Positions 1 through 64,000 of a DNA stretch of 64,000 nt are shown here, piece by piece (the stretch's first letter is position 1; each line of letters opens with the position of its first letter). A program made the translations under genes and the position numbers. The notes below the pieces were generated by a model. That model was not told the DNA's origin. It saw only the letters and a program-made list of their open reading frames with translations, and searched no databases. The DNA is from Loktanella sp. M215 (lineage in GTDB: Bacteria > Pseudomonadota > Alphaproteobacteria > Rhodobacterales > Rhodobacteraceae): the NCBI RefSeq assembly GCF_021735925.1, contig NZ_WMEA01000001.1:3254001-3318000 (forward strand), written 5' to 3'.

Positions 1-1349
1 ACCACGATCACCACGCTCATGATCTTGGCCAGCACCGGCGTCAGCATGAAGTTGATCATCGCGAACAACTGGCTGGAAATGCCCGCCCCGGTGATCTGGT
101 CCCCGGCGCCGCCATTCAGCGTCAGGTCGATGGCTGTGCCGCCGGCAAACGCGAACCAGACGAAACACATGACCGACGGCACGATCATGGCACCCAAGAC
201 GTATTCCCGCACCGACCGGCCCCGGCTTATCCGTGCGAGGAACAGGCCGACGAAGGGCGCGAAGGCGATCCACCACGCCCAGTAGAAGATCGTCCAGCTG
301 CCCTGCCAGTCGGCCAACTGGTTGGCGACGCTGTCGCCCCCGGTGCCGTCACGGCTGAACATGTGGATCGACATCCACGGCAGCGCCACGATGTAATCCC
401 ACATGCCCACGAACAGCGCCTTGAAGGCAAAGGCGGTCGACCCGAAGATCAGGAAGAACGCGAGGATGAAGAACGACAGCCCCATGTTCAGGTTCGACAG
501 CCACTTGATGCCGTTCCCTACACCGGACAGCGCCGACAGGATCGAACAGGCCATGACGATGACCAGCGCCGCCAGCATCGCGATGACGGTGGGCGAGCCT
601 GCGTCGTTCATCAGCCAGGCCGCTCCGGTCACGTTGAACACACCCGATGCGAATTGGGACACGCCGTAGCCGATGGTGACCGCGACGCCCAAAATCGTCG
701 CCACGACCGAGACGATGTCGATGACGTGGCCCAAGGGCCCCTCCAGCGTCTTGCCGAACAGCGGCGTCAGACCCGACCGGATCGTCAGCGGCAGACTGCG
801 GGCGTATGAAAAGAACGCCAGCGCCAGCCCGACGATGGCATAGCAGGCCCAGGCCGACAGGCCCCAATGCAGAAACGCCCATTTGAACGCGTTGCGCACG
901 TTGTCGGAGCCGCCTTCGCTGGCCAGCCCCTGAATGGTCTCGGGGTTGGTGCCGAAGTGATAGAGCGGCTCTGCCGTGGCATAGGTCAGCATGCCGATGC
1001 CGATGCCCGCGCCGAACATCATGGAAAACCACGAAAATCTGTCGAATTCCGGTGTCTGGCCCGGTTTGCCCAGCATCAGTCTGCCGGTGCCGGGGTACAG
1101 CGCCAGCGCAAAGCAGGTGACGATAAAGAACGCGACAGCGGCCATGTACCAGGGGCCAGTGTTGGCGTCGATCGTGGACCGGATCGCGCCCAGCGTGGAC
1201 CCCGCCTGATCGGACCAGACCGCCGCCCAGATGATCAGCAGCACGATCACGATCTTGGCGCCCAAGGTGACGTAGGTGTTGAAGCCTTCGTAAAAGCCGC
1301 TGTCGGCGGTATCGATATCGAGTGTCCGCAATGGCGGCTTGATGGGCAT
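1..1349 (-). CDS. BCCT family betaine/choline/DMSP-type transporter (partial, C-terminus missing)
   Basis: Sodium- or proton-coupled inner-membrane transporter for quaternary ammonium or sulfonium osmolytes. The frame starts at an ATG ending at 1349 (MPIKPPLRTLDID...) and stays open to the window edge, so 449 residues are visible and the last helices are missing; family members run to about 500-550. Hydrophobic segments fill the frame. The family's Trp-rich signature is clear: FYWAWWIAFAPFVG followed by LFLARISRGRSVREY, the usual substrate-binding helix and following loop. It lies 116 bases downstream of acuI on the same strand, so uptake of DMSP or glycine betaine is plausible, but the sequence alone cannot give the substrate. 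The family call is firm. Confidence 0.9.
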   Translation of the reverse strand, partial: MPIKPPLRTLDIDTADSGFYEGFNTYVTLGAKIVIVLLIIWAAVWSDQAGSTLGAIRSTIDANTGPWYMAAVAFFIVTCFALALYPGTGRLMLGKPGQTPEFDRFSWFSMMFGAGIGIGMLTYATAEPLYHFGTNPETIQGLASEGGSDNVRNAFKWAFLHWGLSAWACYAIVGLALAFFSYARSLPLTIRSGLTPLFGKTLEGPLGHVIDIVSVVATILGVAVTIGYGVSQFASGVFNVTGAAWLMNDAGSPTVIAMLAALVIVMACSILSALSGVGNGIKWLSNLNMGLSFFILAFFLIFGSTAFAFKALFVGMWDYIVALPWMSIHMFSRDGTGGDSVANQLADWQGSWTIFYWAWWIAFAPFVGLFLARISRGRSVREYVLGAMIVPSVMCFVWFAFAGGTAIDLTLNGGAGDQITGAGISSQLFAMINFMLTPVLAKIMSVVIV

Positions 1350-1465
1350 CGGATCGAGTCTCCCGTGTCGTTTCGGTTGATGAAACGATCTAGGGCGGCG
1401 ACCCCGACAGGCAAACCTGTGCCGACCGGGGTCACATAAGGGCACCTCCACCAAGGCGGGGTGTC

Positions 1466-2449
1466 TCAGGCGTTCACGTCTACGACGACACGCCCGCGCA
1501 CCTGCCCTTTCAGGATGTCCGCCCCCAATTTCGGCAGGTCGGACAGGGTCGCGGTACTGACCATCGCCTCCAGCTTGTCCATCGGCAGGTCCGTGGCAAT
1601 CCGCTGCCACGCCCGCAGGCGGTTGTCATAGGGCTGCATGACGCTGTCGATGCCCAGCAGGTTCACGCCGCGCAGCAGGAACGGGATGACCGTCGCAGGC
1701 AGGCCCGCCCCCCCCGCCAGTCCGACGGCGGCGACAGAGGCACCGTATTCCATCTGCCCCAGCACCCGCGCCAGCATCGTACCGCCGACCGCATCGACGC
1801 AGCCCCCCCAGCGCTCGGCCTCCAGCGGCTTCTTGATTGTCTCGGCCAACTCATCCCGCGCCACGATCTCGGTCGCGCCAAGCTCCGTCAGATAATCCGC
1901 GCTCTCCGGCCGGCCGGTCACGGCCGCCACCTTGTGGCCCAGATGCGCCAGAATGGCCGTCGCCACCGATCCCACACCACCGGAGGCTCCGGTGACCAGC
2001 ACCGGTCCCGCCTTGATCCCGTGGTCCTGCAGGGCCATGACCGCAAGCATCGCGGTGAAACCGGCGGTCCCCACCGCCATCGCCTGACGCGTCGTCAGCC
2101 CATCCGGCAGCGGCACCAGCCAGTCCGCCTTGACCCGCGCCTTCTGCGCATAGCCGCCCCAATGTGCCTCGCCCACACGCCATCCGGTCAGCACGACCTT
2201 GTCGCCAGCCTTGTAGCGATCATCGTCCGACGCCGCGACGGTTCCCGCAAAGTCGATGCCCGGCACATGCGGATAATGCCGCACCAGCCCACCCCCTGGC
2301 CCGATGCACAGGCCGTCCTTATAGTTCACGGTGGAATACTCGACGGCAACGGTCACCTCGCCCGCCGGCAGGCGGTCCTCGCCGATCTGCTGCACTGCGG
2401 CATGGGTCTTGCCGTCCTCGCCCTTCTCCACGATCATTGCATTGAACAT
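1466..2449 (-). CDS. acuI: Acryloyl-CoA reductase (NADPH), AcuI-type MDR oxidoreductase
   Basis: A 327-residue zinc-free medium-chain reductase of the YhdH/AcuI group. It reduces acryloyl-CoA to propionyl-CoA, detoxifying the acrylate formed during DMSP breakdown. The start MFNAMIVEKGEDGKTH has a strong ribosome site (AAGGAGG, 6 bases upstream); longer in-frame extensions look spurious. Family marks are the NYKDGL motif near residue 40 and the nucleotide-binding turn GASGGVGSVA in the middle. It is 82 bases downstream of dmdA on the same strand, the classic Roseobacter dmdA-acuI arrangement, which raises confidence above a generic quinone-oxidoreductase call. A type-A intergenic repeat sits in the gap and may modulate read-through. 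Confidence 0.9.
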   Translation of the reverse strand: MFNAMIVEKGEDGKTHAAVQQIGEDRLPAGEVTVAVEYSTVNYKDGLCIGPGGGLVRHYPHVPGIDFAGTVAASDDDRYKAGDKVVLTGWRVGEAHWGGYAQKARVKADWLVPLPDGLTTRQAMAVGTAGFTAMLAVMALQDHGIKAGPVLVTGASGGVGSVATAILAHLGHKVAAVTGRPESADYLTELGATEIVARDELAETIKKPLEAERWGGCVDAVGGTMLARVLGQMEYGASVAAVGLAGGAGLPATVIPFLLRGVNLLGIDSVMQPYDNRLRAWQRIATDLPMDKLEAMVSTATLSDLPKLGADILKGQVRGRVVVDVNA

Positions 2450-2481
2450 GACGTCCTCCTTGCGCGGGACTCTGGTCCTCG

Positions 2482-2512
2482 CTTTTTTCCAAATACTCCC
2501 GCCGGAGGCTCC
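2482..2512 (+). repeat. Type-A intergenic repeat, copy 1
   Basis: T-run then CCAAATACTCCCGCCGGAGG, with a small hairpin CTCC-CGCC-GGAG. It lies between dmdA and acuI, reading opposite to them. Near-identical copies occur at 30333-30360 and, more diverged, at 52944-52969. Confidence 0.75.
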
Positions 2513-2531
2513 TGCCCCCGCCAGCAGCGCC

Positions 2532-3632
2532 TCAGATCCAGAATGTCTCCTGTACGGTGGCCTCACGCATGCCATCCGGCGTCTTCACCTGCAACACCGT
2601 CCCCGCATCCCAATGCGTCATCCGCACCATGCCGATGGCCACACCGGTCCCGAAATCCGGCGAGGCCGCAGCCGAGGTCACCAGCCCGACCCGCAGATCG
2701 CCCGCCATGATGGGCCAACCCCGGTCACAGGGCGGCACGTCGCCCGCGATGGCAATGGCGCGGATCTGCTGCAGCGGACCTTCCTTGGCGACCCGCAAAA
2801 GCGCGTCGCGCCCAACGCAGCCGATCGCCGTCTGGGTGGAACAGAACCGCCCCAGACCGGCCTCGTGGGGCGTGTTGTCGCGCGTCATGTCGTTGCCGTA
2901 GGACAGGAGTCCGCCCTCGACCCGCTCGATCAGGTTGGGGCAACCGGCATGGACGTCCAGATCGGCGCCCGCCTCCATCAATGCATTCCAGAGCGGCATG
3001 CCGTTGGCCGTGCCATCACAATAGATCTCGAACCCGCCCTGCTTGGAATAGCCCGACCGGGCGACGACCATCGCCGAGCCCTGAAAATCGAACCAGCCAA
3101 AGCGGAAGAAGCGCAGGTTGCGCACCTGATCGCCGAACACCCGCGCCATCAGATCGTCCGCCTTCGGTCCCTGCACCGCCAAAGGATGCACGTCAGGCTC
3201 GTCGACCAGCACGTCAAGGCGAAAGCCATAGACGATCCCCTTGACCCAAAGCAGCAGATCGCTGTCGGCGATGGAAATCCACCAGCGGTCGTCGGCGAGC
3301 TTCAGCGCCACGGGATCGTTCAGCATGCCGCCCGTTTCGTCCACGATGGGGACGTAATAACATTGTCCGGGCAACATCCCGCGCAGGTCGCGCGGCGTCA
3401 GCATCTGCATCAGCCGCCCGGCGTCGGGGCCGCGGATCTCGATCTGGCGCTCGCAGGCGACGTCCCAAACCTGCACCGCCTGTTTCAGATGGTGATAATC
3501 CTCGACCACGGACCGGAACACCGTGGGCAGCAGCATCCGGTTATAGACGGTATAGCCCTTGACCCCCGCTGCCTCGACACCGTCGGAAAAGGGGGTGCGC
3601 CGCACCCGGCGCGAGGGGGAAATGCTTGCCAT
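2532..3632 (-). CDS. dmdA: Dimethylsulfoniopropionate demethylase
   Basis: A 366-residue GcvT-fold enzyme that moves a methyl group from DMSP to tetrahydrofolate, giving methylmercaptopropionate. It belongs to the cytosolic demethylation route of marine bacteria. The N-terminus (SPSRRVRRTPFSDGVEAAGV), the YNRMLLP segment, the VQGPKADDLM segment and the YSKQGGFEIYCDG region all match DmdA rather than the glycine-cleavage T protein or sarcosine dehydrogenases. The start ATG is preceded by AAAGGCAGG. It is the first gene of the dmdA-acuI pair; acryloyl-CoA reductase follows and a BCCT carrier lies beyond it, so uptake and degradation genes share one strand. No regulator is adjacent. It has the usual length and no broken residues were noticed. 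Confidence 0.93.
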   Translation of the reverse strand: MASISPSRRVRRTPFSDGVEAAGVKGYTVYNRMLLPTVFRSVVEDYHHLKQAVQVWDVACERQIEIRGPDAGRLMQMLTPRDLRGMLPGQCYYVPIVDETGGMLNDPVALKLADDRWWISIADSDLLLWVKGIVYGFRLDVLVDEPDVHPLAVQGPKADDLMARVFGDQVRNLRFFRFGWFDFQGSAMVVARSGYSKQGGFEIYCDGTANGMPLWNALMEAGADLDVHAGCPNLIERVEGGLLSYGNDMTRDNTPHEAGLGRFCSTQTAIGCVGRDALLRVAKEGPLQQIRAIAIAGDVPPCDRGWPIMAGDLRVGLVTSAAASPDFGTGVAIGMVRMTHWDAGTVLQVKTPDGMREATVQETFWI

Positions 3633-3668
3633 GAAAGCCTGCCTTTCAAAGGGGTTGCGTAAGGTGTC

Positions 3669-4172
3669 CTAGTCGCGCGGCATCAGGAACAGCGCCGTCG
3701 GCGGCAGCGTCTGTCCCGCTTGCGACAGAACCTGACGCACCCGTGCGCACTGGTCGGTCTGCTGGTTGAACATATGCATCACGCAGGTCGCACGCGGCAC
3801 GATGACGTCGCTTTCGCTACTGAGGGAATAGAACGCGATGTCGCCCGTTAGATCGACGCTGGACAGGGTATCCGCCCACATCCGCAGCGCGCCGTCCGCA
3901 CGGAACCGCGCGGCCCACCACGTGGCGGGCGACGGCGTTTCCTGTGCCGCGCGCGCAAAGTCGCTGGGCGGCGCCTTGACCTTGAACAGCCGCGACAGCC
4001 ACATCTGATCCAGCCAGAGCAGGTGGTTCAGCGTGCCCAGGACAGAGCCCTGAGGCAGGCCCTGATCGCGCAGCAGCGCGACTTCATCCACCTCCTCAAG
4101 AACGCCCCACAACAGCTTGTTCTGCCAAGCATTATAGCGGCTCATCGTGCGACAGTAGGCGCGGTCGATCAC
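3669..4172 (-). CDS. DinB-fold protein (YfiT/DinB superfamily), metal site apparently degenerate
   Basis: A 167-residue four-helix DinB-superfamily protein. These are thiol-dependent S-transferases or metal-binding proteins, unrelated to DNA polymerase IV. The first ligand region is present (NHLLWLDQMWLSR, His50). The second region reads HMFNQQTDQCAR (residues 133-144), where most members have NHxTHHRGQ, so His137 and His141 appear replaced by Gln. The protein may therefore bind no metal or bind it differently. Its ATG overlaps the stop of the DUF1326 gene (ATGA), making it the last gene of a three-gene operon with DUF2182 and DUF1326. The substrate is unknown. Confidence 0.85.
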   Translation of the reverse strand: MIDRAYCRTMSRYNAWQNKLLWGVLEEVDEVALLRDQGLPQGSVLGTLNHLLWLDQMWLSRLFKVKAPPSDFARAAQETPSPATWWAARFRADGALRMWADTLSSVDLTGDIAFYSLSSESDVIVPRATCVMHMFNQQTDQCARVRQVLSQAGQTLPPTALFLMPRD

Positions 4173-4834
4173 GCTTTGACTCCCTTCCAGTCGATCGGGC
4201 AGATCTCGGCGGACTTGCCGCCGAAATCCCAGACGCGGCCATAGTCGCGGACCTTGGATTTCACCCCCGCGGCGGCGATGATGTCCGGCCCCATCCAGTA
4301 TTTCGAGTTGCTGACCATGACCGGATGATCCGCGTCCAGACCCTTCATCATCTCGATCGCGCCCTGGATCTTGCGACCGATGACGATGCTGCGCTTGTTG
4401 CCTTCCCGCACGATCTCGACGGTCTCGCGCTCGGCCCCGATGATCTCGGACACCAGCATCGTGAACAGCCCCGTCGTGCCGCCCGCCTGACCCGAGAAGA
4501 TCTGCAGCAACCCGTCATAGGCCTTGTCCGTCGCACGCGCGTCGACGTAGGCCGCGACCTTCCAGTTCCCTTCGGCCATGCGGCCGGGGATGTCGACCAG
4601 CAGGCCGACATTCAGGCCCGCCAGATCCTCGCCCTCGTAATGGCCCGCGTCGATCGCGATCGCCATCCAGGCGTGGCAGTATCCTTCGGTCGGAGGATAG
4701 GCACCGAGGCTGACCACGCAGGGGCAAAAGACGGTGCAGGAACAGTTCAGAAAGAGCTCGCCCTTGATCGCCCAGTCCGTGGGTGTCGCGGTGCGGCGCA
4801 TCGGGTGGGCTTTGGCAGTCATCGTGTCGGCCAT
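4169..4834 (-). CDS. DUF1326 domain-containing protein
   Basis: A 221-residue soluble protein of unknown function. The diagnostic N-terminal motif is visible: WAIKGELFLNCSCTVFCPC, with Cys31, Cys33, Cys37 and Cys39, followed by the family's TEGYCHAW segment. The Cys cluster suggests binding of a thiophilic metal, but that is inference. The ATG ending at 4834 was chosen because GAAGGAT lies 6 bases upstream; a TTG at 4849 would overlap the stop of the upstream DUF2182 gene and is the alternative. It sits between DUF2182 (upstream) and the DinB-fold gene (downstream, ATGA overlap). DUF1326 and DUF2182 are often neighbours in proteobacteria, so they probably act together. Confidence 0.88.
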   Translation of the reverse strand: MADTMTAKAHPMRRTATPTDWAIKGELFLNCSCTVFCPCVVSLGAYPPTEGYCHAWMAIAIDAGHYEGEDLAGLNVGLLVDIPGRMAEGNWKVAAYVDARATDKAYDGLLQIFSGQAGGTTGLFTMLVSEIIGAERETVEIVREGNKRSIVIGRKIQGAIEMMKGLDADHPVMVSNSKYWMGPDIIAAAGVKSKVRDYGRVWDFGGKSAEICPIDWKGVKA

Positions 4835-4845
4835 GCGGCGATCCT

Positions 4846-5604
4846 TCAAGCGAGTGACAATAAGGCGGTAACGAGACCCGAGGCGATCAGGACGCCGCCC
4901 GCCGGTCTGATCAGACGATGCCCGATGGCGGGCAGTTTTTCAAAAACCATGAACAGTGTCGCCAGCCCCATCCAAAGCAGGGACATGACGCCCCCGACAA
5001 AGCCAAGCGCCATGAAGCCCCAGCAACACAGGACGCAATAGCCGCCCAGCCGCAACCCCATGTCGAGGCCACCGCCGACCCCGGCGCGCCAGTGGACCAG
5101 AAAAAATGTCATGGGCGCGTGACAGCGACCGTGGCAGACCGCCTTGGTCCGGGTGAACTGGAAGGCGCCGACGGCCAGCAGCAAGGCCGCCGTCAGCAGG
5201 CCCGATGTCGCGGCCCCCAGACCATTGATCCATCCAAGCGCCATCAGCCCGACCTGTGCGGCCGCGATCACTGCGGCAAATCCGAGCCACGCGATGAAAT
5301 AGCCCAGCAACACGCCCGCCCAGCCGGCGCGGGTGCCGTCCGCCGCGGTCATCAGGCGTTCGTAGTCGGCCAGCGTCGGCACCATGGTCGGCAGCATCAT
5401 GGCGGCCATCATGACCGCCCACATGGGAAAGAGAGCACCGAAGGTCGTCATCGGCATCATGTTCATGCCGATGGGGCGGCCCAGCACGTCCACGCCGCTC
5501 ATGCGGGCCATGGCGAACAGCACGACCCAGGCGGCGAGGATCACGGCGAAGACCAGCAGCCACGACACGGTGCGCAGGGCAGGACGCATGGCAGCCGTCG
5601 TCAT
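4846..5604 (-). CDS. DUF2182 domain-containing integral membrane protein
   Basis: A 252-residue inner-membrane protein with about six or seven hydrophobic segments, described in family databases as a predicted metal-binding membrane protein. The start MTTAAMRPALRT has an AGGGGGG ribosome site. Features visible are a Met-rich stretch at residues 47-76 (GMNMMPM, then MWAVMMAAMMLPTMVP), a Cys/His pair CHGRCH at 157-162, and YCVLCCWG in a later helix. These ligands suggest a soft metal such as copper; this is inference, not family knowledge. It is the first gene of the operon that continues with DUF1326 and the DinB-fold protein. Confidence 0.87.
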   Translation of the reverse strand: MTTAAMRPALRTVSWLLVFAVILAAWVVLFAMARMSGVDVLGRPIGMNMMPMTTFGALFPMWAVMMAAMMLPTMVPTLADYERLMTAADGTRAGWAGVLLGYFIAWLGFAAVIAAAQVGLMALGWINGLGAATSGLLTAALLLAVGAFQFTRTKAVCHGRCHAPMTFFLVHWRAGVGGGLDMGLRLGGYCVLCCWGFMALGFVGGVMSLLWMGLATLFMVFEKLPAIGHRLIRPAGGVLIASGLVTALLSLA

Positions 5605-5802
5605 CCGTGATCCCCCCTTGCAGTCATCCTCGGGACCATGCTGGCACACAATCACGGACCCTGCAAACCCCGTAACCGCCCAAGGTGCCTGCAAAAACGG
5701 CATTTCCGGCATCGCTGCGCCGCAGCGGCCAATTCGGTCTTGTAGCCCCCCGGACCCCACCCTAACCTCGGTCCGATGCGATCAAAACGGGAGTACTTGA
5801 CG

Positions 5803-6846
5803 ATGAACACGAAGACCCTTCTTGCGGGCACGGCCCTTGCGCTGATGTCCACCACCGCCATTGCGCAGGACAGCGGCCTTCTGGTGCTGGATTATCCGGG
5901 ATTCGAGGAACCGGCCTATCACACCGCCTACCTCGAAAAGAACGGCGACGAGCCGACGTTCAGCTTTTTCGGTGACGAGGATGAAGCCTTCCAGAAAATC
6001 CGCTCGGGCTTTCAGGCCGATGTCGCGCACATCTGTGCAGGCTCGGTCACGAAGTGGGCCGAAAGCGGTATTCTGGAGGAATGGGACACCGCCAGGATCG
6101 ACGCCTACGCCGATCTGGACACCAATCTGACCGGCACCGACGTATCGGCCTCCGACGGCGTCTATTTCATTCCGACGGACTTCGGCTCCACCGCCATCGG
6201 CTACAACCCCGACGAAGTCCCCGCAGAGGATGTCGCCTCTCTCGATGTCTTCAAGAACCCCAAGTATACGGGTCGCATGTCGCTGCCCGACAACGTCGAC
6301 GATGCCTATGCGCTGGCCTATCTTGCCACCGGCGTCGACAACTGGACCGAAGCCACGGACGCACAGTTCGAGGCCGCATCCAACTGGCTGCGCGAAGTGC
6401 ATCCGAACCTGCGCACCTACTGGACCGATCCCGCGGAACTGGCGCAGCTGATGGCCTCTGGCGAGATCCTGATCAGCTGGGCATGGAACGAGACGTTCCC
6501 CACCATGGTCGCGGAAAAGCGTCCCTTTGCCTTCCAGCGGACCGCCAAGGAAGGCTCCTCGCTGTGGCTGTGCGGTTACGTGAACCTCAAGGACGGTCAG
6601 GGGTCAGAGGACAAGGCCTATGACTACATCAACGCCATGCTGGCCCCGTCGTCGGCCATGCCGCTGCTGGAAAACGGTTTCGGTACGTCCAACAAGGCCG
6701 CGCTGACATCCGAGATCACCGAGGACGAGCTGAAGGCCGCAGGACTGGAGCCGATCGACGCCCCCGTGCTGGCGCAGCTGCCGATGAGCAACGAGATGCG
6801 CGAACGTCAGGCCGAAACCTTCGAGCTGATCAAGGCCGGTTTCTGA
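5803..6846 (+). CDS. Extracellular solute-binding protein, PotD/PotF-like (polyamine or similar)
   Basis: A 347-residue periplasmic binding protein with an obvious signal peptide (MNTKTLLAGTALALMS..., cleavage after AIA before QDSG). The start at 5803 is preceded by ACGGGAG; an in-frame ATG at 5776 has no such site. The body matches the spermidine/putrescine-binding group (the GSTAIGYNPDEV, SLPDNVDDAYALA and ISWAWNETF segments). There is no permease or ATPase beside it, so it is either an orphan that shares a transporter encoded elsewhere or a binding protein with another role. It ends 12 bases before a strong hairpin and faces an FAH-family gene. The ligand cannot be set from sequence. Confidence 0.85.
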   Translation: MNTKTLLAGTALALMSTTAIAQDSGLLVLDYPGFEEPAYHTAYLEKNGDEPTFSFFGDEDEAFQKIRSGFQADVAHICAGSVTKWAESGILEEWDTARIDAYADLDTNLTGTDVSASDGVYFIPTDFGSTAIGYNPDEVPAEDVASLDVFKNPKYTGRMSLPDNVDDAYALAYLATGVDNWTEATDAQFEAASNWLREVHPNLRTYWTDPAELAQLMASGEILISWAWNETFPTMVAEKRPFAFQRTAKEGSSLWLCGYVNLKDGQGSEDKAYDYINAMLAPSSAMPLLENGFGTSNKAALTSEITEDELKAAGLEPIDAPVLAQLPMSNEMRERQAETFELIKAGF

Positions 6847-6857
6847 AGCCCAAGGGC

Positions 6858-6879
6858 GGGCGTCCTGCTCGGGACGCCC
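6858..6879. terminator. Hairpin between convergent genes
   Basis: GGGCGTCC, six-base loop, GGACGCCC: an 8-bp perfect stem in the 49-base gap between the binding-protein gene and the convergent FAH gene. There is no T-run, so it may act as a bidirectional or Rho-assisted end. Confidence 0.6.
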
Positions 6880-6895
6880 GTCCACGTCATATCGG

Positions 6896-7585
6896 TCAGG
6901 CGACGATAGTCGTCTTCACCGCTTCCAGACCGTCGATGCTGCCGGTCAGCACGTCGCCGACCTGCACCGCACCCACGCCCGCCGGTGTCCCCGTCATGAT
7001 CAGATCGCCCGACCGCAGATGGTAAAGGGTCGAGAGGTTGGCGATGATCTCTGCCACCGTATGGACCATGTCGGACAGGGGCGCTGACTGGCGTTTCTCT
7101 CCGTTCACGTCGAGCCGGATCTGAGCGGCGTCCAGCAGCGTATCCGCCGCGGGGGTGATCGCGCCGATGATGGCGGATTGTTCGAAATCCTTGCCGGTGT
7201 CCCAGGGCTTGCGCCCGTCCTTGGCCGCGCCCTGCAGATCGCGGCGCGTCATATCAAGCCCCACTGCGTAGCCGAATATCTCGACCTCGCCCGCGGGCGC
7301 ATCGGTCAGACCGACAGACGGGCCGATGGCGACCACCAGTTCGATTTCGTGGTGCAGGTCGGATGTGCCCTGCGGATAGGTCATGTTCTGCCCCGAATGC
7401 AGGATCGCATGGGCGGACTTGGTGAAATAGAAGGGTGCGGCCCGGTCGACCGTATTGCCCATCTCGGCGGCGTGCGCTTCGTAGTTGCGGCCCACGCAAA
7501 AGATGCGGCGCACCGGAAACCGGTCGCCGGACCCGGCAATCGGCAGATCGGGTTGATCTGGCGCGGGAAATGAATATGTCGTCAT
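6896..7585 (-). CDS. Fumarylacetoacetate hydrolase (FAH) family protein
   Basis: A 229-residue single-domain FAH-fold hydrolase or decarboxylase. Such enzymes cleave C-C bonds in 2,4-dioxo acids (fumarylpyruvate, acylpyruvates) or decarboxylate oxaloacetate using Mg2+. Landmarks are FCVGRNYEAHAAEMG near residue 30, the acidic metal ligands in HHEIELVVAIG, AVGLDMTRRDLQ, the lid/active-site KPWDTGKDFEQSA, and LIMTGTPAGVGAV near the end. The size and the RNYEAHA start resemble fumarylpyruvate hydrolases (NagK, gentisate pathway), but no gentisate genes are adjacent. The start was chosen from GGAGGATC just upstream. It is monocistronic and divergent from pqiA. Confidence 0.88.
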   Translation of the reverse strand: MTTYSFPAPDQPDLPIAGSGDRFPVRRIFCVGRNYEAHAAEMGNTVDRAAPFYFTKSAHAILHSGQNMTYPQGTSDLHHEIELVVAIGPSVGLTDAPAGEVEIFGYAVGLDMTRRDLQGAAKDGRKPWDTGKDFEQSAIIGAITPAADTLLDAAQIRLDVNGEKRQSAPLSDMVHTVAEIIANLSTLYHLRSGDLIMTGTPAGVGAVQVGDVLTGSIDGLEAVKTTIVA

Positions 7586-7703
7586 CTGATCCTCCGGGGG
7601 CGTGGCCATGACCGCAACTTGCGTCTAGTCTTCACCCAATCGTCCTCGCAGCAGCTATCCCGCACAGCATAAAGTCAAGACCGCAAGCCATGACATTCGC
7701 ACC

Positions 7704-8345
7704 ATGACCATCGACCCGGACGCACTGCCCCCGCTGGACGACATGTTCGCCTGCCCGCATTGCGACACGCTTTACATGGAGCGTGTGCTGCCGGAGGGGT
7801 CGCGCGCCTATTGCCGGCGCTGCGGCGTGCTGCTGCTGACGTCCGAACCGCGGGCCATCGTGCGCATGGTCAGCTTCGCCAGTGCCGGTGTGGTGCTCAT
7901 GGTCGCGGCGATTGCCTTTCCGTTCCTCGACCTCGACGTGCAGGGACAGCACAACGCGACCTCGGTGTTCAACGCGATCATGGCCTTCAGCTCCGGCAAG
8001 GGCATCCCGCTGGCTATCGCCGTGGCGCTGTTCATCGTGGTGCTGCCCGTGGTGCGCCTGCTGGCGCTGATCCACGCGCTGGGTCCGCTGGTGCGGGGGG
8101 CGAGACCGCACCGGTCCGCCCGCGTGGCCTTTGCCCTGACCGAACAGCTGCGCCCCTGGGCCATGGCCGAGATCTTCATGGTCGGTGTCAGCGTGGCACT
8201 GGTCAAGGTTGCAGGTCTGGCCACAGTCACCGTGGGCCCCGCCTTCTGGGCTTTCGTCGCCCTTGTCGTCATCACCGTCGCCAACGATCAGATCATGAAC
8301 AGGTATTCGATTTGGAAAGCACTGGACACGGGCTTCAACGCCTGA
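7704..8345 (+). CDS. pqiA: Paraquat-inducible protein A, N-terminal half (PqiA domain 1)
   Basis: A 213-residue membrane protein of the PqiA family, part of the PqiABC lipid-transfer system of the envelope. It has two zinc-ribbon-like CxxC pairs (CPHCDTLY and CRRCG) before residue 40, then four hydrophobic helices. In E. coli PqiA is one protein of about 417 residues with two such modules. Here the second module is encoded by the next frame, beginning at about 8342, and the two halves add up to the normal length. The gene is first in an operon pqiA1-pqiA2-pqiB-pqiC. The stop TGA overlaps the beginning of the next reading frame. Confidence 0.85.
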   Translation: MTIDPDALPPLDDMFACPHCDTLYMERVLPEGSRAYCRRCGVLLLTSEPRAIVRMVSFASAGVVLMVAAIAFPFLDLDVQGQHNATSVFNAIMAFSSGKGIPLAIAVALFIVVLPVVRLLALIHALGPLVRGARPHRSARVAFALTEQLRPWAMAEIFMVGVSVALVKVAGLATVTVGPAFWAFVALVVITVANDQIMNRYSIWKALDTGFNA

Positions 8346-8947
8346 TCACCGCCCGCGAAGTGGGACTTGTCGCCTGCACCCGCTGCGGTCAGGTCCACTC
8401 TGCCGGTGCAGTACGCTGCAAGCGGTGCCACGGCCCGCTGGAAAGTCGCGACACCCAAAGCCTGCAAAAGGTGTGGGCCTGGCTGATCGCGGGCATCGTG
8501 GCCTTCATCCCCGCCAATATCTACCCGATGCTGATCACCAGCACCCTGGTCGAACATTCCGAATCCACGATCCTCGGCGGTGCGATCCAGCTGGTGGAAC
8601 ACCACAACTACGGCATCGCACTGATCGTCTTCGTCGCGTCGCTGATGATCCCGATCGGCAAGTTCATCGCCATCGCCTATCTGGCGATCAGCGTGCAGCG
8701 CCGTCAGATCCTGAAGATGCACCAGCGGCACAAGCTTTACGATGTCGTGGAATTCATTGGCAGATGGTCGATGATCGACGTCTTCGTCGTTGCAATTTTA
8801 TCGGCTCTGGTGCAGTTGGGCGGGGTTGCCACGATCAATCCCGGCGTGGCTGCGATGAGTTTTGCCCTGTCGGTGGTTTTCACGATGCTGTCGGCGCTGG
8901 CCTTTGACCCCCGGTTGATCTGGGATGCTGACAGGACCGCTTCATGA
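8342..8947 (+). CDS. pqiA: Paraquat-inducible protein A, C-terminal half (PqiA domain 2); start uncertain
   Basis: About 201 residues: a CTRCGQVH...CKRCHG zinc-ribbon, then four membrane helices (IAGIVAFIPANIYPML and others), completing the two-module PqiA architecture. No ATG is available near the beginning. The candidates are TTG 8312, CTG 8342 (overlapping the upstream stop as CTGA) and GTG 8360, and none has a clear ribosome site. Translation may depend on coupling to the upstream half. The 3' end overlaps pqiB by ATGA. The gene content is certain but the start is not. A frame error or a true fusion by frameshift is possible: the frames differ by -1, and no slippery heptamer was seen at the junction. 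Confidence 0.78.
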   Translation: MITAREVGLVACTRCGQVHSAGAVRCKRCHGPLESRDTQSLQKVWAWLIAGIVAFIPANIYPMLITSTLVEHSESTILGGAIQLVEHHNYGIALIVFVASLMIPIGKFIAIAYLAISVQRRQILKMHQRHKLYDVVEFIGRWSMIDVFVVAILSALVQLGGVATINPGVAAMSFALSVVFTMLSALAFDPRLIWDADRTAS

Positions 8948-11385
8948 GTGACGAGAATTCCCAGGGCCCGGCCGACCTCGACGTGCGTCAGGCCAAGCCC
9001 AGCATCTGGCGTCGCCTGTCCTTCGTCTGGATCGTGCCGATCCTCGCACTGATCGTGTCGGTGACGGTCGCATGGCAGTCCTTCGCCAACCGCGGCGTCG
9101 AGATCGAGATCAGCTTTGCCAACGCCAGTGGCGTGACCGCGGGCGAAACCGCCATCAAGTACCGCGACGTCGATGTGGGTCAGGTCGAACGGATCGAGTT
9201 TTCGCCCGACCTGCAAGAGGTTCTTGTCTACGCCCGCGTCGACAAGAACATCGCGCCTTTCCTCGATGCGGACGCCAAGTTCTGGGTCGTCCGGCCAGAG
9301 GTCGGCCTGCGCGGTGTCAGCGGCCTCGATACGGTGCTGTCCGGTGTCTACATCGAAGGCGACTGGAATAAGGACCCGCAGGTCGCGCAGACTTCTTTTA
9401 TCGGGGCGGAAACCGCGCCGATCACGCTGGCCGATCAGGCCGGCAGTGAGATCGTGCTGCGCACCAACGACGGCAGCGCCCTCTCCGCCGGGGCGCCCAT
9501 TCTGCATCAGGGCATCGAGGTCGGCGTGCTGGGCTCTCCCGAGTTGCAGGAAGACGGCCTGACCGTGCTGGTGAATGCCTTCATCAACGCGCCCTACGAC
9601 AAGCTGATCACCACCAACACCCGGTTCTGGGACACCGCAGGCTTCAGCGTCTCGCTGGGCGCCGCGGGCGTGTCGCTGAATGTGGGATCGCTGGCCTCCC
9701 TGCTTGAAGGCGGTGTCGCCTTCGATACCGTCGTCTCTGGCGGCGAGCCGATGAAGGACCTGCAGGTCTTCGATCTGTTCACCGACGAGGAAACCGCCCG
9801 GAACAGCCTGTTCAACGATGCAGGCCGGCCCAAGCTGAACGTCGCCGTCCTGTTCGACGGGTCGGTCAGCGGCTTGTCCGTCGGCTCCGAGGTCCGCTTT
9901 CAGGGCCTGCGGGTCGGTCAGGTTGCCGAACTGGGTGCCGTCGTGATCGACGACCCCAACGAGACCCGCGTCGAACTGCGCACCGTGCTCGCCATTGAAC
10001 CCGGCCGTCTGGGTCTGGGCGAGAATGCGACACCGCAGGACGCGCTGGATCTTTTGTCGGACTTCGTGGGCCAAGGCCTGCGCGCCCGTCTGGTGACCGG
10101 CAACATCCTGTCGGGCTCGCTTGTCGTCGAACTGGTGGATGTGGCTGATGCGCCAGAAGCTGTCCTGAACGTCGACGCCAAACCCTTTCCGGTCATTCCC
10201 ACGACGGTCAGCAATATCACCGACGTGGCCGATCAGGCGCAGGGCGTGCTGAACCGCATCAACAACCTGCCCATCGAGGAAATCATGACATCCGCCATCG
10301 ATCTGATGGACAGCGCCAATGCGCTGGTCCGGTCCGACGGCGTGATGCAGACGCCGGAACAGGTCGCGGGCCTTCTGTCGGATGCGCGGGGCCTGATCGG
10401 CTCGCCTGCCATTCAGGCCGTGCCTGACCAGATCGCCGCGGTGGTGGCGCAGGCCCAGAAGATCCTCGGCCAGGTTAACGGTGTCATCACGCAGATCGGC
10501 AACGCCGATCTGGTGGGCAGCGTGACCCGCACCGTGGCCAACGTCGAGGACGGCACCAAGAACCTGGGCGAGATCTCGGCCTCGGCCCAGTCCCTGCTGG
10601 ACAAGGTCAACGCCCTGCAGGTCGAGGCACTGCTGTCGCAAGCCACTGACGCAATCGATTCGATCCAGGTCCTGGCCGAGAATCTGGACCTCAAGCAGGT
10701 CCCCGTCTCGCTCAATCAGCTGCTGGACCAGACGCGCGGGTTGATCGCGAGCGGCGACGTGCAGGCCTTACCGGGCGAGTTGCGCAACGTGGCCGTCAGT
10801 GCCAACCAGATCCTGACGGACCTGACCGCTGAAAATGTCAGCGGTCAGCTGACCAACGCCATCGCGGCGGCGGCCTCTGCGGCGGAAAGCATCGATACCG
10901 CATCCCAGCAACTGCCGGCGATCACCGAACAGCTGAACACGCTGTCCGCGAACGCGGCCCAGATGGACCTGCAAAGCCTTGCGACCGCTGCGGAAAAGAC
11001 CCTCAACAGCATCGACGCGCTGATCGGCACACCCAGTGCGCAGGCCTTGCCCGCGTCGCTGTCGTCGGCACTGGACGAGGTGCAGCTGTTCCTCAACGAC
11101 ATCCGCGAAGGCGGTGCGGTGGAAAACGTGAACGCGGCACTGCTGTCGGCCAACAACGCGGCCCAAGCGATCGAGGAAGCGGCCCGCACCCTGCCGGAAC
11201 TGTCGCGGCAGGCCGGCACGCTGGTCACATCGACCGGTGCGGTGCTGTCGACCTACGGCGACCGGTCGCGGTTCAACGCAGAAACGCTGTCCACCCTGCG
11301 CGACATCCAGGAAGCGGCCGATGCGGTCAGCAATCTGGCCAAGGCGATCCAGCGCAATCCAAGTTCATTGATCACAGGGCGTTAA
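8944..11385 (+). CDS. pqiB: PqiB-type MCE domain protein with very long helical C-terminus
   Basis: An 813-residue periplasm-spanning lipid-transfer protein, anchored by one N-terminal helix (WIVPILALIVSVTVAW, about residues 28-43). Three MCE domains follow (the first around 50-130 with GVTAGETAIKYRDVDVGQV, the third around 300-390 with GLSVGSEVRFQGLRVGQV). From about residue 410 the chain is almost wholly Ala/Leu/Gln/Asn-rich amphipathic helix with three imperfect repeats around GLI-x-S/T-x-x-x-QA(V/L)P near residues 480-495, 598-610 and 690-700. E. coli PqiB is about 546 residues, so the helical needle is far longer here. Its ATG overlaps pqiA2 (ATGA), and pqiC follows after one base. Confidence 0.88.
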   Translation: MSDENSQGPADLDVRQAKPSIWRRLSFVWIVPILALIVSVTVAWQSFANRGVEIEISFANASGVTAGETAIKYRDVDVGQVERIEFSPDLQEVLVYARVDKNIAPFLDADAKFWVVRPEVGLRGVSGLDTVLSGVYIEGDWNKDPQVAQTSFIGAETAPITLADQAGSEIVLRTNDGSALSAGAPILHQGIEVGVLGSPELQEDGLTVLVNAFINAPYDKLITTNTRFWDTAGFSVSLGAAGVSLNVGSLASLLEGGVAFDTVVSGGEPMKDLQVFDLFTDEETARNSLFNDAGRPKLNVAVLFDGSVSGLSVGSEVRFQGLRVGQVAELGAVVIDDPNETRVELRTVLAIEPGRLGLGENATPQDALDLLSDFVGQGLRARLVTGNILSGSLVVELVDVADAPEAVLNVDAKPFPVIPTTVSNITDVADQAQGVLNRINNLPIEEIMTSAIDLMDSANALVRSDGVMQTPEQVAGLLSDARGLIGSPAIQAVPDQIAAVVAQAQKILGQVNGVITQIGNADLVGSVTRTVANVEDGTKNLGEISASAQSLLDKVNALQVEALLSQATDAIDSIQVLAENLDLKQVPVSLNQLLDQTRGLIASGDVQALPGELRNVAVSANQILTDLTAENVSGQLTNAIAAAASAAESIDTASQQLPAITEQLNTLSANAAQMDLQSLATAAEKTLNSIDALIGTPSAQALPASLSSALDEVQLFLNDIREGGAVENVNAALLSANNAAQAIEEAARTLPELSRQAGTLVTSTGAVLSTYGDRSRFNAETLSTLRDIQEAADAVSNLAKAIQRNPSSLITGR

Positions 11386-11386
11386 C

Positions 11387-11950
11387 ATGACCAGAACCAC
11401 GCTATCCTTTCTCGCTCTGGCCGCCCTCGCAGCCTGCGGCAGCACCATCACGCGGCTCGATGCGCCGCCCACGGCCTCTACCCTGCAGATTCCAGCTTCC
11501 GTCGGGTCGGTAATGATCCGCACCGTCTCTCTGCCGACCTATGCCGCGGCAGAGGAAATCGCGATCGAAACCGACCCCGGCGTCATCACCTCCGACGGCG
11601 ATCTGCTGGCGGCCGACGATCCCAGCCGTGCGGTCACGCTGGCGTTGACGCAATCCCTCGACAAGATCCTGAACGCCACCGTCGGCCCCGACCCCTGGCC
11701 CTTCGCTGGCCTGCCGGACGTCGCCGTGGACATCCGCATCTCCGAGATGCTGGGCAGCGCGGTAACGGGCCAGTTCCGTCTTGCCGGACAATACTACGTC
11801 GGCGGCGACGGCATCGACTTCCCCAACCGCTCGCGCACCTTCGCCTACACGGTGCCGATGCCCACACCGGACATTCCCGGTGCCGTCGTGGCCCAGTCGG
11901 CAGCCGTCACCCAACTGGCCGAGGATATCGCCCGCCAGTTCGCCCGCTAG
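11387..11950 (+). CDS. pqiC: PqiC/YmbA-type ABC-auxiliary outer-membrane lipoprotein
   Basis: A 187-residue lipoprotein. The signal peptide ends in a lipobox LAAC (Cys17), followed by the family pattern STITRLDAPP and the conserved start of the folded domain SVMIRTVSLPTYAAAEEI. The family (DUF330, ABC-type transport auxiliary lipoprotein) docks PqiB needles at the outer membrane. It starts one base after the pqiB stop and ends the operon. A type-B repeat with strong hairpins begins about 13 bases after the stop, a likely transcript end. Confidence 0.85.
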   Translation: MTRTTLSFLALAALAACGSTITRLDAPPTASTLQIPASVGSVMIRTVSLPTYAAAEEIAIETDPGVITSDGDLLAADDPSRAVTLALTQSLDKILNATVGPDPWPFAGLPDVAVDIRISEMLGSAVTGQFRLAGQYYVGGDGIDFPNRSRTFAYTVPMPTPDIPGAVVAQSAAVTQLAEDIARQFAR

Positions 11951-11962
11951 AATCCGCCCCCC

Positions 11963-12032
11963 CCTTCTTCTGGTCGAAAATACTTCGGGGGTCGGGGGGC
12001 TGGCCCCCCGGCGATCTTGCGACGAAAGATCG
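11963..12032 (+). repeat. Type-B intergenic repeat, copy 1
   Basis: Core TTCTTCTGGTC then GAAAATACTTCGGGGG, followed directly by hairpin II (GGGGGGC-TG-GCCCCCC, 11994-12009). The variable hairpin I seen in other copies is absent, but a different hairpin CGATCTT...AAGATCG follows at 12012-12032. It lies between pqiC and the hydantoinase gene. Confidence 0.8.
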
Positions 12033-12124
12033 GTCCGTCGCCGCCGCCCGCGCAGCCGCACATTCCGGTTCCCCTTGTCAGCCGCCCTTGCTAGCGTCGC
12101 CCGACATCACAAGGGGCACCCGAC

Positions 12125-14209
12125 ATGGCAGATCCACATATCCGGCTGGGCGCCGACATCGGCGGCACCTTCACGGATATCGTGCTGGAGGTCGGGACGG
12201 ACCGCTTCTCGACCAAGGTCCTGACCACCTATGCCGCGCCAGAGGATGCCATCGTCACCGGCCTGCATCAGGTCTGCGCCAAAGCGGGCATCCTGCCCTC
12301 CCGCATCGGCCAGATCATCCACGGTACCACGCTCGCCACCAACGCATTGATCGAACGGCGCGGCGCGCGGACGGCCCTGATCACCACCGACGGCTTTCGC
12401 GACGTGATCGAGATGCGTTCTGAATCCCGGTTCGAGCAATATGACCTGAACCTGACGCTGCCCCTGCCCCTGCTGGCCCGCAACCACCGCCATACCCTTG
12501 TGGAGCGCATGGACGCCGACGGCGGTGTGCTGATCCCGCTGGACCACGCCGATATCGTCAGCCTTTGCGACACGCTGCGCCATCACGACTATCAGTCGAT
12601 CGCCGTCGGCCTGCTGCACGCTTACGCCAATCCCGCCCACGAACGTCTGATCCGCGACGTGCTGGCCACGGAACTGCCGGGCGTGATGGTCTCGCTGTCC
12701 TCCGACGTCTCGCCGCAGATGCGCGAATACGAACGCTTCAACACCACCGTCGCCAATGCCTACATCCAGCCCCTGATCGCCAGCTACCTGCACCGCCTCG
12801 CCGACCGTCTGGCCGCCGAGGGGGCGGATTGCCCGGTCTTTTTGATGCATTCGGGCGGCGGAATCATGGATATCGCGACCGCAGCCGACTTCCCCGTGCG
12901 GCTGGTCGAATCCGGACCCGCGGGCGGTGCGGTCTTTGCCGCCGACATCGCGGCGCGCCACGGTCTGGACCGCGTGCTGTCCTTTGATATGGGCGGCACC
13001 ACGGCCAAGATTTGCCTTATCCGCGACCAGACTCCCAAGACCGCCCGCGTGTTCGAGGTCGCCCGCTCCTACCGTTTCAAGAAAGGCTCCGGCATGCCGA
13101 TCTCGATCCCCGTGATCGACATGGTGGAGATCGGCGCCGGCGGCGGGTCGCTGGCCCATGTCGACGCCCTGCACCAGATCCGGGTCGGACCCGAGAGTGC
13201 CGGATCGGAGCCGGGCCCCGCCTGTTACGGGCGCGGCGGTACCCGCCCCGCGGTCACCGACGCTGACCTGACGCTGGGCAAGCTTGACCCCGCGACCTTT
13301 GCAGGCGGCAGCATCCCGCTGGACGCTGCCGCCTCGACCGCCGCGCTGATGACCCATCTGGGCGACGCGTTGGGGATGGACGCCACCGAAGCCGCCTGGG
13401 GCCTGGCCGAGGTCGTGGACGAGACCATGGCCAACGCCGCCCGCGTCCACGCGGTCGAAAACGGCGAGGATCTGTCGGACTACACCATGATCGCCTTCGG
13501 CGGCGCCGCCCCCCTGCACGCTGCGCGCCTGTGCGAAAAGCTGGGCATCAGCCGCTGCCTGATCCCGCCCGGCGCCGGTGTCGGCTCTGCCATCGGCTTT
13601 CTGCGCGCGCCCTTCAGTTTTGAAGCGAACCGCAGCGTCTTCATGCCGCTCGACGCCTTCGATGCCGCCACCGTCCACGCCCTGTTCAACGAGATGCGGG
13701 AGGAGGCGACGGCCTTCGTGCGGTCCTGCGATGCGACCGCATCCATCACCTGCGATTACAAGGTCTTCATGCGCTACAAAGGTCAGGGCTGGGAAATCCC
13801 GGTTCCGCTGACCCGCGAGACGGCGGAAAGTGCCGATGCCACAGCCATCCTCGCGCGGTTCGAGGCCGACTACGCCGCCCTCTTCGGCCGCACCGTGCAG
13901 GGCATGACGGCGGAAATCACCGTCTGGTCGGTGAACGCCCAGACCCCCACGCTGCCGGCCACCCCCGCCTCCCCCGTCGCGGCACACCCCGCCCCCGCCC
14001 CCATCGGCGCGCGTGCGCTCTTCGATGCGGCCCTCGGGCGGGCGACCGCGGCGCAGGTCTACGCCCGCGCTACCCTGACACCGGGCGCCCACCTGCCCGG
14101 CCCCGCCGCCATCACCGAGGACGAGACCACGATCATCGTCCCCGCCAGCCGCCATGCCACCGCCCTGTCGGACGGCTGCATCGCGCTCGACGCAAAGGAC
14201 CCGTCATGA
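12125..14209 (+). CDS. Hydantoinase/oxoprolinase family protein, subunit A (HyuA-like)
   Basis: A 694-residue ATP-dependent subunit of the N-methylhydantoinase / 5-oxoprolinase / acetone carboxylase superfamily. The phosphate-1 motif GADIGGTFTDIVLE is at residue 9 on and the second ASKHA motif FDMGGTTAKICLI is near 288-300. HGTTLATNALIER and FGGAAPLHAARL are typical of HyuA. An AAGGGG ribosome site precedes the ATG. It is coupled by ATGA to the B subunit, so the pair probably hydrolyses a cyclic amide at the cost of ATP. An SDR and an acyl-CoA dehydrogenase follow downstream, suggesting catabolism of a ring compound feeding a CoA pathway. The substrate is unknown. Confidence 0.88.
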   Translation: MADPHIRLGADIGGTFTDIVLEVGTDRFSTKVLTTYAAPEDAIVTGLHQVCAKAGILPSRIGQIIHGTTLATNALIERRGARTALITTDGFRDVIEMRSESRFEQYDLNLTLPLPLLARNHRHTLVERMDADGGVLIPLDHADIVSLCDTLRHHDYQSIAVGLLHAYANPAHERLIRDVLATELPGVMVSLSSDVSPQMREYERFNTTVANAYIQPLIASYLHRLADRLAAEGADCPVFLMHSGGGIMDIATAADFPVRLVESGPAGGAVFAADIAARHGLDRVLSFDMGGTTAKICLIRDQTPKTARVFEVARSYRFKKGSGMPISIPVIDMVEIGAGGGSLAHVDALHQIRVGPESAGSEPGPACYGRGGTRPAVTDADLTLGKLDPATFAGGSIPLDAAASTAALMTHLGDALGMDATEAAWGLAEVVDETMANAARVHAVENGEDLSDYTMIAFGGAAPLHAARLCEKLGISRCLIPPGAGVGSAIGFLRAPFSFEANRSVFMPLDAFDAATVHALFNEMREEATAFVRSCDATASITCDYKVFMRYKGQGWEIPVPLTRETAESADATAILARFEADYAALFGRTVQGMTAEITVWSVNAQTPTLPATPASPVAAHPAPAPIGARALFDAALGRATAAQVYARATLTPGAHLPGPAAITEDETTIIVPASRHATALSDGCIALDAKDPS

Positions 14210-15888
14210 CCCTGTCCCAAGTACAATATCAGGTGATGTGGACGCGCCTGATCTCGGTGGTCGAGGAACAGGCGCAGGCCTTGGTCCGGACGGCCTTTTC
14301 CACTTCGGTGCGCGAGGCGGGCGATCTGTCTGCGGGTGTCTACGATGCCGACGGCGCGATGCTGGCGCAGGCCGTCACCGGCACGCCGGGCCATGTCAAC
14401 GCCATGGCCGACGCGGTGCCGCATTTCATTCGGGAAATCGGGCACGAGACGATGCGCGACGGCGATGTCTACCTGACCAACGACCCCTGGATGGGCACCG
14501 GCCATCTGCACGATATCACCGTCGTTACGCCGACGTTCCACGACGGCACGCTGGTCGGCTTCTTCGGCTGTACCGCCCATGTGGTCGACATCGGCGGGCG
14601 CGGCTTTGGCGCCGACGGCAATTCGATCTACGAAGAAGGCCTGCAACTGCCGATCATGCGCTTTGCGGACGCTGGCCGCGTGGACCAGACCCTGATCCGC
14701 CTGATCCGTGCCAACGTGCGCGAACCCGACCAGCTGATTGGCGACCTTTTCGCCCTGTCCACCTGCAACGAGATCGGCCAGCGCCGCCTGATCGAGATGC
14801 TGACGGAATTCGACCTGAGCGACCTGTCTGATGTCGCCGGTTTCATCCTCGGCCACTCCCGCGACGCCACGCTGGCCCGAATCGCGGCGCTGCCAAGGGC
14901 CAGCGCCACCGGCCACATGCAGATCGATGGCTATGCCGTCCCGGTGGACCTGAACGTCACCGTCAGCTTCAACGGCGATCATGTGCTCTGCGACTGGACC
15001 GGCACGTCCGGCCTCGATCCCAAGGGCATCAACGTGCCGCTGGTCTATACCAAGGCCTACGCCTGCTACGCGCTCAAATGCGCCATCGCGCCCGACATCC
15101 CGAACAACGCGGCCAGCCTCGCCCCCTTCCGGATCACAGCGCCTGCGGACACGATCGTCAATGCCGTCCATCCCGCACCCGTCGCCCTGCGCCACGTCAT
15201 CGGCCATCTTGTGCCGGACACGATCTTCGCGGCCCTCGACCAGCTCTTGCCCGGCGTCGTCCCGGCAGAGGGCGCGGGGTGTCTGTGCAACTTCCAGCTC
15301 TCCCTGCGCCCTGGTGACGGTGCCCCCACCGGCGCCCGCCGGGCCGAGGTGTTGACCTTCAACTCCGGCGGGGCCGGTGCGCGGCCGACCCTCGACGGGC
15401 TGTCCGCCACCGCCTTCCCCTCCGGCGTGATGACCATGCCGGTCGAGGCAACGGAACACGCGGGCCCGGTTATCATCTGGCGCAAGGAACTGCGCCCCGA
15501 CTCGGGCGGTGCCGGTCAGTTCCGCGGCGGTCTCGGTCAGGTGATGGAGGTCGGCGCGCGGGACGGCTACGTCGCCGATTTCTCAGCCATGTTCGACCGC
15601 GTCGACCACCCCGCGCGCGGACGCCATGGCGGTGCAGACGGCGCGCCGACGACGGTGGCACTCGACGACGGCACCCGCCTGCGCGGCAAGGGCCGCCAGC
15701 CGGTACCGCAAGGTGCCCGCGTCATGCTCGCCTTCCCCGGTGGTGCGGGCTACGGCGCGCCCGCAGACCGCGCCAAAGACGCCGTCGCCCGGGACCTTGC
15801 ACTGGGCTACATCACACTGCAGACCGCCCGCGACACCTACGGGATGTCCCAATCCGAAATCGATCCAGACGTGGCCCCCGGTCGGTAA
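14206..15888 (+). CDS. Hydantoinase B/oxoprolinase family protein (HyuB-like)
   Basis: A 560-residue partner subunit of the hydantoinase/oxoprolinase complex. Family marks are REAGDLSAGVYDADGAMLAQ near residue 39, HIGDVY-type segment DVYLTNDPWMGTGHLHDI near residue 87, and ELRPDSGGAGQFRGGLGQ near 430. It overlaps hyuA by ATGA, as is usual for the pair. The length is normal. A type-B repeat with two hairpins starts just after the stop, separating this pair from the SDR gene 221 bases on, so the downstream genes may be a separate transcript. Confidence 0.88.
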   Translation: MTLSQVQYQVMWTRLISVVEEQAQALVRTAFSTSVREAGDLSAGVYDADGAMLAQAVTGTPGHVNAMADAVPHFIREIGHETMRDGDVYLTNDPWMGTGHLHDITVVTPTFHDGTLVGFFGCTAHVVDIGGRGFGADGNSIYEEGLQLPIMRFADAGRVDQTLIRLIRANVREPDQLIGDLFALSTCNEIGQRRLIEMLTEFDLSDLSDVAGFILGHSRDATLARIAALPRASATGHMQIDGYAVPVDLNVTVSFNGDHVLCDWTGTSGLDPKGINVPLVYTKAYACYALKCAIAPDIPNNAASLAPFRITAPADTIVNAVHPAPVALRHVIGHLVPDTIFAALDQLLPGVVPAEGAGCLCNFQLSLRPGDGAPTGARRAEVLTFNSGGAGARPTLDGLSATAFPSGVMTMPVEATEHAGPVIIWRKELRPDSGGAGQFRGGLGQVMEVGARDGYVADFSAMFDRVDHPARGRHGGADGAPTTVALDDGTRLRGKGRQPVPQGARVMLAFPGGAGYGAPADRAKDAVARDLALGYITLQTARDTYGMSQSEIDPDVAPGR

Positions 15889-15890
15889 GT

Positions 15891-15956
15891 CCCCCCTTCT
15901 TCTGGTCCCAAATACTTCGGGGGGAGTCCGCGCAGCGGACGGGGGGCTGGCCCCCC
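15891..15956 (+). repeat. Type-B intergenic repeat, copy 2
   Basis: Core TTCTTCTGGTC then CCAAATACTTCGGGG. Hairpin I is GTCCGC-GCA-GCGGAC (15926-15940) and hairpin II is GGGGGGC-TG-GCCCCCC (15941-15956). It begins immediately after the hyuB-like stop. The remaining 150 bases to the SDR gene hold no other signal I could support. Confidence 0.82.
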
Positions 15957-16109
15957 TTTCATTCGAGACACGGCTTACCGCCCCGTCGCGACACCACAGG
16001 CCGCGGGAAGGCCCCGACGCTGGGCCGGGTCTGGACCTTTTCCCGCGCGCGCGCAAAGGTGCGCTGGCGCGGCCCGCGGGCGGCGCGCACAGGCAGGGAG
16101 TGAGGCACA

Positions 16110-16871
16110 ATGGATATCGCAGGACAGGCCGCCATCGTCACGGGCGGCGCATCGGGACTGGGGGCCGCGACGGCGCGCGCGCTGGCGGCGGCGGGGGCGC
16201 GGGTCGCGATCCTCGACATGAACGCGGATAAAGGTGCTGCCGTCGCAACCGAGATCGGCGGCCTGTTCTGCCAGACGGATGTGACCGATCCCGCCAGCGT
16301 CGCGCAGGCGTTGAAGGGTGCGGACGGTCTGCACGGTGCGGCGCGCATCGTGGTGAACTGCGCCGGCATCGGCCCGCCCGCCAAGGTGGTCAGCCGCGAC
16401 GGCGATCCGCTGCCGCTGGCGGATTTCATGCACGTGATCAACGTGAACCTCGCGGGCAGTTTCAACGTGCTGTCACAGGCCGCGGCGATGATGCAGCCGC
16501 TGGACCCGCTGGGCGAGGAGCGTGGCGTGATCATCAACACGGCCTCTGTTGCGGCCTACGACGGGCAGATCGGTCAGGCGGCCTATGCGGCCTCCAAGGG
16601 CGGCATCGTCGCGATGACCCTGCCCGTGGCGCGCGAAATGGCCCGCTTCGGCATCCGGGTGATGACCATCGCGCCGGGTCTCTTCCTGACGCCGCTCTTG
16701 GAAAGCCTGCCGCAGGATGCGCAGGATTCGCTGGGCCGTCAGGTGCCCTTCCCCTCACGCCTTGGCCATCCGGACGAATACGCAAAGCTGGCATTGGCCA
16801 TCGTCGATAATCCCATGCTGAACGGCGAGGTCATCCGTCTGGACGGCGCGATCCGCATGGCACCCAAATGA
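16110..16871 (+). CDS. SDR family oxidoreductase, 3-hydroxyacyl-CoA dehydrogenase type II-like
   Basis: A 253-residue short-chain dehydrogenase. The NAD site [19 protein letters not shown] sits at residues 11-29. The catalytic Ser is in [12 protein letters not shown], and the YAASKGG motif supplies Tyr and Lys. The [12 protein letters not shown] segment after the active site and the whole pattern resemble HSD17B10-type 3-hydroxyacyl-CoA dehydrogenases. GGGAGTGAGG precedes the ATG. It is ATGA-coupled to an acyl-CoA dehydrogenase, so the two likely act on successive beta-oxidation-like steps of one acyl-CoA. The exact substrate cannot be told. Confidence 0.87.
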
Positions 16872-18052
16872 GCGCGACACTGGAACGGCGCGGGATCAGC
16901 GACCGCGCACTGGCACTGGCGGACCGGGTCGAAGCCTTTGTCCGCGACATCGTCGTCCCCTTCGAAAAGGACCCCCGCCAAGGGGCGCACGGACCCTCGG
17001 AAGCCCTTGTCGCGGATCTGCGCGCCAAGGCCCGCGATGCTGGCCTGATGACGCCACATATCCTGTCGTGCGGCGGCCACCTGACCCAGCGCGAGACGGC
17101 GGCGGTGCTGATCCGCTCCGGCCTCTCGCCCCTCGGTCCCGTGGCGCTGAACACTGCAGCCCCCGACGAAGGCAACATGTTCCTGCTGGGCCGCGTGGCG
17201 AGCGACGACCTGAAGGCGCGTTTTCTGGCGCCTCTCATCAGCGGTGACGCGCGCTCCGCCTTCTTCATGACGGAACCCGACGGCGGTGCCGGATCGGACC
17301 CGTCGATGATGAAGACGACCTGCGTACCCGACGGCAACCACTGGGTCATCAACGGGGCCAAGACCTATATCACCGGGGCCGAGGGGGCGCGCGTCGGCAT
17401 CGTCATGGCGAAATCCGACACCGGTGCGTGCATGTTCCTCGTCGACCTGCCGCATCCTGCGATCCGGACCGTGCGGATCCTCGACACCATCGACAACTCG
17501 ATGCCCGGCGGCCACGCCGAGATCGCGATTGAAAACCTCCGCCTGCCCGCCGACCAGATGCTGGGAGAGCCCGGCGAAGGGTTCCGCTACGCACAGGTGC
17601 GTTTGGCCCCCGCGCGTCTGTCGCACTGCATGCGCTGGCTGGGCGCCTGCGTGCGTGCGCAAGAGATTGCGGTCGACTACGCCAACCGCCGCCACGCCTT
17701 TGGCAAACCCCTAGTCGAACACGAAGGCGTCGGTTTCATGCTGGCCCAGAACCGGATCGACCTGAAACAGGCAGAGCTGATGACGCTCTGGTGTGCCGAT
17801 GTGCTGGACAGCGGCGCCTATGGCACCACCGAATCCTCGATGACCAAGGTCGCGGTGTCAGAGGCGCTGATGCGGGTCGCCGACAACTGCGTGCAGGTGA
17901 TGGGCGGTCAGGGCGTCACGGCGGACACGATTGTCGAGAAGGTCTTTCGCGAAATCCGCGCTTTCCGCATCTACGACGGTCCGACCGAGGTGCACAAATG
18001 GTCGCTCGCGGGCAAGATCGCGCGGGACTGGAGGAAACTCCAGCCCGAGTAG
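16868..18052 (+). CDS. Acyl-CoA dehydrogenase family protein
   Basis: A 394-residue flavoprotein oxidising an acyl-CoA at the alpha-beta bond and passing electrons to ETF. Typical segments are [15 protein letters not shown] near residue 135, [15 protein letters not shown] near 160, the FAD/tetramer region [17 protein letters not shown] near 276, [12 protein letters not shown] near 345, and the closing [17 protein letters not shown]. The pattern matches the ACAD10/11-like branch. The ATGA overlap with the SDR gene indicates one operon. It meets the convergent Gfo/Idh gene with only 3 bases between the stops. Confidence 0.88.
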
Positions 18053-18055
18053 CGG

Positions 18056-19147
18056 TCAGTGCAGCATCACCGCCAGCCCTGTCCGTGCCGAAAGCTGCGC
18101 TGCAAGGCCGATCTGCACCGCGCGCGTCCCGTCCGCCACCGTCACCTCGACCCGACCTCCTTCACGAACCACCCCGGCAAACCGCTGGTGCTGATAGAAT
18201 GTCGATCCGTTGTGATCACCGGCCTGCAGAAGCAGCGGATCGACCGGGATCTCGACCGTGTAGGGTCCCTTCGGACTGCGCGGGCTGACCGTCAGCAGCG
18301 GCGTCGGCGCGGGGCCAAGGGTCGCAGGCCAGAACCGGCCGGGTCCGGGCACCTGCGCCTCGATCTTGCCCAAGGGCCCCATGGCGCTGATCTCTTCCTG
18401 ATACCGCGCACCTTCGGCGAACATGCACAACTCCAGCATCGCCCGCGCGCCGCTGGCGAAATCCACGATCACATAGCCATTGTCCCAGATGTCGGGCATC
18501 CGCCCGTCGTAGCGTTCGTCCTTGTGGTTCACGTCCTGACCGGCGCTGGCCATCACACGGACCGCCTCTGACCCAAGGATCAGCCGCATCAGGTCGAAGA
18601 AATGGCAGCATTTTTCGACCAGCGTCCCGCCAGAGCGGGCGTTGAACCGGTTCCAGTCGCCGACCTTGGGCAAGAACGGAAAGCGGTGTTCGCGGATCGT
18701 CAGCATCCGGATGCCGCCGGTCGCCGCCGCGGCCTGCGCGATCAGGGCGGCCACGGGCGGCATGTAGCGATATTCCATCGCCACCCAGACCGGGTGGCGA
18801 TAGCCATCGAACAGCGCGGCAACCGCCGCCGCCTCGGCGTCGGCCGTGAACAGCGGCTTTTCGCATAGGATCGGCAGGGGCCGTGTTTCCACGATCCGGC
18901 GCAATTGCGGCACGTGGCAGTCGTTCGGACTGACGATCACCAGCGCATCCAGCGCAGGCTCTGTCAGCAAATCATCGAGCGACGCCGCAACGCGCGCGCC
19001 CCCCGCCATGTCTGCCGCCGTCCGGGCGAGACCCACGACCGGATCATAGACGACGCCGACCCGCGCCCCCGGCACCAGCGCGATGTTGCGGATATGCTCC
19101 TGGGCCATCATGCCGCAGCCGATCAGCCCATATGTCAGTGTCTTCAC
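18056..19147 (-). CDS. Gfo/Idh/MocA family NAD(P)-dependent oxidoreductase
   Basis: A 363-residue sugar- or inositol-type dehydrogenase. It has an N-terminal Rossmann fold (YGLIGCGMMAQEHIRNI), the signature CEKPLF near residue 95 with the catalytic-site Lys, and a C-terminal substrate domain with GGTLVEKCCHFFDLMR carrying the family's GG...D/H...H pattern. It lies 4 bases downstream of the GntR regulator, so the two are co-transcribed. The divergent partner transcript holds an SsuD-like monooxygenase and an aldo-keto reductase, which makes a sugar-like substrate for the whole locus attractive but unproven. Confidence 0.88.
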   Translation of the reverse strand: MKTLTYGLIGCGMMAQEHIRNIALVPGARVGVVYDPVVGLARTAADMAGGARVAASLDDLLTEPALDALVIVSPNDCHVPQLRRIVETRPLPILCEKPLFTADAEAAAVAALFDGYRHPVWVAMEYRYMPPVAALIAQAAAATGGIRMLTIREHRFPFLPKVGDWNRFNARSGGTLVEKCCHFFDLMRLILGSEAVRVMASAGQDVNHKDERYDGRMPDIWDNGYVIVDFASGARAMLELCMFAEGARYQEEISAMGPLGKIEAQVPGPGRFWPATLGPAPTPLLTVSPRSPKGPYTVEIPVDPLLLQAGDHNGSTFYQHQRFAGVVREGGRVEVTVADGTRAVQIGLAAQLSARTGLAVMLH

Positions 19148-19151
19148 GACG

Positions 19152-19859
19152 TCAGCCCCTGCCCATGCGCGACACGTAGCGCGCCTTGTGATAATCGAAC
19201 CATGTCCGCGAAAATTCGACCCGCGCGCCTGCGCTGTCCCGGCTGACGCGGCTGATATGGGCCGCGAGTTTACCCGGTGCCAAATCGAAAGCCGCCGGCG
19301 CCCAGTCCGGCACCGGGGCCACCCCCAGCCGGTCCTCCACCGCCGCGATCGTCAGCCCCAGCCGGTCCCGGTAGTACTGATACAGCGACTCGGACAGATC
19401 CTGCGCCGTCAGGGTCGTCGCCCGGTCCCCGTCCAGCCAGATCTCCTCGACCGCGACGACCGTGCCGTCCAACCGCCGCAGACGGCGGATGCGCCAGCCC
19501 GTCGTCGCGGTGCCGAATGCCGGGGCATCGCCCGGCTTGTCCCGCAATGTCACATCCAGCACCTGCGCCGTCGGCAAGCCGCCGCCACGCGGCAGTTCCA
19601 GCCGGAAGAAGCCGTAGACCGAGGTCACACCCGCCCGCTGGCGCACATAATTGCCCGACCCCTGCACCCGCGAAAGCAACCCCTTGTCTGCTAGCACCGC
19701 CAGCGCCTTGCGCAGCGTGCCGACCGACAGGTTCAGATCGCGGGCCATGTCACGTTCGTTCGGCAGCCGCGCGCCGTCCGCAAGGTGCCCTGCGGCAATC
19801 TCGCGGATCAGCCGTTCGCTGACCTGAATGTATTTCGGCAGGGTCGATGACGTGGGCAC
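19152..19859 (-). CDS. GntR family transcriptional regulator, HutC subfamily (UTRA domain)
   Basis: A 235-residue regulator. The N-terminal winged helix covers residues 8-72 (PNERDMARDLNLSVGTLRKAL is its HTH, followed by the wing GSGNYVRQR). The UTRA ligand-binding domain covers roughly 90-225. The start is a GTG with only a weak ribosome site. It is first in a two-gene unit with the Gfo/Idh gene and divergent from the monooxygenase operon. A tandem TACAC-containing repeat in the 84-base divergent region is a candidate operator for both directions. The UTRA ligand is probably the substrate or an intermediate of the neighbouring enzymes. Confidence 0.88.
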   Translation of the reverse strand: MPTSSTLPKYIQVSERLIREIAAGHLADGARLPNERDMARDLNLSVGTLRKALAVLADKGLLSRVQGSGNYVRQRAGVTSVYGFFRLELPRGGGLPTAQVLDVTLRDKPGDAPAFGTATTGWRIRRLRRLDGTVVAVEEIWLDGDRATTLTAQDLSESLYQYYRDRLGLTIAAVEDRLGVAPVPDWAPAAFDLAPGKLAAHISRVSRDSAGARVEFSRTWFDYHKARYVSRMGRG

Positions 19860-19872
19860 GGTGCAATCCGGA

Positions 19873-19893
19873 TTGATACACCATTGTTACACC
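19873..19893. promoter_or_regulatory. Candidate GntR operator: tandem TTGNTACACC repeats
   Basis: TTGATACACC and TTGTTACACC lie in direct repeat with an 11-base period, in the divergent region between the GntR gene (start 19859) and the monooxygenase (start 19944). The spacing of one helical turn and the placement fit a regulator site; no binding data exist. Confidence 0.45.
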
Positions 19894-19943
19894 CCGTGCT
19901 TCATGCTACGCAAGAGCCGGCGATACGTCTGCGAGAGGGGCCC

Positions 19944-21104
19944 ATGACCGACACCATCGTACCCGTCACCAGCGCCGACCTTGACGCGGCAGAGGTGTCG
20001 TGGTTCTCGGCACTCTGCTCCGACGACTACCAGTTCCTCGGCGTGCCCGACCCCGACCTGCGGTCGAGCTGGGAGCATTGCCGCGACATCGGGCTGGAGG
20101 CAGAGCATCAGGGGTTCCGCAATCTGCTGGCGCCGTCGTCCTATCAGGTCGGACAGGACACCCTGTCCTATGTCGCCGCGATGGCCCCCCTGACCACGCG
20201 GATCAACTTCCTCGCCGCGATCCGTTGCGGCGAGATACAGCCTATCATGCTGGCCCGCACGATCGCCACACTCGACCACATGCTGCAGGGGCGGCTGACG
20301 CTGAACGTCATCTCCTCGGACTTTCCCGGCGAAAAGGCCGACAGTGCCTTTCGCTATCGCCGCAGCCACGAGGTGGTCGAAATCCTGCGCCAGGCCTGGA
20401 CCCGAGACGAGATCAACTTCACCGGTGAGGTCTATGATTTCAAAGGCGTTTCCACCGATCCGGCCAAGCCCTATCAGACCGGCGGACCGCTGCTGTATTT
20501 CGGCGGCTACTCCCCCGATGCGCTGGAACTTTGCGGTGCGCAATGCGACGTCTACCTGATGTGGCCAGAGACGCAGGATGTCCTTGCACAACGGATGCGC
20601 GACGTGAACGCCCGCGCCGCCGCCCATGGTCGCACCCTGGACTACGGCCTGCGCGTCCACATGATCGTGCGCGACACGGAAGCCGAGGCGAAGGAATACG
20701 CCGAATATATCGCGTCGAAGCTGGACGACGAATATGGGCGCGTGATCCGCGACCGGGCGCATGACAGCATCAGCCTCGGCGTCGCGCACCAGACGCGCGC
20801 CCGGGAACTGGCGGACCAGTTCGGCTATACCGAACCGGGCCTGTGGACCGGGATCGGCCGCGCGCGGTCGGGCTGCGGGGCGGCGCTGGTCGGGTCGACT
20901 GATCAGATCCTGTCCAGGATCGAGGATTACCAAAAGATGGGCATTCGCGCCTTCATCTTCTCGGGCTATCCGCATATCGAAGAAGCGCGGCACTTCGGCC
21001 AAAAAGTCATGCCGCATCTGAAAACCTGCTCGCTTCCGCACGCCTACGGCCGCGTGCCCACTACCACCCCGCAGACGCCGCTTGGCGCAGGACCCCGCCG
21101 ATGA
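19944..21104 (+). CDS. LLM-class FMNH2-dependent sulfonate monooxygenase, SsuD-like (candidate SmoC)
   Basis: A 386-residue reduced-flavin monooxygenase that should cleave a C-S bond of a sulfonate, giving an aldehyde and sulfite. The SsuD-type active-site elements are present: GLRVHMIVRD (Arg237, His239), GLWTGIGRARSGCG with Arg308 near 300-312, and FSGYPHIEEARHFG (Tyr342), which closely parallels SsuD's SGYPHLEEA. The start at 19944 has a GAGAGGGG ribosome site; an upstream in-frame ATG at 19884 lies in the regulatory region. It is ATGA-coupled to an aldo-keto reductase and followed by a flavin reductase. That trio matches the order and content of the oxygenolytic sulfoquinovose pathway. 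Confidence 0.85.
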   Translation: MTDTIVPVTSADLDAAEVSWFSALCSDDYQFLGVPDPDLRSSWEHCRDIGLEAEHQGFRNLLAPSSYQVGQDTLSYVAAMAPLTTRINFLAAIRCGEIQPIMLARTIATLDHMLQGRLTLNVISSDFPGEKADSAFRYRRSHEVVEILRQAWTRDEINFTGEVYDFKGVSTDPAKPYQTGGPLLYFGGYSPDALELCGAQCDVYLMWPETQDVLAQRMRDVNARAAAHGRTLDYGLRVHMIVRDTEAEAKEYAEYIASKLDDEYGRVIRDRAHDSISLGVAHQTRARELADQFGYTEPGLWTGIGRARSGCGAALVGSTDQILSRIEDYQKMGIRAFIFSGYPHIEEARHFGQKVMPHLKTCSLPHAYGRVPTTTPQTPLGAGPRR

Positions 21105-21997
21105 ACCGCATCTCCCTCACCGATACTGTCGACGTCAGCCGGATCATCTACGGCATGTGGCGCCTTGGCGACGACGCCGACACCAGCCCCGCCCATGTGC
21201 AGGCCAAGATCGAGGCCTGCTTGGCCCAGGGCATCACCACGATGGATCAGGCCGACATCTACGGCGGCTACAAGGCGGAAGAGATCATGGGCGCGGCCCT
21301 GAAACAGGCTCCTGCCCTCAAGGACCAGATCGAGGTCGTCACAAAATGCGACATCGTCATCGACGCGGGCCGCCACGCCGGCGCTGAGGTCAAGCACTAT
21401 GACACCAGCCGCGCGCATATCGAGGCCTCCGTCGACGCCTCGCTGCGGCTGATGGGCCTCGACAGGATCGACCTGCTGCTGATCCACCGGCCCGATCCGC
21501 TGATGGACCATCACGAGACCGGCCGCACCCTCGACGACCTCGTGGCGTCAGGCAAGGTCCGCAGCGTCGGCGTGTCGAACTTCCGCCCCTGGGACTGGTC
21601 GTTGTTGCAGGCAGGCATGGACACGCGCCTCGCCACCAACCAGATTGAAGTCTCGCTCGCCGCCCTCGACCCCTTCACCAACGGGGACATCGCCCATCTG
21701 CAGCAGCATGGCGTGCCCGTCATGGCCTGGTCGCCGCTGGGCGGTGGCCGCCTGATGGACTCCGCCGGCGGCCCGCAGTTGCACGATCTGATGACGCAGA
21801 TGGCCGACGCGCACGGCGTCGACAACGCGGCCATTGCGGTTGCCTGGCTGCTGGCGCATCCTGCGAACATCTTGCCCGTCATGGGCACCAATACCCTGAG
21901 CCGGATCGCCACGCTGGCGGACGCCCTGAAAGTCAACATGAGCCGTCAGGCGTGGTATCAGCTCTATACCGCCGCCCTCGGACACGAGGTTCCCTGA
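21101..21997 (+). CDS. Aldo/keto reductase (candidate SmoB-like aldehyde reductase)
   Basis: A 298-residue NAD(P)H-dependent TIM-barrel reductase of the YdhF/AKR11-like group. Catalytic elements visible are TTMDQADIYGGY (Asp and Tyr, residues 47-58), TKCDIV (Lys), LLIHRPDPL (His near 128) and SVGVSNFRPWD. The C-terminal cofactor loop lies around PVMGTNTLSRIATL. It overlaps the SsuD-like gene by ATGA and precedes a flavin reductase by one base. In this context it may reduce the aldehyde left after desulfonation. A generic reductase role is the fallback. Confidence 0.87.
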   Translation: MNRISLTDTVDVSRIIYGMWRLGDDADTSPAHVQAKIEACLAQGITTMDQADIYGGYKAEEIMGAALKQAPALKDQIEVVTKCDIVIDAGRHAGAEVKHYDTSRAHIEASVDASLRLMGLDRIDLLLIHRPDPLMDHHETGRTLDDLVASGKVRSVGVSNFRPWDWSLLQAGMDTRLATNQIEVSLAALDPFTNGDIAHLQQHGVPVMAWSPLGGGRLMDSAGGPQLHDLMTQMADAHGVDNAAIAVAWLLAHPANILPVMGTNTLSRIATLADALKVNMSRQAWYQLYTAALGHEVP

Positions 21998-21998
21998 A

Positions 21999-22505
21999 AT
22001 GGATGCAGGCACGATCCAGTCGTTCGACCCCTCCGCCGATGCAAACAGCTTTCGCGGCGCCTTGGGCAGCTTCGTCACCGGCGTCACGGTCATCACGACC
22101 GACAGCCCGGACGGCCCCGTCGCCATGGTCGCGAACAGCTTTGCCAGCGTGTCCCTCGACCCGCCGCTGGTGCTGTGGTCACCGGCCAAATCCAGCAAGC
22201 GGTTCGAACATTTCGCAGGCTCCCGCCGCTTTGCCGTGCACGTCCTGTCCGCCGACCAGCGCGATGTCTGTGCAGCGATCATCGCGTCCAAGACCGCCAT
22301 CGCGAAGGTGCCGATGCATCTGTCCCACTGCGGCATGCCCCTGATCGAAGGCGCGCTCGCGACCTTCGAATGCAGCCTCGAGGCGACCCACGATGCCGGC
22401 GACCATGTCATCATCGTCGGCCGCGTGACCAAGGCCCACCATACGGGCGGAGCGCCGCTGGTGTTTCACGCGGGTACCTATGGGCGATTTGCCCGCCAAG
22501 GCTGA
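21999..22505 (+). CDS. Flavin reductase family protein (FMN reductase partner of the monooxygenase; candidate SmoA)
   Basis: A 168-residue flavin reductase-like protein with the short-chain FMN reductase fold of two-component monooxygenases. Landmarks are FVTGVTVITTDSPDGPVAMVANSF-type residues 25-48, SLDPPLVLWS at 51-60, and FAVHVLSADQ near 78. The C-terminal GRVTKAHHTGGAPLVFHAGTYG carries the conserved His-rich loop and closing strand. It starts one base after the aldo-keto reductase stop, so the three genes form one operon, and this enzyme would supply FMNH2. A type-B repeat follows the stop and separates it from the convergent xylB. Confidence 0.88.
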   Translation: MDAGTIQSFDPSADANSFRGALGSFVTGVTVITTDSPDGPVAMVANSFASVSLDPPLVLWSPAKSSKRFEHFAGSRRFAVHVLSADQRDVCAAIIASKTAIAKVPMHLSHCGMPLIEGALATFECSLEATHDAGDHVIIVGRVTKAHHTGGAPLVFHAGTYGRFARQG

Positions 22506-22517
22506 CCGGCCCCGGCG

Positions 22518-22578
22518 CGCCCTTCTTCTGGTCGAAAATACTTCGGGGGAGGCGCGCAGCGCCGGGGGCAGCGCCCCC
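22518..22578 (+). repeat. Type-B intergenic repeat, copy 3
   Basis: Core TTCTTCTGGTC then GAAAATACTTCGGGGG. Hairpin I is GGCGC-GCA-GCGCC (22551-22563) and hairpin II is GGGGGC-AGC-GCCCCC (22564-22578). It fills the 100-base gap between two convergent operons and is probably a bidirectional end signal. Confidence 0.82.
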
Positions 22579-22605
22579 AGCGGTCGGCGCCCCCGGCAGC
22601 GAGAC

Positions 22606-24042
22606 CTACGCCAGCGACATGACGGCCGCGTAGGCCGCCCGATACCGCACATGCGCCGCCGCAAAGTCGTCCTGCAAGGCGGCGACTGGTTCTAACGTGC
22701 GCGCGATGGGCGGCGTGCCGCAGACCTCGGTCCCGGCGCCGGTAGCCGCCATCAGGCCCAGGCGCGCGGCACCATAGGCGCCGCCGAAATCGCCCGCCAC
22801 CGGCAGATCGACGGGCAGGCCCAGCGATGTGGCGATTGCCTGCACCCAATAGTGCGACTTCGTGCCACCGCCGACACCGATCAGGCGGTCGATACGGGTG
22901 CCGGTGCCGGTCAGTGCGTCGAAACTGTCGCGGAAGGCATGTGTCACCCCTTCCAGCACGGCGCGGGTCATCGCGGCACGGTCGGTCGCGTGATCGAGGT
23001 GCAGAAACTGGGCGCGGATCCGCGCGTCGTTGTGCGGGGTGCGTTCACCACCCAGATACGGCAGGAACAGCGTGCGGCCCGGCGCCTGCAGCGCGCCCAG
23101 CGATCCGGTCAGTGCGGCAGAGGATTCGCCCGCCACCCCGGCCCACCAGTTCAGCGCATCGGCAGCAGCCAGAATCACGCCCATCTGGTGCCAAGTGTCG
23201 GGCAGCGCGTGACAGAAGGTGTGCACCGCGCTCGTCGCGTCGGGCTGGTACGCGTCAGAGGCAGCAAACAGCACGCCGGAGGTGCCGAGCGACACGAAGG
23301 CCTGCCCCGGCTTCACGATGCCGACACCCACGGCGCTGGCGGCATTGTCGCCACCGCCGCCCGCCACGACGACGTGTTTCATGCCCCAGCGCGACGCCAG
23401 TGCCGCGCGGACGGTGCCGGACACGGCAGAGCCTTCGACAAGGCGCGGCATCGCGTCCCGGTCCAGACCCGTCGCGGCCAGCAAGTCGTCGGACCAGTCC
23501 CGCTTGCCCACGTCCAGCCAAGCGGTGCCAGCGGCATCGGACATCTCTGACACGTGCTCTCCGATCAGCCAGAGGCGCAGATAATCCTTTGGCAACAAGA
23601 CCTTGGCGACCTTCGCGAAAATCTCCGGTTCATGGTTACGCACCCAGGCCAGTTTCGGCGCGGTAAAGCCCGGAAAGACGATATTGCCGGTCAGGCGGCG
23701 AAAGTCCGGGTTGTCGTCCAGCACCGCAGCCTCGCGGGCGGAGCGTGTGTCGTTCCACAGGATGCAGGGCCGCAGCACATTGTCCGCACTGTCCAGAAGG
23801 GTCGCACCGTGCATGTGGCCGGACAGGCCGATACCGCGCACGGCGGACATGTCGACCTGCCCCGCCAGCCCGTCCATCACCGCCTCTGCAGCCGTGATCC
23901 ATGACGCCGGGTCCTGTTCGGACCAGCTGTCGTGCGGGCGCTGGACCGTCAGGGGGGCGGTCGCCTCGGCCAGCACGTTTTGGGCATCGTCGATGACGAT
24001 GCCCTTCAACCCGGACGTGCCGAGGTCCAATCCGATATACAT
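22606..24042 (-). CDS. xylB: Xylulokinase
   Basis: A 478-residue FGGY-family carbohydrate kinase phosphorylating D-xylulose with ATP. The phosphate-1 motif GLDLGTSGLKGIVID is at the N-terminus. HDSWSEQDPASW, GLSGHMHGATLLD and ILWNDTRS are typical XylB substrate-site segments (Asp in WNDTR is the likely catalytic region). GGGGDNAASAVG and FVSLGTSGV mark the second domain. It follows xylG with TGA and ATG directly adjacent, completing the xylF-xylH-xylG-xylB operon. No xylose isomerase gene is present in the window. Confidence 0.9.
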   Translation of the reverse strand: MYIGLDLGTSGLKGIVIDDAQNVLAEATAPLTVQRPHDSWSEQDPASWITAAEAVMDGLAGQVDMSAVRGIGLSGHMHGATLLDSADNVLRPCILWNDTRSAREAAVLDDNPDFRRLTGNIVFPGFTAPKLAWVRNHEPEIFAKVAKVLLPKDYLRLWLIGEHVSEMSDAAGTAWLDVGKRDWSDDLLAATGLDRDAMPRLVEGSAVSGTVRAALASRWGMKHVVVAGGGGDNAASAVGVGIVKPGQAFVSLGTSGVLFAASDAYQPDATSAVHTFCHALPDTWHQMGVILAAADALNWWAGVAGESSAALTGSLGALQAPGRTLFLPYLGGERTPHNDARIRAQFLHLDHATDRAAMTRAVLEGVTHAFRDSFDALTGTGTRIDRLIGVGGGTKSHYWVQAIATSLGLPVDLPVAGDFGGAYGAARLGLMAATGAGTEVCGTPPIARTLEPVAALQDDFAAAHVRYRAAYAAVMSLA

Positions 24043-24822
24043 TCAAGCTGCCTTCTGGCCGGGTTTCTTGCCGAGGATGATCATGCCCAGAATGTCGTCG
24101 TCGGTCACGTCCTCGACCTTTTCGGTGCCGACAAGCTGGCCGTTCTTCATCACGGACACGCGGTCGCACAACTCCATCACGTCGGCGATGTCGTGCGAGA
24201 TCAGAAAGATGCCAAGGCCCTGCCGCTTCAGCTCCTGCACCAGTTCGGCGACCATCTGGGTTTCCTGCGGACCAAGGGCGGCAGTGGGTTCGTCCATGAT
24301 CAGGATCTTGGCGTCGAAATAGACGGCGCGGGCGATGGCAACCGACTGGCGCTGACCGCCGGACAGCGCGCTGACAGGTTCTGCGAACTTTTTGAAGTTG
24401 GGGTTCAGACGGTGCATGATCTTGCGGCACTCCGCCTCCATCTGGGCGTCGTCGACCATGCCCATTTTCGTCGTCAGCTCGCGCCCCAGAAACAGGTTGC
24501 TGGCGGCGTCGAGGTTATCGGCCAAGGCGAGCGTCTGGTAGATCGTCTCGATGTTGTAGGTGCGCGCATCGCGGGGATTGGTGATCGTGGCTTTCTCACC
24601 GTTGACGAAGATCTCTCCGCTGTCGGCCTGATAGGCGCCGGACAGGATCTTGATCAGCGTCGACTTGCCGGCGCCATTGTGTCCCAGAAGGCCAACGACT
24701 TCACCGGGATAGAGGTCGATGCTCACGTTATCCACGGCCTGAATGCCGCCGAAAGAGATCGACATGTTGCGCATCTCGACCAGCGGGGTGCCGGTGCGGT
24801 CGATGAATGGTTTATCGCTCAT
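24043..24822 (-). CDS. xylG: Sugar ABC transporter ATP-binding protein, single-domain XylG/FrcA type
   Basis: A 259-residue ATPase with one complete nucleotide-binding domain: Walker [10 protein letters not shown] near residue 42, signature [14 protein letters not shown], and Walker [14 protein letters not shown]. coli XylG and RbsA have two fused domains of about 500 residues. This one is single, as in FrcA-type sugar importers of alphaproteobacteria, so it would work as a homodimer. The start [12 protein letters not shown] was chosen over an upstream extension that runs back into the permease gene. It lies 10 bases after xylH and immediately before xylB. Confidence 0.88.
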
Positions 24823-24832
24823 GATCAGGCCC

Positions 24833-26173
24833 TTACTTGGATTTGCGACGGTAGAGGATGTCGAGGAACACGGCCAGCACGAGGACAGAGCCGACGACGA
24901 CCTGCTGCATGCCGGCGTCAAAACCGATCAGCACCATGCCAGACTGCAGCGACTGCATCACCAGCGCGCCCAGGATCGCGCCGAAGATCGTGCCGACGCC
25001 CCCCGCCAGCGAGGTGCCGCCGATCACGGCGGCGGCGATGACGTAAAGCTCGTCCAGCGTGCCAAGCGCGTTGGTGGCAGAGTTCAGGCGGGCGGAGGCG
25101 ACGACCGCCGACAGACCAGCCAGACCGCCCATGATCGCGAAGATCTTGACCGTCATCCACTTGGTGTCGATGCCGGCCAAGGCGGCGGCTTCAGGATTGC
25201 CGCCGATTGCAAAGACATAGCGGCCAAAGCGCGTGCGGTTCATCACGAAGTTCATCGTGACGGCGACGACCATCAGGATCAGCACCGGGATCGCGAAGCC
25301 GTGGCTGATGAACAGGTCGGACGGTTCCGCGGTCAGGTTATTGGCGGCGATGTACTGCTTCACGATCCCCGTGGGCCAGGGATAGCTGTTCACCAGCAGC
25401 ACCGCGCCAATGGCCGCAGCACAGCCCAGAATCGCGAGGAAGGCATCGGCCCAATAGGGCCGCTTGGCGAACTTGAATTTGGTGCGCTGGCGGCGGCCGT
25501 TCACGATCATGAAGATCACGCCGGCACAGATGATCGCGCCCACGATCCATGACCCGACAAAACCGACCGACCCGTAAGGCCCGCCGCCCAGCAGAGAGAA
25601 CGTGGCATCGACAGGAGAGATCGTCTCGCCGCGCGCGACGAGGAAGGCGCAGCCGCGCCAGACCAGCAGGCCGCCCAGCGTCACGATGAAGGCCGGGATG
25701 CCGCCGTAGGACACAAGCGCGCCCTGAAATCCGCCGATCAGCATGCCGCAGAGGATGCCGAAGACGACGGTGATGATCCAGATGGCCGGATGCCCCAGAC
25801 CCAGATACTGCGGCAGGATGTTGACTTGCATCATGCCCATCAGGATCGCGGTAAAGCCGAGGATGGACCCCACGCTCAGGTCGATGTGGCGGGTGATGAT
25901 GACCAGCACCATGCCCGTCGCCATGATCCCGATGGACGCCGTCTGGACGCTGAGGTTCCAGAGGTTGCGCGGTGTCAGAAAGAAGCCCTGACCGTTCACC
26001 AGCACGCCGTACATGTGAAAGCCGCCCCAGATCAGGATCAGCGCCGCGACCATGCCGATCAGGCGGGTGTCGAGTTCCGTTGCGGTCAGGAACCGCGACC
26101 AGGCGCTCTTGTTCATGGCCTGGCTGGGCGGCGGGTTCGACGGCGCCGCGGGGGCGTTCGTTGTATCGGTCAT
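24833..26173 (-). CDS. xylH: Sugar ABC transporter permease (XylH type)
   Basis: A 446-residue inner-membrane permease of the BPD_transp_2 family with about ten to twelve hydrophobic helices. Signature segments are [49 protein letters not shown] (the coupling region) and [18 protein letters not shown]. The length (over 400) and a central cytosolic insert fit XylH rather than RbsC. The start [11 protein letters not shown] has AGGACA upstream. It is separated from xylF by a 152-base gap that holds a terminator-like hairpin. That is consistent with lower expression than the binding protein. Confidence 0.9.
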
Positions 26174-26280
26174 GGCATGTCCTGCGAGACTGGGGCGGAT
26201 GGGGGAACGTGGTTCACCCGGGCAACAGCCCAAGGTGATCCATCACGTAAAGAACGCGACGCAAAGGTGCGTCTATAATG

Positions 26281-26314
26281 GGAAAAACCGGCGCAGGTGT
26301 AACCTGCGCCGGTT
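26281..26314 (-). terminator. Attenuating terminator between xylF and xylH
   Basis: Read on the minus strand: AACCGGCGCAGGT, loop TAC, ACCTGCGCCGGTT, then a T-run (five Ts counting the stem end). A 13-bp perfect stem with a T tail just after xylF is a convincing intrinsic terminator. Partial read-through would express xylH-xylG-xylB below xylF. Confidence 0.82.
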
Positions 26315-26325
26315 CCGGTCATGGC

Positions 26326-27357
26326 TTACTTGCAGGCAGCGACGGTATCCATCGCACCTTCACAGGCCTGCTCTTTCGAGATCTGGCCCGCGTCGATGGC
26401 GAGGTTCAGGTTGTCGGCGGTGATCGGCGTGGGTGCGAGGAAGATCGCGTCCATTTCGACACCCTTTTCGCCGCCGGCCCACTTCTGGGCCTCGGGGATC
26501 GCGTCCATGGCGGTGCCACCGGCCAGAGCGACGGCGATTTCAGCCGCGCGCTTGCCCAGATCGCGGGAGTTCTTCCACACGGACACGGTCTGCGTGCCGC
26601 GCGCCACGCGGTTCAGCGCGGCAAGGTCGCCGTCCTGACCGCCGACCGGCACGTCCATGCCCTGTGCGGTCAGAGCTGCGATCGCACCACCGGCCAGACC
26701 ATCGTTCTCGGCCAGAACCGCGTCGATCTCGTTGTTGTTCGAGGTCAGGATCTGCTCCATGTTCTTCTGGCCGTTCTCGGGCTTCCAGCCGTCAGAGAAA
26801 GCCTCGCCGGCGATCTTCACGTTGCCTGCGTCGATCATCGGCTGCAGCACTTCCATCATGCCGTCCAGCAGGAACTGGGCGTTGGGGTCACCGGGATCGC
26901 CCTTGATGATGGCGATGTTGCCGCCAGCGGGGTCCGCATCCATGACGGTCTGCGCGATGATCGTGCCGACACCCTTGTTGTCGAAGGTCAGATAGAAGGC
27001 GCGGTTGTCCTCGATCAGACGGTCATAGCCGACGACCGGGATGCCTTCTGCGGCAGCCTGATCCAGCGCCGGGGTGATCGCGTCCTTGTCCATCGCGAGG
27101 ATGATCAGCGCGTCGGCGCCTTGGGCGATCAGTGCTTCGATGTCGGTCAGCTGCTTGGCGGCAGAGGCCTGTGCGTCGGACGAAATGTAAGTCGCGCCAG
27201 CGGCTTCCAGGGCTTCCTTGATCGCGGCTTCGTCGGTCTTCCAGCGCTCTTCCTGAAAGTTCGACCAGCTGACGCCGACGGTCAGACCGTCCTGCGCAAA
27301 CGCGGCAGAGCTGAAACCGACCGTCGCAATGACGGCGGCGAGGATGTGCTTGTTCAT
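26326..27357 (-). CDS. xylF: D-xylose ABC transporter substrate-binding protein
   Basis: A 343-residue periplasmic sugar-binding protein. The signal peptide MNKHILAAVIATVGFSSAAFA is followed by QDGLTVGVSWSNFQEERWKTDE, characteristic of XylF. The IILAMDKDAITPALDQA, VVGYDRLI and VGGQDGDLAALNR segments form the pentose site. It is the first gene of xylF-xylH-xylG-xylB, divergent from the ROK regulator xylR across 234 bases, and is followed by a strong intrinsic terminator, so it should be the most abundant product of the operon. Confidence 0.92.
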   Translation of the reverse strand: MNKHILAAVIATVGFSSAAFAQDGLTVGVSWSNFQEERWKTDEAAIKEALEAAGATYISSDAQASAAKQLTDIEALIAQGADALIILAMDKDAITPALDQAAAEGIPVVGYDRLIEDNRAFYLTFDNKGVGTIIAQTVMDADPAGGNIAIIKGDPGDPNAQFLLDGMMEVLQPMIDAGNVKIAGEAFSDGWKPENGQKNMEQILTSNNNEIDAVLAENDGLAGGAIAALTAQGMDVPVGGQDGDLAALNRVARGTQTVSVWKNSRDLGKRAAEIAVALAGGTAMDAIPEAQKWAGGEKGVEMDAIFLAPTPITADNLNLAIDAGQISKEQACEGAMDTVAACK

Positions 27358-27430
27358 GGTGTCCTCCCAGACAGAATGTCCCGCTTGGCGGGGATTCGGG
27401 GCCTTGCGGCCCTGTGCCGCTCAAAATGCC

Positions 27431-27490
27431 GATAATAGTTCAGTTGTCAAAATAATTTGCGCGGGCGCGCGGAATAATCTTGCCAAAATC
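27431..27490. promoter_or_regulatory. AT-rich control region between xylF and xylR
   Basis: The only AT-rich patch in the 234-base divergent gap. It holds the ATAATAGTT and AATAATTTGC blocks, then GGAATAATCTTGCC, with two AATAAT half-sites flanking a GCGCGGGCGCGC centre. A minus-strand TTGACA (27445-27450) could be a -35 for xylF, but no good -10 lies 17 bases on. It is offered as the likely XylR operator and promoter region only. Confidence 0.35.
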
Positions 27491-27591
27491 GGGGGTCGAA
27501 GGCGTAATGCGCCACGATGACGCTGCCGGGAGGGCGGACGCGACCAGGAGTCGTGTTCGCAGGCGCAGCATTATCTTTGGGGGTTGAAGTT

Positions 27592-28836
27592 ATGTATGAC
27601 GCAGGATCGGCCTCCGGGCCGGCGATGCAGGGCTGCGGCCCTTTGCAGTCGTCTCAGGCCGACCGCACGGGCGGATTGCGCCAGCAGGTCTTCTTGCATG
27701 TGCGCGCCACGGGGCAAAGCAGCCGTGCCGACATCGCCCGCGGCCTTGGCATCAGTGCCGGCAGTGTCTCGGCCCTGACGTCCGACCTGATCCAGAACGG
27801 GTTCCTGGAAGAGGTCGAGGATACGCCGCGCGAGGCAGGACGCGGTCGCCCGCCCGTCGCCCTGCGCGTGGTGCGCGGCACGCGGTGCGTCATCGGGATC
27901 AAGGTGGCCGACACGCGCCACTCTGCCGTGCTGATCGACCTGTCCGGCCAGACCGTTGCCGATGTGACCCTGCCCACGGCGGGCGCGCGCAAACCGGTCG
28001 CAGCCCTGGTAGCAGAGGTCGCCACCCTGGTCGACCGCCTGCTGGCAGACGCGGGGCGCGACATGTCCTGCGTCGCGGGGCTGGGCCTTGGCATTTCCGG
28101 CATCGTGGAACACGACATGGGACAGGTTCCGTGGTCACCGCTGATCGCCGGGCGGGACGCCCCCCTTGCCGCCCTGCTGGAAGACAAGCTGGGTGTGCCG
28201 GTACGGATCGACAACGACGCCAACGTGCTGACCTTGGCGGAACTCTGGTTCGGCACCGGGCGCGCGCGGTCCGATTTCGCCGTGGTGACCGTGGAACACG
28301 GCGTCGGCATGGGCCTGGTACTGAACAACCGCCTGTTCCGCGGCAGCCGCGGCATGGGGCTGGAACTGGGCCATACCAAGGTGGCCCTCGACGGGGCACT
28401 CTGCCGCTGTGGCCAGCGCGGCTGTCTGGAGGCCTATCTGGCCGATTACGCGCTGGCCCGGGAGGCCGCGACGGCCCTCGACCGGCCAGCGCGCGATGCA
28501 GGCAACGCGGCCCTGATCGACGCCCTCTTTGCCGAGGCGAAGGCGGGCAATACCGCGGCCGCCACGATCTTTCGCCGGGCCGGGCGCTATCTGGCCTTGG
28601 GGCTGTCGAACGTGGTGCAGCTTTTCGATCCGGCGCTGATCATTCTGGCGGGGGAACGCATGCGTTATGACTACCTCTATTCCGACGCGGTCCTGCGCGA
28701 GATGCAGGCGCTGACCCTGACCGAGGGCCGCACGTCGTGCGAGATCGCAACGAACGTCTGGGGGGATCTGGTCTGGGCGCAGGGGGCGGCCGCACTGGCG
28801 CTGGCCGATGCCACCGACGCGGCACTGGGGGCATGA
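27592..28836 (+). CDS. xylR: ROK family transcriptional regulator (XylR type)
   Basis: A 414-residue repressor with an N-terminal winged HTH (ADIARGLGISAGSVSALTSDLI, about residues 45-66) and a C-terminal ROK sugar-kinase-like domain. The domain has LGLGISGIVEH, the VRIDNDANVLTLAELWFG segment and the zinc motif CRCGQRGCLEAY. The start at 27592 (MYDAGSASG) follows GGGGGTTGAAG; an earlier in-frame ATG at 27517 lies in the control region. The divergent orientation to xylF and the ROK type point to a xylose-responsive repressor of the xyl operon. It is ATGA-coupled to an unrelated-looking secreted protein gene. Confidence 0.88.
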   Translation: MYDAGSASGPAMQGCGPLQSSQADRTGGLRQQVFLHVRATGQSSRADIARGLGISAGSVSALTSDLIQNGFLEEVEDTPREAGRGRPPVALRVVRGTRCVIGIKVADTRHSAVLIDLSGQTVADVTLPTAGARKPVAALVAEVATLVDRLLADAGRDMSCVAGLGLGISGIVEHDMGQVPWSPLIAGRDAPLAALLEDKLGVPVRIDNDANVLTLAELWFGTGRARSDFAVVTVEHGVGMGLVLNNRLFRGSRGMGLELGHTKVALDGALCRCGQRGCLEAYLADYALAREAATALDRPARDAGNAALIDALFAEAKAGNTAAATIFRRAGRYLALGLSNVVQLFDPALIILAGERMRYDYLYSDAVLREMQALTLTEGRTSCEIATNVWGDLVWAQGAAALALADATDAALGA

Positions 28837-30317
28837 TGCGCCTTGCCCTGCTTCTGGCACTGATGGCGGGCCCGGCCGCGGCACAGGTCAGCTTTACCGA
28901 CCTCTCGCAAGCCCTTGGCGATCACACCTATGCGGGCGGGTGGGAGCATTTCGTCGGCGGCGGTGTCGCCGTGATGGACTGCAACGGCGACGCGCGGCCC
29001 GACATCTTTGCCGCCGGTGGCACCACCCCAGCCGCCCTCTGGATCAACCGGGGCGATTTCCGCTTCGATCCGGCCCCCCTACCGGATCTGACCGAGACGA
29101 CGGGCGCCTATCCCATCGACATCGACGGCGACGGCCTGCTGGACCTCTACGTCATGCGCGTGGGCCCCGACGTGGCGCTGAAGGGGGGTCCGGATTGCCG
29201 CTTCACCGATGCGACGGCGGACTGGGGCATCCCCCAGACCGACCAGTGGACCACCGCCTTCACCGCCTGGTGGGAGGCGGAGAGCGACCGCCCGGTGATG
29301 GCGGTGGGTCACTACGTCGACCGCAGCAATCCAGATGGCCCGTTCTTTGCCTGCGACACCAACACCATCCTGCGCCCCGCACCGACGGGCTACAGTGCCG
29401 AAACGCTGGCCCCCGGCTTCTGCCCGCTGTCGATGCTCGCCGCCACCGACGCCCGCGGCCGGATGACCCTGCGTCTGTCAAACGACCGGCAATACTACGT
29501 CCGCGGCGGTTCGGAACAGATGTGGGACATCATGGACCGCCGCTTCCTGACCGAGGCTGACGGTTGGAAAGAGGTCTCGCTCTGGGGCATGGGGATCGCC
29601 AGCGCCGACGTGACCGGCGACGGGCGCGACGACGTCATGCTGACCTCGATGGGTGACCAACTGCTGCAACTGGCCCAGCCAGACGGCACTTACGTGCCAG
29701 CCCCTTACGGCATCGGCACCTACGCGCAGCGCCCCTACCTTGGCGACGACGGCCGCCCCTCGACCGGCTGGCATTCGGAATTCGGCGACGTGGACAACGA
29801 CGGACGGCTGGATCTGTTCATCGCCAAGGGCAACGTCGACCAGATGCCGACCAACGCCATGGCCGACCCCAACAACCTGCTGATACAACGCCCCGACGGC
29901 ACGTTTGAGGAGGTCGCGGCCACCGCAGGCCTCGCCGACACCCACCGTGCGCGGGGTGCGGCGCTGGCGGATTTCGACGGCGACGGCCGCCTCGATCTGG
30001 TGGTGGTGAACCGCCGCGCGCCCATGCTGCTTTATCGCAACGACACACCCGCCACGGGTCAATGGCTGGGTTTGGCACTGACGCAGGCCAACGGCAACAC
30101 GCAGGCCATCGGCGCCCGCATCACGGTCACCACGCCTGACCTGACCCAGACCCGAGAGATCCGTGTCGGTGGCGGCCACGCGGGCGGACAGGCCCTGCCG
30201 CTCCACATCGGCCTCGGCCCCGCCACTGCCGCGGATGTCACCGTCACCTGGCCCGACGGCACGACCACCACGCAGACCTTGCCCGCAGACACACTGGCAC
30301 GGCTTTCACACGACTAA
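28833..30317 (+). CDS. CRTAC1-like secreted protein with FG-GAP/VCBS repeats and ASPIC/UnbV domain
   Basis: A 494-residue exported protein with a short signal peptide (MMRLALLLALMAGPAAAQ). Several calcium-binding-like FG-GAP repeats follow: DCNGDARPDIF, DIDGDGLLDLY, DVTGDGRDDVML, DVDNDGRLDLF and DFDGDGRLDLVV. The last 100 residues form an ASPIC/UnbV domain (IGARITVTTPD...REIRVGGGHAGG...VTVTWPDG). A seven-blade propeller is expected. The function of the family is poorly known. It overlaps xylR by ATGA and faces a di-haem peroxidase gene across a type-A repeat; such proteins sometimes neighbour MauG-type peroxidases. Confidence 0.85.
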   Translation: MMRLALLLALMAGPAAAQVSFTDLSQALGDHTYAGGWEHFVGGGVAVMDCNGDARPDIFAAGGTTPAALWINRGDFRFDPAPLPDLTETTGAYPIDIDGDGLLDLYVMRVGPDVALKGGPDCRFTDATADWGIPQTDQWTTAFTAWWEAESDRPVMAVGHYVDRSNPDGPFFACDTNTILRPAPTGYSAETLAPGFCPLSMLAATDARGRMTLRLSNDRQYYVRGGSEQMWDIMDRRFLTEADGWKEVSLWGMGIASADVTGDGRDDVMLTSMGDQLLQLAQPDGTYVPAPYGIGTYAQRPYLGDDGRPSTGWHSEFGDVDNDGRLDLFIAKGNVDQMPTNAMADPNNLLIQRPDGTFEEVAATAGLADTHRARGAALADFDGDGRLDLVVVNRRAPMLLYRNDTPATGQWLGLALTQANGNTQAIGARITVTTPDLTQTREIRVGGGHAGGQALPLHIGLGPATAADVTVTWPDGTTTTQTLPADTLARLSHD

Positions 30318-30332
30318 GTGCGCACCACCTCG

Positions 30333-30362
30333 CTTTTTCCCAAATACTCCCGCCGGAGGCTC
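30333..30362 (+). repeat. Type-A intergenic repeat, copy 2
   Basis: TTTTTCCCAAATACT then CCCGCCGGAGGC, with hairpin CTCC-CGCC-GGAG. It lies in the 80-base gap between the convergent CRTAC1-like and peroxidase genes and is nearly identical to the copy at 2482. Confidence 0.75.
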
Positions 30363-30397
30363 CGACGCCTGCCAAGACGCACGGACAGGATGCGGGC

Positions 30398-31747
30398 CTA
30401 CGGCACCGGCAACCCGCTCGGCACCGCCAGCGGCACACCCAGCCGTCCCTTGATCGCCGATGGATCGGTCAGGCTGTCCAGGAACGCGACCAGCGCCGTC
30501 ACATCCTCCGCCGACAGCACGACCGGCGGCCTGCGCACCGCTGCGGCGATGGCTGCGACTTCGGCGGGGTCGGACATGATCGCGTCGTCGCGCACGTCGA
30601 GCTTAGGCAGGATGGCCTGCGCGATGTCATAGCGCGACAGGGCCGCCACCGGGTCGGCGTGATCGGCCACGAAGCCTGCCAGAGTCGCATGGCTGCCCGC
30701 GTGGCCGTAGGGCGCCGTCAGGGCCACGTTACGCAGCGACGGCGTGCGGAAGGCGAACAGATCCTCCGGCTGTCCCGTGACCTCGAACCGGCCCTCGTCC
30801 CGGTCAGAGGATTCGAACCGCGCGCCCTTGCCGGGACCGATCTGTGGCGCGCCCATCGCATGGTAGCCCTGATCGGTCAGCAACGGACCGCTGTGGCAGG
30901 TGCCGCAGCCGGCCCGGCCATAGAAGAGGTCCATGCCCGTGGCCGCAGGCTCCGGCAGTGCCGCCGCGCCCCGCAGGACGGCATCGAAGGGTGACGCGTC
31001 GGACCGCCACTCCGCCTCCATAAAGGCCGCGATCGCGTTCGAGATGTCGGTGAAGCCGATATCCTCCGGACCGGTCACCTGTGGATAGACGTCCCGGAAC
31101 ATCTGCGCATAGGCGGGGATGTCTGCCACGCGGCGCGCGATCAGGTCCCACGCCCCGCCCGGGCCCGTCAACAGGCCCTGCCGCACGGCGCGCGAGACAT
31201 CGCTTTCGGCGTAGTGTCCGGCCATCTCGTCGGGGCTCAGCACCGGAAACATCGTCTGCGCCGACAGCAAAGACGCGAACCCCGTCACCATGTCGTCGTC
31301 CAGCGGCGTGCGGATGCCGCCGGGGCGGCTGGCGTCAACGCTGATGCGCCCGTCGTCGAACAGAACCGTCAAGTTGCGCAGACCGAGGTTGAACAGGGCG
31401 GGCGCGTTGCGCGGTATCCGCTCTTCCGGCAGATTGGCGGGATCGGCGGTCCGCGCTGGTCCGAGGCCAATGCCACCGTCGCCAAGGCCCAGCGACAGCC
31501 CGTCGGCGGTGCCGAAACGGGGATGATGGCAGGTCGCGCAGGCCACGTCACGGCCCCCCGACAGGACCGGATCGTAGAACAGAAGCTGCCCCAGAGCGGC
31601 CTCGCCCAGGTCCACGGGCAGGAAATCGGCATCCAGCAAAGGCGGCGGCAAGGGCGATATCTGCGCGGGTGTCTGCATTTGCGTCTGGGCGGACGCCTGC
31701 GTGCCAGCCACCACTGACAGAACCGCCATGATCCGTGTCGCTCTCAT
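30398..31747 (-). CDS. Di-haem cytochrome c peroxidase family protein (MauG-like)
   Basis: A 449-residue periplasmic protein with a signal peptide (MRATRIMAVLSVVAGTQASAQ) and two c-type haem sites, CATCH at residues 70-74 and CGTCH in the second half. Typical segments are LGQLLFYDPVLSGGRDVAC, RIPRNAPALFNLGLR and FRTPSLRNVALTAPYGHAG. The family reduces hydrogen peroxide or carries out MauG-type oxidations. The start was chosen from GGGGGAGAGA upstream; the longer frame enters the SOS promoter region. It is convergent with the CRTAC1-like gene and divergent from imuA. Confidence 0.88.
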   Translation of the reverse strand: MRATRIMAVLSVVAGTQASAQTQMQTPAQISPLPPPLLDADFLPVDLGEAALGQLLFYDPVLSGGRDVACATCHHPRFGTADGLSLGLGDGGIGLGPARTADPANLPEERIPRNAPALFNLGLRNLTVLFDDGRISVDASRPGGIRTPLDDDMVTGFASLLSAQTMFPVLSPDEMAGHYAESDVSRAVRQGLLTGPGGAWDLIARRVADIPAYAQMFRDVYPQVTGPEDIGFTDISNAIAAFMEAEWRSDASPFDAVLRGAAALPEPAATGMDLFYGRAGCGTCHSGPLLTDQGYHAMGAPQIGPGKGARFESSDRDEGRFEVTGQPEDLFAFRTPSLRNVALTAPYGHAGSHATLAGFVADHADPVAALSRYDIAQAILPKLDVRDDAIMSDPAEVAAIAAAVRRPPVVLSAEDVTALVAFLDSLTDPSAIKGRLGVPLAVPSGLPVP

Positions 31748-31957
31748 GCCAGTCTCTCCCCCGTCAGCCCCCGCAGGTCCGCAGACCTGCCCTGTCCGGC
31801 GCACAATGGCGGAACGGAAGATGCACCGCAACGGCGATCCCGCAGCCGTTTCACCGTGCCGCATGCGACGGCGGGGTGCCCCTGCGGCACAGGCTGACCG
31901 TCGCGCGGGTACAATCCGGTACCGCCTCGTTTCGGGTCAAAAGGATATCTTGAAGAT

Positions 31958-31997
31958 TTGACGAAAGGCCCGGCACGGTATAGAACAAATGAGGAAC
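31958..31997 (+). promoter_or_regulatory. SOS promoter of imuA with LexA box
   Basis: GAAC-AAATGAG-GAAC at 31983-31997 reads GTTC-N7-GTTC on the other strand, the LexA site known for Rhodobacter and other alphaproteobacteria. It overlaps a promoter-like pair, TTGACG (31958-31963) and TATAGA (31979-31984), spacing 15. The box ends two bases before the chosen imuA start, so the leader must be very short or translation begins further on. Confidence 0.75.
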
Positions 31998-31999
31998 AA

Positions 32000-32734
32000 A
32001 TGGAATCGGATGCGCCTGTGACCACGCCCCTCGACACCGCAGGAACCTTCTTTGCAAGCCGCATGTCACCGGGCCGGGCTGCCCCTGCCGGTCACGATGC
32101 GGATCACACCGCACTCTGCGTGGCGGACCCGACCCTTTCGGAATACTTCACGGACAATGCCGCCGACGGGGCCGTGACGGCCTTCGTCTTTGGCCAACTG
32201 ACGCAGATCGCGGCCTCGGGCAAACCGGTCCTGTGGGTGCAGGACCGGGTGACCCAGCGCGAATCGGGCAAGCCCTTTCCCGCCGGCCTTCCCGCCGGCC
32301 TACGGCTGATCCTCGTGACCGTGAACCGGGCCGTCGACGTGTTGTGGAGCATGGAGGAAGGCCTGCATTGCGATGCCTTGGGCGCGGTGCTGGGCGAGCT
32401 TTGGGGCGATCCGCCCGCACTGGACTTTACCGCGACCAAGCGTCTGGCCCTGCGGGCAGAGGCGCGGTCGATTCCCGCCCTGCTGATCCGGCGCGCCGCC
32501 CATCCGAACCTCAGTGCGGCGCGCCAGCGCTGGCGAATCACGTCCCTGCCCGCCCGCCTGGACCCCGACGACAACCGCGCACCCGGCGCGCCGCTCTGGC
32601 AGGCGGACCTGTTCCGCGCCCGCGGTCGGGCGCCGGGCCAATGGGTCGCGGGTCCGGGGGATGCAGGTGTTGTGCTGTCGCACAATGTCCACATGAACGA
32701 CGCCCCCCATCATGCCGCCCGCATCGCCGGCTGA
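32000..32734 (+). CDS. imuA: ImuA, SOS mutagenesis accessory protein (SulA/RecA-like)
   Basis: A 244-residue RecA-like accessory factor of the damage-inducible mutasome. It works with ImuB and DnaE2 in translesion synthesis. The fold is recognisable from AVTAFVFGQLTQIAASGKPVLWVQ, LPAGLRLILVTVNRAVDVLWSMEEGL (the usual ImuA helix), LDFTATKRLALRAEA and RWRITSLPA. The ATG at 32000 follows GAGGAAC, but that same stretch is the LexA box. If the transcript starts near 31992 the mRNA would be almost leaderless, and a downstream ATG at 32063 is the alternative. imuB overlaps its 3' end. Confidence 0.87.
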   Translation: MESDAPVTTPLDTAGTFFASRMSPGRAAPAGHDADHTALCVADPTLSEYFTDNAADGAVTAFVFGQLTQIAASGKPVLWVQDRVTQRESGKPFPAGLPAGLRLILVTVNRAVDVLWSMEEGLHCDALGAVLGELWGDPPALDFTATKRLALRAEARSIPALLIRRAAHPNLSAARQRWRITSLPARLDPDDNRAPGAPLWQADLFRARGRAPGQWVAGPGDAGVVLSHNVHMNDAPHHAARIAG

Positions 32735-34742
32735 ATATCCCAGGCCTCTGGCTGTTATCCTTCAAAGTCTGACCCCGATGACCAAAGACAGCACCTCTCG
32801 GATCCTGCCGTTCCCCGCCTCCCGCGTGTGTCGCGCCGCGGTCGGACCAGGCCATGCCTCACGCACTGCAGCGGCGGTCGTGCACCCCGTTGAAGCGGCC
32901 CGCTTGTCCGGTGCGCTGGACATCATGGATCTGGCCCGGACCTCGCTGGCGCCCGGATCACAGGGGGCCAGCGTTGCAAGGCTTGGAAACCTCCTCCCAG
33001 CCGTCCAGCCGGATGCAGGGCAGACAGCCCCCCGGCCGCAGATGCGCCCCACCCTGACGACCGTCTCGGACAAGGCGATACCGGTCCTTCACGCGCCGGT
33101 GCTGCGCGCCAGCAGCCCTGTCCCGCCCCCGCCACCGGTGACCCGGCGCGGCACCGACGACAGCACCGACCGGGACACCGGGTCCGGACCGCAGACGGAT
33201 CGCACCCTTCTGACGCGCCGTATCGTCAGCGTGCATCTGACGGATTTCGCGATGGCCCGCTGGCTGCGCTGGGCCCATGCACGCCATGACGCGCCCCCCG
33301 ATGACCTGCCCGTGATCCTGGCCGCCGAAGGGCCGCACGGCCCCGTCGTGGTTGCCACGAATCGCGCGGCGACGCTGGCGGGGTTGCATACCGGCGCACG
33401 GGTCGTCGACATGCGCGCCCTGTGTCCTGCGGTGCGCGTGGTGCGCGCCGACCCCGACGGCGACCGTGCGGCGCTGGAGAAGCTGATGCTCTGGGCGCGA
33501 CGCTGGTGTCCGTGGACCGCCGTGGACGGCGCGGACGGGATCGTGATGGACACGACCGGCTCCGATCATCTCTGGGGCGGAGAGGACGCTCTGCTGCGCG
33601 AGATCGAAGGCACGCTGGGCACCCTGGGGTTCGCCAGCCGCCTTGCGATGGCGCCGACCCATGGTGCCGCCTGGGCGCTAGCCCGCTTCGGCCCCGTGCG
33701 CAGCATCGCGACACCCGACACGCTGACGGACCGCACGGCCCCCCTGCCCGCGCGGTCCCTGCGGCTGGCGGCAGACACGGTCCTGCTGCTGCAAAGACTG
33801 GGCCTGAAATCCGTGGGCGACATCGCCGCCGTGCCGCGCCTCAGCCTGACCCGCCGGTTCGCGAACGCGGCCCTCGCGCAAAACCCTCTCGCACGGCTGG
33901 ACCAATTGCAGGGCCGCATGGCGGAACCGGTCAGCGCCGGTCAGGACTTGCAACACTTTGCCGTGCAGGTCCGCCTGCCTGAACCGGTGCAGGATCCCAC
34001 ACCCTATCTGCCGGATCTGTGCGCCAGCCTCTGTGCCGCCTTGGCCGACGCCGGCTGCGGCGCCCGCAAGCTGACCGTCACTGTCTATCGCACGGACGCA
34101 GAGGTCAGCGCGGTTACCGCCGCCACCGCCCGCGCCAGCCGCGACCCCATACACTTGCGCCGTCTGTTCGATGACCGCCTGGACAGGATCGACCCCGGAT
34201 ACGGGTTTGAATTGATCACGCTCGATGCAGATATCACCGAAGGCATGGCAGCGGTCCAGACCACTCTGGAAGGCCGCGCGGAAAACGGTGCGGCCTTGGC
34301 GCAGATGGTGGACAGGCTCTCGGCGCGCCTTGGGGCACAGGCTGTCCGCACGCCCGCCTCTCACGAAAGCCATATTCCCGAACGCAGCCTCGCATGGGCG
34401 CTGGCCTTGTCGCAGGCCCCGCTGAAAGCGGATGCGCTGGATTGTGCGCACCGCCCGCTGCGGCTTTTGGATACCCCGGAAGAGATCAACGTTCTCTACG
34501 CAGTTCCCGAAGGACCACCCGTGCAGTTTCGATGGCGGCGTGTCCCGCACCGGATCACCCGCTTTACGGGGCCGGAGCGGATCGCACCGGAGTGGTGGTA
34601 TGACCGCCCTGGCACGCGTCTGCGCGATTACTATCGCATCGAGGACGACAGCAACCGTCGCCTGTGGATTTACCGTGATGGTGTCTACGGTGACGAGGGA
34701 GCCGGAGCGCCGCGGTGGTTCGTGCACGGCATCTTCGGCTGA
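32712..34742 (+). CDS. imuB: ImuB, catalytically degenerate Y-family polymerase homologue, with N-terminal extension
   Basis: 676 residues from an ATG overlapping imuA by 23 bases; 654 if the ATG at 32778 is used. The Y-family body begins only near residue 167 (RRIVSVHLTDFAMARWLRW). The usual catalytic acids are absent: the first motif reads VHLTDF, and the second reads MDTTGSDHLWGG in place of SIDE. Both are normal for ImuB, which acts as a scaffold binding the clamp, ImuA and DnaE2. The C-terminal ERIAPEWWYDRPG...RDYYRIED...RLWIYRDG block is the ImuB-specific tail. The first 165 residues are Pro/Ala/Arg-rich, of unknown purpose, and might be partly untranslated. No ribosome site decides the start. 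Confidence 0.85.
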   Translation: MPPASPAEYPRPLAVILQSLTPMTKDSTSRILPFPASRVCRAAVGPGHASRTAAAVVHPVEAARLSGALDIMDLARTSLAPGSQGASVARLGNLLPAVQPDAGQTAPRPQMRPTLTTVSDKAIPVLHAPVLRASSPVPPPPPVTRRGTDDSTDRDTGSGPQTDRTLLTRRIVSVHLTDFAMARWLRWAHARHDAPPDDLPVILAAEGPHGPVVVATNRAATLAGLHTGARVVDMRALCPAVRVVRADPDGDRAALEKLMLWARRWCPWTAVDGADGIVMDTTGSDHLWGGEDALLREIEGTLGTLGFASRLAMAPTHGAAWALARFGPVRSIATPDTLTDRTAPLPARSLRLAADTVLLLQRLGLKSVGDIAAVPRLSLTRRFANAALAQNPLARLDQLQGRMAEPVSAGQDLQHFAVQVRLPEPVQDPTPYLPDLCASLCAALADAGCGARKLTVTVYRTDAEVSAVTAATARASRDPIHLRRLFDDRLDRIDPGYGFELITLDADITEGMAAVQTTLEGRAENGAALAQMVDRLSARLGAQAVRTPASHESHIPERSLAWALALSQAPLKADALDCAHRPLRLLDTPEEINVLYAVPEGPPVQFRWRRVPHRITRFTGPERIAPEWWYDRPGTRLRDYYRIEDDSNRRLWIYRDGVYGDEGAGAPRWFVHGIFG

Positions 34743-34767
34743 TGCGCCCGTTGGCCCCTGTCGCTCA

Positions 34768-34826
34768 GGGGGCCAGCCCCCCAGGGCCGGAGGCCCTTCC
34801 CCCCGAAGTATTTTTGACCAGAAGAA
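34768..34826 (-). repeat. Type-B intergenic repeat, copy 4 (inverted)
   Basis: On the minus strand: TTCTTCTGGTC then AAAAATACTTCGGGG, hairpin I GGGCC-TCC-GGCCC (34784-34796), and hairpin II GGGGGGC-TG-GCCCCC. It is the only copy in this orientation and faces copy 5 across the imuB-dnaE2 gap. Confidence 0.8.
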
Positions 34827-34904
34827 ACAACGGTTTGTTAACCGATCTGCTGCATTCTAAATCCGCGGTACAGGCGGAAGCGCCGATGACTGCACCAGGA
34901 GAAG

Positions 34905-34936
34905 GCGTCCCGTCGCCCCAGAAGGCCACGGGACGC
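34905..34936. terminator. Hairpin in the imuB-dnaE2 gap
   Basis: GCGTCCCGT, 14-base loop, ACGGGACGC: a perfect 9-bp stem without a T-run. It may be a terminator or another RNA structure. Confidence 0.4.
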
Positions 34937-34962
34937 TCGACCCACCTCAGGTATTTGGGCCT

Positions 34963-35019
34963 TCTTCTGGTTCCAAATACTTCGGGGGGGCCGCCTTCGG
35001 CGGCGGGGGCAGTGCCCCC
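34963..35019 (+). repeat. Type-B intergenic repeat, copy 5
   Basis: TTCTTCTGGTT then CCAAATACTTCGGGG, hairpin I GCCGCC-TTC-GGCGGC (34990-35004), and hairpin II GGGGGC-AGT-GCCCCC (35005-35019). It ends 29 bases before the dnaE2 start, the only copy found in a 5' leader. Confidence 0.82.
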
Positions 35020-35048
35020 ATGCGACCCCGATGCGGGGGATGCCCCCG

Positions 35049-38000
35049 ATGCCTGAGAACGATCACACCCATCCCCGGCGCACCCTGCCGGAGGATGGCG
35101 TCTACACGAAGAACCCCAAGGCGCCTTTCGTCGAACTGGGGGTCTTCACGTGTTTTTCGTTCCTGCGCGGAGCCTCGGACGCGGTCGACCTGGCGGCAGA
35201 GGGCTGGGCCTTGGGTTACGATGCGATCGGTTGCGCCGATCTGAACACCCTCGCTGGCGTCGTGCGCCTGCATACGGAGGCCCGCAAGACCGGCATGCGG
35301 CCCCTGACCGGCGCCCGCATCGCCCTGCTGGGCGGAGAGACATTTCTGGCCTATCCCCGCAATCGGGCGGGGTACGGGCGCCTCAGCCAGCTGATTTCCA
35401 AGGGGCGCCGGCACGATCCCGACGGGGCGTGGCAGGCCAAGGGCATCTGCGACCTGACGCTGCAGGATCTGGCCGATCATGCGGACGGTTTGCAGCTGAT
35501 CGCCGTGCCGCCACGGGATCTGCGGGGGTTTTCGCGCACATTGCCGCGCCTTGTGCGGGCCTTGCCGACGCTGAAATACGTGGCTGCCAGCTATCTTTAC
35601 CGCGGCGACGACCGGGCACGGATCACGCGGCTGGACCGGATGGCGGGGCAGAACGGGTTGCGGTTGCTGGCGACCAATGATGTCCTTTATCACGCACCCG
35701 CCCGCCGCCCCCTGCAGGACGTGATGACCTGCATCCGGGAAAAGACCACACTCGCCCGCGCGGGTTATATGCTGGAGGCGAACGCCGAGCGGCATCTGAA
35801 ATCGCCCGCCGAGATGCAGCGGCTGTTTGCCGAATGGCCGCACGCCATCGCAGCAACCCGGGCGGTGGCCGATGCCTGTCTGTTCGACCTGCAGGAGCTG
35901 TCTTATGAATACCCTTCGGAAGTGATCCCCAAGGACAGCACGCCACAGGCGCATCTGGAGAAGCTGACGTGGGAGGGCGCCGCCCTGCGCTATCCGCAAG
36001 GAGTGGCCACCGAGACGCGGGCGACCCTGGCCAAGGAGCTGGCGATGATCCAGAAGCTGGACATCGCCCAGTATTTTCTGACGATCCACGACATCGTCCT
36101 GTTTGCCAGGTCGCGCGATATCCTGTGCCAAGGCCGCGGGTCGGCGGCGAATTCGGCCGTCTGCTATGTCCTTGGCATCACCGCTGTGGACCCGGCCCAG
36201 CATGCCCTGCTGTTCGAGCGTTTCATCAGCGAAGAGCGCAAGGAGCCACCGGACATCGACGTGGATTTCGAGCATGAGCGGCGCGAAGAGGTGATCCAGC
36301 ATATCTACAAGAAGTATGGCCGACACCGGGCGGGCCTCTGTGCGACGGTCATCCATTACCGTCCGCGCAGCGCGATCCGCGAGGTCGGCAAGGTCATGGG
36401 CCTGTCGGAGGATGTGACGGCCGCACTGGCCAAAACGGTCTGGGGCAGTTGGGGCACCGATATCGGCGAGAGCCACGCGAAGGAGGCGGGTGTCGATTTG
36501 TCGGACCCCTTGCTGCGTAAGACATTGATCGTGGCGCGGCAGATGATCGGCATGCCGCGGCATCTGGGCCAGCACGTCGGCGGCTTCATCCTGACCGAAC
36601 GCGCGCTGACCGAAACGGTGCCGATCGGGAACGGCGCCATGCCGGACCGGACCTTCATCGAATGGGACAAGGACGATATCGACGCTTTGGGGATCCTGAA
36701 GGTCGACATCCTCGCCCTCGGGATGCTGACCTGCATCCGCAAATGCTTTGATCTGATCCGCGCGCATTACGGGCATGACTGGACGCTGGCGAGTGTCCCG
36801 CAAGAGGATCCGCGCGTCTACAACATGCTGTGCAAGGGCGACAGCATTGGCGTGTTCCAGGTGGAATCCCGCGCCCAGATCAACATGCTGCCGCGCCTGC
36901 GGCCGCGCACCTTCTATGACCTCGTGATCGAGGTCGCGATCGTCCGCCCCGGTCCCATTCAGGGCGACATGGTGCATCCCTACCTGCGTCGGCGGTCGGG
37001 CGAGGAACCGGTGAGTTATCCCAGCCCCGGCGCGCCGCACGATCCGGCAGAGCTGAAGAAGATCCTGGGCCGCACCCTGGGCGTGCCGATCTTTCAGGAA
37101 CAGGCGATGAAGATCGCGATCGACGCGGCGCAATTCTCGGGCGCCGAGGCGAACGAGTTGCGCAAGGCGATGGCGACCTTCCGGTCGCGCGGCACGATCG
37201 AACTGCTGCAGGAAAAGATGGTCGGCCGGATGGTCAAGCGCGGCTATGACGCGGATTTCGCCAGCCGCTGTTTCAACCAGATCAAGGGGTTCGGCGACTA
37301 CGGCTTTCCCGAAAGCCATGCGGCGAGTTTCGCGCAGCTGGTCTATGTCTCCAGCTGGCTCAAATGCCATTACCCGGCGGCTTTCTGTGCCGCCCTGCTG
37401 AATTCCCAGCCGATGGGGTTCTATGCCCCCGCGCAGCTGGTGCGGGATGCGCAGAACCATGATGTGACCGTGCAGCCAGTGGACGTGAATTTCTCGGACT
37501 GGGACAATACGCTTGAGCCTTACCGAAACGGGTACGCCGTCCGCCTTGGCCTGCGGCAGATCGGCGGTCTGCGCGCCGATGCGGCGGCCCGGATCATGGA
37601 TGCCCGCGATGCGCCTTACGACGACCTTGAGGCGCTGAAGACCCGCGCCCGCTTGACCGCCCCCATCGTGCGCCGTCTGGCCGAAGCGGACGCGGTGCGG
37701 TCCATGTGGATCGACCGCAGGCAGGCCTTGTGGGAGGCGCGCGCGCTGCGCGACGCCCCCGACCTGCCGCTGTTCCGCGACACCCGCGACGAGGGGGCAG
37801 AGGTGCCGGTCCCCCTGCCCGTCATGCCGGTCTGCGAACAGGTGGTGGCGGATTACCAGACCCTGCGCCTGTCGCTGAAGGCGCATCCAATGTCTTTCCT
37901 GCGGCGCAGCCTGACGCGGCAGGGCTATGCCAGCACCGCCGACCTCAAGGGCTACAACAAGGGGCGCAAGATCAGGCTGGCGGGACTTGTCCTGATCCGG

Positions 38001-38345
38001 CAGCGACCGGGCAGCGCCAAGGGCGTCTGCTTCATCACGGTCGAGGACGAGTTCGGGGTCGCCAATCTGGTGGTGTGGCCCAAGGTGATGGAACAGTTCC
38101 GCAAGGCGGTGATGCAGTCACGGCTGCTGGTCGTCGAAGGCTACGTCCAGCGCGATATCGAGATCATTCATATCGTGGCGCAATCCCTGACCGACCGGTC
38201 CGACGCCCTGCTGCGGCTGGCCCCCGATGCCATGCGCCAGACGATGGGGCGCGGCGACGAGGTGACACACCCACAAGCGCCGAACGGCGGCCGCCAGCAT
38301 CCCCGCAACGTGCGGATCATTCCCAAGAGCCGGGACTTCCATTAG
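35049..38345 (+). CDS. dnaE2: Error-prone DNA polymerase DnaE2
   Basis: A 1098-residue C-family polymerase of the ImuA-ImuB-DnaE2 mutasome, responsible for damage-induced mutagenesis. The N-terminal PHP domain begins FVELGVFTCFSFLRGASDAVDLA. The palm has the catalytic PDIDVDFEHERREEV and QGRGSAANSAVCY. The helix-hairpin-helix and OB-fold parts lie near the end (GVCFITVEDEFGVANLVVWP). MPENDHTHPRR at 35049 was chosen because GGGGGA lies about 8 bases upstream; ATGs at 35031 and 35040 are alternatives. That ribosome site is close to a type-B repeat and a G-run/C-run pairing (GGGGG-ATG-CCCCC) could mask it. Confidence 0.93.
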   Translation: MPENDHTHPRRTLPEDGVYTKNPKAPFVELGVFTCFSFLRGASDAVDLAAEGWALGYDAIGCADLNTLAGVVRLHTEARKTGMRPLTGARIALLGGETFLAYPRNRAGYGRLSQLISKGRRHDPDGAWQAKGICDLTLQDLADHADGLQLIAVPPRDLRGFSRTLPRLVRALPTLKYVAASYLYRGDDRARITRLDRMAGQNGLRLLATNDVLYHAPARRPLQDVMTCIREKTTLARAGYMLEANAERHLKSPAEMQRLFAEWPHAIAATRAVADACLFDLQELSYEYPSEVIPKDSTPQAHLEKLTWEGAALRYPQGVATETRATLAKELAMIQKLDIAQYFLTIHDIVLFARSRDILCQGRGSAANSAVCYVLGITAVDPAQHALLFERFISEERKEPPDIDVDFEHERREEVIQHIYKKYGRHRAGLCATVIHYRPRSAIREVGKVMGLSEDVTAALAKTVWGSWGTDIGESHAKEAGVDLSDPLLRKTLIVARQMIGMPRHLGQHVGGFILTERALTETVPIGNGAMPDRTFIEWDKDDIDALGILKVDILALGMLTCIRKCFDLIRAHYGHDWTLASVPQEDPRVYNMLCKGDSIGVFQVESRAQINMLPRLRPRTFYDLVIEVAIVRPGPIQGDMVHPYLRRRSGEEPVSYPSPGAPHDPAELKKILGRTLGVPIFQEQAMKIAIDAAQFSGAEANELRKAMATFRSRGTIELLQEKMVGRMVKRGYDADFASRCFNQIKGFGDYGFPESHAASFAQLVYVSSWLKCHYPAAFCAALLNSQPMGFYAPAQLVRDAQNHDVTVQPVDVNFSDWDNTLEPYRNGYAVRLGLRQIGGLRADAAARIMDARDAPYDDLEALKTRARLTAPIVRRLAEADAVRSMWIDRRQALWEARALRDAPDLPLFRDTRDEGAEVPVPLPVMPVCEQVVADYQTLRLSLKAHPMSFLRRSLTRQGYASTADLKGYNKGRKIRLAGLVLIRQRPGSAKGVCFITVEDEFGVANLVVWPKVMEQFRKAVMQSRLLVVEGYVQRDIEIIHIVAQSLTDRSDALLRLAPDAMRQTMGRGDEVTHPQAPNGGRQHPRNVRIIPKSRDFH

Positions 38346-38370
38346 CGTCGCCGTCAAAGAGGAGGACACC

Positions 38371-38766
38371 ATGACCGGCACATTCGACGAAGACCTGTTC
38401 CTGAAGGGGCTGGAAAAGCGCAAGGCGACGCTGGGGGCGGACTATGTCACGAACAACCTCGCCGCCGCGGACGACTTCACCCGGCCTTTTCAGGAGGCGA
38501 TGACTGCGTGGTGCTGGGGATTCGGCTGGGGCGACGAGGTGATCGACGCCAAGACGCGGTCGATGATGAACCTGTCGATGATCGGGGCACTGGGCAAGAT
38601 GCACGAGTGGGAGTTGCACTGCAAAGGTGCGCTGGCCAATGGGGTGACCCGCGACGAATTGCGGGCGATCATCCATGTGATCGGCATCTATTGCGGTGTC
38701 CCGCAGGCGCTGGAATGTTTCCGCGCCGCCCGCAAGGTGCTGGACGCACAGGATGCCTCCGCCTGA
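38371..38766 (+). CDS. Carboxymuconolactone decarboxylase family protein
   Basis: A 131-residue all-helical CMD-family protein. The conserved block MHEWELHCKGALANGVTRDELRAIIHVIGIYCGVPQALECFRAA, with its two Cys and His residues, matches the gamma-carboxymuconolactone decarboxylase pattern. Such proteins are either decarboxylases or AhpD-like peroxidase partners. The pca genes at the end of the window encode a separate PcaC, so this copy probably has another role. GAGGAGGA precedes the ATG. It stands alone between dnaE2 (25 bases upstream) and an MFS gene, followed by a hairpin. Confidence 0.83.
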   Translation: MTGTFDEDLFLKGLEKRKATLGADYVTNNLAAADDFTRPFQEAMTAWCWGFGWGDEVIDAKTRSMMNLSMIGALGKMHEWELHCKGALANGVTRDELRAIIHVIGIYCGVPQALECFRAARKVLDAQDASA

Positions 38767-38771
38767 CCGTC

Positions 38772-38798
38772 GCAGCCATGCGGGGCGCGCATGGCTGC
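38772..38798. terminator. Hairpin after the CMD-family gene
   Basis: GCAGCCATGC, loop GGGGCGC, GCATGGCTGC: a perfect 10-bp stem starting six bases after the stop codon. There is no T-run. Confidence 0.55.
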
Positions 38799-38874
38799 CA
38801 TGCCCCCACAAGGGTTGCCGCAGAGGAACGGTGGGATAATTAGCAAGGCAACTACTTTGATCCGGAAAAAACCA

Positions 38875-40110
38875 ATGAGCTTCGTTCTGACCGCGGACGA
38901 CAGGCGCAATCCTGCCGTCCTGCCGTATTTTGAATTCGTAGCGATGATCGCGTTGCTGATGGCCCTGAACGCCGCGGCGATCGACGTCTACATCCCGGCG
39001 CTGCAGGATATCGGGTCCGCCCTTGGCGTCACGGACGAAAACAAGCGTCAGTTCGTCATCACCGCCTATGTCATCGGCTTTGGCGGCGCGCAGATCTTCT
39101 ACGGCCCCCTGTCGGACCGGTTCGGGCGCAGGCCCGTCCTGTTTGCGGGCCTCAGCATCTATCTGCTGGGCGCCGTGGCCGCCGTCTTTGCGCCGACCTT
39201 CGAGACGTTGTTGCTGACCCGTCTGGTACAGGGCATCGGTGCCGCCGCGACACGCGTCATCGCGACCTCCGTCGTGCGCGACCGCTTTGCGGGTGCGCGG
39301 ATGGCCAGCGTGATGTCGCTGGTGATGATGGTCTTCATGGTCATGCCGGTCTTTGCCCCCAACATCGGGTCTGCGGTCCTCTATTTCGGCACGTGGAGAG
39401 AGCTGTCGGGCTGCATGTTCCTGTTCGGGGTCGTCGCACTCGTCTGGTCATGGGCACGCCTGCCGGAAACCCTGAACCCCGAAGACCGCCGCGAACTGCG
39501 GATCAAGCCGGTGTTCGAGGCGTTCCGCATCGTGCTGACCAACCGCATCGCGTTTTGCTACACCTTGGCCATGGCGGCCTTCTTCGGCGCGCTTTTCGCC
39601 TTCATCGGTCAGGCAGAGCAGATCTATACCGGCATCTACAACGTCGGCCCGCACTTCACGATCTACTTCTCGCTGGTCGCGGTCTTCATGGCGGCGTCGT
39701 CCTTTGCAAACTCGCGCCTTGTCGCGCGGTTCGGGGTCAAGCGTCTGTCGCACGGTGCGCTGATCGGGTTCACGAGTGTCGCGGCCGTTCACCTGGCCCT
39801 CGCCGTCGTCTTCGGCGGGGCGACCCCGTTCCCGATGTTCCTGACGCTGTTCATCGTGATGATGTGCTTCTTCGGCTTCGTGCCCACGAACTTCAACGCC
39901 ATGGCGATGGAGCCGCTAGGCCGTGTTGCCGGCGTCGCCTCCTCGGTGCTGGGGGCGGCCCAGACGCTGGGTGGCGGCTTGCTGGGCGGTGCGGTCGGAT
40001 ACCTTTACAACGGGACGCTGATCCCGCTCTTGTCCGGTTTCCTTGGTCTCGCACTGATCTCGCTGATCTGCGTGCTGGTGGCAGAGCGGGGGCGCCTGTT
40101 CGGCGCCTGA
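38875..40110 (+). CDS. MFS multidrug exporter, Bcr/CflA type
   Basis: A 411-residue 12-helix transporter of the drug:H+ antiporter-1 group. Helix 1 carries the family motif NAAAIDVYIPALQDIG. The loop 2-3 signature is GPLSDRFGRRPVLFAG, and motif C-like ATRVIATSVVRDRFAG follows in helices 4-5. These are typical of Bcr/CflA chloramphenicol/bicyclomycin resistance-type exporters; the substrate here is unknown. The ATG at 38875 was chosen at the natural N-terminus (MSFVLTADDRRNP). The ribosome site is weak. It converges with pxpA with 9 bases between the stops. Confidence 0.88.
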   Translation: MSFVLTADDRRNPAVLPYFEFVAMIALLMALNAAAIDVYIPALQDIGSALGVTDENKRQFVITAYVIGFGGAQIFYGPLSDRFGRRPVLFAGLSIYLLGAVAAVFAPTFETLLLTRLVQGIGAAATRVIATSVVRDRFAGARMASVMSLVMMVFMVMPVFAPNIGSAVLYFGTWRELSGCMFLFGVVALVWSWARLPETLNPEDRRELRIKPVFEAFRIVLTNRIAFCYTLAMAAFFGALFAFIGQAEQIYTGIYNVGPHFTIYFSLVAVFMAASSFANSRLVARFGVKRLSHGALIGFTSVAAVHLALAVVFGGATPFPMFLTLFIVMMCFFGFVPTNFNAMAMEPLGRVAGVASSVLGAAQTLGGGLLGGAVGYLYNGTLIPLLSGFLGLALISLICVLVAERGRLFGA

Positions 40111-40119
40111 CCAACCGGG

Positions 40120-40884
40120 TCAGGCCGTCGGGGCCGCGATCCTGAAGCCCGCCTCGTCCAGCGCTGCGGCCAACGTCCGAGCAATCGCCAGCGCCTCTGC
40201 CCCGTCGCCGTGGACGCAAATGGTGTCGATGCGCGTCGGCAACCGCTTGCCGCCCGTCGTGGTGATGGCGCCGTCGCGCAGCATGGCGACGATGCGTGCC
40301 GCGGCGGCGACAGGATCGTGGATCATGGCCCCCGGCAGTTTGCGGTCGGTCAGGGTGCCGTCGTCGGCATAGGTGCGGTCGGCAAAGACCTCGGCCGACC
40401 ACGCGGCCCCCAGATCGGTCGCCGCCTGCGCCAGCGCCGTTTCCGGCATCACGACCAGACGCAGATCGGGCTGCACCGCAAGGGCTGCGCGATAGCAGGT
40501 CGTGGCCATCTCCAGATCTTCGCAGGCCATGTTGGACAAGGCGCCGTGCAGCTTGAAATGCGCCAGCCGCGCCCCCCGCGCCTGCGCCAACGCCATGGCG
40601 GACCCCAGTTGATACTGGATCATGTGGGTGAGCTCCGTGCCGGATAAATTGATCCGCCTGCGCCCGAACCCCTGCAGATCGGCAAAGCCCGGATGGGCGC
40701 CGATGGCGACTCCGGCGGCAAGTGCCAGGTCCATCGTGCGCGCCATGGTGTCGGGATCGCCCGCGTGAAAGCCGCAGGCGATATTGGCAGAGCTCACGAT
40801 CTTGAGCAGCGCCGCGTCGTTCCCCATGGGCCAAGGGCCAAAGCTTTCGCCCATGTCGGCGTTCAGGTCGATGGTCCGGGTCAT
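40120..40884 (-). CDS. pxpA: 5-oxoprolinase subunit A (LamB/YcsF family)
   Basis: A 254-residue LamB/YcsF-family protein. The starting block TIDLNADMGESFGPWPMGND and FHAGDPDTMARTMDLA are diagnostic, as are IGAHPGFADLQGFGRR and FKLHGALSN. With PxpB and PxpC it forms the prokaryotic ATP-dependent 5-oxoprolinase that opens pyroglutamate to glutamate, a metabolite-repair function. It is ATGA-coupled to pxpC and is the last gene of the pxpB-pxpC-pxpA operon. Confidence 0.92.
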   Translation of the reverse strand: MTRTIDLNADMGESFGPWPMGNDAALLKIVSSANIACGFHAGDPDTMARTMDLALAAGVAIGAHPGFADLQGFGRRRINLSGTELTHMIQYQLGSAMALAQARGARLAHFKLHGALSNMACEDLEMATTCYRAALAVQPDLRLVVMPETALAQAATDLGAAWSAEVFADRTYADDGTLTDRKLPGAMIHDPVAAAARIVAMLRDGAITTTGGKRLPTRIDTICVHGDGAEALAIARTLAAALDEAGFRIAAPTA

Positions 40885-41906
40885 GGTGCAGGCTCCAGTT
40901 CGTCACCGGCGGTCACGCCGCCGATCAGTTGATAGGACAGAAGGTCGGGAATGTCCGCAGGGTCGCGCAGCAGCGGCAGGACGCGGGCGCGGAGTGCTGC
41001 AATGACCTGCGCGTCGGACTGGTGCAGGGCGTCCGCCTCGGCCAGCGTCACCCAGTGGAAGCGCAGCGGTGCGTCCAGCGATGCCTGCACCGCGCGCGCC
41101 ATGTCGGCGCCGATCACGGTGCCGATCCGGGGATAGCCGCCGATGGTCTGGCATTCGGCCATCATCACGAAAGGCGTGCCGTCGCCGGTGATCTGCACGT
41201 CGCCCGCGCGCACGAAATCGGACACCGGGCTGGCGCTGCCCACCGCCGCAAAAGGGTCGCCGTCATGGACCAGCGGCGCGCCGGTGCGGCTGGCCCGGGG
41301 GCTGCGGGTAAAGGCAGTCGCAGCGAGGCGCGCGCGGGTGCCCGCGTCGAACATCGCGGTCTGCGGGCCGGGCATCAGGCGCAGTACGCCGCCGCCAAGG
41401 CTGTCATCAGACGGCAGGCTGCAGTGGGTCCGGTCAGGCTGCGGATCGGTCCCCAGGGTCAGCACCGCGCCATCGTGCAGCTTGTCGCCCAAGCCCACCG
41501 ACAGATGCGTGGCATGGCTTCCCAGCAGGCCCGGCCCCGCGATCCCGCTTGCCGGTGTCAGATAGCCGTAGGTGCCCGCGACGGCCCCACCAATGCTGAG
41601 CGTCTGGCCGGGCATCAGCGTGTGGGTCGCATTCCAGCGCAGGCGACGACCGTCGATCTGCGCGGTCATCACGGCACCCGTCAGGGCAAAGCGCAGGGGA
41701 GCGTTGCTGCGAAACTGGCCGCCCAGCCCTGCCATCTCGATCGCTGCACCGGGCTGCGCCAGCCCCAGCAGCGCCGCCCCGCCGATCAGCGCCTGCCTGT
41801 CCATCGCGCCCCCCGGCGAAAGCCCCACGCCGATCCGGCCCGGACGGCCCAGATCCTGCAAAGTCATCATGGGACCCGCCTGCACGATGGTCAGCGTGGC
41901 ACTCAT
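40881..41906 (-). CDS. pxpC: 5-oxoprolinase subunit C (biotin-dependent carboxyltransferase-like, AHS2)
   Basis: A 341-residue AHS2-domain protein. Family marks are the N-terminal TLQDLGRPGRIGVGLSPGGAMD, the GYLTPASGI segment, and the C-terminal MMAECQTIGGYPRIGTVIG, all typical of the KipA/PxpC group. It works with PxpB as a complex in 5-oxoproline cleavage. The start MSATLTIVQAG overlaps the pxpB stop as ATGA; a longer frame of five residues lies inside pxpB. Gene order B-C-A with overlaps at both joints implies a single transcript. Confidence 0.9.
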   Translation of the reverse strand: MSATLTIVQAGPMMTLQDLGRPGRIGVGLSPGGAMDRQALIGGAALLGLAQPGAAIEMAGLGGQFRSNAPLRFALTGAVMTAQIDGRRLRWNATHTLMPGQTLSIGGAVAGTYGYLTPASGIAGPGLLGSHATHLSVGLGDKLHDGAVLTLGTDPQPDRTHCSLPSDDSLGGGVLRLMPGPQTAMFDAGTRARLAATAFTRSPRASRTGAPLVHDGDPFAAVGSASPVSDFVRAGDVQITGDGTPFVMMAECQTIGGYPRIGTVIGADMARAVQASLDAPLRFHWVTLAEADALHQSDAQVIAALRARVLPLLRDPADIPDLLSYQLIGGVTAGDELEPAP

Positions 41907-42643
41907 GCCGTCACCTCGCACACGGCGCCGCCCAGACCGTCCGCATCATCACGCAGCGCCGCGATGCGAGAGGCATCGGTCTGCGCAAAGCGGATGCGGT
42001 CGCCGGCGCGCAGGGCAAAGGGTTCTGCCCGGTCGGCGCGGAACGGCGCAAAGGCACAGGACCCGATCCAGCGCCAGCCGGTGGGACTGGGGTTGGCGAA
42101 CAGCACAAGCTGCCGCAGCGCCACGACCAGCGCCCCCGCTGGCACCTGCGGCGTCAGTTCCCGCTGGCGCGGCATGTCCCACGCCTTTGGCAGCAGACCC
42201 AGATAGGGCTGGCCGGGGGCAAAACCGATGGCGAGCACGCTGACCTCCGTCTCGGTCAAGGCGGTGATCGCCTCGGCGACCGACAGCCCCGCCAGCTCTG
42301 CAGCCTGTGCCAGTTGCGGCCCAGCGTCACCGCCGAAACAGGCGGGGATCGTCCACAGGCGTGTCGCAGGGGGCGCGCCTTTGGTATCGTCGTTCTCCAG
42401 CAGGCCCAGCAGGACAGCGGTCAGGTCGGCACGCGTCACCACGTCGGGTCCGAACCGGATCAGCGTCGATGCCAGCGACGTCGCGACCTCTGTCACGCCG
42501 GTCAAGTCGGCCCGCCGCACCTTGTCACCGAAGGCCTGTGCGTCCCGTGGCGCCGCCCGATAGCCGTCACCAAAGCGCACCAGAATACCGTCCTGTCCCA
42601 ACGGGACAATCTGCGGCGGGGACTGCATGTCGTCGTGGGTCAT
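41903..42643 (-). CDS. pxpB: 5-oxoprolinase subunit B (allophanate hydrolase subunit 1-like, AHS1)
   Basis: A 246-residue AHS1-domain protein (KipI/PxpB). The diagnostic block is VLAIGFAPGQPYLGLLPKAWDMPRQ, and the fold begins at QIVPLGQDGILVRFGD. The start MTHDDMQSPP has AAAGAGG about seven bases upstream. It is the first gene of the pxpB-pxpC-pxpA operon, 112 bases downstream of kynU on the same strand. Pyroglutamate and kynurenine have no direct link, so the two may simply be neighbours. Confidence 0.9.
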   Translation of the reverse strand: MTHDDMQSPPQIVPLGQDGILVRFGDGYRAAPRDAQAFGDKVRRADLTGVTEVATSLASTLIRFGPDVVTRADLTAVLLGLLENDDTKGAPPATRLWTIPACFGGDAGPQLAQAAELAGLSVAEAITALTETEVSVLAIGFAPGQPYLGLLPKAWDMPRQRELTPQVPAGALVVALRQLVLFANPSPTGWRWIGSCAFAPFRADRAEPFALRAGDRIRFAQTDASRIAALRDDADGLGGAVCEVTA

Positions 42644-42755
42644 CCAGACCTCTTTCCTAGACGCTTGGCCTATTTTGCATGACGCCTGAACGACAGGCAA
42701 TGCGTGCCGAAAGAAGACCGCTGTTCAGTTTGGCGTTAGGCCGGGATTGCCCGCG

Positions 42756-43949
42756 TCAGGTCACGGCGCCACGCACATGATATTTGGCGTCACGCCACGC
42801 CTCTGTGGTCAGGATGTCGGCCATGATGTCGACGGCACCGGTGATGTCGTCCGCATCCAGATAAAGCGGCGTGAAACCAAAGCGCATGATGTCAGGCGCA
42901 CGGAAATCGCCGATCACGCCGCGGTCGATCAACGCCTGCATGGCCGCATAGCCTGCGTCGAACCGGAACGAGACATGTGAACCGCGCTGTGCCGGGTCAC
43001 GCGGACTGGCAAGCGTCAGTTGCGGGCAGCGCGCCTCGACCTCTGCGATGAACTGCTCCATCAGCGCGACCGATGCGGTGCGGACGTCCGCCAGCGAAAC
43101 GCCCTCCCAGACCGACAGGGCCTGTTCAAGTGCCGACATCTGGATCACCGGCGGCGTGCCGACCCGCATGCGCGCGACCCCGCCCGCAGGCTGGTAGTCC
43201 ATGTCGAAGGCGAAAGGCGCGTTGTGGCCCATCCACCCTTGCAGGGCTGGCCGCGCCGTCTCTGCCAGATCGGGCCGGACATAGATGAAGGCGGGCGCGC
43301 CGGGACCGCCGTTCAGGTATTTATACGTGCAGCCGACCGCAAAGGCGCAGCCCGATCCCGCAAGGTTGATCTCGAACGCGCCGGCGCTGTGGGCAAGGTC
43401 CCAGATCATCACGGCACCCGCATCATGTGCCGCTTGGGTGAGTGATGCCATGTCGTGACGCCGCCCCGTCCGGTAATCGACCTGCGTCAGCATCACGGCG
43501 GCGATGTCGTCGGTCATGGCCTGCGCCACATCCTCGGGGGCGACGATGCGCAGCTGGTGGCCCTGCCCGATCAGGTCCAGCAGGCCTTGCGCCATGTAGA
43601 CGTCGGTGGGAAAGTTGCCGCTGTCGGTCAGCACCACCCGGCGGTCCGGGTTCATCTGCAGGGCGGCGGCCAGCGCCTGATAAACCTTGATCGACAGGGT
43701 ATCGCCCGCGACGACCGACCCCGCCGGCGCCCCGATCAGCCCTGCGATCATGTCGCCGACGCGGCCGGGCTGGGTGAACCAGCCGGCGTCGTTCCAGCCC
43801 TTGATCAGCATCTGGCCCCATTGGTCGGTGACCATGCGCGCGACATGACCGGGCACCGCGGCGGGCAGCGGTCCCAAAGAATTGCCGTCGAGGTAGATCA
43901 CACCGTCAGGCAGATCGAAGAGGTGTTTGCGCGTGACGCTTTGGGTCAT
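42756..43949 (-). CDS. kynU: Kynureninase
   Basis: A 397-residue PLP enzyme of fold type I that splits kynurenine to anthranilate and alanine in tryptophan catabolism. Typical segments are VIYLDGNSLGPLP at residue 17, GDTLSIKVYQALAAAL, LTQVDYRTGRRHDM, and IWDLAHSAGAFEI. The Schiff-base lysine is in VGCTYKYLNGGPGAPAF, and GTPPVIQMSALEQAL follows near residue 265. No tryptophan dioxygenase or formamidase gene lies in the window. A VOC-bicupin gene is 51 bases upstream on the same strand and may be in the same operon. Confidence 0.92.
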   Translation of the reverse strand: MTQSVTRKHLFDLPDGVIYLDGNSLGPLPAAVPGHVARMVTDQWGQMLIKGWNDAGWFTQPGRVGDMIAGLIGAPAGSVVAGDTLSIKVYQALAAALQMNPDRRVVLTDSGNFPTDVYMAQGLLDLIGQGHQLRIVAPEDVAQAMTDDIAAVMLTQVDYRTGRRHDMASLTQAAHDAGAVMIWDLAHSAGAFEINLAGSGCAFAVGCTYKYLNGGPGAPAFIYVRPDLAETARPALQGWMGHNAPFAFDMDYQPAGGVARMRVGTPPVIQMSALEQALSVWEGVSLADVRTASVALMEQFIAEVEARCPQLTLASPRDPAQRGSHVSFRFDAGYAAMQALIDRGVIGDFRAPDIMRFGFTPLYLDADDITGAVDIMADILTTEAWRDAKYHVRGAVT

Positions 43950-44000
43950 GGGGATCGCCTTTGAAGCTGTGAGAGAGGTGTGACCGGGGCGGCCCGCAAA

Positions 44001-45086
44001 CTAAGCCAGATCGGTGCCAAACGCGCCCGGCAAGGCGACCTCGAGCAGTTCGACATCGTCGGTCGGATCGGCGTAGCGTGTGACATGGCCCGGCGGGATG
44101 ACGAAGGCATCACCCGGTGCCAGCCGGCAGGGATCGCGCCCTTCGCCTTCGAGGGTCAGGCCGCCCTCCATCACGAAGGTAAAGAGGATGCCGGCATCAT
44201 GGGTGGCCCAGACCGGGTCGCCCTGCCCGCGCCGCACCACGCTGACACCGGCCACGTTGCCGGTGTTCGTCGCGATACCGGTATCGCGGGCGGTATATCC
44301 GGGCAAGCGGAACGGCGTCCATGTCGCGCCTTCGGCCCGGTGATGCACAAAGCGCTGGCCGTCGAAAGTCCGGTCGGGGTTGGCCGGACCGTTGGGCAGG
44401 GTCATGACGTGGTCGATGGTCGTGACATGCTCGGCGGGCACGCCGACCTCGATCACCTCGATATTGTCGGAGGCGTAGAGGACCCGGTGCCGAATCTGCG
44501 GCGGCTGGATGACGCAGTTGCCGGCGTGCAGGCGGAATGGCTCGCCCTGATCCTCGTAGACCAGATCGACCCAGCCGCGATAGCAGAAGATCAGCTGAAA
44601 CCCGACCGTGTGGTAATGCACCATGTCGGGCACGGGGCCGCCGTCGGGGATGCGGATGTGGCTGGCGATGATCGACCCGCCCAGCCGGTCGGGGATCAGA
44701 TCGCGGTAATGCATGCCCGCCCGGCCCACGATCCAAGGCGCCTGATCCGCGAGGCGGCGCACGACGAAGGAATGATTGGGCTGCGGCGTGATCAGGGGCG
44801 GGTGCAGATCCGCGATCTCGATCCGGGTGCCGTTGGGGGCGGTCAGGACGCGGGCCCCGTTTGCAAAGCTGTCTGGATCGTCCATGCACAGGCGCAGGGT
44901 GCCTGCAGGCTCGGCTGCGCCTTTCTCGATCCGCAGGCGCAGGCCGTGGCCCGAGAAGACCGCGACCGAGGGGTCGTCGGCGGGAAAGATCATGTCAAGG
45001 CGCAGACCCAACGTCTTGGTATAGAACGGAATATCGTCGCGCAGTTCCTGCGTCGGCAAGCGGATTTCGCCTTGTATTTCGCGCAC
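44001..45086 (-). CDS. VOC (glyoxalase)-bicupin fusion protein
   Basis: 361 residues with three parts. Residues 1-100 look like a VOC/glyoxalase half-domain (DDIPFYTKTLGLRLDMIFP, and a later RIEIADLHPP). Residues 130-220 form a cupin with ligands HYH (HYHTVGFQLIFCYRGWVDL, Gln in the usual Glu place) and a distal PPQIRHRV His. Residues 260-355 form a second cupin (THDAGILFTFVMEGG...PPGHVTRY) whose metal ligands look incomplete. A dioxygenase or sensor role is possible, and I do not recognise a characterised homologue. The start is a GTG with AAAGGGA upstream. It precedes kynU, hinting at a tryptophan or aromatic route. Confidence 0.75.
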   Translation of the reverse strand: MREIQGEIRLPTQELRDDIPFYTKTLGLRLDMIFPADDPSVAVFSGHGLRLRIEKGAAEPAGTLRLCMDDPDSFANGARVLTAPNGTRIEIADLHPPLITPQPNHSFVVRRLADQAPWIVGRAGMHYRDLIPDRLGGSIIASHIRIPDGGPVPDMVHYHTVGFQLIFCYRGWVDLVYEDQGEPFRLHAGNCVIQPPQIRHRVLYASDNIEVIEVGVPAEHVTTIDHVMTLPNGPANPDRTFDGQRFVHHRAEGATWTPFRLPGYTARDTGIATNTGNVAGVSVVRRGQGDPVWATHDAGILFTFVMEGGLTLEGEGRDPCRLAPGDAFVIPPGHVTRYADPTDDVELLEVALPGAFGTDLA

Positions 45087-45164
45087 TCCGGTCCCTTTCG
45101 CCGCGTTTCGGGGCGAAGGTAGTCCGCGGCGTGGCGATGCACAAGAAGCGCCGCGCGGCGGCCG

Positions 45165-46661
45165 TCAGGCGGTGCGCCGCCAGGCTTTCGGGCCGATCTC
45201 GTGGATCGAATTGCCCTTTGTGTCGACGGCGAGCGTCACCGGCATGTCCTCGACCCGCAGGCGATAGATCGCCTCCATCCCGAGGTCCTGGTAGGCGACG
45301 GGTTCGGCCTCCTTGATCGCCTTCGACACCAGATAGGCGGCACCGCCGACGGCGATCATGTAGACGGCCCCGTGGGCGGCGATGGCCTTCAGCGCTTCGG
45401 GCCCGCGTTCGGCCTTGCCGATCATGACCTTCAGACCGGTCTCCGACAGGATGCGGTCGGTGAACTTGTCCATCCGGGTCGAGGTCGTGGGACCGGCGGG
45501 GCCGATGACCTCGTCCCCCACCGGATCGACGGGACCAACGTAGTAGATCGCGCGGCCGCGCAGGTCGACCGGCAGCGCCTCGCCCCGATCCAGCGTGTCG
45601 ACCATACGTTTATGGGCCGCGTCGCGCCCGGTATAGAGCGTACCGGACACCAGCAACGTGTCGCCGGGGGTGAGAGAGGCCAGCGTCGCGTCGTCCAGCG
45701 CGTCGAGGTCGATCCGGCGCGCATGGCGTGCGGCAGCGTCCAGCGTGACCTGCGGCCAAAGCGCCAGATCAGGCGGGGTAAAGGTCACAGGCCCCTGCCC
45801 GTCCAGCGTGAAATGCACATGCCGGGACGCGGCGCAGTTCGGGATCAGTGCCACGGGCAAGGAGGCCGCGTGGGTCGGGAAGTGCCTGATCTTGACGTCC
45901 AGCACCGTCGTCAGCCCGCCCAGCCCCTGCGCCCCGATCCCCAGCGCGTTGACGCGGTCGTAGATCTCCAGCCGCAACTCCTCGACCCGGTCCTGCGGGC
46001 CGCGGTCGATCAGGTCGAAGATGTCGACGGGGTCGTTCAGCGCCATCTTGGCCATGGTCATTGCCTTGTCGACGCTGCCGCCGACCCCGATGCCCAGCAT
46101 GCCCGGCGGGCACCAGCCGGCGCCCAGCGTCTCGACCGTCTGCACCACCCAGTCCGCGACAGAGGCGGAGGGGTTCAGCACCGCGAACTTCGTCTTGTTT
46201 TCGGACCCGCCACCCTTGGCGCTGACGGTCACGTCCACAGTGTCACCGGCCACCATCTCGACGTGCAGCATCGCGGGCGTGTTGTCGCCGGTGTTGGCCC
46301 GCAACCCGAAGGGGTCGCGCACGACCGAGGCGCGTAGCGGGTTCGTGTCGAGCAGATAGGCGCGGCGCACGGCGTCGTCGACGATGTCCTGCAAGGGGCG
46401 TTGCCAGTCGGTCACGGCCTGCACGCCGACGGTGATGAAGACATTCGCGGTGCCGGTGTCCTGACAGATCGGCCGCTGCCACAGCGCGCACATCCGGGAA
46501 TTCGTCAGGATCTGGCCGATCGCGTTCTTTGCACCCGGGCTTTCCTCGCGCCGGTAGGCCTCGCCCATCGCGGTGATGAAATCGACGGGATGGTAGCAGG
46601 CCACGAATTGCAGCGCATCGGCGATGCTGTCGGTTAGATGAGCCTCGGTGATGGGGGGCAT
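45165..46661 (-). CDS. fumA: Fumarate hydratase class I (iron-sulfur)
   Basis: A 498-residue single-chain class I fumarase interconverting fumarate and malate with a 4Fe-4S cluster. The three candidate cluster cysteines lie in RPICQDTGTANVF, AGWCPPGMLGIG and IPNCAASRHVHF. The C-terminal beta half shows GRAIYYVGPVDPVGDEVIGPAGPTT-type and KGNSIHEIGPKAW segments. The start MPPITEAHLTD has a modest GAGGTT upstream; a 21-residue longer frame lacks any site. It follows a Y-family polymerase gene on the same strand by 77 bases, probably an independent unit. Confidence 0.92.
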   Translation of the reverse strand: MPPITEAHLTDSIADALQFVACYHPVDFITAMGEAYRREESPGAKNAIGQILTNSRMCALWQRPICQDTGTANVFITVGVQAVTDWQRPLQDIVDDAVRRAYLLDTNPLRASVVRDPFGLRANTGDNTPAMLHVEMVAGDTVDVTVSAKGGGSENKTKFAVLNPSASVADWVVQTVETLGAGWCPPGMLGIGVGGSVDKAMTMAKMALNDPVDIFDLIDRGPQDRVEELRLEIYDRVNALGIGAQGLGGLTTVLDVKIRHFPTHAASLPVALIPNCAASRHVHFTLDGQGPVTFTPPDLALWPQVTLDAAARHARRIDLDALDDATLASLTPGDTLLVSGTLYTGRDAAHKRMVDTLDRGEALPVDLRGRAIYYVGPVDPVGDEVIGPAGPTTSTRMDKFTDRILSETGLKVMIGKAERGPEALKAIAAHGAVYMIAVGGAAYLVSKAIKEAEPVAYQDLGMEAIYRLRVEDMPVTLAVDTKGNSIHEIGPKAWRRTA

Positions 46662-46738
46662 GGGAACCTCGGTCCGGTGAATGGCGTCTGCGCGCAGGTT
46701 AGGCGCCGACCGTGGCGATGTCACCGCCCGACGGACCG

Positions 46739-48100
46739 TCAGACGGTGACGAAATGGGTATCGCCGTCGGCAACAGCGGGGCCGCTGAAATCGGCGGCGT
46801 CAGGGATGCGGCCAAAGGCGATCTTGGCCCCGACATAGCCGCCCGGCACCTCGGCCATGGGCCCCAGCGACAGGGCCTGCGGTCCCAGCTTGGCGCGCAG
46901 CCCGTCCATCAGGTCGCTGACCTTTTCCCATTTCGCCCGATCTGCCGTACCGGACGCCCCGCCGGACACCCCCGGTGTGGCGCCGAACAGGTCCGTCATC
47001 ATCTCGGCCTCGGCGATCAGGCCGTGCAGCATGATGCTGACCGACCGCGGCTGGAACGGCAGATGCCGCTCCGCCTCGGCCAGACCCACCGCCAGTGCTG
47101 TCAGAAAGCTGTGGTCGTCGCGGGCGGGCGCAAAGGCTGCGTCCCAGGTCCATTGCCGGTCATCCGTGCGCCGGCCCGCGGGGGTCCGTGGGCCACCCGC
47201 CCGAAAACCGAGCGTCAGCTTCGTCGCGCGCACCCCGGCCCGTCGCACCCGACGACCGGCACTTTCGGTCAGCAGGCGGGCACAGACCTTGACCTTTTCA
47301 GGGTTGCGCCAGTCTTGCGGCAGGATGCGGCTGTGACCGAACGCGCTTTTCTGCGTGGCGGGGCGTTCGGTGTGATAGCCGTGCAGGTCGTTCCAGAACC
47401 GCTCGCCTTCGACGCTGCGCCAGATCGCCCGCGCCTGCTTGGGTGCCAGCGCCCAGAGGTCCGTGAAGTCGCGGACCCCCGCCGCCGCCAGCCGGGCGCG
47501 CATGCCGGTGGAGACTCCGGGCAGATCGCCAAGGTCGATCCCCGTCAGCGCCTGCGGCAGGTCTTCCGCGCGGATCAGGCTGAACCCGTCCGGCTTGCGC
47601 CGCTCGGCGGCGATCTTGGCCAGAAGCTCTGTCGGGGCCATCCCGATGGAGCAGGTGAGCATATCGCTGAAGGCCTCCACCAGCGCTGCCTTGATCCGCC
47701 GCGCGAGGGCATCGCCCGCGTCGCCTTCGGCGGGCAGCAGATGGCAGACAACCTCGTCGATGGACCGGACGTGCGCGACGGGGACTACGGTCGCGATGAC
47801 GTCGAGGATGCGGTTGTGCAGACGCACGTAGACGTCATGGCGTGCGACGACAAAGATCATGTCGGGGATGATCGCGCGGGCTTTCAGGATCGAGGTGCCG
47901 GATTTGACGCCAAGCGCCTTGGCCTGACGACTGACCGCGATGCAGCTGGTGTGCAGCGCATCCAGAGGCACCACGCCGACGGGGCGGTCGCGCAGATCAG
48001 GGTTGAAATGCTGTTCGGCAGACGCAAAGAAACTGTCGAAATCAAGGTAGAGCCGTTCGATGCCGCGGGCCTGGCCGCGCGAATGCTGGGTCATGGTCAT
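46739..48100 (-). CDS. Y-family DNA polymerase (DinB/Pol IV-like)
   Basis: A 453-residue translesion polymerase. Unlike ImuB it keeps the catalytic acids: YLDFDSFFAS (Asp20, Asp22) and VRSIDEV (Asp115, Glu116). The fingers segment is AVSRQAKALGVKSG, and the helix-hairpin-helix is LGDLPGVSTGMRARLAAAG. The long C-terminus, with a little-finger domain plus about 60 extra residues, differs from classical DinB (about 350). This places it with the longer alphaproteobacterial branch. No LexA box was seen upstream. The gene 15 bases upstream encodes a small membrane protein on the same strand. Confidence 0.88.
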   Translation of the reverse strand: MTMTQHSRGQARGIERLYLDFDSFFASAEQHFNPDLRDRPVGVVPLDALHTSCIAVSRQAKALGVKSGTSILKARAIIPDMIFVVARHDVYVRLHNRILDVIATVVPVAHVRSIDEVVCHLLPAEGDAGDALARRIKAALVEAFSDMLTCSIGMAPTELLAKIAAERRKPDGFSLIRAEDLPQALTGIDLGDLPGVSTGMRARLAAAGVRDFTDLWALAPKQARAIWRSVEGERFWNDLHGYHTERPATQKSAFGHSRILPQDWRNPEKVKVCARLLTESAGRRVRRAGVRATKLTLGFRAGGPRTPAGRRTDDRQWTWDAAFAPARDDHSFLTALAVGLAEAERHLPFQPRSVSIMLHGLIAEAEMMTDLFGATPGVSGGASGTADRAKWEKVSDLMDGLRAKLGPQALSLGPMAEVPGGYVGAKIAFGRIPDAADFSGPAVADGDTHFVTV

Positions 48101-48115
48101 CGTTACCCCGCGCCG

Positions 48116-48487
48116 TCAGATCTGGCCCTGCGACCAGAACCACCAGACGGCGGCGATGAAGCCGCAGATCCCCACGGCGGCGACGGCCGCCAGCCGGCGC
48201 AGCAGGCGCGTGATCAGCTCCTGCGTGGGGTCGACGCCGCGCAGATAGGTCTCGACCCGGTCGGCGGCCAGCCCCACGGATTTTGCGTCCACCATCCGGG
48301 CCAGCCGCGGATGGCCTTGGGCCACGTCCGCCCGCACCACCGCGCGCAGATCCCGCAGGACACCGCGCGGCAGGCTGCGTCCGACCTTGCCCGCCTGCTG
48401 TTCCAGCGTCGGGCCGCGCAGCTTCAGACGCTGCTCCAACAGAGTGCGGATGCGGGCGGTCTTGCGGGTGAGGGTATCAGCGGCCAT
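48116..48487 (-). CDS. Small conserved-looking membrane-anchored protein, unknown function
   Basis: 123 residues starting MAADTLTRKTARIRTLLEQ. The first 95 are charged and helical (Arg/Leu-rich, with RLKLRGPTLEQQAGKVGRSL and LRRLAAV), and one C-terminal membrane helix follows (AAVGICGFIAAVWWFW). It is probably an inner-membrane protein with a cytosolic helical domain. There is no clear ribosome site. It precedes the Y-family polymerase by 15 bases, so co-transcription is likely. I do not recognise a family. Confidence 0.65.
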   Translation of the reverse strand: MAADTLTRKTARIRTLLEQRLKLRGPTLEQQAGKVGRSLPRGVLRDLRAVVRADVAQGHPRLARMVDAKSVGLAADRVETYLRGVDPTQELITRLLRRLAAVAAVGICGFIAAVWWFWSQGQI

Positions 48488-48568
48488 ACGGGATGTCGTA
48501 ACCGCGCACCGGTCCATCCTCAAGCCCGATGACGCGGTCCCCTGCGATACCGAACACGAGGCCGCCCC

Positions 48569-49321
48569 ATGCTGCACACCATCGTTCACGGCGAACCGAC
48601 CGACGCGCCGCCCCTCATGATCGTGCATGGCCTCTTCGGCTCTGCCCGCAACTGGGGCGTCATCGCCAAGCGGCTGTCGGACACCCGGCAGGTCATCGCC
48701 GTCGATCAGCGCAACCATGGCGCCAGCCCCTGGATGGACAGTCACACCTATCCCGACATGGCCGCCGATCTGGCCGAGCTGATCGAGGATCTGGGCACGC
48801 CCGTCGACGTGCTGGGCCATTCCATGGGCGGCAAGGCCGCGATGGTGCTGGCCCTGACGCAGCCCGCGCTGCTGCGCCGCCTGATCGTGGCCGATATTGC
48901 GCCAACGGCCTACAGCCACACGCAGGACGGCCCGCTGGAGGCGATGCGCGGCGTGGACATGACCCGTGTCGCCTCGCGCAAGGACGCGCAGGCGCAGATG
49001 GATGTCGACGCAGGCACCGCCGCATTCCTGCTGCAAAGCCTCGATCTGGCACACCCCCGCTGGGTGCTGAACCTTGACGTGCTGTCGCGCGACATGGCCG
49101 CGATCGTCGGCTGGCCCGACACGCCGGGCCAGTTCGACGGCCCCACGCTGTTTCTGCGGGGGGCCACCTCGGCCTACGTCCCCGACAGCGCCCTGCCCGC
49201 GATCCGCGACCGGTTCCCCGCAGCCACGGTCGAAACCATCGCGGACGCTGGCCACTGGCTGCACGCCGAACAGCCGCGCGCGGTCGAAGCGGCTGTGCGC
49301 CGTTTTCTGGAGGCCGCATGA
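48569..49321 (+). CDS. Alpha/beta hydrolase, esterase YbfF-like
   Basis: A 250-residue serine hydrolase. The oxyanion-loop segment IVHGLFGSARNWG is at residues 18-30, followed by the Asp-containing DQRNHGASPW. The nucleophile elbow GHSMGGKAA places Ser85, and the late His lies in IADAGHWLHAEQP near 231. The pattern is that of YbfF-type acyl-CoA/ester thioesterases. A GAGG lies about 8 bases upstream of the ATG. It is ATGA-coupled to rbsD, an unusual partner, and divergent from the small membrane protein gene. Confidence 0.88.
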   Translation: MLHTIVHGEPTDAPPLMIVHGLFGSARNWGVIAKRLSDTRQVIAVDQRNHGASPWMDSHTYPDMAADLAELIEDLGTPVDVLGHSMGGKAAMVLALTQPALLRRLIVADIAPTAYSHTQDGPLEAMRGVDMTRVASRKDAQAQMDVDAGTAAFLLQSLDLAHPRWVLNLDVLSRDMAAIVGWPDTPGQFDGPTLFLRGATSAYVPDSALPAIRDRFPAATVETIADAGHWLHAEQPRAVEAAVRRFLEAA

Positions 49322-49689
49322 AAAAGACGGGTATCCTGAACGCGGAGTTGTCGCGCCTTGTCGCCACGCTGGGCCACGGCGATCTGCTGGTGATCGGCGA
49401 CGCGGGTCTGCCGGTGCCGCCGGGCGTGGCCTGCATCGACCTTGCGGTCACCCATGGCGTGCCGAGTTTTGCGCAGGTCCTGACCGCGGTCCTGTCGGAA
49501 ATGCAGGTCGAATCCTGCGTGATGGCGGCAGAGGCCGCGCCGGCGCTTCTGGCTCTCGCCCCGATGCCGCCCCGCAGTGTGGATCATGCGGCGTTCAAGG
49601 ACACATGCCGCACCGCACGCGCCGTCGTCCGCACGGGAGAGGTCACGCCCTACGCCAATATTGGTCTTTACGCAGGCGTTGTGTTCTAG
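49318..49689 (+). CDS. rbsD: D-ribose pyranase / RbsD-FucU mutarotase family protein
   Basis: A 123-residue RbsD/FucU-family protein catalysing anomer interconversion of ribose (pyranose to furanose). The diagnostic start is MKKTGILNAELSRLVATLGHGDLLVIGDAGLPVP-like, with the catalytic His20 in the GHGD motif, and the C-terminus ends VRTGEVTPYANIGLYAGVVF. The usual ribose ABC genes and ribokinase are absent; it is joined by ATGA to an esterase gene. The stop is adjacent to the stop of a tiny convergent gene on the minus strand. Confidence 0.87.
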   Translation: MKKTGILNAELSRLVATLGHGDLLVIGDAGLPVPPGVACIDLAVTHGVPSFAQVLTAVLSEMQVESCVMAAEAAPALLALAPMPPRSVDHAAFKDTCRTARAVVRTGEVTPYANIGLYAGVVF

Positions 49690-49766
49690 ATTAAATGCGA
49701 TGTCAGGAAGGCGGCGAGGCTCAGGCCGCCCAACAGGGCGATGAAAAGATAAGGGATCGTCTGCAT
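49686..49766 (-). CDS. Predicted 26-residue single-helix membrane peptide
   Basis: An ATG preceded at 6 bases by GGAAAGG opens a 27-codon frame ending TAG, with sequence MQTIPYLFIALLGGLSLAAF then LTSHLI. Nearly the whole product is one hydrophobic helix. The strong ribosome site, clean hydrophobicity and close fit against the rbsD stop argue for a real small protein rather than chance. It resembles small membrane regulators or subunits in general form, but no named family was recognised. The AT content is higher than in flanking genes only at the end. Confidence 0.55.
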   Translation of the reverse strand: MQTIPYLFIALLGGLSLAAFLTSHLI

Positions 49767-49949
49767 GGCATGCCTTTCCACGGTATGAGACCCTTCAACG
49801 CAGGCCACCCGAAAGTCCGTCGGTCGGCGGAACGATTGTCACATGACATGCGTTGACCGGTCGTCACCTGCGTCGAAGACATGCTGATGGCACCCATTCT
49901 GCGGTCCGGTCAACGGACGTCGCGCCCCCTATCGAAGGTTTCCTGTTCC

Positions 49950-50300
49950 ATGTTCACCCCGCGTAATATCGTGATCGTCATCATCGCCGGCATCCTCGGC
50001 ACGATCGCCAACTCGATCATCATCAACATCATGGCGGGCGCCCCCGTCATGCCGCTGATCCTGTCATTGGGTCGCAACGCGGTGGCGATCATCGTGGCGC
50101 TGCTGCTGATCCCGATCTTTGCCCGCAACGCGAACGCCACGGCCTGGGTCACAGCCCTCGTGGCGCTGACCGTCATCCCGTCCCTGCTGGCCAAGTTCGT
50201 CTTCGGCGCGGGCGCGCCATGGACCTTCGTGCTGTGGGTGAATTTCGTCTATGCTTTCGTCGCGACGCTGGTTTACGCGGTGTCTTACCGCCGCGTCTGA
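49950..50300 (+). CDS. Small integral membrane protein, unknown function
   Basis: 116 residues from MFTPRNIVIVIIAGILGTIAN, with four predicted membrane helices (about 6-24, 32-58, 64-84 and 92-112) and almost no soluble part. A GAAGGT lies 11 bases upstream; an earlier in-frame ATG at 49881 gives an unlikely hydrophilic extension. It stands alone, followed by a hairpin, between rbsD and the DUF59 gene. No family was recognised. Confidence 0.7.
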   Translation: MFTPRNIVIVIIAGILGTIANSIIINIMAGAPVMPLILSLGRNAVAIIVALLLIPIFARNANATAWVTALVALTVIPSLLAKFVFGAGAPWTFVLWVNFVYAFVATLVYAVSYRRV

Positions 50301-50320
50301 ACCTGCAAACGCCCAAGGCT

Positions 50321-50348
50321 CCTGCCCGTAACATTCGTTGCGGGCAGG
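50321..50348. terminator. Hairpin after the small membrane protein gene
   Basis: CCTGCCCG, 12-base loop, CGGGCAGG: an 8-bp stem 21 bases after the stop. There is no T-run. Confidence 0.5.
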
Positions 50349-50434
50349 GGTCGATTTACGGCCCTGCGGCACGGCCCTTTACGGGCGGTCCGACAAATCC
50401 TATATGATCAGTCAGGATTAGACGGGGAATGACC

Positions 50435-50797
50435 ATGACAGACCAGACCGCACCGATGGAAGGCACGCCACTGATCGCGCCCTCCAGCACGGACCATCCC
50501 CTCCACGAAAAGATCGTCGAGGCCTGTCGCACGGTCTATGACCCCGAAATTCCGGTCAACATCTACGATCTGGGGCTGATCTACACGATCGCCATCGACG
50601 ACGACAGCGCGGTCAAGGTGATCATGACCCTGACCGCCCCCGGCTGCCCCGTGGCCGGAGAGATGCCGGGCTGGGTCGCCGACGCCATCGAACCCCTGCC
50701 CGGCGTCAAGCATGTCGACGTCGAAATGACGTTCGAGCCGCAGTGGGGCATGGACATGATGAGCGACGAAGCGCGCCTGGAACTCGGTTTCATGTAG
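50435..50797 (+). CDS. DUF59/MIP18 family iron-sulfur assembly protein (SufT-like)
   Basis: A 120-residue protein of the DUF59 (MIP18/PaaD) family that helps mature Fe-S proteins. The core is visible: YDPEIPVNIYDLGLIYTI near residue 36, LTAPGCPVAGEMP with the conserved Cys, and a closing MTFEPQWGMDMMS. The ATG at 50435 has GGGGA at good spacing; one two codons earlier is too close to it. An IscA-type gene lies 1.8 kb downstream, with an MscS gene between them. In Rhodobacterales this type of protein commonly accompanies suf genes. Confidence 0.88.
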   Translation: MTDQTAPMEGTPLIAPSSTDHPLHEKIVEACRTVYDPEIPVNIYDLGLIYTIAIDDDSAVKVIMTLTAPGCPVAGEMPGWVADAIEPLPGVKHVDVEMTFEPQWGMDMMSDEARLELGFM

Positions 50798-50817
50798 CCT
50801 TTCGCGCGGGACGCCTT

Positions 50818-52494
50818 ATGTCCCGCGTCATGTTGACACACCATGCCATCCTGCGCCTGACGCTCGTCCTGCTGCTGCTGCCGTTTCAGGCGGCGGCGCA
50901 AGACGATGTATTCCCCCTCGACCAGCTGAACGTGGGGCTGACGAACCCGGGTCCTCAGGTCGACCGCGACACGCCGCAGGCTGCGATGGAAAGCTTCATC
51001 GACCTGACCGACGCCGGCGATCTGGACGCTGCGGCGCATCTGCTGGACCTCAACGACATTCCCGTTCAGGCACAGGCGCAGGCGGGTCCGTTGCTGGCCC
51101 GTCAGCTGGCCTCCGTGATCGACCGCAAGATCGTGGTCGACTGGAAGGACCTGCTGGAACGGCCAGACGCCATGGTCACCACGGGCGACGGCCCGATGGT
51201 GGGCCAGCCGCAGAAAAGCGTGCTGATCGGCTACCTCGAAAAGAACGACCGCATCGTTGCCGTGCGCCTGAACCGCGTTCAGGTTGGCGAGGACGATCCC
51301 GTCTGGGTCTTTTCGCGCGACACGGTGGACAACATCCCCGCCCTCTATAGCCTCTACGGCCCCAGCCAGCTGGAGCAGATGCTGCCAGATCCCCTGCGCC
51401 ACCCCGCCTTCTGGGGCATGCAGTGGTGGGAGGTCATTGGCCTGCCGCTCATCGCACTGGTGACCGGGCTCGTCACGCTGCTGACTTGGCGCGGCACGAA
51501 CCTGATCGCCCGCCACCAGCCCTCTGCCCTTGTCAGCGAGCTCTTGCGGGCCACGCGGATGCCCCTGACGCTGGCGATCCTCGCCTTCACGCTGTCGGTC
51601 ACCACCGCACAGGTGCTCGTCGTCTCGGGCATCGTCGATGCAATCACCGCCCCGCTGATCGTGATCCTCTTCGTCGTCGCGGCGATGATCCTCGCGATCA
51701 ACGTGATCGACGCCGTGCTGCAGCGCATGACCGGCACGCGCGATGTGGAGGAGCTGGCCTCGCCGGAATTCGGCGACCAGCGCGCCCGCGCGACGACCAT
51801 CGCGGCGCTGCGCCGCATGGCGATCGTGCTGGCGATCATCGTGGGGGCCGGTCTGGTGCTGACCTCGACCCAGACCTTCAGCGGCGCGGGTCTGTCCGTG
51901 TTGGCCAGTGCGGGCGGGATCGCGCTGGTCCTCGGCTTTGCCGCGCGCGAGGTGCTGGGCAACATCATGGCCTCGATGCAGATCTCGCTCAACCGCTCGG
52001 CCAAGGTCGGCGACCAGTTGATCTACGACGGCAACCTCTGCACGGTCGAGCGCATTCACTTCACCTTCGTGCAACTGAAGGTCTGGGACGACACGCGGCT
52101 GATCGTGCCGGTATCCAAGTTCGTGTCCGACGCCTTCATCAACCGCAGCACCAAGACCTACGGCATGATTCGTCACGCCACTCTGATTTTTGCGCCGCGC
52201 ATCGACGTGGGCCGCCTGCGCGACCATTTCCACGACTGGTGCGCGCAGGATGACCGGGTCGACGGCGACCCCGACGACATCGACTGCGTCGTGACCGATC
52301 AGGGCGACAGCGGCATCCACGTCCGCTTCGACGCCCCTGTCAAGGACCCGACCGAGGGCTGGAACTTCGAATGCGACATGCGCGAGGAGTTGATCCGCTT
52401 CGCCGCCACCCTCGAAGACGAGGACGGCACCGAATACCTGCCCCACATGGGCAGCGGCACGGCGGCGGACGCAGGACCGGGCGCGCCCGGCTGA
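50818..52494 (+). CDS. MscS-family mechanosensitive ion channel with periplasmic N-domain
   Basis: 558 residues. A signal-like N-terminus (LRLTLVLLLLPFQAAAQ) leads into a helical periplasmic domain of about 170 residues. Four or five membrane helices follow, beginning at WWEVIGLPLIALVTGLVTLL. The pore helix and MscS beta domain come next (GLSVLASAGGIALVLGFAAREVLGNIMA, then KVGDQLIYDGNLCTVERIHFTFV), and last a cytosolic C-terminal domain. It releases solutes on hypo-osmotic shock. The start is 20 bases after the DUF59 gene stop, suggesting co-transcription; it is weakly supported by a nearby GGGA. Confidence 0.88.
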   Translation: MSRVMLTHHAILRLTLVLLLLPFQAAAQDDVFPLDQLNVGLTNPGPQVDRDTPQAAMESFIDLTDAGDLDAAAHLLDLNDIPVQAQAQAGPLLARQLASVIDRKIVVDWKDLLERPDAMVTTGDGPMVGQPQKSVLIGYLEKNDRIVAVRLNRVQVGEDDPVWVFSRDTVDNIPALYSLYGPSQLEQMLPDPLRHPAFWGMQWWEVIGLPLIALVTGLVTLLTWRGTNLIARHQPSALVSELLRATRMPLTLAILAFTLSVTTAQVLVVSGIVDAITAPLIVILFVVAAMILAINVIDAVLQRMTGTRDVEELASPEFGDQRARATTIAALRRMAIVLAIIVGAGLVLTSTQTFSGAGLSVLASAGGIALVLGFAAREVLGNIMASMQISLNRSAKVGDQLIYDGNLCTVERIHFTFVQLKVWDDTRLIVPVSKFVSDAFINRSTKTYGMIRHATLIFAPRIDVGRLRDHFHDWCAQDDRVDGDPDDIDCVVTDQGDSGIHVRFDAPVKDPTEGWNFECDMREELIRFAATLEDEDGTEYLPHMGSGTAADAGPGAPG

Positions 52495-52555
52495 CCCCCT
52501 TGAGGTCGCGCCGCCCTGCCCCTACATTGGAAGTGTCAATCTGAAAGGACATCCC

Positions 52556-52918
52556 ATGTTCGGCATCCCCGGCAAGCAGGCGGTCAGCATCACCCCCAAG
52601 GCCGCCGCCCAGATCGCGAAACTGATGGCCCGCGACGGGCATCAGGGATTGCGCGTGGGCGTCAAGAAGGGCGGCTGCGCGGGTATGGAATACACCATGG
52701 ACTACGTCACCGACGTCAACCCTCTGGACGAGGTGGTCGAAGCCGATGGCGCGCGCGTCATGATCGCCCCCATGGCGCAGATGTTCCTCTTCGGCACCGA
52801 GATCGACTACGAGACGACCCTGCTGGAAAGCGGCTTCAAGTTCCGCAACCCCAACGTCGTCGACGCCTGCGGCTGCGGCGAATCGATCAAGTTCGACGAA
52901 AACCTCTCCGCCACCTGA
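52556..52918 (+). CDS. Iron-sulfur cluster assembly accessory protein (HesB/IscA/SufA type)
   Basis: A 120-residue A-type carrier. The three conserved cysteines are in GGCAGM (Cys41) and VDACGCGES (Cys104, Cys106). SITPKAAAQIAKLM opens the fold. It carries clusters to apoproteins. It lies 61 bases after the MscS stop and 1.8 kb after the DUF59 gene on the same strand. AAAGGACA lies just upstream of the ATG. A type-A repeat follows the stop, in the convergent gap with the dioxygenase gene. Confidence 0.92.
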   Translation: MFGIPGKQAVSITPKAAAQIAKLMARDGHQGLRVGVKKGGCAGMEYTMDYVTDVNPLDEVVEADGARVMIAPMAQMFLFGTEIDYETTLLESGFKFRNPNVVDACGCGESIKFDENLSAT

Positions 52919-52940
52919 TCCGGCGCGCAACACCCCCCTC

Positions 52941-52971
52941 TCTATTTCTTAAATATCCCCGCCGGAGGCAG
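52941..52971 (+). repeat. Type-A intergenic repeat, copy 3 (diverged)
   Basis: TATTTCTTAAATATCCCC then GCCGGAGGC. It is related to copies 1 and 2, with changes in the AAATACT and CTCCC parts. It lies between the convergent IscA-type and dioxygenase genes. Confidence 0.6.
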
Positions 52972-52977
52972 GCCGCG

Positions 52978-53916
52978 TCAGCGGCCTTTCTGCAGGTGAA
53001 CATAGGTCTGATCGAACCGCCGCTGCAAATGATCGATGGCCAGCACCGGATCGGCACCCGGCGGCGCGACGTTCGCATCGTGATCGGGGTTGAAGAACAG
53101 CGGCACGGAAATCCGCTCCTCTGACCCGCCCACGACCCGGTGCGGCGTGGCCTTGATCCGGCCGGCGGTCCAGATCTCCAGCATCTCGCCGAAATTGATG
53201 ACGAATTCGCCCGGCTGGGCGGACAGCGGCGTCCAGCTGCCGCCGCGGCGGCGCACCTCCAGCCCCGGCGTGCCGTCGGTGGCCAGCAGCGTCAGGCAAC
53301 CGTAATCCGTATGGGCCGCAATGCCGAAATCCCGCTCGCCCGCCCCCATGGGCCGCGCGGGATAGAAGTTGCCGCGCAGCAGGGCCATGGGCCGCCTGAA
53401 ACGGTCGGCAAAGAACGCGCCCTCCTCGCCCACCGCATCCAGCAGGGCCACCAGCAGGTCGCGGGCAAAGGCCGTGGCGTCGGCATAATAGGCGCGCAGG
53501 ACATCCGCGAAACCGGGCGGCGTGTCAGGCCACAGGTTCGGCGCATAGGCGGGCAGTTGCGCCAGCGGATCGCCCGGCGGCAGGGTCAGACCGCAGTCAA
53601 AGACTTGCTTGTAATCGGGATTCGCGTCGGGGTTCACCTGCTCCGACCCCGGCGCGCCCCAGCCCCGGTTCGATCCCGTGCGCGCCATGTCCCAGCGGAC
53701 CTTTTCCGCCGCAGGCAGCGCAAAAAAGGCGCGGTAGGTCGCGATCACGTCGCGGACGCGTGCAGCGGACAGGGGCGTGTCGTGAACGGTCAGGAAACCG
53801 ATCTCGGATGCGCCCAGCCGGGCGGCCGCCTGCGCTGCGGCATGGTCGGGATGGCCTGCGTCCAGCAACGCCGCGGCACTGATCCGGGGGATGGCGGGGG
53901 GTGGGGTCTGGGTCAT
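52978..53916 (-). CDS. 2-oxoglutarate/Fe(II) dioxygenase, isopenicillin N synthase family
   Basis: 312 residues of the IPNS/DIOX family. The N-terminal DIOX_N part covers about residues 8-110 ([24 protein letters not shown]). The iron site is HTD in [16 protein letters not shown], with the distal His in [24 protein letters not shown], where Arg is the usual 2-oxoglutarate ligand (ERIS). Such proteins oxidise diverse small molecules; bacterial members of this type are mostly uncharacterised. It is convergent with the IscA-type gene and divergent from tpiA, with 70 bases between the starts. Confidence 0.88.
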
Positions 53917-53986
53917 GGTGCGCTGGGCCTTTCGATCCGTTCACGCAGTTGCTACCAAAGTGCCAGACAAACGCAAAGGATGGATC

Positions 53987-54730
53987 ATGCGCCGCAAACT
54001 TGCCGCCGGGAACTGGAAGATGAACGGAACCACCGATGCGCTGGTGCAGGTCAAGGCGCTGACCGACGCGCACCCGGACCCGGACGTGGACCTGCTGCTC
54101 TGCCCGCCCGCCACGCTGATCGCACAGATGGCATGGGCGCGTGGCACGCACGCGCTGCAGATCGGGGGGCAGGATTGCCACGCATCCGACAGCGGCGCGC
54201 ACACGGGCGACATCGCGGCTGTGATGCTGAAGGACGCGGGCGCCAGTCACGTCATCGTCGGCCACTCGGAACGCCGTGCCGACCACGGCGAGACCGATGA
54301 GGACGTCTCGGCCAAGGCCGCGGCGGCCCATGCGGCCGGCCTGATCGCGGTGATCTGCATCGGAGAGACCCTCGCGCAGCGCGACGCAGGCGAAGCCCTG
54401 CAAGTCGTCACGGATCAGTTGAAGGGATCGCTGCCGCAGGGCGCCACGGCGGCCAACACGGTGATCGCCTATGAACCCGTCTGGGCCATCGGCACCGGAC
54501 GCGTGCCGACGCTGGACCAGATCGGAGAGGTCCACGGCACCCTGCGCGGCACCCTGCGCGACCTGATGCGCGAGGCGGCGGGCGTGCGGATCCTTTACGG
54601 CGGCTCTGTCAAGGGATCGAACGCGGCAGAGATCTTCTCGGTCGCGGATGTGGACGGGGCGCTGGTGGGCGGTGCCAGCCTGACCGCCGCGGACTTCGGC
54701 CCGATCATCACGGCGCTGGAAAACGCCTGA
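53987..54730 (+). CDS. tpiA: Triosephosphate isomerase
   Basis: A 247-residue TIM-barrel enzyme of glycolysis and gluconeogenesis. The catalytic residues are present: Lys11 in AAGNWKMNG, His in VIVGHSERR, and Glu in [12 protein letters not shown]. The phosphate loop ends in [14 protein letters not shown] and VGGASL. The start has AAAGGAT about 6 bases upstream; longer frames run into the divergent control region. It is a single gene closed by a strong hairpin. The length is normal. Confidence 0.95.
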
Positions 54731-54737
54731 CGCAAAG

Positions 54738-54762
54738 TCGCCCGCCGTGCATCGGCGGGCGA
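54738..54762. terminator. Bidirectional hairpin between tpiA and the RND pump gene
   Basis: TCGCCCGCCG, loop TGCAT, CGGCGGGCGA: a perfect 10-bp stem in a 35-base gap between convergent genes. There is no T-run on either side. Confidence 0.65.
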
Positions 54763-54765
54763 GAT

Positions 54766-57700
54766 CTATTCCGCAGGCGTGTCCTGCGGCTTGTTCACGT
54801 TCAGCCCGCGCATCAGCAGACCGGTGACGCGTGAACGCCCCCCTTCGATCACCGAGAAAAGCGAGGGGATGAAGATCAGCGACAGCAGGGTCGAGAGCAG
54901 CAGTCCGCCGATCACCGCGACGGCCATCGGCGCGCGGAACTCTCCACCCGCCCCCAAGGCCAACGCCGACGGCAACATGCCCGCGGCCATGGCAATGGTC
55001 GTCATCACGATGGGCCGCGCACGCTTGTGGCCTGCATCAATCATGGCGTCGTTCCGTGGGGCACCGTGGTGCATCGCCTCGATCGCGAATTCGACCAGCA
55101 TGATCGCGTTCTTGGTCACGATCCCCATCAGCATCAAAAAGCCGATCATCACCGACAGGCCAATCGCGGACCCGGTCAGATACAGCGCAAGGATCGCGCC
55201 GCCGATGGCCAGCGGGAGCGACATGAGAATGGTGAAGGGCGTCACGAAGCTGCCAAAGAGCAGCACCAGCACGACATAGACCAGCAGGATACCCGCCCCC
55301 ATCGCCGCCCCGAAGGCGGCGAAGACTTCGCCCTGCACCTTGGCGTCGCCGGTGGGCTGCACGCGGGCCCCTTCGGGCAACTCTGGCCCCGCGGCGGGCA
55401 GCGCAAAGATCGCCGTCGTGGCCTGACCCAGCACCGCCCCGTCGGCGAGGTCCGCCTGCAGGGTGATCCGGGTCTCGCGGTCGTAGCGCTCGATCGACGA
55501 CGGCCCGTTCGCCAGCGTCACGTCTGCGACAACCGACAAAGGCACCGGCGTGCCCGCCTGCGTCGGAATCCGCTGGCTGGCCAGCAGGTCGAGGTTGCGG
55601 CGGTTGTCCTCTGCGATGCGCACGACGATGGGGATCTGCCGCCCGTCTTCGGTGCTGAATTTCGCAAGGTTCGCGTCGTTGTCACCAATGGTCAGCACCC
55701 GGATGGTCGAGGCGAGGTCAGAGGCGGTGACGCCCAGTTCCGCCGCGATCTGCGGCCGCGGGGTGATCCGCAGTTCCGGCCGTTCGAGGCTGGCGGCATT
55801 GGTCACGTTCTTGATCGAGGCAACACCCGACATCTCCTGCGCCATCTGCTGGGCGGCCTGCGTCACGATCTCCAGATCGTCGCCGAGGACCGCGACGTTC
55901 ACCGCGCGCTCACCATTTCCGGCCAGCATATTCACGCGTGCATCCGGCAAATCGGCCAGACGGGCCACCAGTTCATCCTCGATCACGAACTGGCTGCGGT
56001 CGCGGGTGTCCTTGGCGCCCAGCGTCACCGTGACGGTCGCCTTGGCCACGTTGCCGCCGCTGCCGCCCTGCACGAGGACATTCTGCACCTCGGGGATGTC
56101 ATGCGCGCGGCTGGCGATCACGTTGGTCAGTGCGCGGGTTTCGTCCAGCGTGGCACCGGGGGGCAGTTCCACGCTGACCCGCAGACGGCCCTCGTCCGCC
56201 TCCGGAATGAACTCCGAAGGCAGCAGGGTCGCGGAATAGATCGAGCCTGCGAAGATCCCGAGGCCCAGGATCATCGTGATCAGCCGGTGGTGCAGCGTCC
56301 ATTTCAGCACGCGCATGTAGCCGCGCATGACGAAGCCGTCACGCTCTTCATGGCTGACCTTGTCCTTGAGCAGGTAGGCCGCCATCATCGGCGTGATCAG
56401 CCGCGCGACCAGCAACGAGAACAGGACCGCGACCGCAACGGTCAGGCCGAACTGCTTGAAATACTGCCCCGCGATGCCGGACATGAAGCTGACGGGCGCA
56501 AAGACCGCGACGATGGTGAAACTGATCGCGACGACGGTCATGCCGATCTCGGACGCGGCTTCCTCGGTCGCTTCATAGGCCGGTTTGCCCATGTTGATGT
56601 GTCTGACGATGTTCTCGATTTCCACGATAGCGTCGTCGACGAGGATACCCGTGACCAGCGTGATCCCCAGCAGCGACACGGTGTTGAGCGAGAAGCCCAG
56701 CATCTGCATGACGAAGAACGTCGGGATGATCGACAGCGGCAGGGCGACGGCGGTGATCAGCGTGGCGCGCCAGTTCTTGAGGAACAGGAACACGACGATG
56801 ATCGCAAGGGCCGCCCCTTCGTAAAGCGTCTCCATCGCGGAATGGTAGTTGCCCTCGGTATAATCTGTAGCGTCGTCGATCAGGGTGATGTCCACGTCCG
56901 GATAAGCGGCGCGAACCTCGACCAGACGGTCGCGGACGCGTTCGGCCACGGACAGGTCCGACGCCCCCGTGGCACGGAACACGCCGAAGGCCACGACGGG
57001 CTGCGCGTCGAGGGTGGCGAAATCGCGCGCCTCTGACGGGCCGTCGATGATGTCGCCCACGTCTGACAGCCGGATCGTGCGACCGTCGGGCATCGACAGG
57101 GGCGTGGCGGCCAGTTGCGCGATGGTGGCCGCACCGCCGAGGGTCCGGATCGAGAACTCCTGCCCCGCCAGATCGCCGCGCCCGGCGCCCTGATTGATGT
57201 TGGTGGCCGAGAGTTGCCGGCTGATGGACGCAGCCGAGATTCCGAAGGCCAGCAGGCGCTGCGGGTCGAGTTCAACCTTGATCTCGCGGTCCGCGCCACC
57301 GAGGCGTTCGATCTTGCCCAGACCCGCGATGCCCTGCAGTTCGCGGTTCAGAACCTCGTCCACGAAATAGGACAGATCTTCGATGCTGCGGGTGGGGTCG
57401 GACACGGCATAGGTCATGATCGCCTGACCGGTGATGTCCAGACGCTGCACCAATGGTTCGGTAATGCTGTCCGGCAGTGATGACCGGGCGCGGGTGACCG
57501 CGTCCTTGACGTCGTTCAGGGCGCGGTCGCTGTCGGTGGACAGTTCGAATTCGACCGTCGTCTGGCTGCTGCTGTCGGTGGCGACAGAGGTGATGTGCTT
57601 GACCCCAGTGATCGAGGAGATGCTATCCTCAATCGGCTTGGTCACCTGCGTGATCAGTTCCGACGGCGCGGCCCCCGGCTGGCCCACGGCCACGGTGATG

Positions 57701-57831
57701 ATCGGCACGTCGATGTTGGGAAACTGCGTGACCGGCAGGCCGCGGAACGCAAAAAGGCCCACGAGGACCAGCACGAGGAAGGCGGCGATGGGCGGGACCG
57801 GATGCCGGATCGCCCAAGTGGACATGTTCAT
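54766..57831 (-). CDS. RND efflux transporter, HAE-1-like inner-membrane pump
   Basis: A 1021-residue proton-driven efflux pump of the AcrB/MdtB type. Features visible are an N-terminal helix after WAIRHPVPPIAAFLVLVLVG and porter domains with AADREIKVELDP-type segments. The proton relay is in TGILVDDAIVEIENI, with two adjacent Asp residues in helix 4. A second membrane block begins near GAGILLVYVVLVLLFGSFVTP and includes the Lys-bearing MGIVTKNAIMLVEFAIE. It overlaps the adaptor gene by ATGA. No outer-membrane channel gene is nearby, so it probably uses a shared TolC. The substrates are unknown. Confidence 0.92.
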   Translation of the reverse strand: MNMSTWAIRHPVPPIAAFLVLVLVGLFAFRGLPVTQFPNIDVPIITVAVGQPGAAPSELITQVTKPIEDSISSITGVKHITSVATDSSSQTTVEFELSTDSDRALNDVKDAVTRARSSLPDSITEPLVQRLDITGQAIMTYAVSDPTRSIEDLSYFVDEVLNRELQGIAGLGKIERLGGADREIKVELDPQRLLAFGISAASISRQLSATNINQGAGRGDLAGQEFSIRTLGGAATIAQLAATPLSMPDGRTIRLSDVGDIIDGPSEARDFATLDAQPVVAFGVFRATGASDLSVAERVRDRLVEVRAAYPDVDITLIDDATDYTEGNYHSAMETLYEGAALAIIVVFLFLKNWRATLITAVALPLSIIPTFFVMQMLGFSLNTVSLLGITLVTGILVDDAIVEIENIVRHINMGKPAYEATEEAASEIGMTVVAISFTIVAVFAPVSFMSGIAGQYFKQFGLTVAVAVLFSLLVARLITPMMAAYLLKDKVSHEERDGFVMRGYMRVLKWTLHHRLITMILGLGIFAGSIYSATLLPSEFIPEADEGRLRVSVELPPGATLDETRALTNVIASRAHDIPEVQNVLVQGGSGGNVAKATVTVTLGAKDTRDRSQFVIEDELVARLADLPDARVNMLAGNGERAVNVAVLGDDLEIVTQAAQQMAQEMSGVASIKNVTNAASLERPELRITPRPQIAAELGVTASDLASTIRVLTIGDNDANLAKFSTEDGRQIPIVVRIAEDNRRNLDLLASQRIPTQAGTPVPLSVVADVTLANGPSSIERYDRETRITLQADLADGAVLGQATTAIFALPAAGPELPEGARVQPTGDAKVQGEVFAAFGAAMGAGILLVYVVLVLLFGSFVTPFTILMSLPLAIGGAILALYLTGSAIGLSVMIGFLMLMGIVTKNAIMLVEFAIEAMHHGAPRNDAMIDAGHKRARPIVMTTIAMAAGMLPSALALGAGGEFRAPMAVAVIGGLLLSTLLSLIFIPSLFSVIEGGRSRVTGLLMRGLNVNKPQDTPAE

Positions 57832-59078
57832 TCCGTGGCCTCCACGGCGGCCTGATCGTTTGGCGCAGGGGCCGGCGCCGCACGGTCGGCGGGCGGCACC
57901 GGCGTCACCTTGTCGCCTGTGCGAAAGAAGGCGCCCGCACGCAGCAGGACCGTGTCGCCTGCCGACAGGCCCGCGGTGATCTCGCGCAGCCCCGCCGAGA
58001 CGACACCAAGTTGCACTTCCACCTGCTGGACCGTGCCGTCGACGACCTTCTGCACCGTGCTGACGCCACCGCTGGTCGTCACGGCAGAGACCGGCAGCGT
58101 CAGTGCGGTCCGCTGCGCCGTGCGGATATCGGCGCTGGCGAAGATGCCGACGCGCAGCCCCGCCTGATCGACGATGCTGACGCGCACGGTGCCAAGGCGG
58201 CTGACCGGATCGACCTGCGGACTGATCCGGCGCACGGTGCCGTCGCGCGGCGGGAGGCCCGCCACACGGATGCTGACCGGGTCGCCGACGCTGACCTTGA
58301 CCAGATCAGTCTCGACGATCTCCAGTTCCGCCTCGATCTGGCCGTCGCGGATCATGTCGAACATCGCCATGCCGGCGTTGGACAGATCGCCCAGCCGCGC
58401 GGTGCGGTCGGCGATGATGCCGTCCACGGGCGCCTTGACCGTCGCCCATGACAGGTTAAGGGCTGCGATGTCGCGCGCGGCTTCGGCCTGCGCCAGCTGG
58501 GCCTTCGCTGCGGCAACGGCAGCCTGCGCCGACTGCACGGTGGCATTGGCGCCGTCGGACGCCGCCTGCGCCTGATCGAGGGCGGATTGAGAGACAGCCC
58601 CGTCGCTGCGCAACTGCCGCGACCGGTCCAGCGCACTTGTCGTCTGCGTCGCATTGGCGGTGGCAGAGGCCACCTGCCCTTCGGCCTGCGCAATCGCGGC
58701 CTCGGCTGCGGCACGGTTGGCGTCGGCCTGCTGCAACTGCGCGGTCAGCGTCTGATCGTTGAGTTGCGCCAGCGTGTCGCCCTTTTTGACCGTGTCGCCG
58801 ACTTCCACCAGCAGCGATACGATTTCGGCACCCGACACGCGGGCGGACACCACGACGTCCTCTCGGGCCAGAAGCCCGCCGGAGGCGCTGACGACCTGCG
58901 TCACTTCCGTCATCTGCGCCGGCACGACGGTCACGCTGGGGGCCGTGACGCTGGCAGGCGCCTCTGACGCGGCCTCTTGTGCCGCGACGGCGACCGGCTG
59001 GACCACGGCGCAGATCGCAAGGATCAGGCCTGTCACGGTCGCGCGCCGGATGTGGCGGACAAAGACGGTCGGTGTCAT
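57828..59078 (-). CDS. RND efflux periplasmic adaptor subunit (membrane fusion protein)
   Basis: A 416-residue HlyD/AcrA-type adaptor with an export signal (VTGLILAICAVVQPVAVAAQ). The barrel-sandwich halves are VVSARVSGAEIVSLLVEVGDTVKKGDTLAQLN and VKAPVDGIIADRTARLGD. A long alpha-helical hairpin of Ala/Gln repeats lies between them (about residues 125-210). The C-terminal beta-barrel carries GDPVSIRVAGLPPRDGTVRRISP. It links the pump to an outer-membrane channel. The start at 59078 lacks a close ribosome site. The 234 bases upstream, before the histidine kinase stop, hold no clear promoter or structure. Confidence 0.9.
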   Translation of the reverse strand: MTPTVFVRHIRRATVTGLILAICAVVQPVAVAAQEAASEAPASVTAPSVTVVPAQMTEVTQVVSASGGLLAREDVVVSARVSGAEIVSLLVEVGDTVKKGDTLAQLNDQTLTAQLQQADANRAAAEAAIAQAEGQVASATANATQTTSALDRSRQLRSDGAVSQSALDQAQAASDGANATVQSAQAAVAAAKAQLAQAEAARDIAALNLSWATVKAPVDGIIADRTARLGDLSNAGMAMFDMIRDGQIEAELEIVETDLVKVSVGDPVSIRVAGLPPRDGTVRRISPQVDPVSRLGTVRVSIVDQAGLRVGIFASADIRTAQRTALTLPVSAVTTSGGVSTVQKVVDGTVQQVEVQLGVVSAGLREITAGLSAGDTVLLRAGAFFRTGDKVTPVPPADRAAPAPAPNDQAAVEATE

Positions 59079-59312
59079 GCTTGGTAAGCCCTTGATGGGG
59101 CGCGACAGCACATCGGGATGGCGCAGGCTGCGGAACCACCGCCGACCGCACCGGATCCCGCGCACGACCGCGCCTGAATTCTTTCCATGTAAGTCTGACA
59201 GGACGCATACAAGATGTCACCCGGCAACCATGCCGCAAGTGTGACCCCGCCGCGTCATCCGCCCGCGCCGTTGCCAGATCGTCACGCTGTTTAGGCCAGA
59301 CGCGTCTGCACG

Positions 59313-60659
59313 TCAGACGGGTGCAAACCGCAGCGCAACGACAAGACCCGGCGCGTTGTCCGCCAGCGTCAGGCCCGCGTCGTGCAGGTCAGCGATCACC
59401 GACACGAGGCTGAGCCCCAGCCCGCTGCCCGGCGTGGCCCGGCTGCGGTCCAGCCGATAAAGACGCTGCAACACATTTTCGCGCTCGGCCTCGGGGATGC
59501 CGGGGCCGCGGTCGGCGACACTCAGCACGATGTGGCCCGCCGTGCGGCGCAAGCCGATGGTGATCGGGGTGCCGTCTTCCGTGTGGCGCAGGGCATTCTC
59601 GATCAGGTTGGCCAGAATCTGCCCCAGCAGATCGCGGTCGCCCAGCACCGTGGCCGTCTCCGTCTCGATCTTCAGATCCAGCGTGCGCCCCGTCTCGGCG
59701 GCGGTAGGGTCGTAGAGTTCGGCAAAGGTCTGCACCAAGGGCACCAGATCGACCGGCGCGAAGCGGCTTTTCGGCGTCCCCGCCTCGATCTGGGCGATCT
59801 GCAGCAATGCGTGAAAGACCGAGACGACGCCCGCGATCTCTGCCGTGGCCTGATCGACGAGGGCGGTGGCATCGGGCGGCAAAGGCAGGCCCGACAACTC
59901 GTCCAGATGCACGGAGATGCGCTGGATCGGTGTCTTGAGGTCGTGCGCCACGTCCGAAGAGACCTGTCGCAGCGCGTCCACGCTGGCCTCTTGCGCGCTG
60001 GCCATGCGGTCGATCCGGACGCCGATGCGGTGGAAGTCGTCGGACCAGCGTGGCGTCGGATTGACCCGTGCGGCCAGATTGCCGGTGGTCAGCTGATCAA
60101 GCGTATTGCCCAGCACCCGCACCTGACGCGCGGCGCGCCGCGCGAGGATCAGCGCGGCGCCCAATGCGATCGTCAGGGTCGGCAGCAGCGACAGCAGGAC
60201 GATATTGCGAAACACCCGCCACAGCTGATCGATCTCGGCCCGGCTGCGGGCGACCGTCAGTTGCCCGCCGCGCAGGGGCGTGGTCAGGGCCAGATACTGG
60301 CCGTCGATGGGGGTGTCGGGATCGTTGATCGTGGTCAGGAAGTAGCCATCCTGATCCTGTGCCAGCACGCCGTTGCCGAAACGCTGCCCCTGCCCCGTGA
60401 CATAGGACAGCACCATGCGGTTGGGGTCGGTCACGCGCGCCTCTGCCGTGACCAGCGCAGCAAGGGCGCCGGCAGACGGGGCGGCGCGGAACCCCGCAAT
60501 ATCCTGCGTCAGCTCGCGGCGCATGGTGGCATCCAGCGACGACCGGCTGGCGGTATAGCTGGCGGTCAGACTGGCCAAGCTGACGACGGCAAACAGCGCC
60601 ACCAGTCCCAGCGCCAGACGGACGGGGCTGGCACGCAACAGGGCGCCGATGCGACTCAC
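59313..60659 (-). CDS. Sensor histidine kinase
   Basis: A 448-residue membrane kinase. Two helices (about residues 15-33 and 152-172) bracket a periplasmic sensor of roughly 115 residues. HAMP follows (RVLGNTLDQLTTGNLAARV), then a dimerisation helix with the phospho-accepting His239 in SSDVAHDLKTPI. The ATPase has N-box ILANLIENALRH, G1 ADRGPGIP and G2 GSGLGLSLV. It is ATGA-coupled to the response regulator upstream. Its location beside a pump-adaptor pair and an HtrA protease suggests an envelope-stress or efflux-control system. Confidence 0.92.
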   Translation of the reverse strand: MSRIGALLRASPVRLALGLVALFAVVSLASLTASYTASRSSLDATMRRELTQDIAGFRAAPSAGALAALVTAEARVTDPNRMVLSYVTGQGQRFGNGVLAQDQDGYFLTTINDPDTPIDGQYLALTTPLRGGQLTVARSRAEIDQLWRVFRNIVLLSLLPTLTIALGAALILARRAARQVRVLGNTLDQLTTGNLAARVNPTPRWSDDFHRIGVRIDRMASAQEASVDALRQVSSDVAHDLKTPIQRISVHLDELSGLPLPPDATALVDQATAEIAGVVSVFHALLQIAQIEAGTPKSRFAPVDLVPLVQTFAELYDPTAAETGRTLDLKIETETATVLGDRDLLGQILANLIENALRHTEDGTPITIGLRRTAGHIVLSVADRGPGIPEAERENVLQRLYRLDRSRATPGSGLGLSLVSVIADLHDAGLTLADNAPGLVVALRFAPV

Positions 60660-61345
60660 GCCTCGATCCGGTAACCTGCGCCGCGCACGGTCTTGATCAG
60701 ATCAGTCTCGAATGGTTTGTCGACCTTGGCGCGCAGACGGCTGATGTGCGTTTCGACCACGTTGGTCTGCGGATCAAAACTGATGCCCCAGACGTTTTCC
60801 AGCAACATCGTGCGGGTCTGAATCCGGCCCTTGCGGCGCAGCAGGTGTTCAAGGATCGCGAATTCGCGCGGCAGCAGGTCCAGCTTATGTCCTGCGCGCA
60901 CCACGTCGCGGGTGACGAGGTCCATGCTCAGATCCTCGGCCCTGAGCACCGTCTCTTGCGCCATTGCACGAGGTCTGCGTCCCAAGGCATTGATACGGGC
61001 GGATAATTCACCAAAGGCGAAGGGTTTTACGAGGTAGTCGTCGGCGCCCGCGTTCAGCCCCGCGATCCGGTCGTCGACCGACCCCATGGCGGTCAGGAAC
61101 AACACCGGCGTCCGGTTGCCCGCCCCCCGCAGGGATTTGACCAGCGTCAGCCCGTCGATTTCCGGCAGCATCCAGTCCACGATCATCACGTCGTGGTCGG
61201 CCCCGGTGGCCTGCACCAGCCCGTCGCGGCCGTTCTCGACCAGATCGACGGTGTGCCCTTCTTCGCGCAGACCGCGGGTGATGTACTGGCCGGTGGTCCG
61301 GTCGTCTTCGACCACGAGTATCTTCATCATGTTCCCGTGCAGCAT
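60656..61345 (-). CDS. OmpR/PhoB-family response regulator
   Basis: A 229-residue DNA-binding regulator. The receiver has the acidic pair Asp14-Asp15, phospho-acceptor Asp57 in MIVDWMLPEIDG, Thr in LFLTAMG, and Lys in DDYLVKPFAFGEL. The winged helix at the C-terminus covers about residues 130-229 (LLPREFAILEHLL, NVVETHISRLRAKVD). Start 61345 (MLHGNMMKILVVEDD) was chosen from GAAGGGAA upstream; the ATGs at residues 6 and 7 are alternatives. It is first in an operon with the kinase, preceded by the hairpins that end the HtrA transcript. Confidence 0.92.
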   Translation of the reverse strand: MLHGNMMKILVVEDDRTTGQYITRGLREEGHTVDLVENGRDGLVQATGADHDVMIVDWMLPEIDGLTLVKSLRGAGNRTPVLFLTAMGSVDDRIAGLNAGADDYLVKPFAFGELSARINALGRRPRAMAQETVLRAEDLSMDLVTRDVVRAGHKLDLLPREFAILEHLLRRKGRIQTRTMLLENVWGISFDPQTNVVETHISRLRAKVDKPFETDLIKTVRGAGYRIEA

Positions 61346-61390
61346 GGCGGTTCCCTTCGACAGATGGGGCACGACGCCCCGCTTGGCAAG

Positions 61391-61422
61391 AAAAAGGCCC
61401 CGCCCTGATCAGGAGCGGGGCC
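61391..61422 (-). terminator. Intrinsic terminator of the HtrA-protease gene
   Basis: Minus strand: GGCCCCGC, an interior CCTGATCAGG hairpin, GCGGGGCC, then five Ts. The 8-bp GC stem and T-run fit a Rho-independent terminator between the protease gene and the response regulator gene. Confidence 0.82.
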
Positions 61423-61459
61423 GGACCCCGGCCGGTGCATCGCGGTCGGGGCCAATCTG

Positions 61460-61490
61460 CGGATCGTCCGACGCATCATCGGACGATCCG
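61460..61490. terminator. Second hairpin downstream of the HtrA-protease gene
   Basis: CGGATCGTCCGA, 7-base loop, TCGGACGATCCG: a perfect 12-bp stem ending 13 bases from the protease stop. There is no T-run, so it may be a 3'-end stabiliser rather than a terminator. Confidence 0.55.
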
Positions 61491-61503
61491 TCTTCGATGC
61501 GAA

Positions 61504-62625
61504 TCAGGCGTCTTTCTTGGCCAGATCACCGACGGTGACGTCGATGGTCATTTCCTTGCCGCGGCGCAGGACGACGGCCTTGGTATCGGTGCCGGGGGTC
61601 ACGTCGGCCACGGCGCGGGTCAGCGCACCCACGTCCTTGATGTCCTTGTCATTGAACGACATGATGATGTCGCCATCTTCCAGCCCCGCCTTGGCAGCCG
61701 GGCTGTCAGCGCTGACATCCTCGATCACCGCACCCTTGGGCGCGTCATAGCCCAGGACAGAGGCGATTTCCTCGGTCATCGGCTTGATCTGGACGCCCAG
61801 CCAGCCGCGGGCGATCGTGCCGTCGTCCTGCAGATCGGCCACGACCTTTTGTACCAGATCCGACGGCACGGCGAAACCGATGCCGACCGATCCGCCACCG
61901 GGCGAGAAGATCATCGTGTTCACGCCAATCACCTGGCCGTCCGCGTTGAACAGCGGGCCACCCGAGTTGCCCTTGTTGATCGCCGCATCCGTCTGGATGT
62001 AGTCATCGTAGGGACCGGAGTGGATGTCGCGGGACACGGCGGACACGATGCCGGACGTCACGGTGCCGCCAAGGCCGAAGGGGTTGCCGATGGCCACGGC
62101 CTCGTCACCCGCACGCACAGTGTTGCTGTCGCCCCAGGGCACGGTCGGCAGGTCAGAGCCTGCGTCGATCTTGATCAGGGCGATGTCCGTCAGGGGATCG
62201 ACGCCGATCACCTTGGCATCGTATTCCTTCTCGTTGTTCAGCTTGACCTTCACCGTCTCGGCCCCGTCGACGACGTGGTTGTTGGTGACGATGTAGCCGT
62301 CCTTGGAGATGATGAAACCGGAACCGAGCGCCTGCTGCGGTTCGGGTGCGCCGTTCGGCTGGCTCTGGAACATCGGGCCGAAGCGACGCTCCAGCTCTTC
62401 GCGCGGGAAGCCCGGCGGCAGGGCATCGGCGAGGGACTGGGCGTCCTGCGCCTTTTCCGTCACTTCGATGAAGACGACGGCGGGGGACAGGGTCTCGACC
62501 AGATCGCCGTACCCCCCGGCGGGGACGGCCAGGGCGGCGTTCGGGGTCATGGTGATCGCGGTCGTACCGGCGAGGGCCGCGACCAGGGACAGGGCGGTCG
62601 CGGTGCTGCGGAGGGGCGTGTTCAT
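61504..62625 (-). CDS. HtrA/Deg-family periplasmic serine protease with one PDZ domain
   Basis: A 373-residue trypsin-like envelope protease. A signal peptide precedes the catalytic triad His117 (VTNNHVVDG), Asp147 (LTDIALIKI) and Ser221 (INKGNSGGPLF). A single PDZ domain follows (RGWLGVQIKPMT to the end), as in DegS or short HtrA proteins; DegP has two. The N-terminal GPMFQSQPNGAPEPQ loop is short. The start MNTPLRST has GAGGATG 6 bases upstream. It removes misfolded periplasmic proteins. It is closed by an intrinsic terminator and lies next to a two-component system and an efflux pump. Confidence 0.9.
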   Translation of the reverse strand: MNTPLRSTATALSLVAALAGTTAITMTPNAALAVPAGGYGDLVETLSPAVVFIEVTEKAQDAQSLADALPPGFPREELERRFGPMFQSQPNGAPEPQQALGSGFIISKDGYIVTNNHVVDGAETVKVKLNNEKEYDAKVIGVDPLTDIALIKIDAGSDLPTVPWGDSNTVRAGDEAVAIGNPFGLGGTVTSGIVSAVSRDIHSGPYDDYIQTDAAINKGNSGGPLFNADGQVIGVNTMIFSPGGGSVGIGFAVPSDLVQKVVADLQDDGTIARGWLGVQIKPMTEEIASVLGYDAPKGAVIEDVSADSPAAKAGLEDGDIIMSFNDKDIKDVGALTRAVADVTPGTDTKAVVLRRGKEMTIDVTVGDLAKKDA

Positions 62626-62697
62626 CTGGGGCATCCTCAATGCTGTAACTCGATGAACAACAGATGCACCCCCGCCCTGTCGATCGCCTGACAGTGG

Positions 62698-63750
62698 TTA
62701 TACAGTTTTGTGAGGTTCGGATGCGCCCATGGCGGTGATGCGTCCGGTCAGGTCGATGGCGGCGGTCAGGGCACGCCCCGTCGCCTGAGTCATCAGCGGC
62801 AGGACCATCCATTCCAGCGCCCAGGCCGCACCGGACCGTTCCTGTTCGTGCACCATGGCCTGCTGCATCAGCCCCGCCTGCCCCGCGTTGAAGCGCGCCA
62901 GCGTCACCAGCAGTTCGGCCAGAATCGGGTTCTGCTTGTGCGCCATGGCCGATGACGTGCCGCCGCCCGCGATGGTGACCTCTGCAATGCCTTGCTGGGC
63001 CATCAGGGCCACGTCCTGACCCATCTTGCCAAGGCTGCCGGTGATCAGGGCGAGAAGCCCGGCGTAGGCGACGATGCCGCTGCGGTCCGTGTGCCACGAC
63101 AAGGGCGCCGCCGTCAGGCCAAGGACCTGCGCCATGGGCCCCGCGACATCCGTGAAATCGCCGGTTCCGGTGGGACCGGACAGCGACAGCCGTTCCACCT
63201 GCGCACGGGCGAGGTCAAGGCGCGCGCGGTGATCGACGAGGGGCGCGCGCCAGAGGCGGATGCGGTCGGCCACGGTAACCGGCAGAGCCGCCTGCATCCG
63301 GGTGCGGCCCATCAGGGGATGGGCACCAAAGCGGTCTGCAAGGCCCGCAAGATCTGCCGCGAGGGTTGCCAGGCGACTGTCGATCAGGTCCGTCGTCGCC
63401 TGCAAAGTCAGGGCGAGGGCCGTGTCCAGCACATCCTGAGAGGTGGCGCCGGTGTGGATCGCCCCTGCAGCATCCCCTGCCCCGGATTTCAGCCGCTTGA
63501 TCAGTGCCGGCACCGGCAGGCCGTCGCTGGCGGACCCGGCGGACAGCGCGGCCGCGTCGATCGGGCATCGCGCGATATGGTCGGCGGCGCGCTTGGCGAG
63601 GGTTTCATCGAAACGTCCGGCCTGCCCCATGGCGCGGGAAAAGGCTGCCTCGAAGGCGCGCATGTGGGCGATCTGGGCATCGGCGTCCCAAAGTGCAGCC
63701 ATGTCACCATCCGCGAACAGGCCGTCGTAAAGCGCGTTGGCAAAGCTCAT
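62698..63750 (-). CDS. pcaB: 3-carboxy-cis,cis-muconate cycloisomerase
   Basis: A 350-residue fumarase/aspartase-superfamily enzyme of the protocatechuate branch of the beta-ketoadipate pathway. It lactonises 3-carboxymuconate. HTGATSQDVLDTALAL near residue 97 and the signature GGGTSSAMAHKQNPI near 260 are clear, with LMGRTRMQAALPVTV between them. PcaB proteins are often longer (about 450); this shorter form is usual in Rhodobacterales. The ATG overlaps the pcaC stop (ATGA), so pcaC-pcaB are one transcript. Confidence 0.9.
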   Translation of the reverse strand: MSFANALYDGLFADGDMAALWDADAQIAHMRAFEAAFSRAMGQAGRFDETLAKRAADHIARCPIDAAALSAGSASDGLPVPALIKRLKSGAGDAAGAIHTGATSQDVLDTALALTLQATTDLIDSRLATLAADLAGLADRFGAHPLMGRTRMQAALPVTVADRIRLWRAPLVDHRARLDLARAQVERLSLSGPTGTGDFTDVAGPMAQVLGLTAAPLSWHTDRSGIVAYAGLLALITGSLGKMGQDVALMAQQGIAEVTIAGGGTSSAMAHKQNPILAELLVTLARFNAGQAGLMQQAMVHEQERSGAAWALEWMVLPLMTQATGRALTAAIDLTGRITAMGASEPHKTV

Positions 63751-64000
63751 TCGACGGCCATGTCCGCGAGGGTGTCCTTGGCGAGCTTGATCGCGTGGTT
63801 CGCCTTTGGCACGCCGGCATAGACCGCGACATGCATGAAGGCCTGCAGGATATCCGACGGTGTCGCCCCGGTGCGGGCCGTGGCGCGGACGTGCATCGGG
63901 ATTTCGGCAAAGTTGCCGGTGGCGGCCAGCAGGGCCAGCGTCAGCATCGACCGCTCGCGCTGCGTGATCGCGTCAGAGGCCCAGACCGTGCCCCAGGCGC
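63747..64000 (-). CDS. pcaC: 4-carboxymuconolactone decarboxylase (partial, N-terminus outside window)
   Basis: The visible 84 residues form the C-terminal part of PcaC: AWGTVWASDAITQRERSMLT, then LALLAATGNFAEIPMHVRA, TGATPSDILQAFMHVAVYAG, and VPKANHAIKLAKDTLAD. The frame is open to the window edge, and the internal Met at 63947 is not the start. It decarboxylates gamma-carboxymuconolactone to the enol-lactone, the step after PcaB, with which it overlaps. Confidence 0.88.
   Translation of the reverse strand, partial: AWGTVWASDAITQRERSMLTLALLAATGNFAEIPMHVRATARTGATPSDILQAFMHVAVYAGVPKANHAIKLAKDTLADMAVE

Follow-up and report, generated by a model that had tools for sequence, protein, structure and literature searches.

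Gene-end repeats of Loktanella sp. M215 as candidate targets of a small RNA with a lineage-specific guide

RNA-guided recognition of DNA by CRISPR effectors, by TnpB/IscB with omega RNA and by IS110 with its bridge RNA relies on a constant scaffold combined with a variable guide, and IS110 bridge RNAs have two separate guide segments. In REP elements the hairpin is constant, which is the reverse of a layout with a variable hairpin and a constant core. For the DNA uptake sequences (DUS) of Neisseriaceae, dialects and links to terminators have been described (PMC3630211, PMC1852404). Pairing by StsR of R. sphaeroides reportedly promotes the cleavage of UpsM by RNase E (PMC8307010). In Paracoccus denitrificans, 167 putative sRNAs were reported (PMC5107571). 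Both competence and gene transfer agents are under the control of CtrA in Rhodobacterales (PMC6473078).

We investigated intergenic repeats in a stretch of 64,000 nucleotides of the Loktanella sp. M215 genome, referred to below as the window. Very probably these repeats serve as targets for a small guide RNA, whose gene the window contains between imuB and dnaE2. A guide and dozens of targets changing together across species point to a previously undescribed RNA-based recognition code.

Repeats and a guide-RNA gene in the window

All five type-B copies listed in a preliminary description of the window are present (Table 1). Searching the window for AAATACTTCGGGG with up to two mismatches gave five matches (shuffled sequence: mean 0.41, maximum 2), and CTTCTGGTNNNAAATACTTCGGGG with up to three mismatches matched 85 times in the genome (reversed control pattern: 0). 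The conserved part of the element is an unpaired core, box (11 nt)-NNN-AAATA-4 nt, the spelling of which is specific to each genome and is called a dialect here. Predicted target sets in the genome comprise 48 elements of family A and about 80 of family B. The element at 34768..34828 reads on the plus strand as hairpins followed by GAAGTATTTTT and has orthologs in L. salsilacus and L. atrilutea. The guide RNA matching the family-A element at 2477..2509 lies outside the window (G000:C1:3538897-3538937); the family-C guide (G000:C1:1748768-1748808) forms, judged by eye, 9 of 11 guide:box pairs with the element at 52937..52969. Rfam 15 families gave no match above the gathering score in the window.

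Table 1. Predicted elements and guide-RNA features, in window coordinates
Feature	Position	Strand	Remarks
Family-A element	2477..2509	+	Box CCTCGCTTTTT, AAATACTCC, CGCCGGAGGC hairpin
Family-B candidate target, single hairpin	11963..12009	+	12 nt past stop of ABC-transport auxiliary lipoprotein gene (11387-11950)
Family-B candidate target, hairpins I and II	15895..15956	+	Just 3' of hydantoinase B gene (14206-15888)
Family-B candidate target, hairpins I and II	22521..22578	+	3' of flavin-reductase gene (21999-22505), convergent with FGGY kinase gene
Family-A element	30328..30360	+	
Family-B candidate target	34768..34828	-	Antisense to imuB and guide-RNA gene; upstream half of inverted pair
CtrA-box-like motif TTAA-N7-TTAAC	34827..34842	+	Upstream of guide RNA; second half TTAAC at 34838-34842
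Guide-RNA scaffold	34865..34893	+	Outer stem GCGGU/ACUGC, internal loop ACA/GAUG, inner stem GGCG/CGCC, apical loop GAAG
Guide ACCAGGAGAAG	34894..34904	+	Complementary to family-B box CTTCTTCTGGT: 10 Watson-Crick pairs, 1 G.U
Hairpin directly 3' of guide, CGUCCCGU...ACGGGACG	34906..34936	+	Possible guide-RNA terminator
Family-B candidate target	34960..35019	+	dnaE2 leader; downstream half of inverted pair
Probable family-C element	52937..52969	+	Box CCTCTCTATTT, AAATATCCC

The guide-RNA gene (34865-34904, scaffold model match at G000:C1:3288865-3288905 with E 1.6e-10) lies between imuB and dnaE2, inside the interval 11963..35019 of the preliminary description, and has one of its own predicted targets on either side, the two in inverted orientation. 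The RNA would consist of a conserved hairpin scaffold, the 11-nt guide and usually a second hairpin; a hairpin of at least 5 bp occurs within 50 nt past the guide in 63 of 80 loci, a raw count with no shuffled control. Recognition is predicted at two places, the guide pairing with the box and the apical loop forming a kissing contact with the 4 nt after AAATA, so that NNNAAATA would be left unpaired between both contacts. In the window the loop GAAG (34877-34880) is complementary to CTTC, which follows AAATA in the targets. Guide and loop would be particular to the RNA of each family (A, B and C), and at least A and B would have a target set. A CtrA-like box (consensus from PMC4046655) precedes 77 of 80 guide loci, the copy in the window having a weak first half (2/4). 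From this box we infer that the guide RNA is made, and the complementarity suggests that it pairs in trans with its targets.

Scaffold model searches gave a match in 153 of 198 Rhodobacteraceae genomes, with two to four such RNAs per genome in the nine genomes of Loktanella, and a scaffold with matching target was also found in Azospirillum. Up to 156 copies of AAATACYYCGGGG per genome were counted among the 198 genomes. In a class sample, 18 of the 239 genomes other than that of Loktanella sp. M215 had one or two AAATACYYCGGGG matches, about the level of the control pattern, and multi-copy presence outside the family was rejected. In the complete genome G086, which has 12 AAATACYYCGGGG sites, no scaffold appears at E up to 0.01; conversely, AAATACYYCGGGG is absent from G015 and G023, which carry scaffolds. 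Strict filters or other dialects are possible causes. Phage or plasmid origin was considered and rejected, as no phage record was found; the element has one plasmid match and the scaffold one match on a viral contig, the latter without matching target. Two dialects have one viral contig match each.

The gene neighbourhood is kept within families A, B and C while the guide differs: GST in 22 loci (A), imuB in 8 and dnaE2 in 9 (B), a GntR-type gene in 6 and a Pyr_redox gene in 7 (C). Nearest called genes of 54 guide loci, among which the single-member groups were identified in part, encode GST, a 70-aa protein, acyl-CoA dehydrogenase, ImuB, DnaE2, GntR-type and Pyr_redox proteins and small groups. 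No effector gene or protein partner was recognized among the recurrent nearest neighbours of these 54 loci, and PADLOC models had no match to ImuB and DnaE2. In seven guide loci Rfam 15 gave three sub-threshold matches, the best of them to ryfA at 25.3 bits, where the cut-off is 80.

Covariation of guides, loops and targets

Scaffold, targets, covariation, orthology and synteny are established here at the sequence level. We compared guides and boxes in 80 loci with 47 different guides; four duplicates had been dropped, our script found no upstream element in 5 of the 80 and no downstream element in 12, and loci L420, L422, L423, L445 and L446 are left out of the counts. In the 75 loci with an upstream element, 797 of 825 guide:box cells pair (96.6%), a locus-level statistic that ignores the relatedness of the loci. 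Sliding the box by 1, 2 and 3 positions lowers pairing to 60.0, 48.7 and 55.8%. For the downstream element, present in 68 of 80 loci, pairing amounts to 95.3%. Of the 11 guide positions, 10 show two-sided guide:box changes. In 57 of 75 loci a G.T wobble occurs at guide position 6, a feature that the pairing model does not account for. The loop behaves similarly at its positions 2–4, with two-sided changes in 17, 33 and 18 loci and 0, 1 and 0 unpaired; loop position 1 lacks a pair in 23 of 75. Eight different loops occur, including GACA/TGTC and GCCG/CGGC. When guides were permuted among the 54 loci of the model search, the observed fit was never reached (0/2000 for guide and 0/2000 for loop). 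Compared with the best neighbouring element, these 54 guides show one mismatch in five cases, three in four and six in one, the poorest fit being that of family C (L413, L414, L415, L416, L418). Covariation maintains the complementarity of guide and targets, as expected of a trans-acting base-pairing RNA.

Pairing restricted to cis is an alternative. The imuB/dnaE2 interval and its counterparts would then act as leaders that contain a short ORF (GGAG, AUG) together with an attenuator with pairing halves, and the remaining copies would share the dialect via a protein. In its favour, the scaffold loop is similar to a ribosome-binding site placed 5 nt ahead of an AUG, and guide and downstream box lie on one transcript in most loci. 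We nevertheless consider this very unlikely, since the loops GACA, GCCG and GAAG are poor ribosome-binding sites and still covary with the target, and the peptides, read by eye, are not conserved beyond about codon 7. In addition the upstream antisense element, which is off the transcript, matches as well as the downstream one, neighbouring genes differ between families, and the same guides fit places away from guide genes.

In Loktanella sp. M215 these distant places are 133 AAATAYYY sites in loci selected for matching known dialects, and therefore gauge agreement of guide and dialect, not site totals. The genome's own B guide is mismatch-free at 72 and its own A guide at 43 of them, the B guide of L. 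atrilutea at none. Loop positions 2–4 are Watson-Crick at 73 places with the own loop and at none with that of L. salsilacus. Reciprocally, 48 of 106 places in L. salsilacus are Watson-Crick with the own loop and none with the loop of Loktanella sp. M215, and of 15 places in L. atrilutea 11 fit the own guide and 2 that of Loktanella sp. M215. Dialects were also read before the guides: 12 of 13 genome-dialect pairs agree fully with the guides found later and one has a single mismatch, in a comparison that leaves out the guides of G035, G016 (TTTCATCGAG box), G159, G012, G046 (TCATCTTGC) and others, and in which the G010 dialect is based on two sites, one adjoining a guide gene.

We determined how dialects differ at orthologous sites using 43 pairs, 29 supported by both flanks and 14 by one. 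Core position 18 is T in Loktanella sp. M215 and C in both sister species at 43 of 43 sites and thus never identical, position 6 is identical in 31 of 43 with the change being in L. atrilutea, and the remaining fixed core positions are 98–100% identical. Loci of L. salsilacus were picked by a pattern that fixed the box and left position 18 free (C or T), so that the box identity in this species is partly ascertainment; two L. atrilutea loci with box CTGGT stem from the same pattern. Six pairs were obtained with the CATCATCTTGC species, four of them on one flank and two sharing one site of Loktanella sp. M215. Of 20 family-A sites in L. salsilacus, 11 map to family-A sites of Loktanella sp. M215 yet carry a quite different box, for which a matching guide exists (L312); nine are without a mapped site, and three more matches to B loci are neighbours (reversed or more than 2 kb off). 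Guide and loop may change in a lineage and the targets follow, giving rise to the dialects.

Gene conversion between copies was rejected: the core NNN stays site-specific (ortholog identity 0.61 vs 0.50 for random pairs, reached by 15/5000 permutations) with uniform bases on either side, and hairpins are ortholog-specific, being far more alike between orthologs than random pairs (0/5000 permutations reach). Hairpin type differs at some orthologous sites, e.g. L286/L009 and L150/L048, so the hairpin part may occasionally be replaced. A fast-evolving DNA-binding protein as reader of the dialect was our first idea and was dropped once the guide was found. Inspection by eye for dialect bases covarying in cis with the element's own hairpin revealed no consistent partner.

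Hairpins, placement and orientation of the elements

The preliminary description had noted that hairpin pairing is kept while the bases change, and covariation within the elements of Loktanella sp. M215 bears this out. Hairpin II, a G/C-run hairpin common to the copies in kind, is recognizable in 64 elements. Among the 29 with a spacer of at least 10 nt, hairpin I forms in 26 (5.7 expected from shuffled spacers), with 18 different 5' arms next to a constant unpaired core. All 35 single-hairpin elements have a Watson-Crick first outer pair (permutation mean 24.8) and 27 of them a Watson-Crick second one (permutation mean 12.3), values reached by 0/2000 permutations each. Folding z-scores of single copies are weak (-0.13 to -1.47), and support for the structure therefore comes from covariation, not from folding energy. 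No part of the element varies more than the hairpin, and some family-A copies have a weak one or none. A terminator on the opposite strand had been suggested as well, and the layout from the hairpin side is terminator-like, but GUAUUU comes 3' of the hairpin on just one strand. For the opposite strand, TTT lies within 12 nt past hairpin II in 6 of the 17 tandem-sense copies that were parsed and in 1 of 18 tandem-antisense copies (6/75 unparsed).

A location at gene ends, also claimed for these repeats, holds for most copies. Judged with our own simple gene finder, 29 of 75 are convergent and 38 tandem intergenic, while 2 are divergent and 6 overlap a called ORF; a recount under slightly different rules gave 28 convergent, 19 sense and 21 antisense tandem, 2 divergent and 5 ORF-overlapping. 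These observations support the gene-end repeats as a real family of structured intergenic elements. The structured gene-end family, the covarying hairpins and the terminator-like layout thus stand; the mobile palindrome also proposed is, as a REP-type element, not supported. REP/RAYT-type or other mobile palindromes, with a burst of their own in each genome, would agree with repeats, hairpins, gene-end location and genome-specific sequence. The Y1 transposase domain PF01797 is absent from 12 of 12 element-bearing genomes (and present in 1 of 10 chosen for lack of AAATACYYCGGGG), orthologous positions are retained and their cores have changed mainly at dialect bases, and the many 5' arms of hairpin I contradict a conserved palindromic hairpin common to the copies. 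With hairpin variable and core constant, opposite to the REP architecture, we give this explanation a practically negligible chance.

Do the repeats serve as tags of self DNA? Dialects and terminator association parallel the DUS (PMC3630211, PMC1852404), from which an analogue co-opted as terminators could be imagined, and the CtrA-like box would suit such a role given that, in Rhodobacterales, competence and gene transfer agents are CtrA-controlled (PMC6473078). Copy numbers of tens to 156 per genome stand against thousands for the DUS (PMC3630211, PMC1852404). Uptake sequences are also expected inside genes, at hundreds to thousands of copies; here 69 of 75 copies are intergenic, and recognition would proceed via an RNA guide, not a pilin. 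We regard a DUS analogue as very unlikely.

The orientation of the copies bears on what the guide would recognize. An ordinary trans-acting sRNA, working on RNA only, would bind the sense 3' UTR or nascent transcript and open or block the terminator hairpin, or expose AAAUA to RNase E; we rate this possibility somewhat below even. Two-part RNA-RNA pairing is normal for sRNAs, and an unpaired AU-rich stretch sits between the two duplexes. In family A the loop has the letters GGAG and so mimics the GGAG arm of the hairpin, whose partner is CTCC; sRNA and hairpin would therefore compete. In addition, 26 of 48 copies with a preceding same-strand gene start within 20 nt past the stop codon, and a precedent exists in StsR, which reportedly promotes the cleavage of UpsM by RNase E (PMC8307010). 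Tandem sense and antisense copies are however equally frequent (19:19 in family B, 19:21 in the recount; 13:12 in family A), and the antisense copy beside the guide gene keeps box and dialect, yet in family B no leftward gene ends there. Antisense copies would have to be kept for another reason, e.g. the GUAUUU tail as terminator. Because targets are equally common in both orientations, action at the DNA level or on two strands is favoured. We put the chance that the guide acts on a DNA strand, with a putative protein recognizing the scaffold, at about even. The effect that we propose for pairing is regulated transcript boundaries at gene ends, the least certain step of the mechanism.

Comparison with known systems

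Element sequences searched as strings in the literature matched only unrelated papers, and topic searches returned, among the matches listed, nothing on these elements (further cited literature: PMC12306157). The consulted parts of PMC2864571, PMC8632094 and PMC5107571 on Rhodobacterales RNA motifs and sRNAs contain none recognizable as the guide RNA.

Tentatively, and with confidence just short of even, we propose an undescribed Rhodobacteraceae RNA-guided system. A putative protein that binds the scaffold would be led by a CtrA-linked RNA with 11-nt guide and kissing loop to dozens of chromosomal sites at gene ends, where, in DNA or on both strands, it would set transcription boundaries or mark self DNA. 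Guides and targets would be re-coded together as lineages diverge. If true, this would be a natural heritable RNA code, with one short guide per family obeyed by tens to more than 100 sites, and re-written repeatedly within one bacterial family. Gene-end repeats of an abundant class would be accounted for by a guide RNA, and should DNA prove to be the target, the RNA-guided systems would gain a compact guide RNA with a putative protein. Control at gene ends may also connect to the CtrA network, which in these bacteria governs motility, competence and gene transfer agents.

With trans-acting sRNA regulons such as StsR/UpsM the system shares a small structured RNA, an unpaired stretch complementary to many sites and a promoter-like motif upstream. 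Its targets differ in being long, nearly invariant, bipartite and located at gene ends in both orientations, and the guide is hypervariable between species on a fixed scaffold, dozens of targets changing with it. Like the Neisseriaceae DUS the elements are short sequences with species-specific dialects and a terminator link, but the dialect appears to be written in an RNA guide, and copies are mostly intergenic and number tens instead of thousands (85 matches here). REP elements with RAYT are likewise intergenic gene-end repeats with hairpins, whereas here the conserved core lies outside the hairpin and the compared orthologous sites show no sign of recent spread. Intrinsic bidirectional terminators resemble the elements in a GC hairpin at gene ends with an A-tract on one side and GUAUUU past the hairpin on the other strand; they differ in that a dialect box and guide RNA are found here and that some targets have a weak or no hairpin. 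Finally, the arrangement of scaffold and guide recalls RNA-guided DNA systems, with two guide segments as in bridge RNAs and an invariant AAATA resembling a target-adjacent motif, but the predicted recognition uses an 11-nt guide and a 4-nt loop and is directed at many fixed chromosomal targets that stay put.

Repeat families and their putative guide RNAs

All five repeat copies reported preliminarily were found in place, and the claim that their hairpin stems change between copies while the pairing is kept was borne out. They belong to family B, whose core matches the 5.2-Mb genome of Loktanella sp. M215 (G000) at 85 sites with at most 3 mismatches; the window spans G000:C1:3254001-3318000. 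In the 75 copies read the layout is CTTCTTCTGGT-NNN-AAATA-CTTC followed by GGGG, after which most copies carry two hairpins or a single extended hairpin. Several elements (loci L002, L006, L022, L039 and L049) have a further recurring hairpin, rich in T (CCGATTTTTCG...CGAAAAATCGG), 3' of hairpin II, mostly where a gene reads in the direction of the element. Family A in G000 reads CCTCGCTTTTT-NNN-AAATACTCC, in most copies followed by a hairpin resembling CGCCGGAGGC (48 matches with at most 2 mismatches); in family-A targets ending in AAATACTCAAA, e.g. in loci L346, L348 and L351, the hairpin behind the core is slight or missing.

The inverted element pair of the imuB/dnaE2 interval is conserved and encloses a putative guide RNA, which ends in 11 nt complementary to the family-B box, one of the pairs being G.U. 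The L. atrilutea counterpart has the guide ACGAGGAGAAG for the box CTTCTTCTCGT, and in counterparts from other genera guide and apical loop agree with the local dialect, i.e. the genome-specific spelling of the core (12 loci).

Features of the proposed guide-target families in the window
Feature	Position	Remarks
Family-A element	2477-2509	second guide-target family of G000
Family-A element	30328-30360	second guide-target family of G000
Guide RNA, putative	34865-34904	GCGGTACA-GGCG-GAAG-CGCC-GATGACTGC-ACCAGGAGAAG; between members of inverted pair
Family-C element, probable	52937-52969	box CCTCTCTATTT, AAATATCCC; family-C guide RNA at G000:C1:1748768

A covariance model of the scaffold built from those 12 loci matched 153 of the 198 sampled family genomes at E <= 0.01, mostly 1-4 times each, with 2-4 scaffolds apiece in the nine genomes of the genus. 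The element motif AAATACYYCGGGG occurs in 129 of the 198 genomes, its reversed control 0-1 times per strand. Presence of element and scaffold agrees imperfectly: G015 and G023 have scaffold matches without AAATACYYCGGGG, and the complete genome G086, with 12 AAATACYYCGGGG sites, gave no scaffold match at E <= 0.01. Plasmid records of Paracoccus, Thalassococcus, Cereibacter, Thiothrix and Azospirillum also carry the scaffold. In three of these the local target matches: P. denitrificans has the guide GAACGGAGAAG for the box CTTCTTCGTTC, Thalassococcus has the loop GCCG for the target CGGC, and in Azospirillum the guide CACCGACCTTG goes with the box TCAAGGTTGGTG, which is followed by AAGTA-CCCC for the loop GGGG. 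No clear target was seen at the Thiothrix locus near dinD and parAB. Two short plasmid matches, in Leisingera and Amycolatopsis, lie inside genes. The scaffold is close to identical beyond the sampled family and on plasmids (L422, Thiothrix pTfr153; L423, Azospirillum; L445, Cereibacter p.D).

Complementarity of guide and target

At the 54 loci from model searches the AAATA motif was always at its expected place. The best element had 0 guide mismatches in 44 loci, 1 in 5, 3 in 4 and 6 in 1, a fit that permuting the loci never attained; the weak fits are mostly family C. Over 80 distinct loci, kinship among them ignored, 797 of 825 cells of guide against upstream box pair, and sliding the box by 1-3 lowers pairing to 60.0, 48.7 and 55.8%. 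Two-sided changes are found at 10 of the 11 guide positions (same 80 loci, kinship likewise ignored), and position 6 is a near-constant G.T wobble, the G of the guide facing T in 57 of 75 loci. Loop positions 2-4 covary with the target with hardly an exception, and 23 of 75 loci have position 1 unpaired. The loci carry 47 different guides and 8 different loops; among the loops are GGGA for AAATA-TCCC, GACA for TGTC and GCCG for CGGC.

At places away from any guide gene, in loci fetched by dialect, so that counts measure agreement and not totals, the G000 family-B guide pairs without mismatch at 72 of 133 places and the family-A guide at 43, and the L. atrilutea family-B guide at none of the 133 G000 places. 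With the G000 loop, positions 2-4 form Watson-Crick pairs at 73 G000 places; with that of L. salsilacus they do so at 0 and become G.U; at L. salsilacus places the numbers are 48 with its own loop and 0 with the G000 loop. L. atrilutea places fit their own guide in 11 of 15 cases and the G000 guide in 2 of 15. Thirteen further comparisons used loci fetched once genome dialects were known (G099, G153, G005, G088 (two), G142, G031, G192 (two), G027, G010, G044 and G110). The known dialect fitted the guide fully in 12; in the TCC family of G088 the guide mismatches the previously read box at one position. In G031 one extra T in the box is accompanied by one extra A in the guide. As far as sequence comparison can establish it, the two-part complementarity is under selection, guide and target change together, and the scaffold is conserved.

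Dialects and their inheritance

Box and YY are spelled per genome, with TCC at 35/35 sites in G035 and at all listed sites except one in G005; mixed spellings, as seen within G010, G134 and G187, are expected where one genome holds several families. Using flanks with the element masked, we paired 43 orthologous sites of G000 with two sister species (29 in L. salsilacus, 14 in L. atrilutea; 29 by both flanks, 14 by one). Core position 18 is identical in none of the 43, being T in G000 and C in the sister species every time, and position 6 differs in 12, G to C, in L. atrilutea. The remaining fixed core positions are 98-100% identical, positions -12 to -8 only 40-56%. In both NNN and hairpins, orthologs resemble each other more closely than random pairs do (reached by 15 and 0 of 5000 permutations, respectively). 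On this evidence the sites are inherited and were re-spelled in concert. Six more pairs, of which four rest on a single flank, tie G000 sites to relatives with the box CATCATCTTGC. At some orthologous sites (L286/L009, L150/L048) the hairpin type is wholly different between species, with flanks 80-88% identical.

The family-A box CTCGCTTTTT is constant in G000 (48), L. atrilutea (43) and G203 (35), while the family-B boxes of these genomes differ. L. salsilacus has 25 copies of the TCATCTTGC box; 11 of 20 fetched map to G000 family-A sites and none to a family-B site in place. Judged from these boxes, families A and B change independently of each other. One YYC accompanies each box within a genome: CTC at every listed TCATCTTGC site in G010, G032 and G152, TCC at every such site in G006 (L. 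salsilacus), G041, G060, G070, G110 and G192 (Pseudooceanicola onchidii). Across loci L312, L263, L265 and L279, the word TCATCTTGC is a family-A box in L. salsilacus and stands at family-B sites of other Loktanella; families seem to reuse each other's code words. A target of the TCATCTTGC dialect and one of the TTCTGGT dialect each lie on one viral contig (L447, L448).

Genomic context and possible mode of action

In each family the guide gene keeps a gene neighbourhood of its own. The family-A guide gene adjoins a glutathione S-transferase gene in 22 loci, and in many the gene on its other side encodes a 70-aa protein (13) or an acyl-CoA dehydrogenase. The 70-aa protein, which has no Pfam family, adjoins the guide gene directly in these 13 loci (L411 and 12 others) and is a possible partner. 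In Loktanella the family-B guide gene lies between imuB (8) and dnaE2 (9). The family-C guide gene has a GntR/FCD regulator (6) on one side and a Pyr_redox protein (7) on the other. The same locus has different guides in different genera. The scaffold stem covaries (inner closing pair T-A 45, G-C 27, A-T 8; isolated double changes in outer pairs), and the 162-nt stretch has a folding energy of -90.6 kcal/mol (z -5.2). Upstream, TTAA-N7-TTAA scores at least 6/8 in 77 of 80 guide loci against about 0.4% of background positions; this is the CtrA consensus used in Roseobacters (PMC4046655).

Gene calls around the elements come from a simple finder that was trained on the DNA of the loci read. The 75 family-B copies lie between convergent genes (29), tandem in sense (19) or antisense (19), between divergent genes (2) or overlapping an ORF (6). 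For the 45 family-A copies read the numbers are 13 tandem sense, 12 tandem antisense, 11 convergent and 2 divergent; the remaining 7 overlap an ORF or could not be placed. By these counts the elements of both families mark gene ends regardless of strand.

We infer that the guide RNA would be transcribed and pair with its targets in trans. It is about as likely as not to act on DNA or on both strands, a reading favoured by targets being used equally in either orientation and by the antisense copy conserved at the promoter of the guide itself. Action at the RNA level is somewhat less likely; the sRNA-like build, the G.U pairs and the AU-rich unpaired centre speak for it. Because most targets come with a hairpin, pairing would probably set a conditional transcript boundary at the ends of genes. 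Terminator function alone is insufficient to explain the core, because the hairpin is slight or missing in some family-A targets.

Rfam returned no family above threshold. The sequences do not occur in the papers searched, and the topic literature has nothing on these elements among the matches listed, both searches covering material other than subscription papers, preprints and supplementary tables. A family member may already stand on an anonymous P. denitrificans sRNA list (PMC5107571). The component features, sRNA pairing and gene-end hairpins, are of known kinds; what we regard as new in kind is the proposed system of hypervariable guide RNAs and their chromosomal target families.
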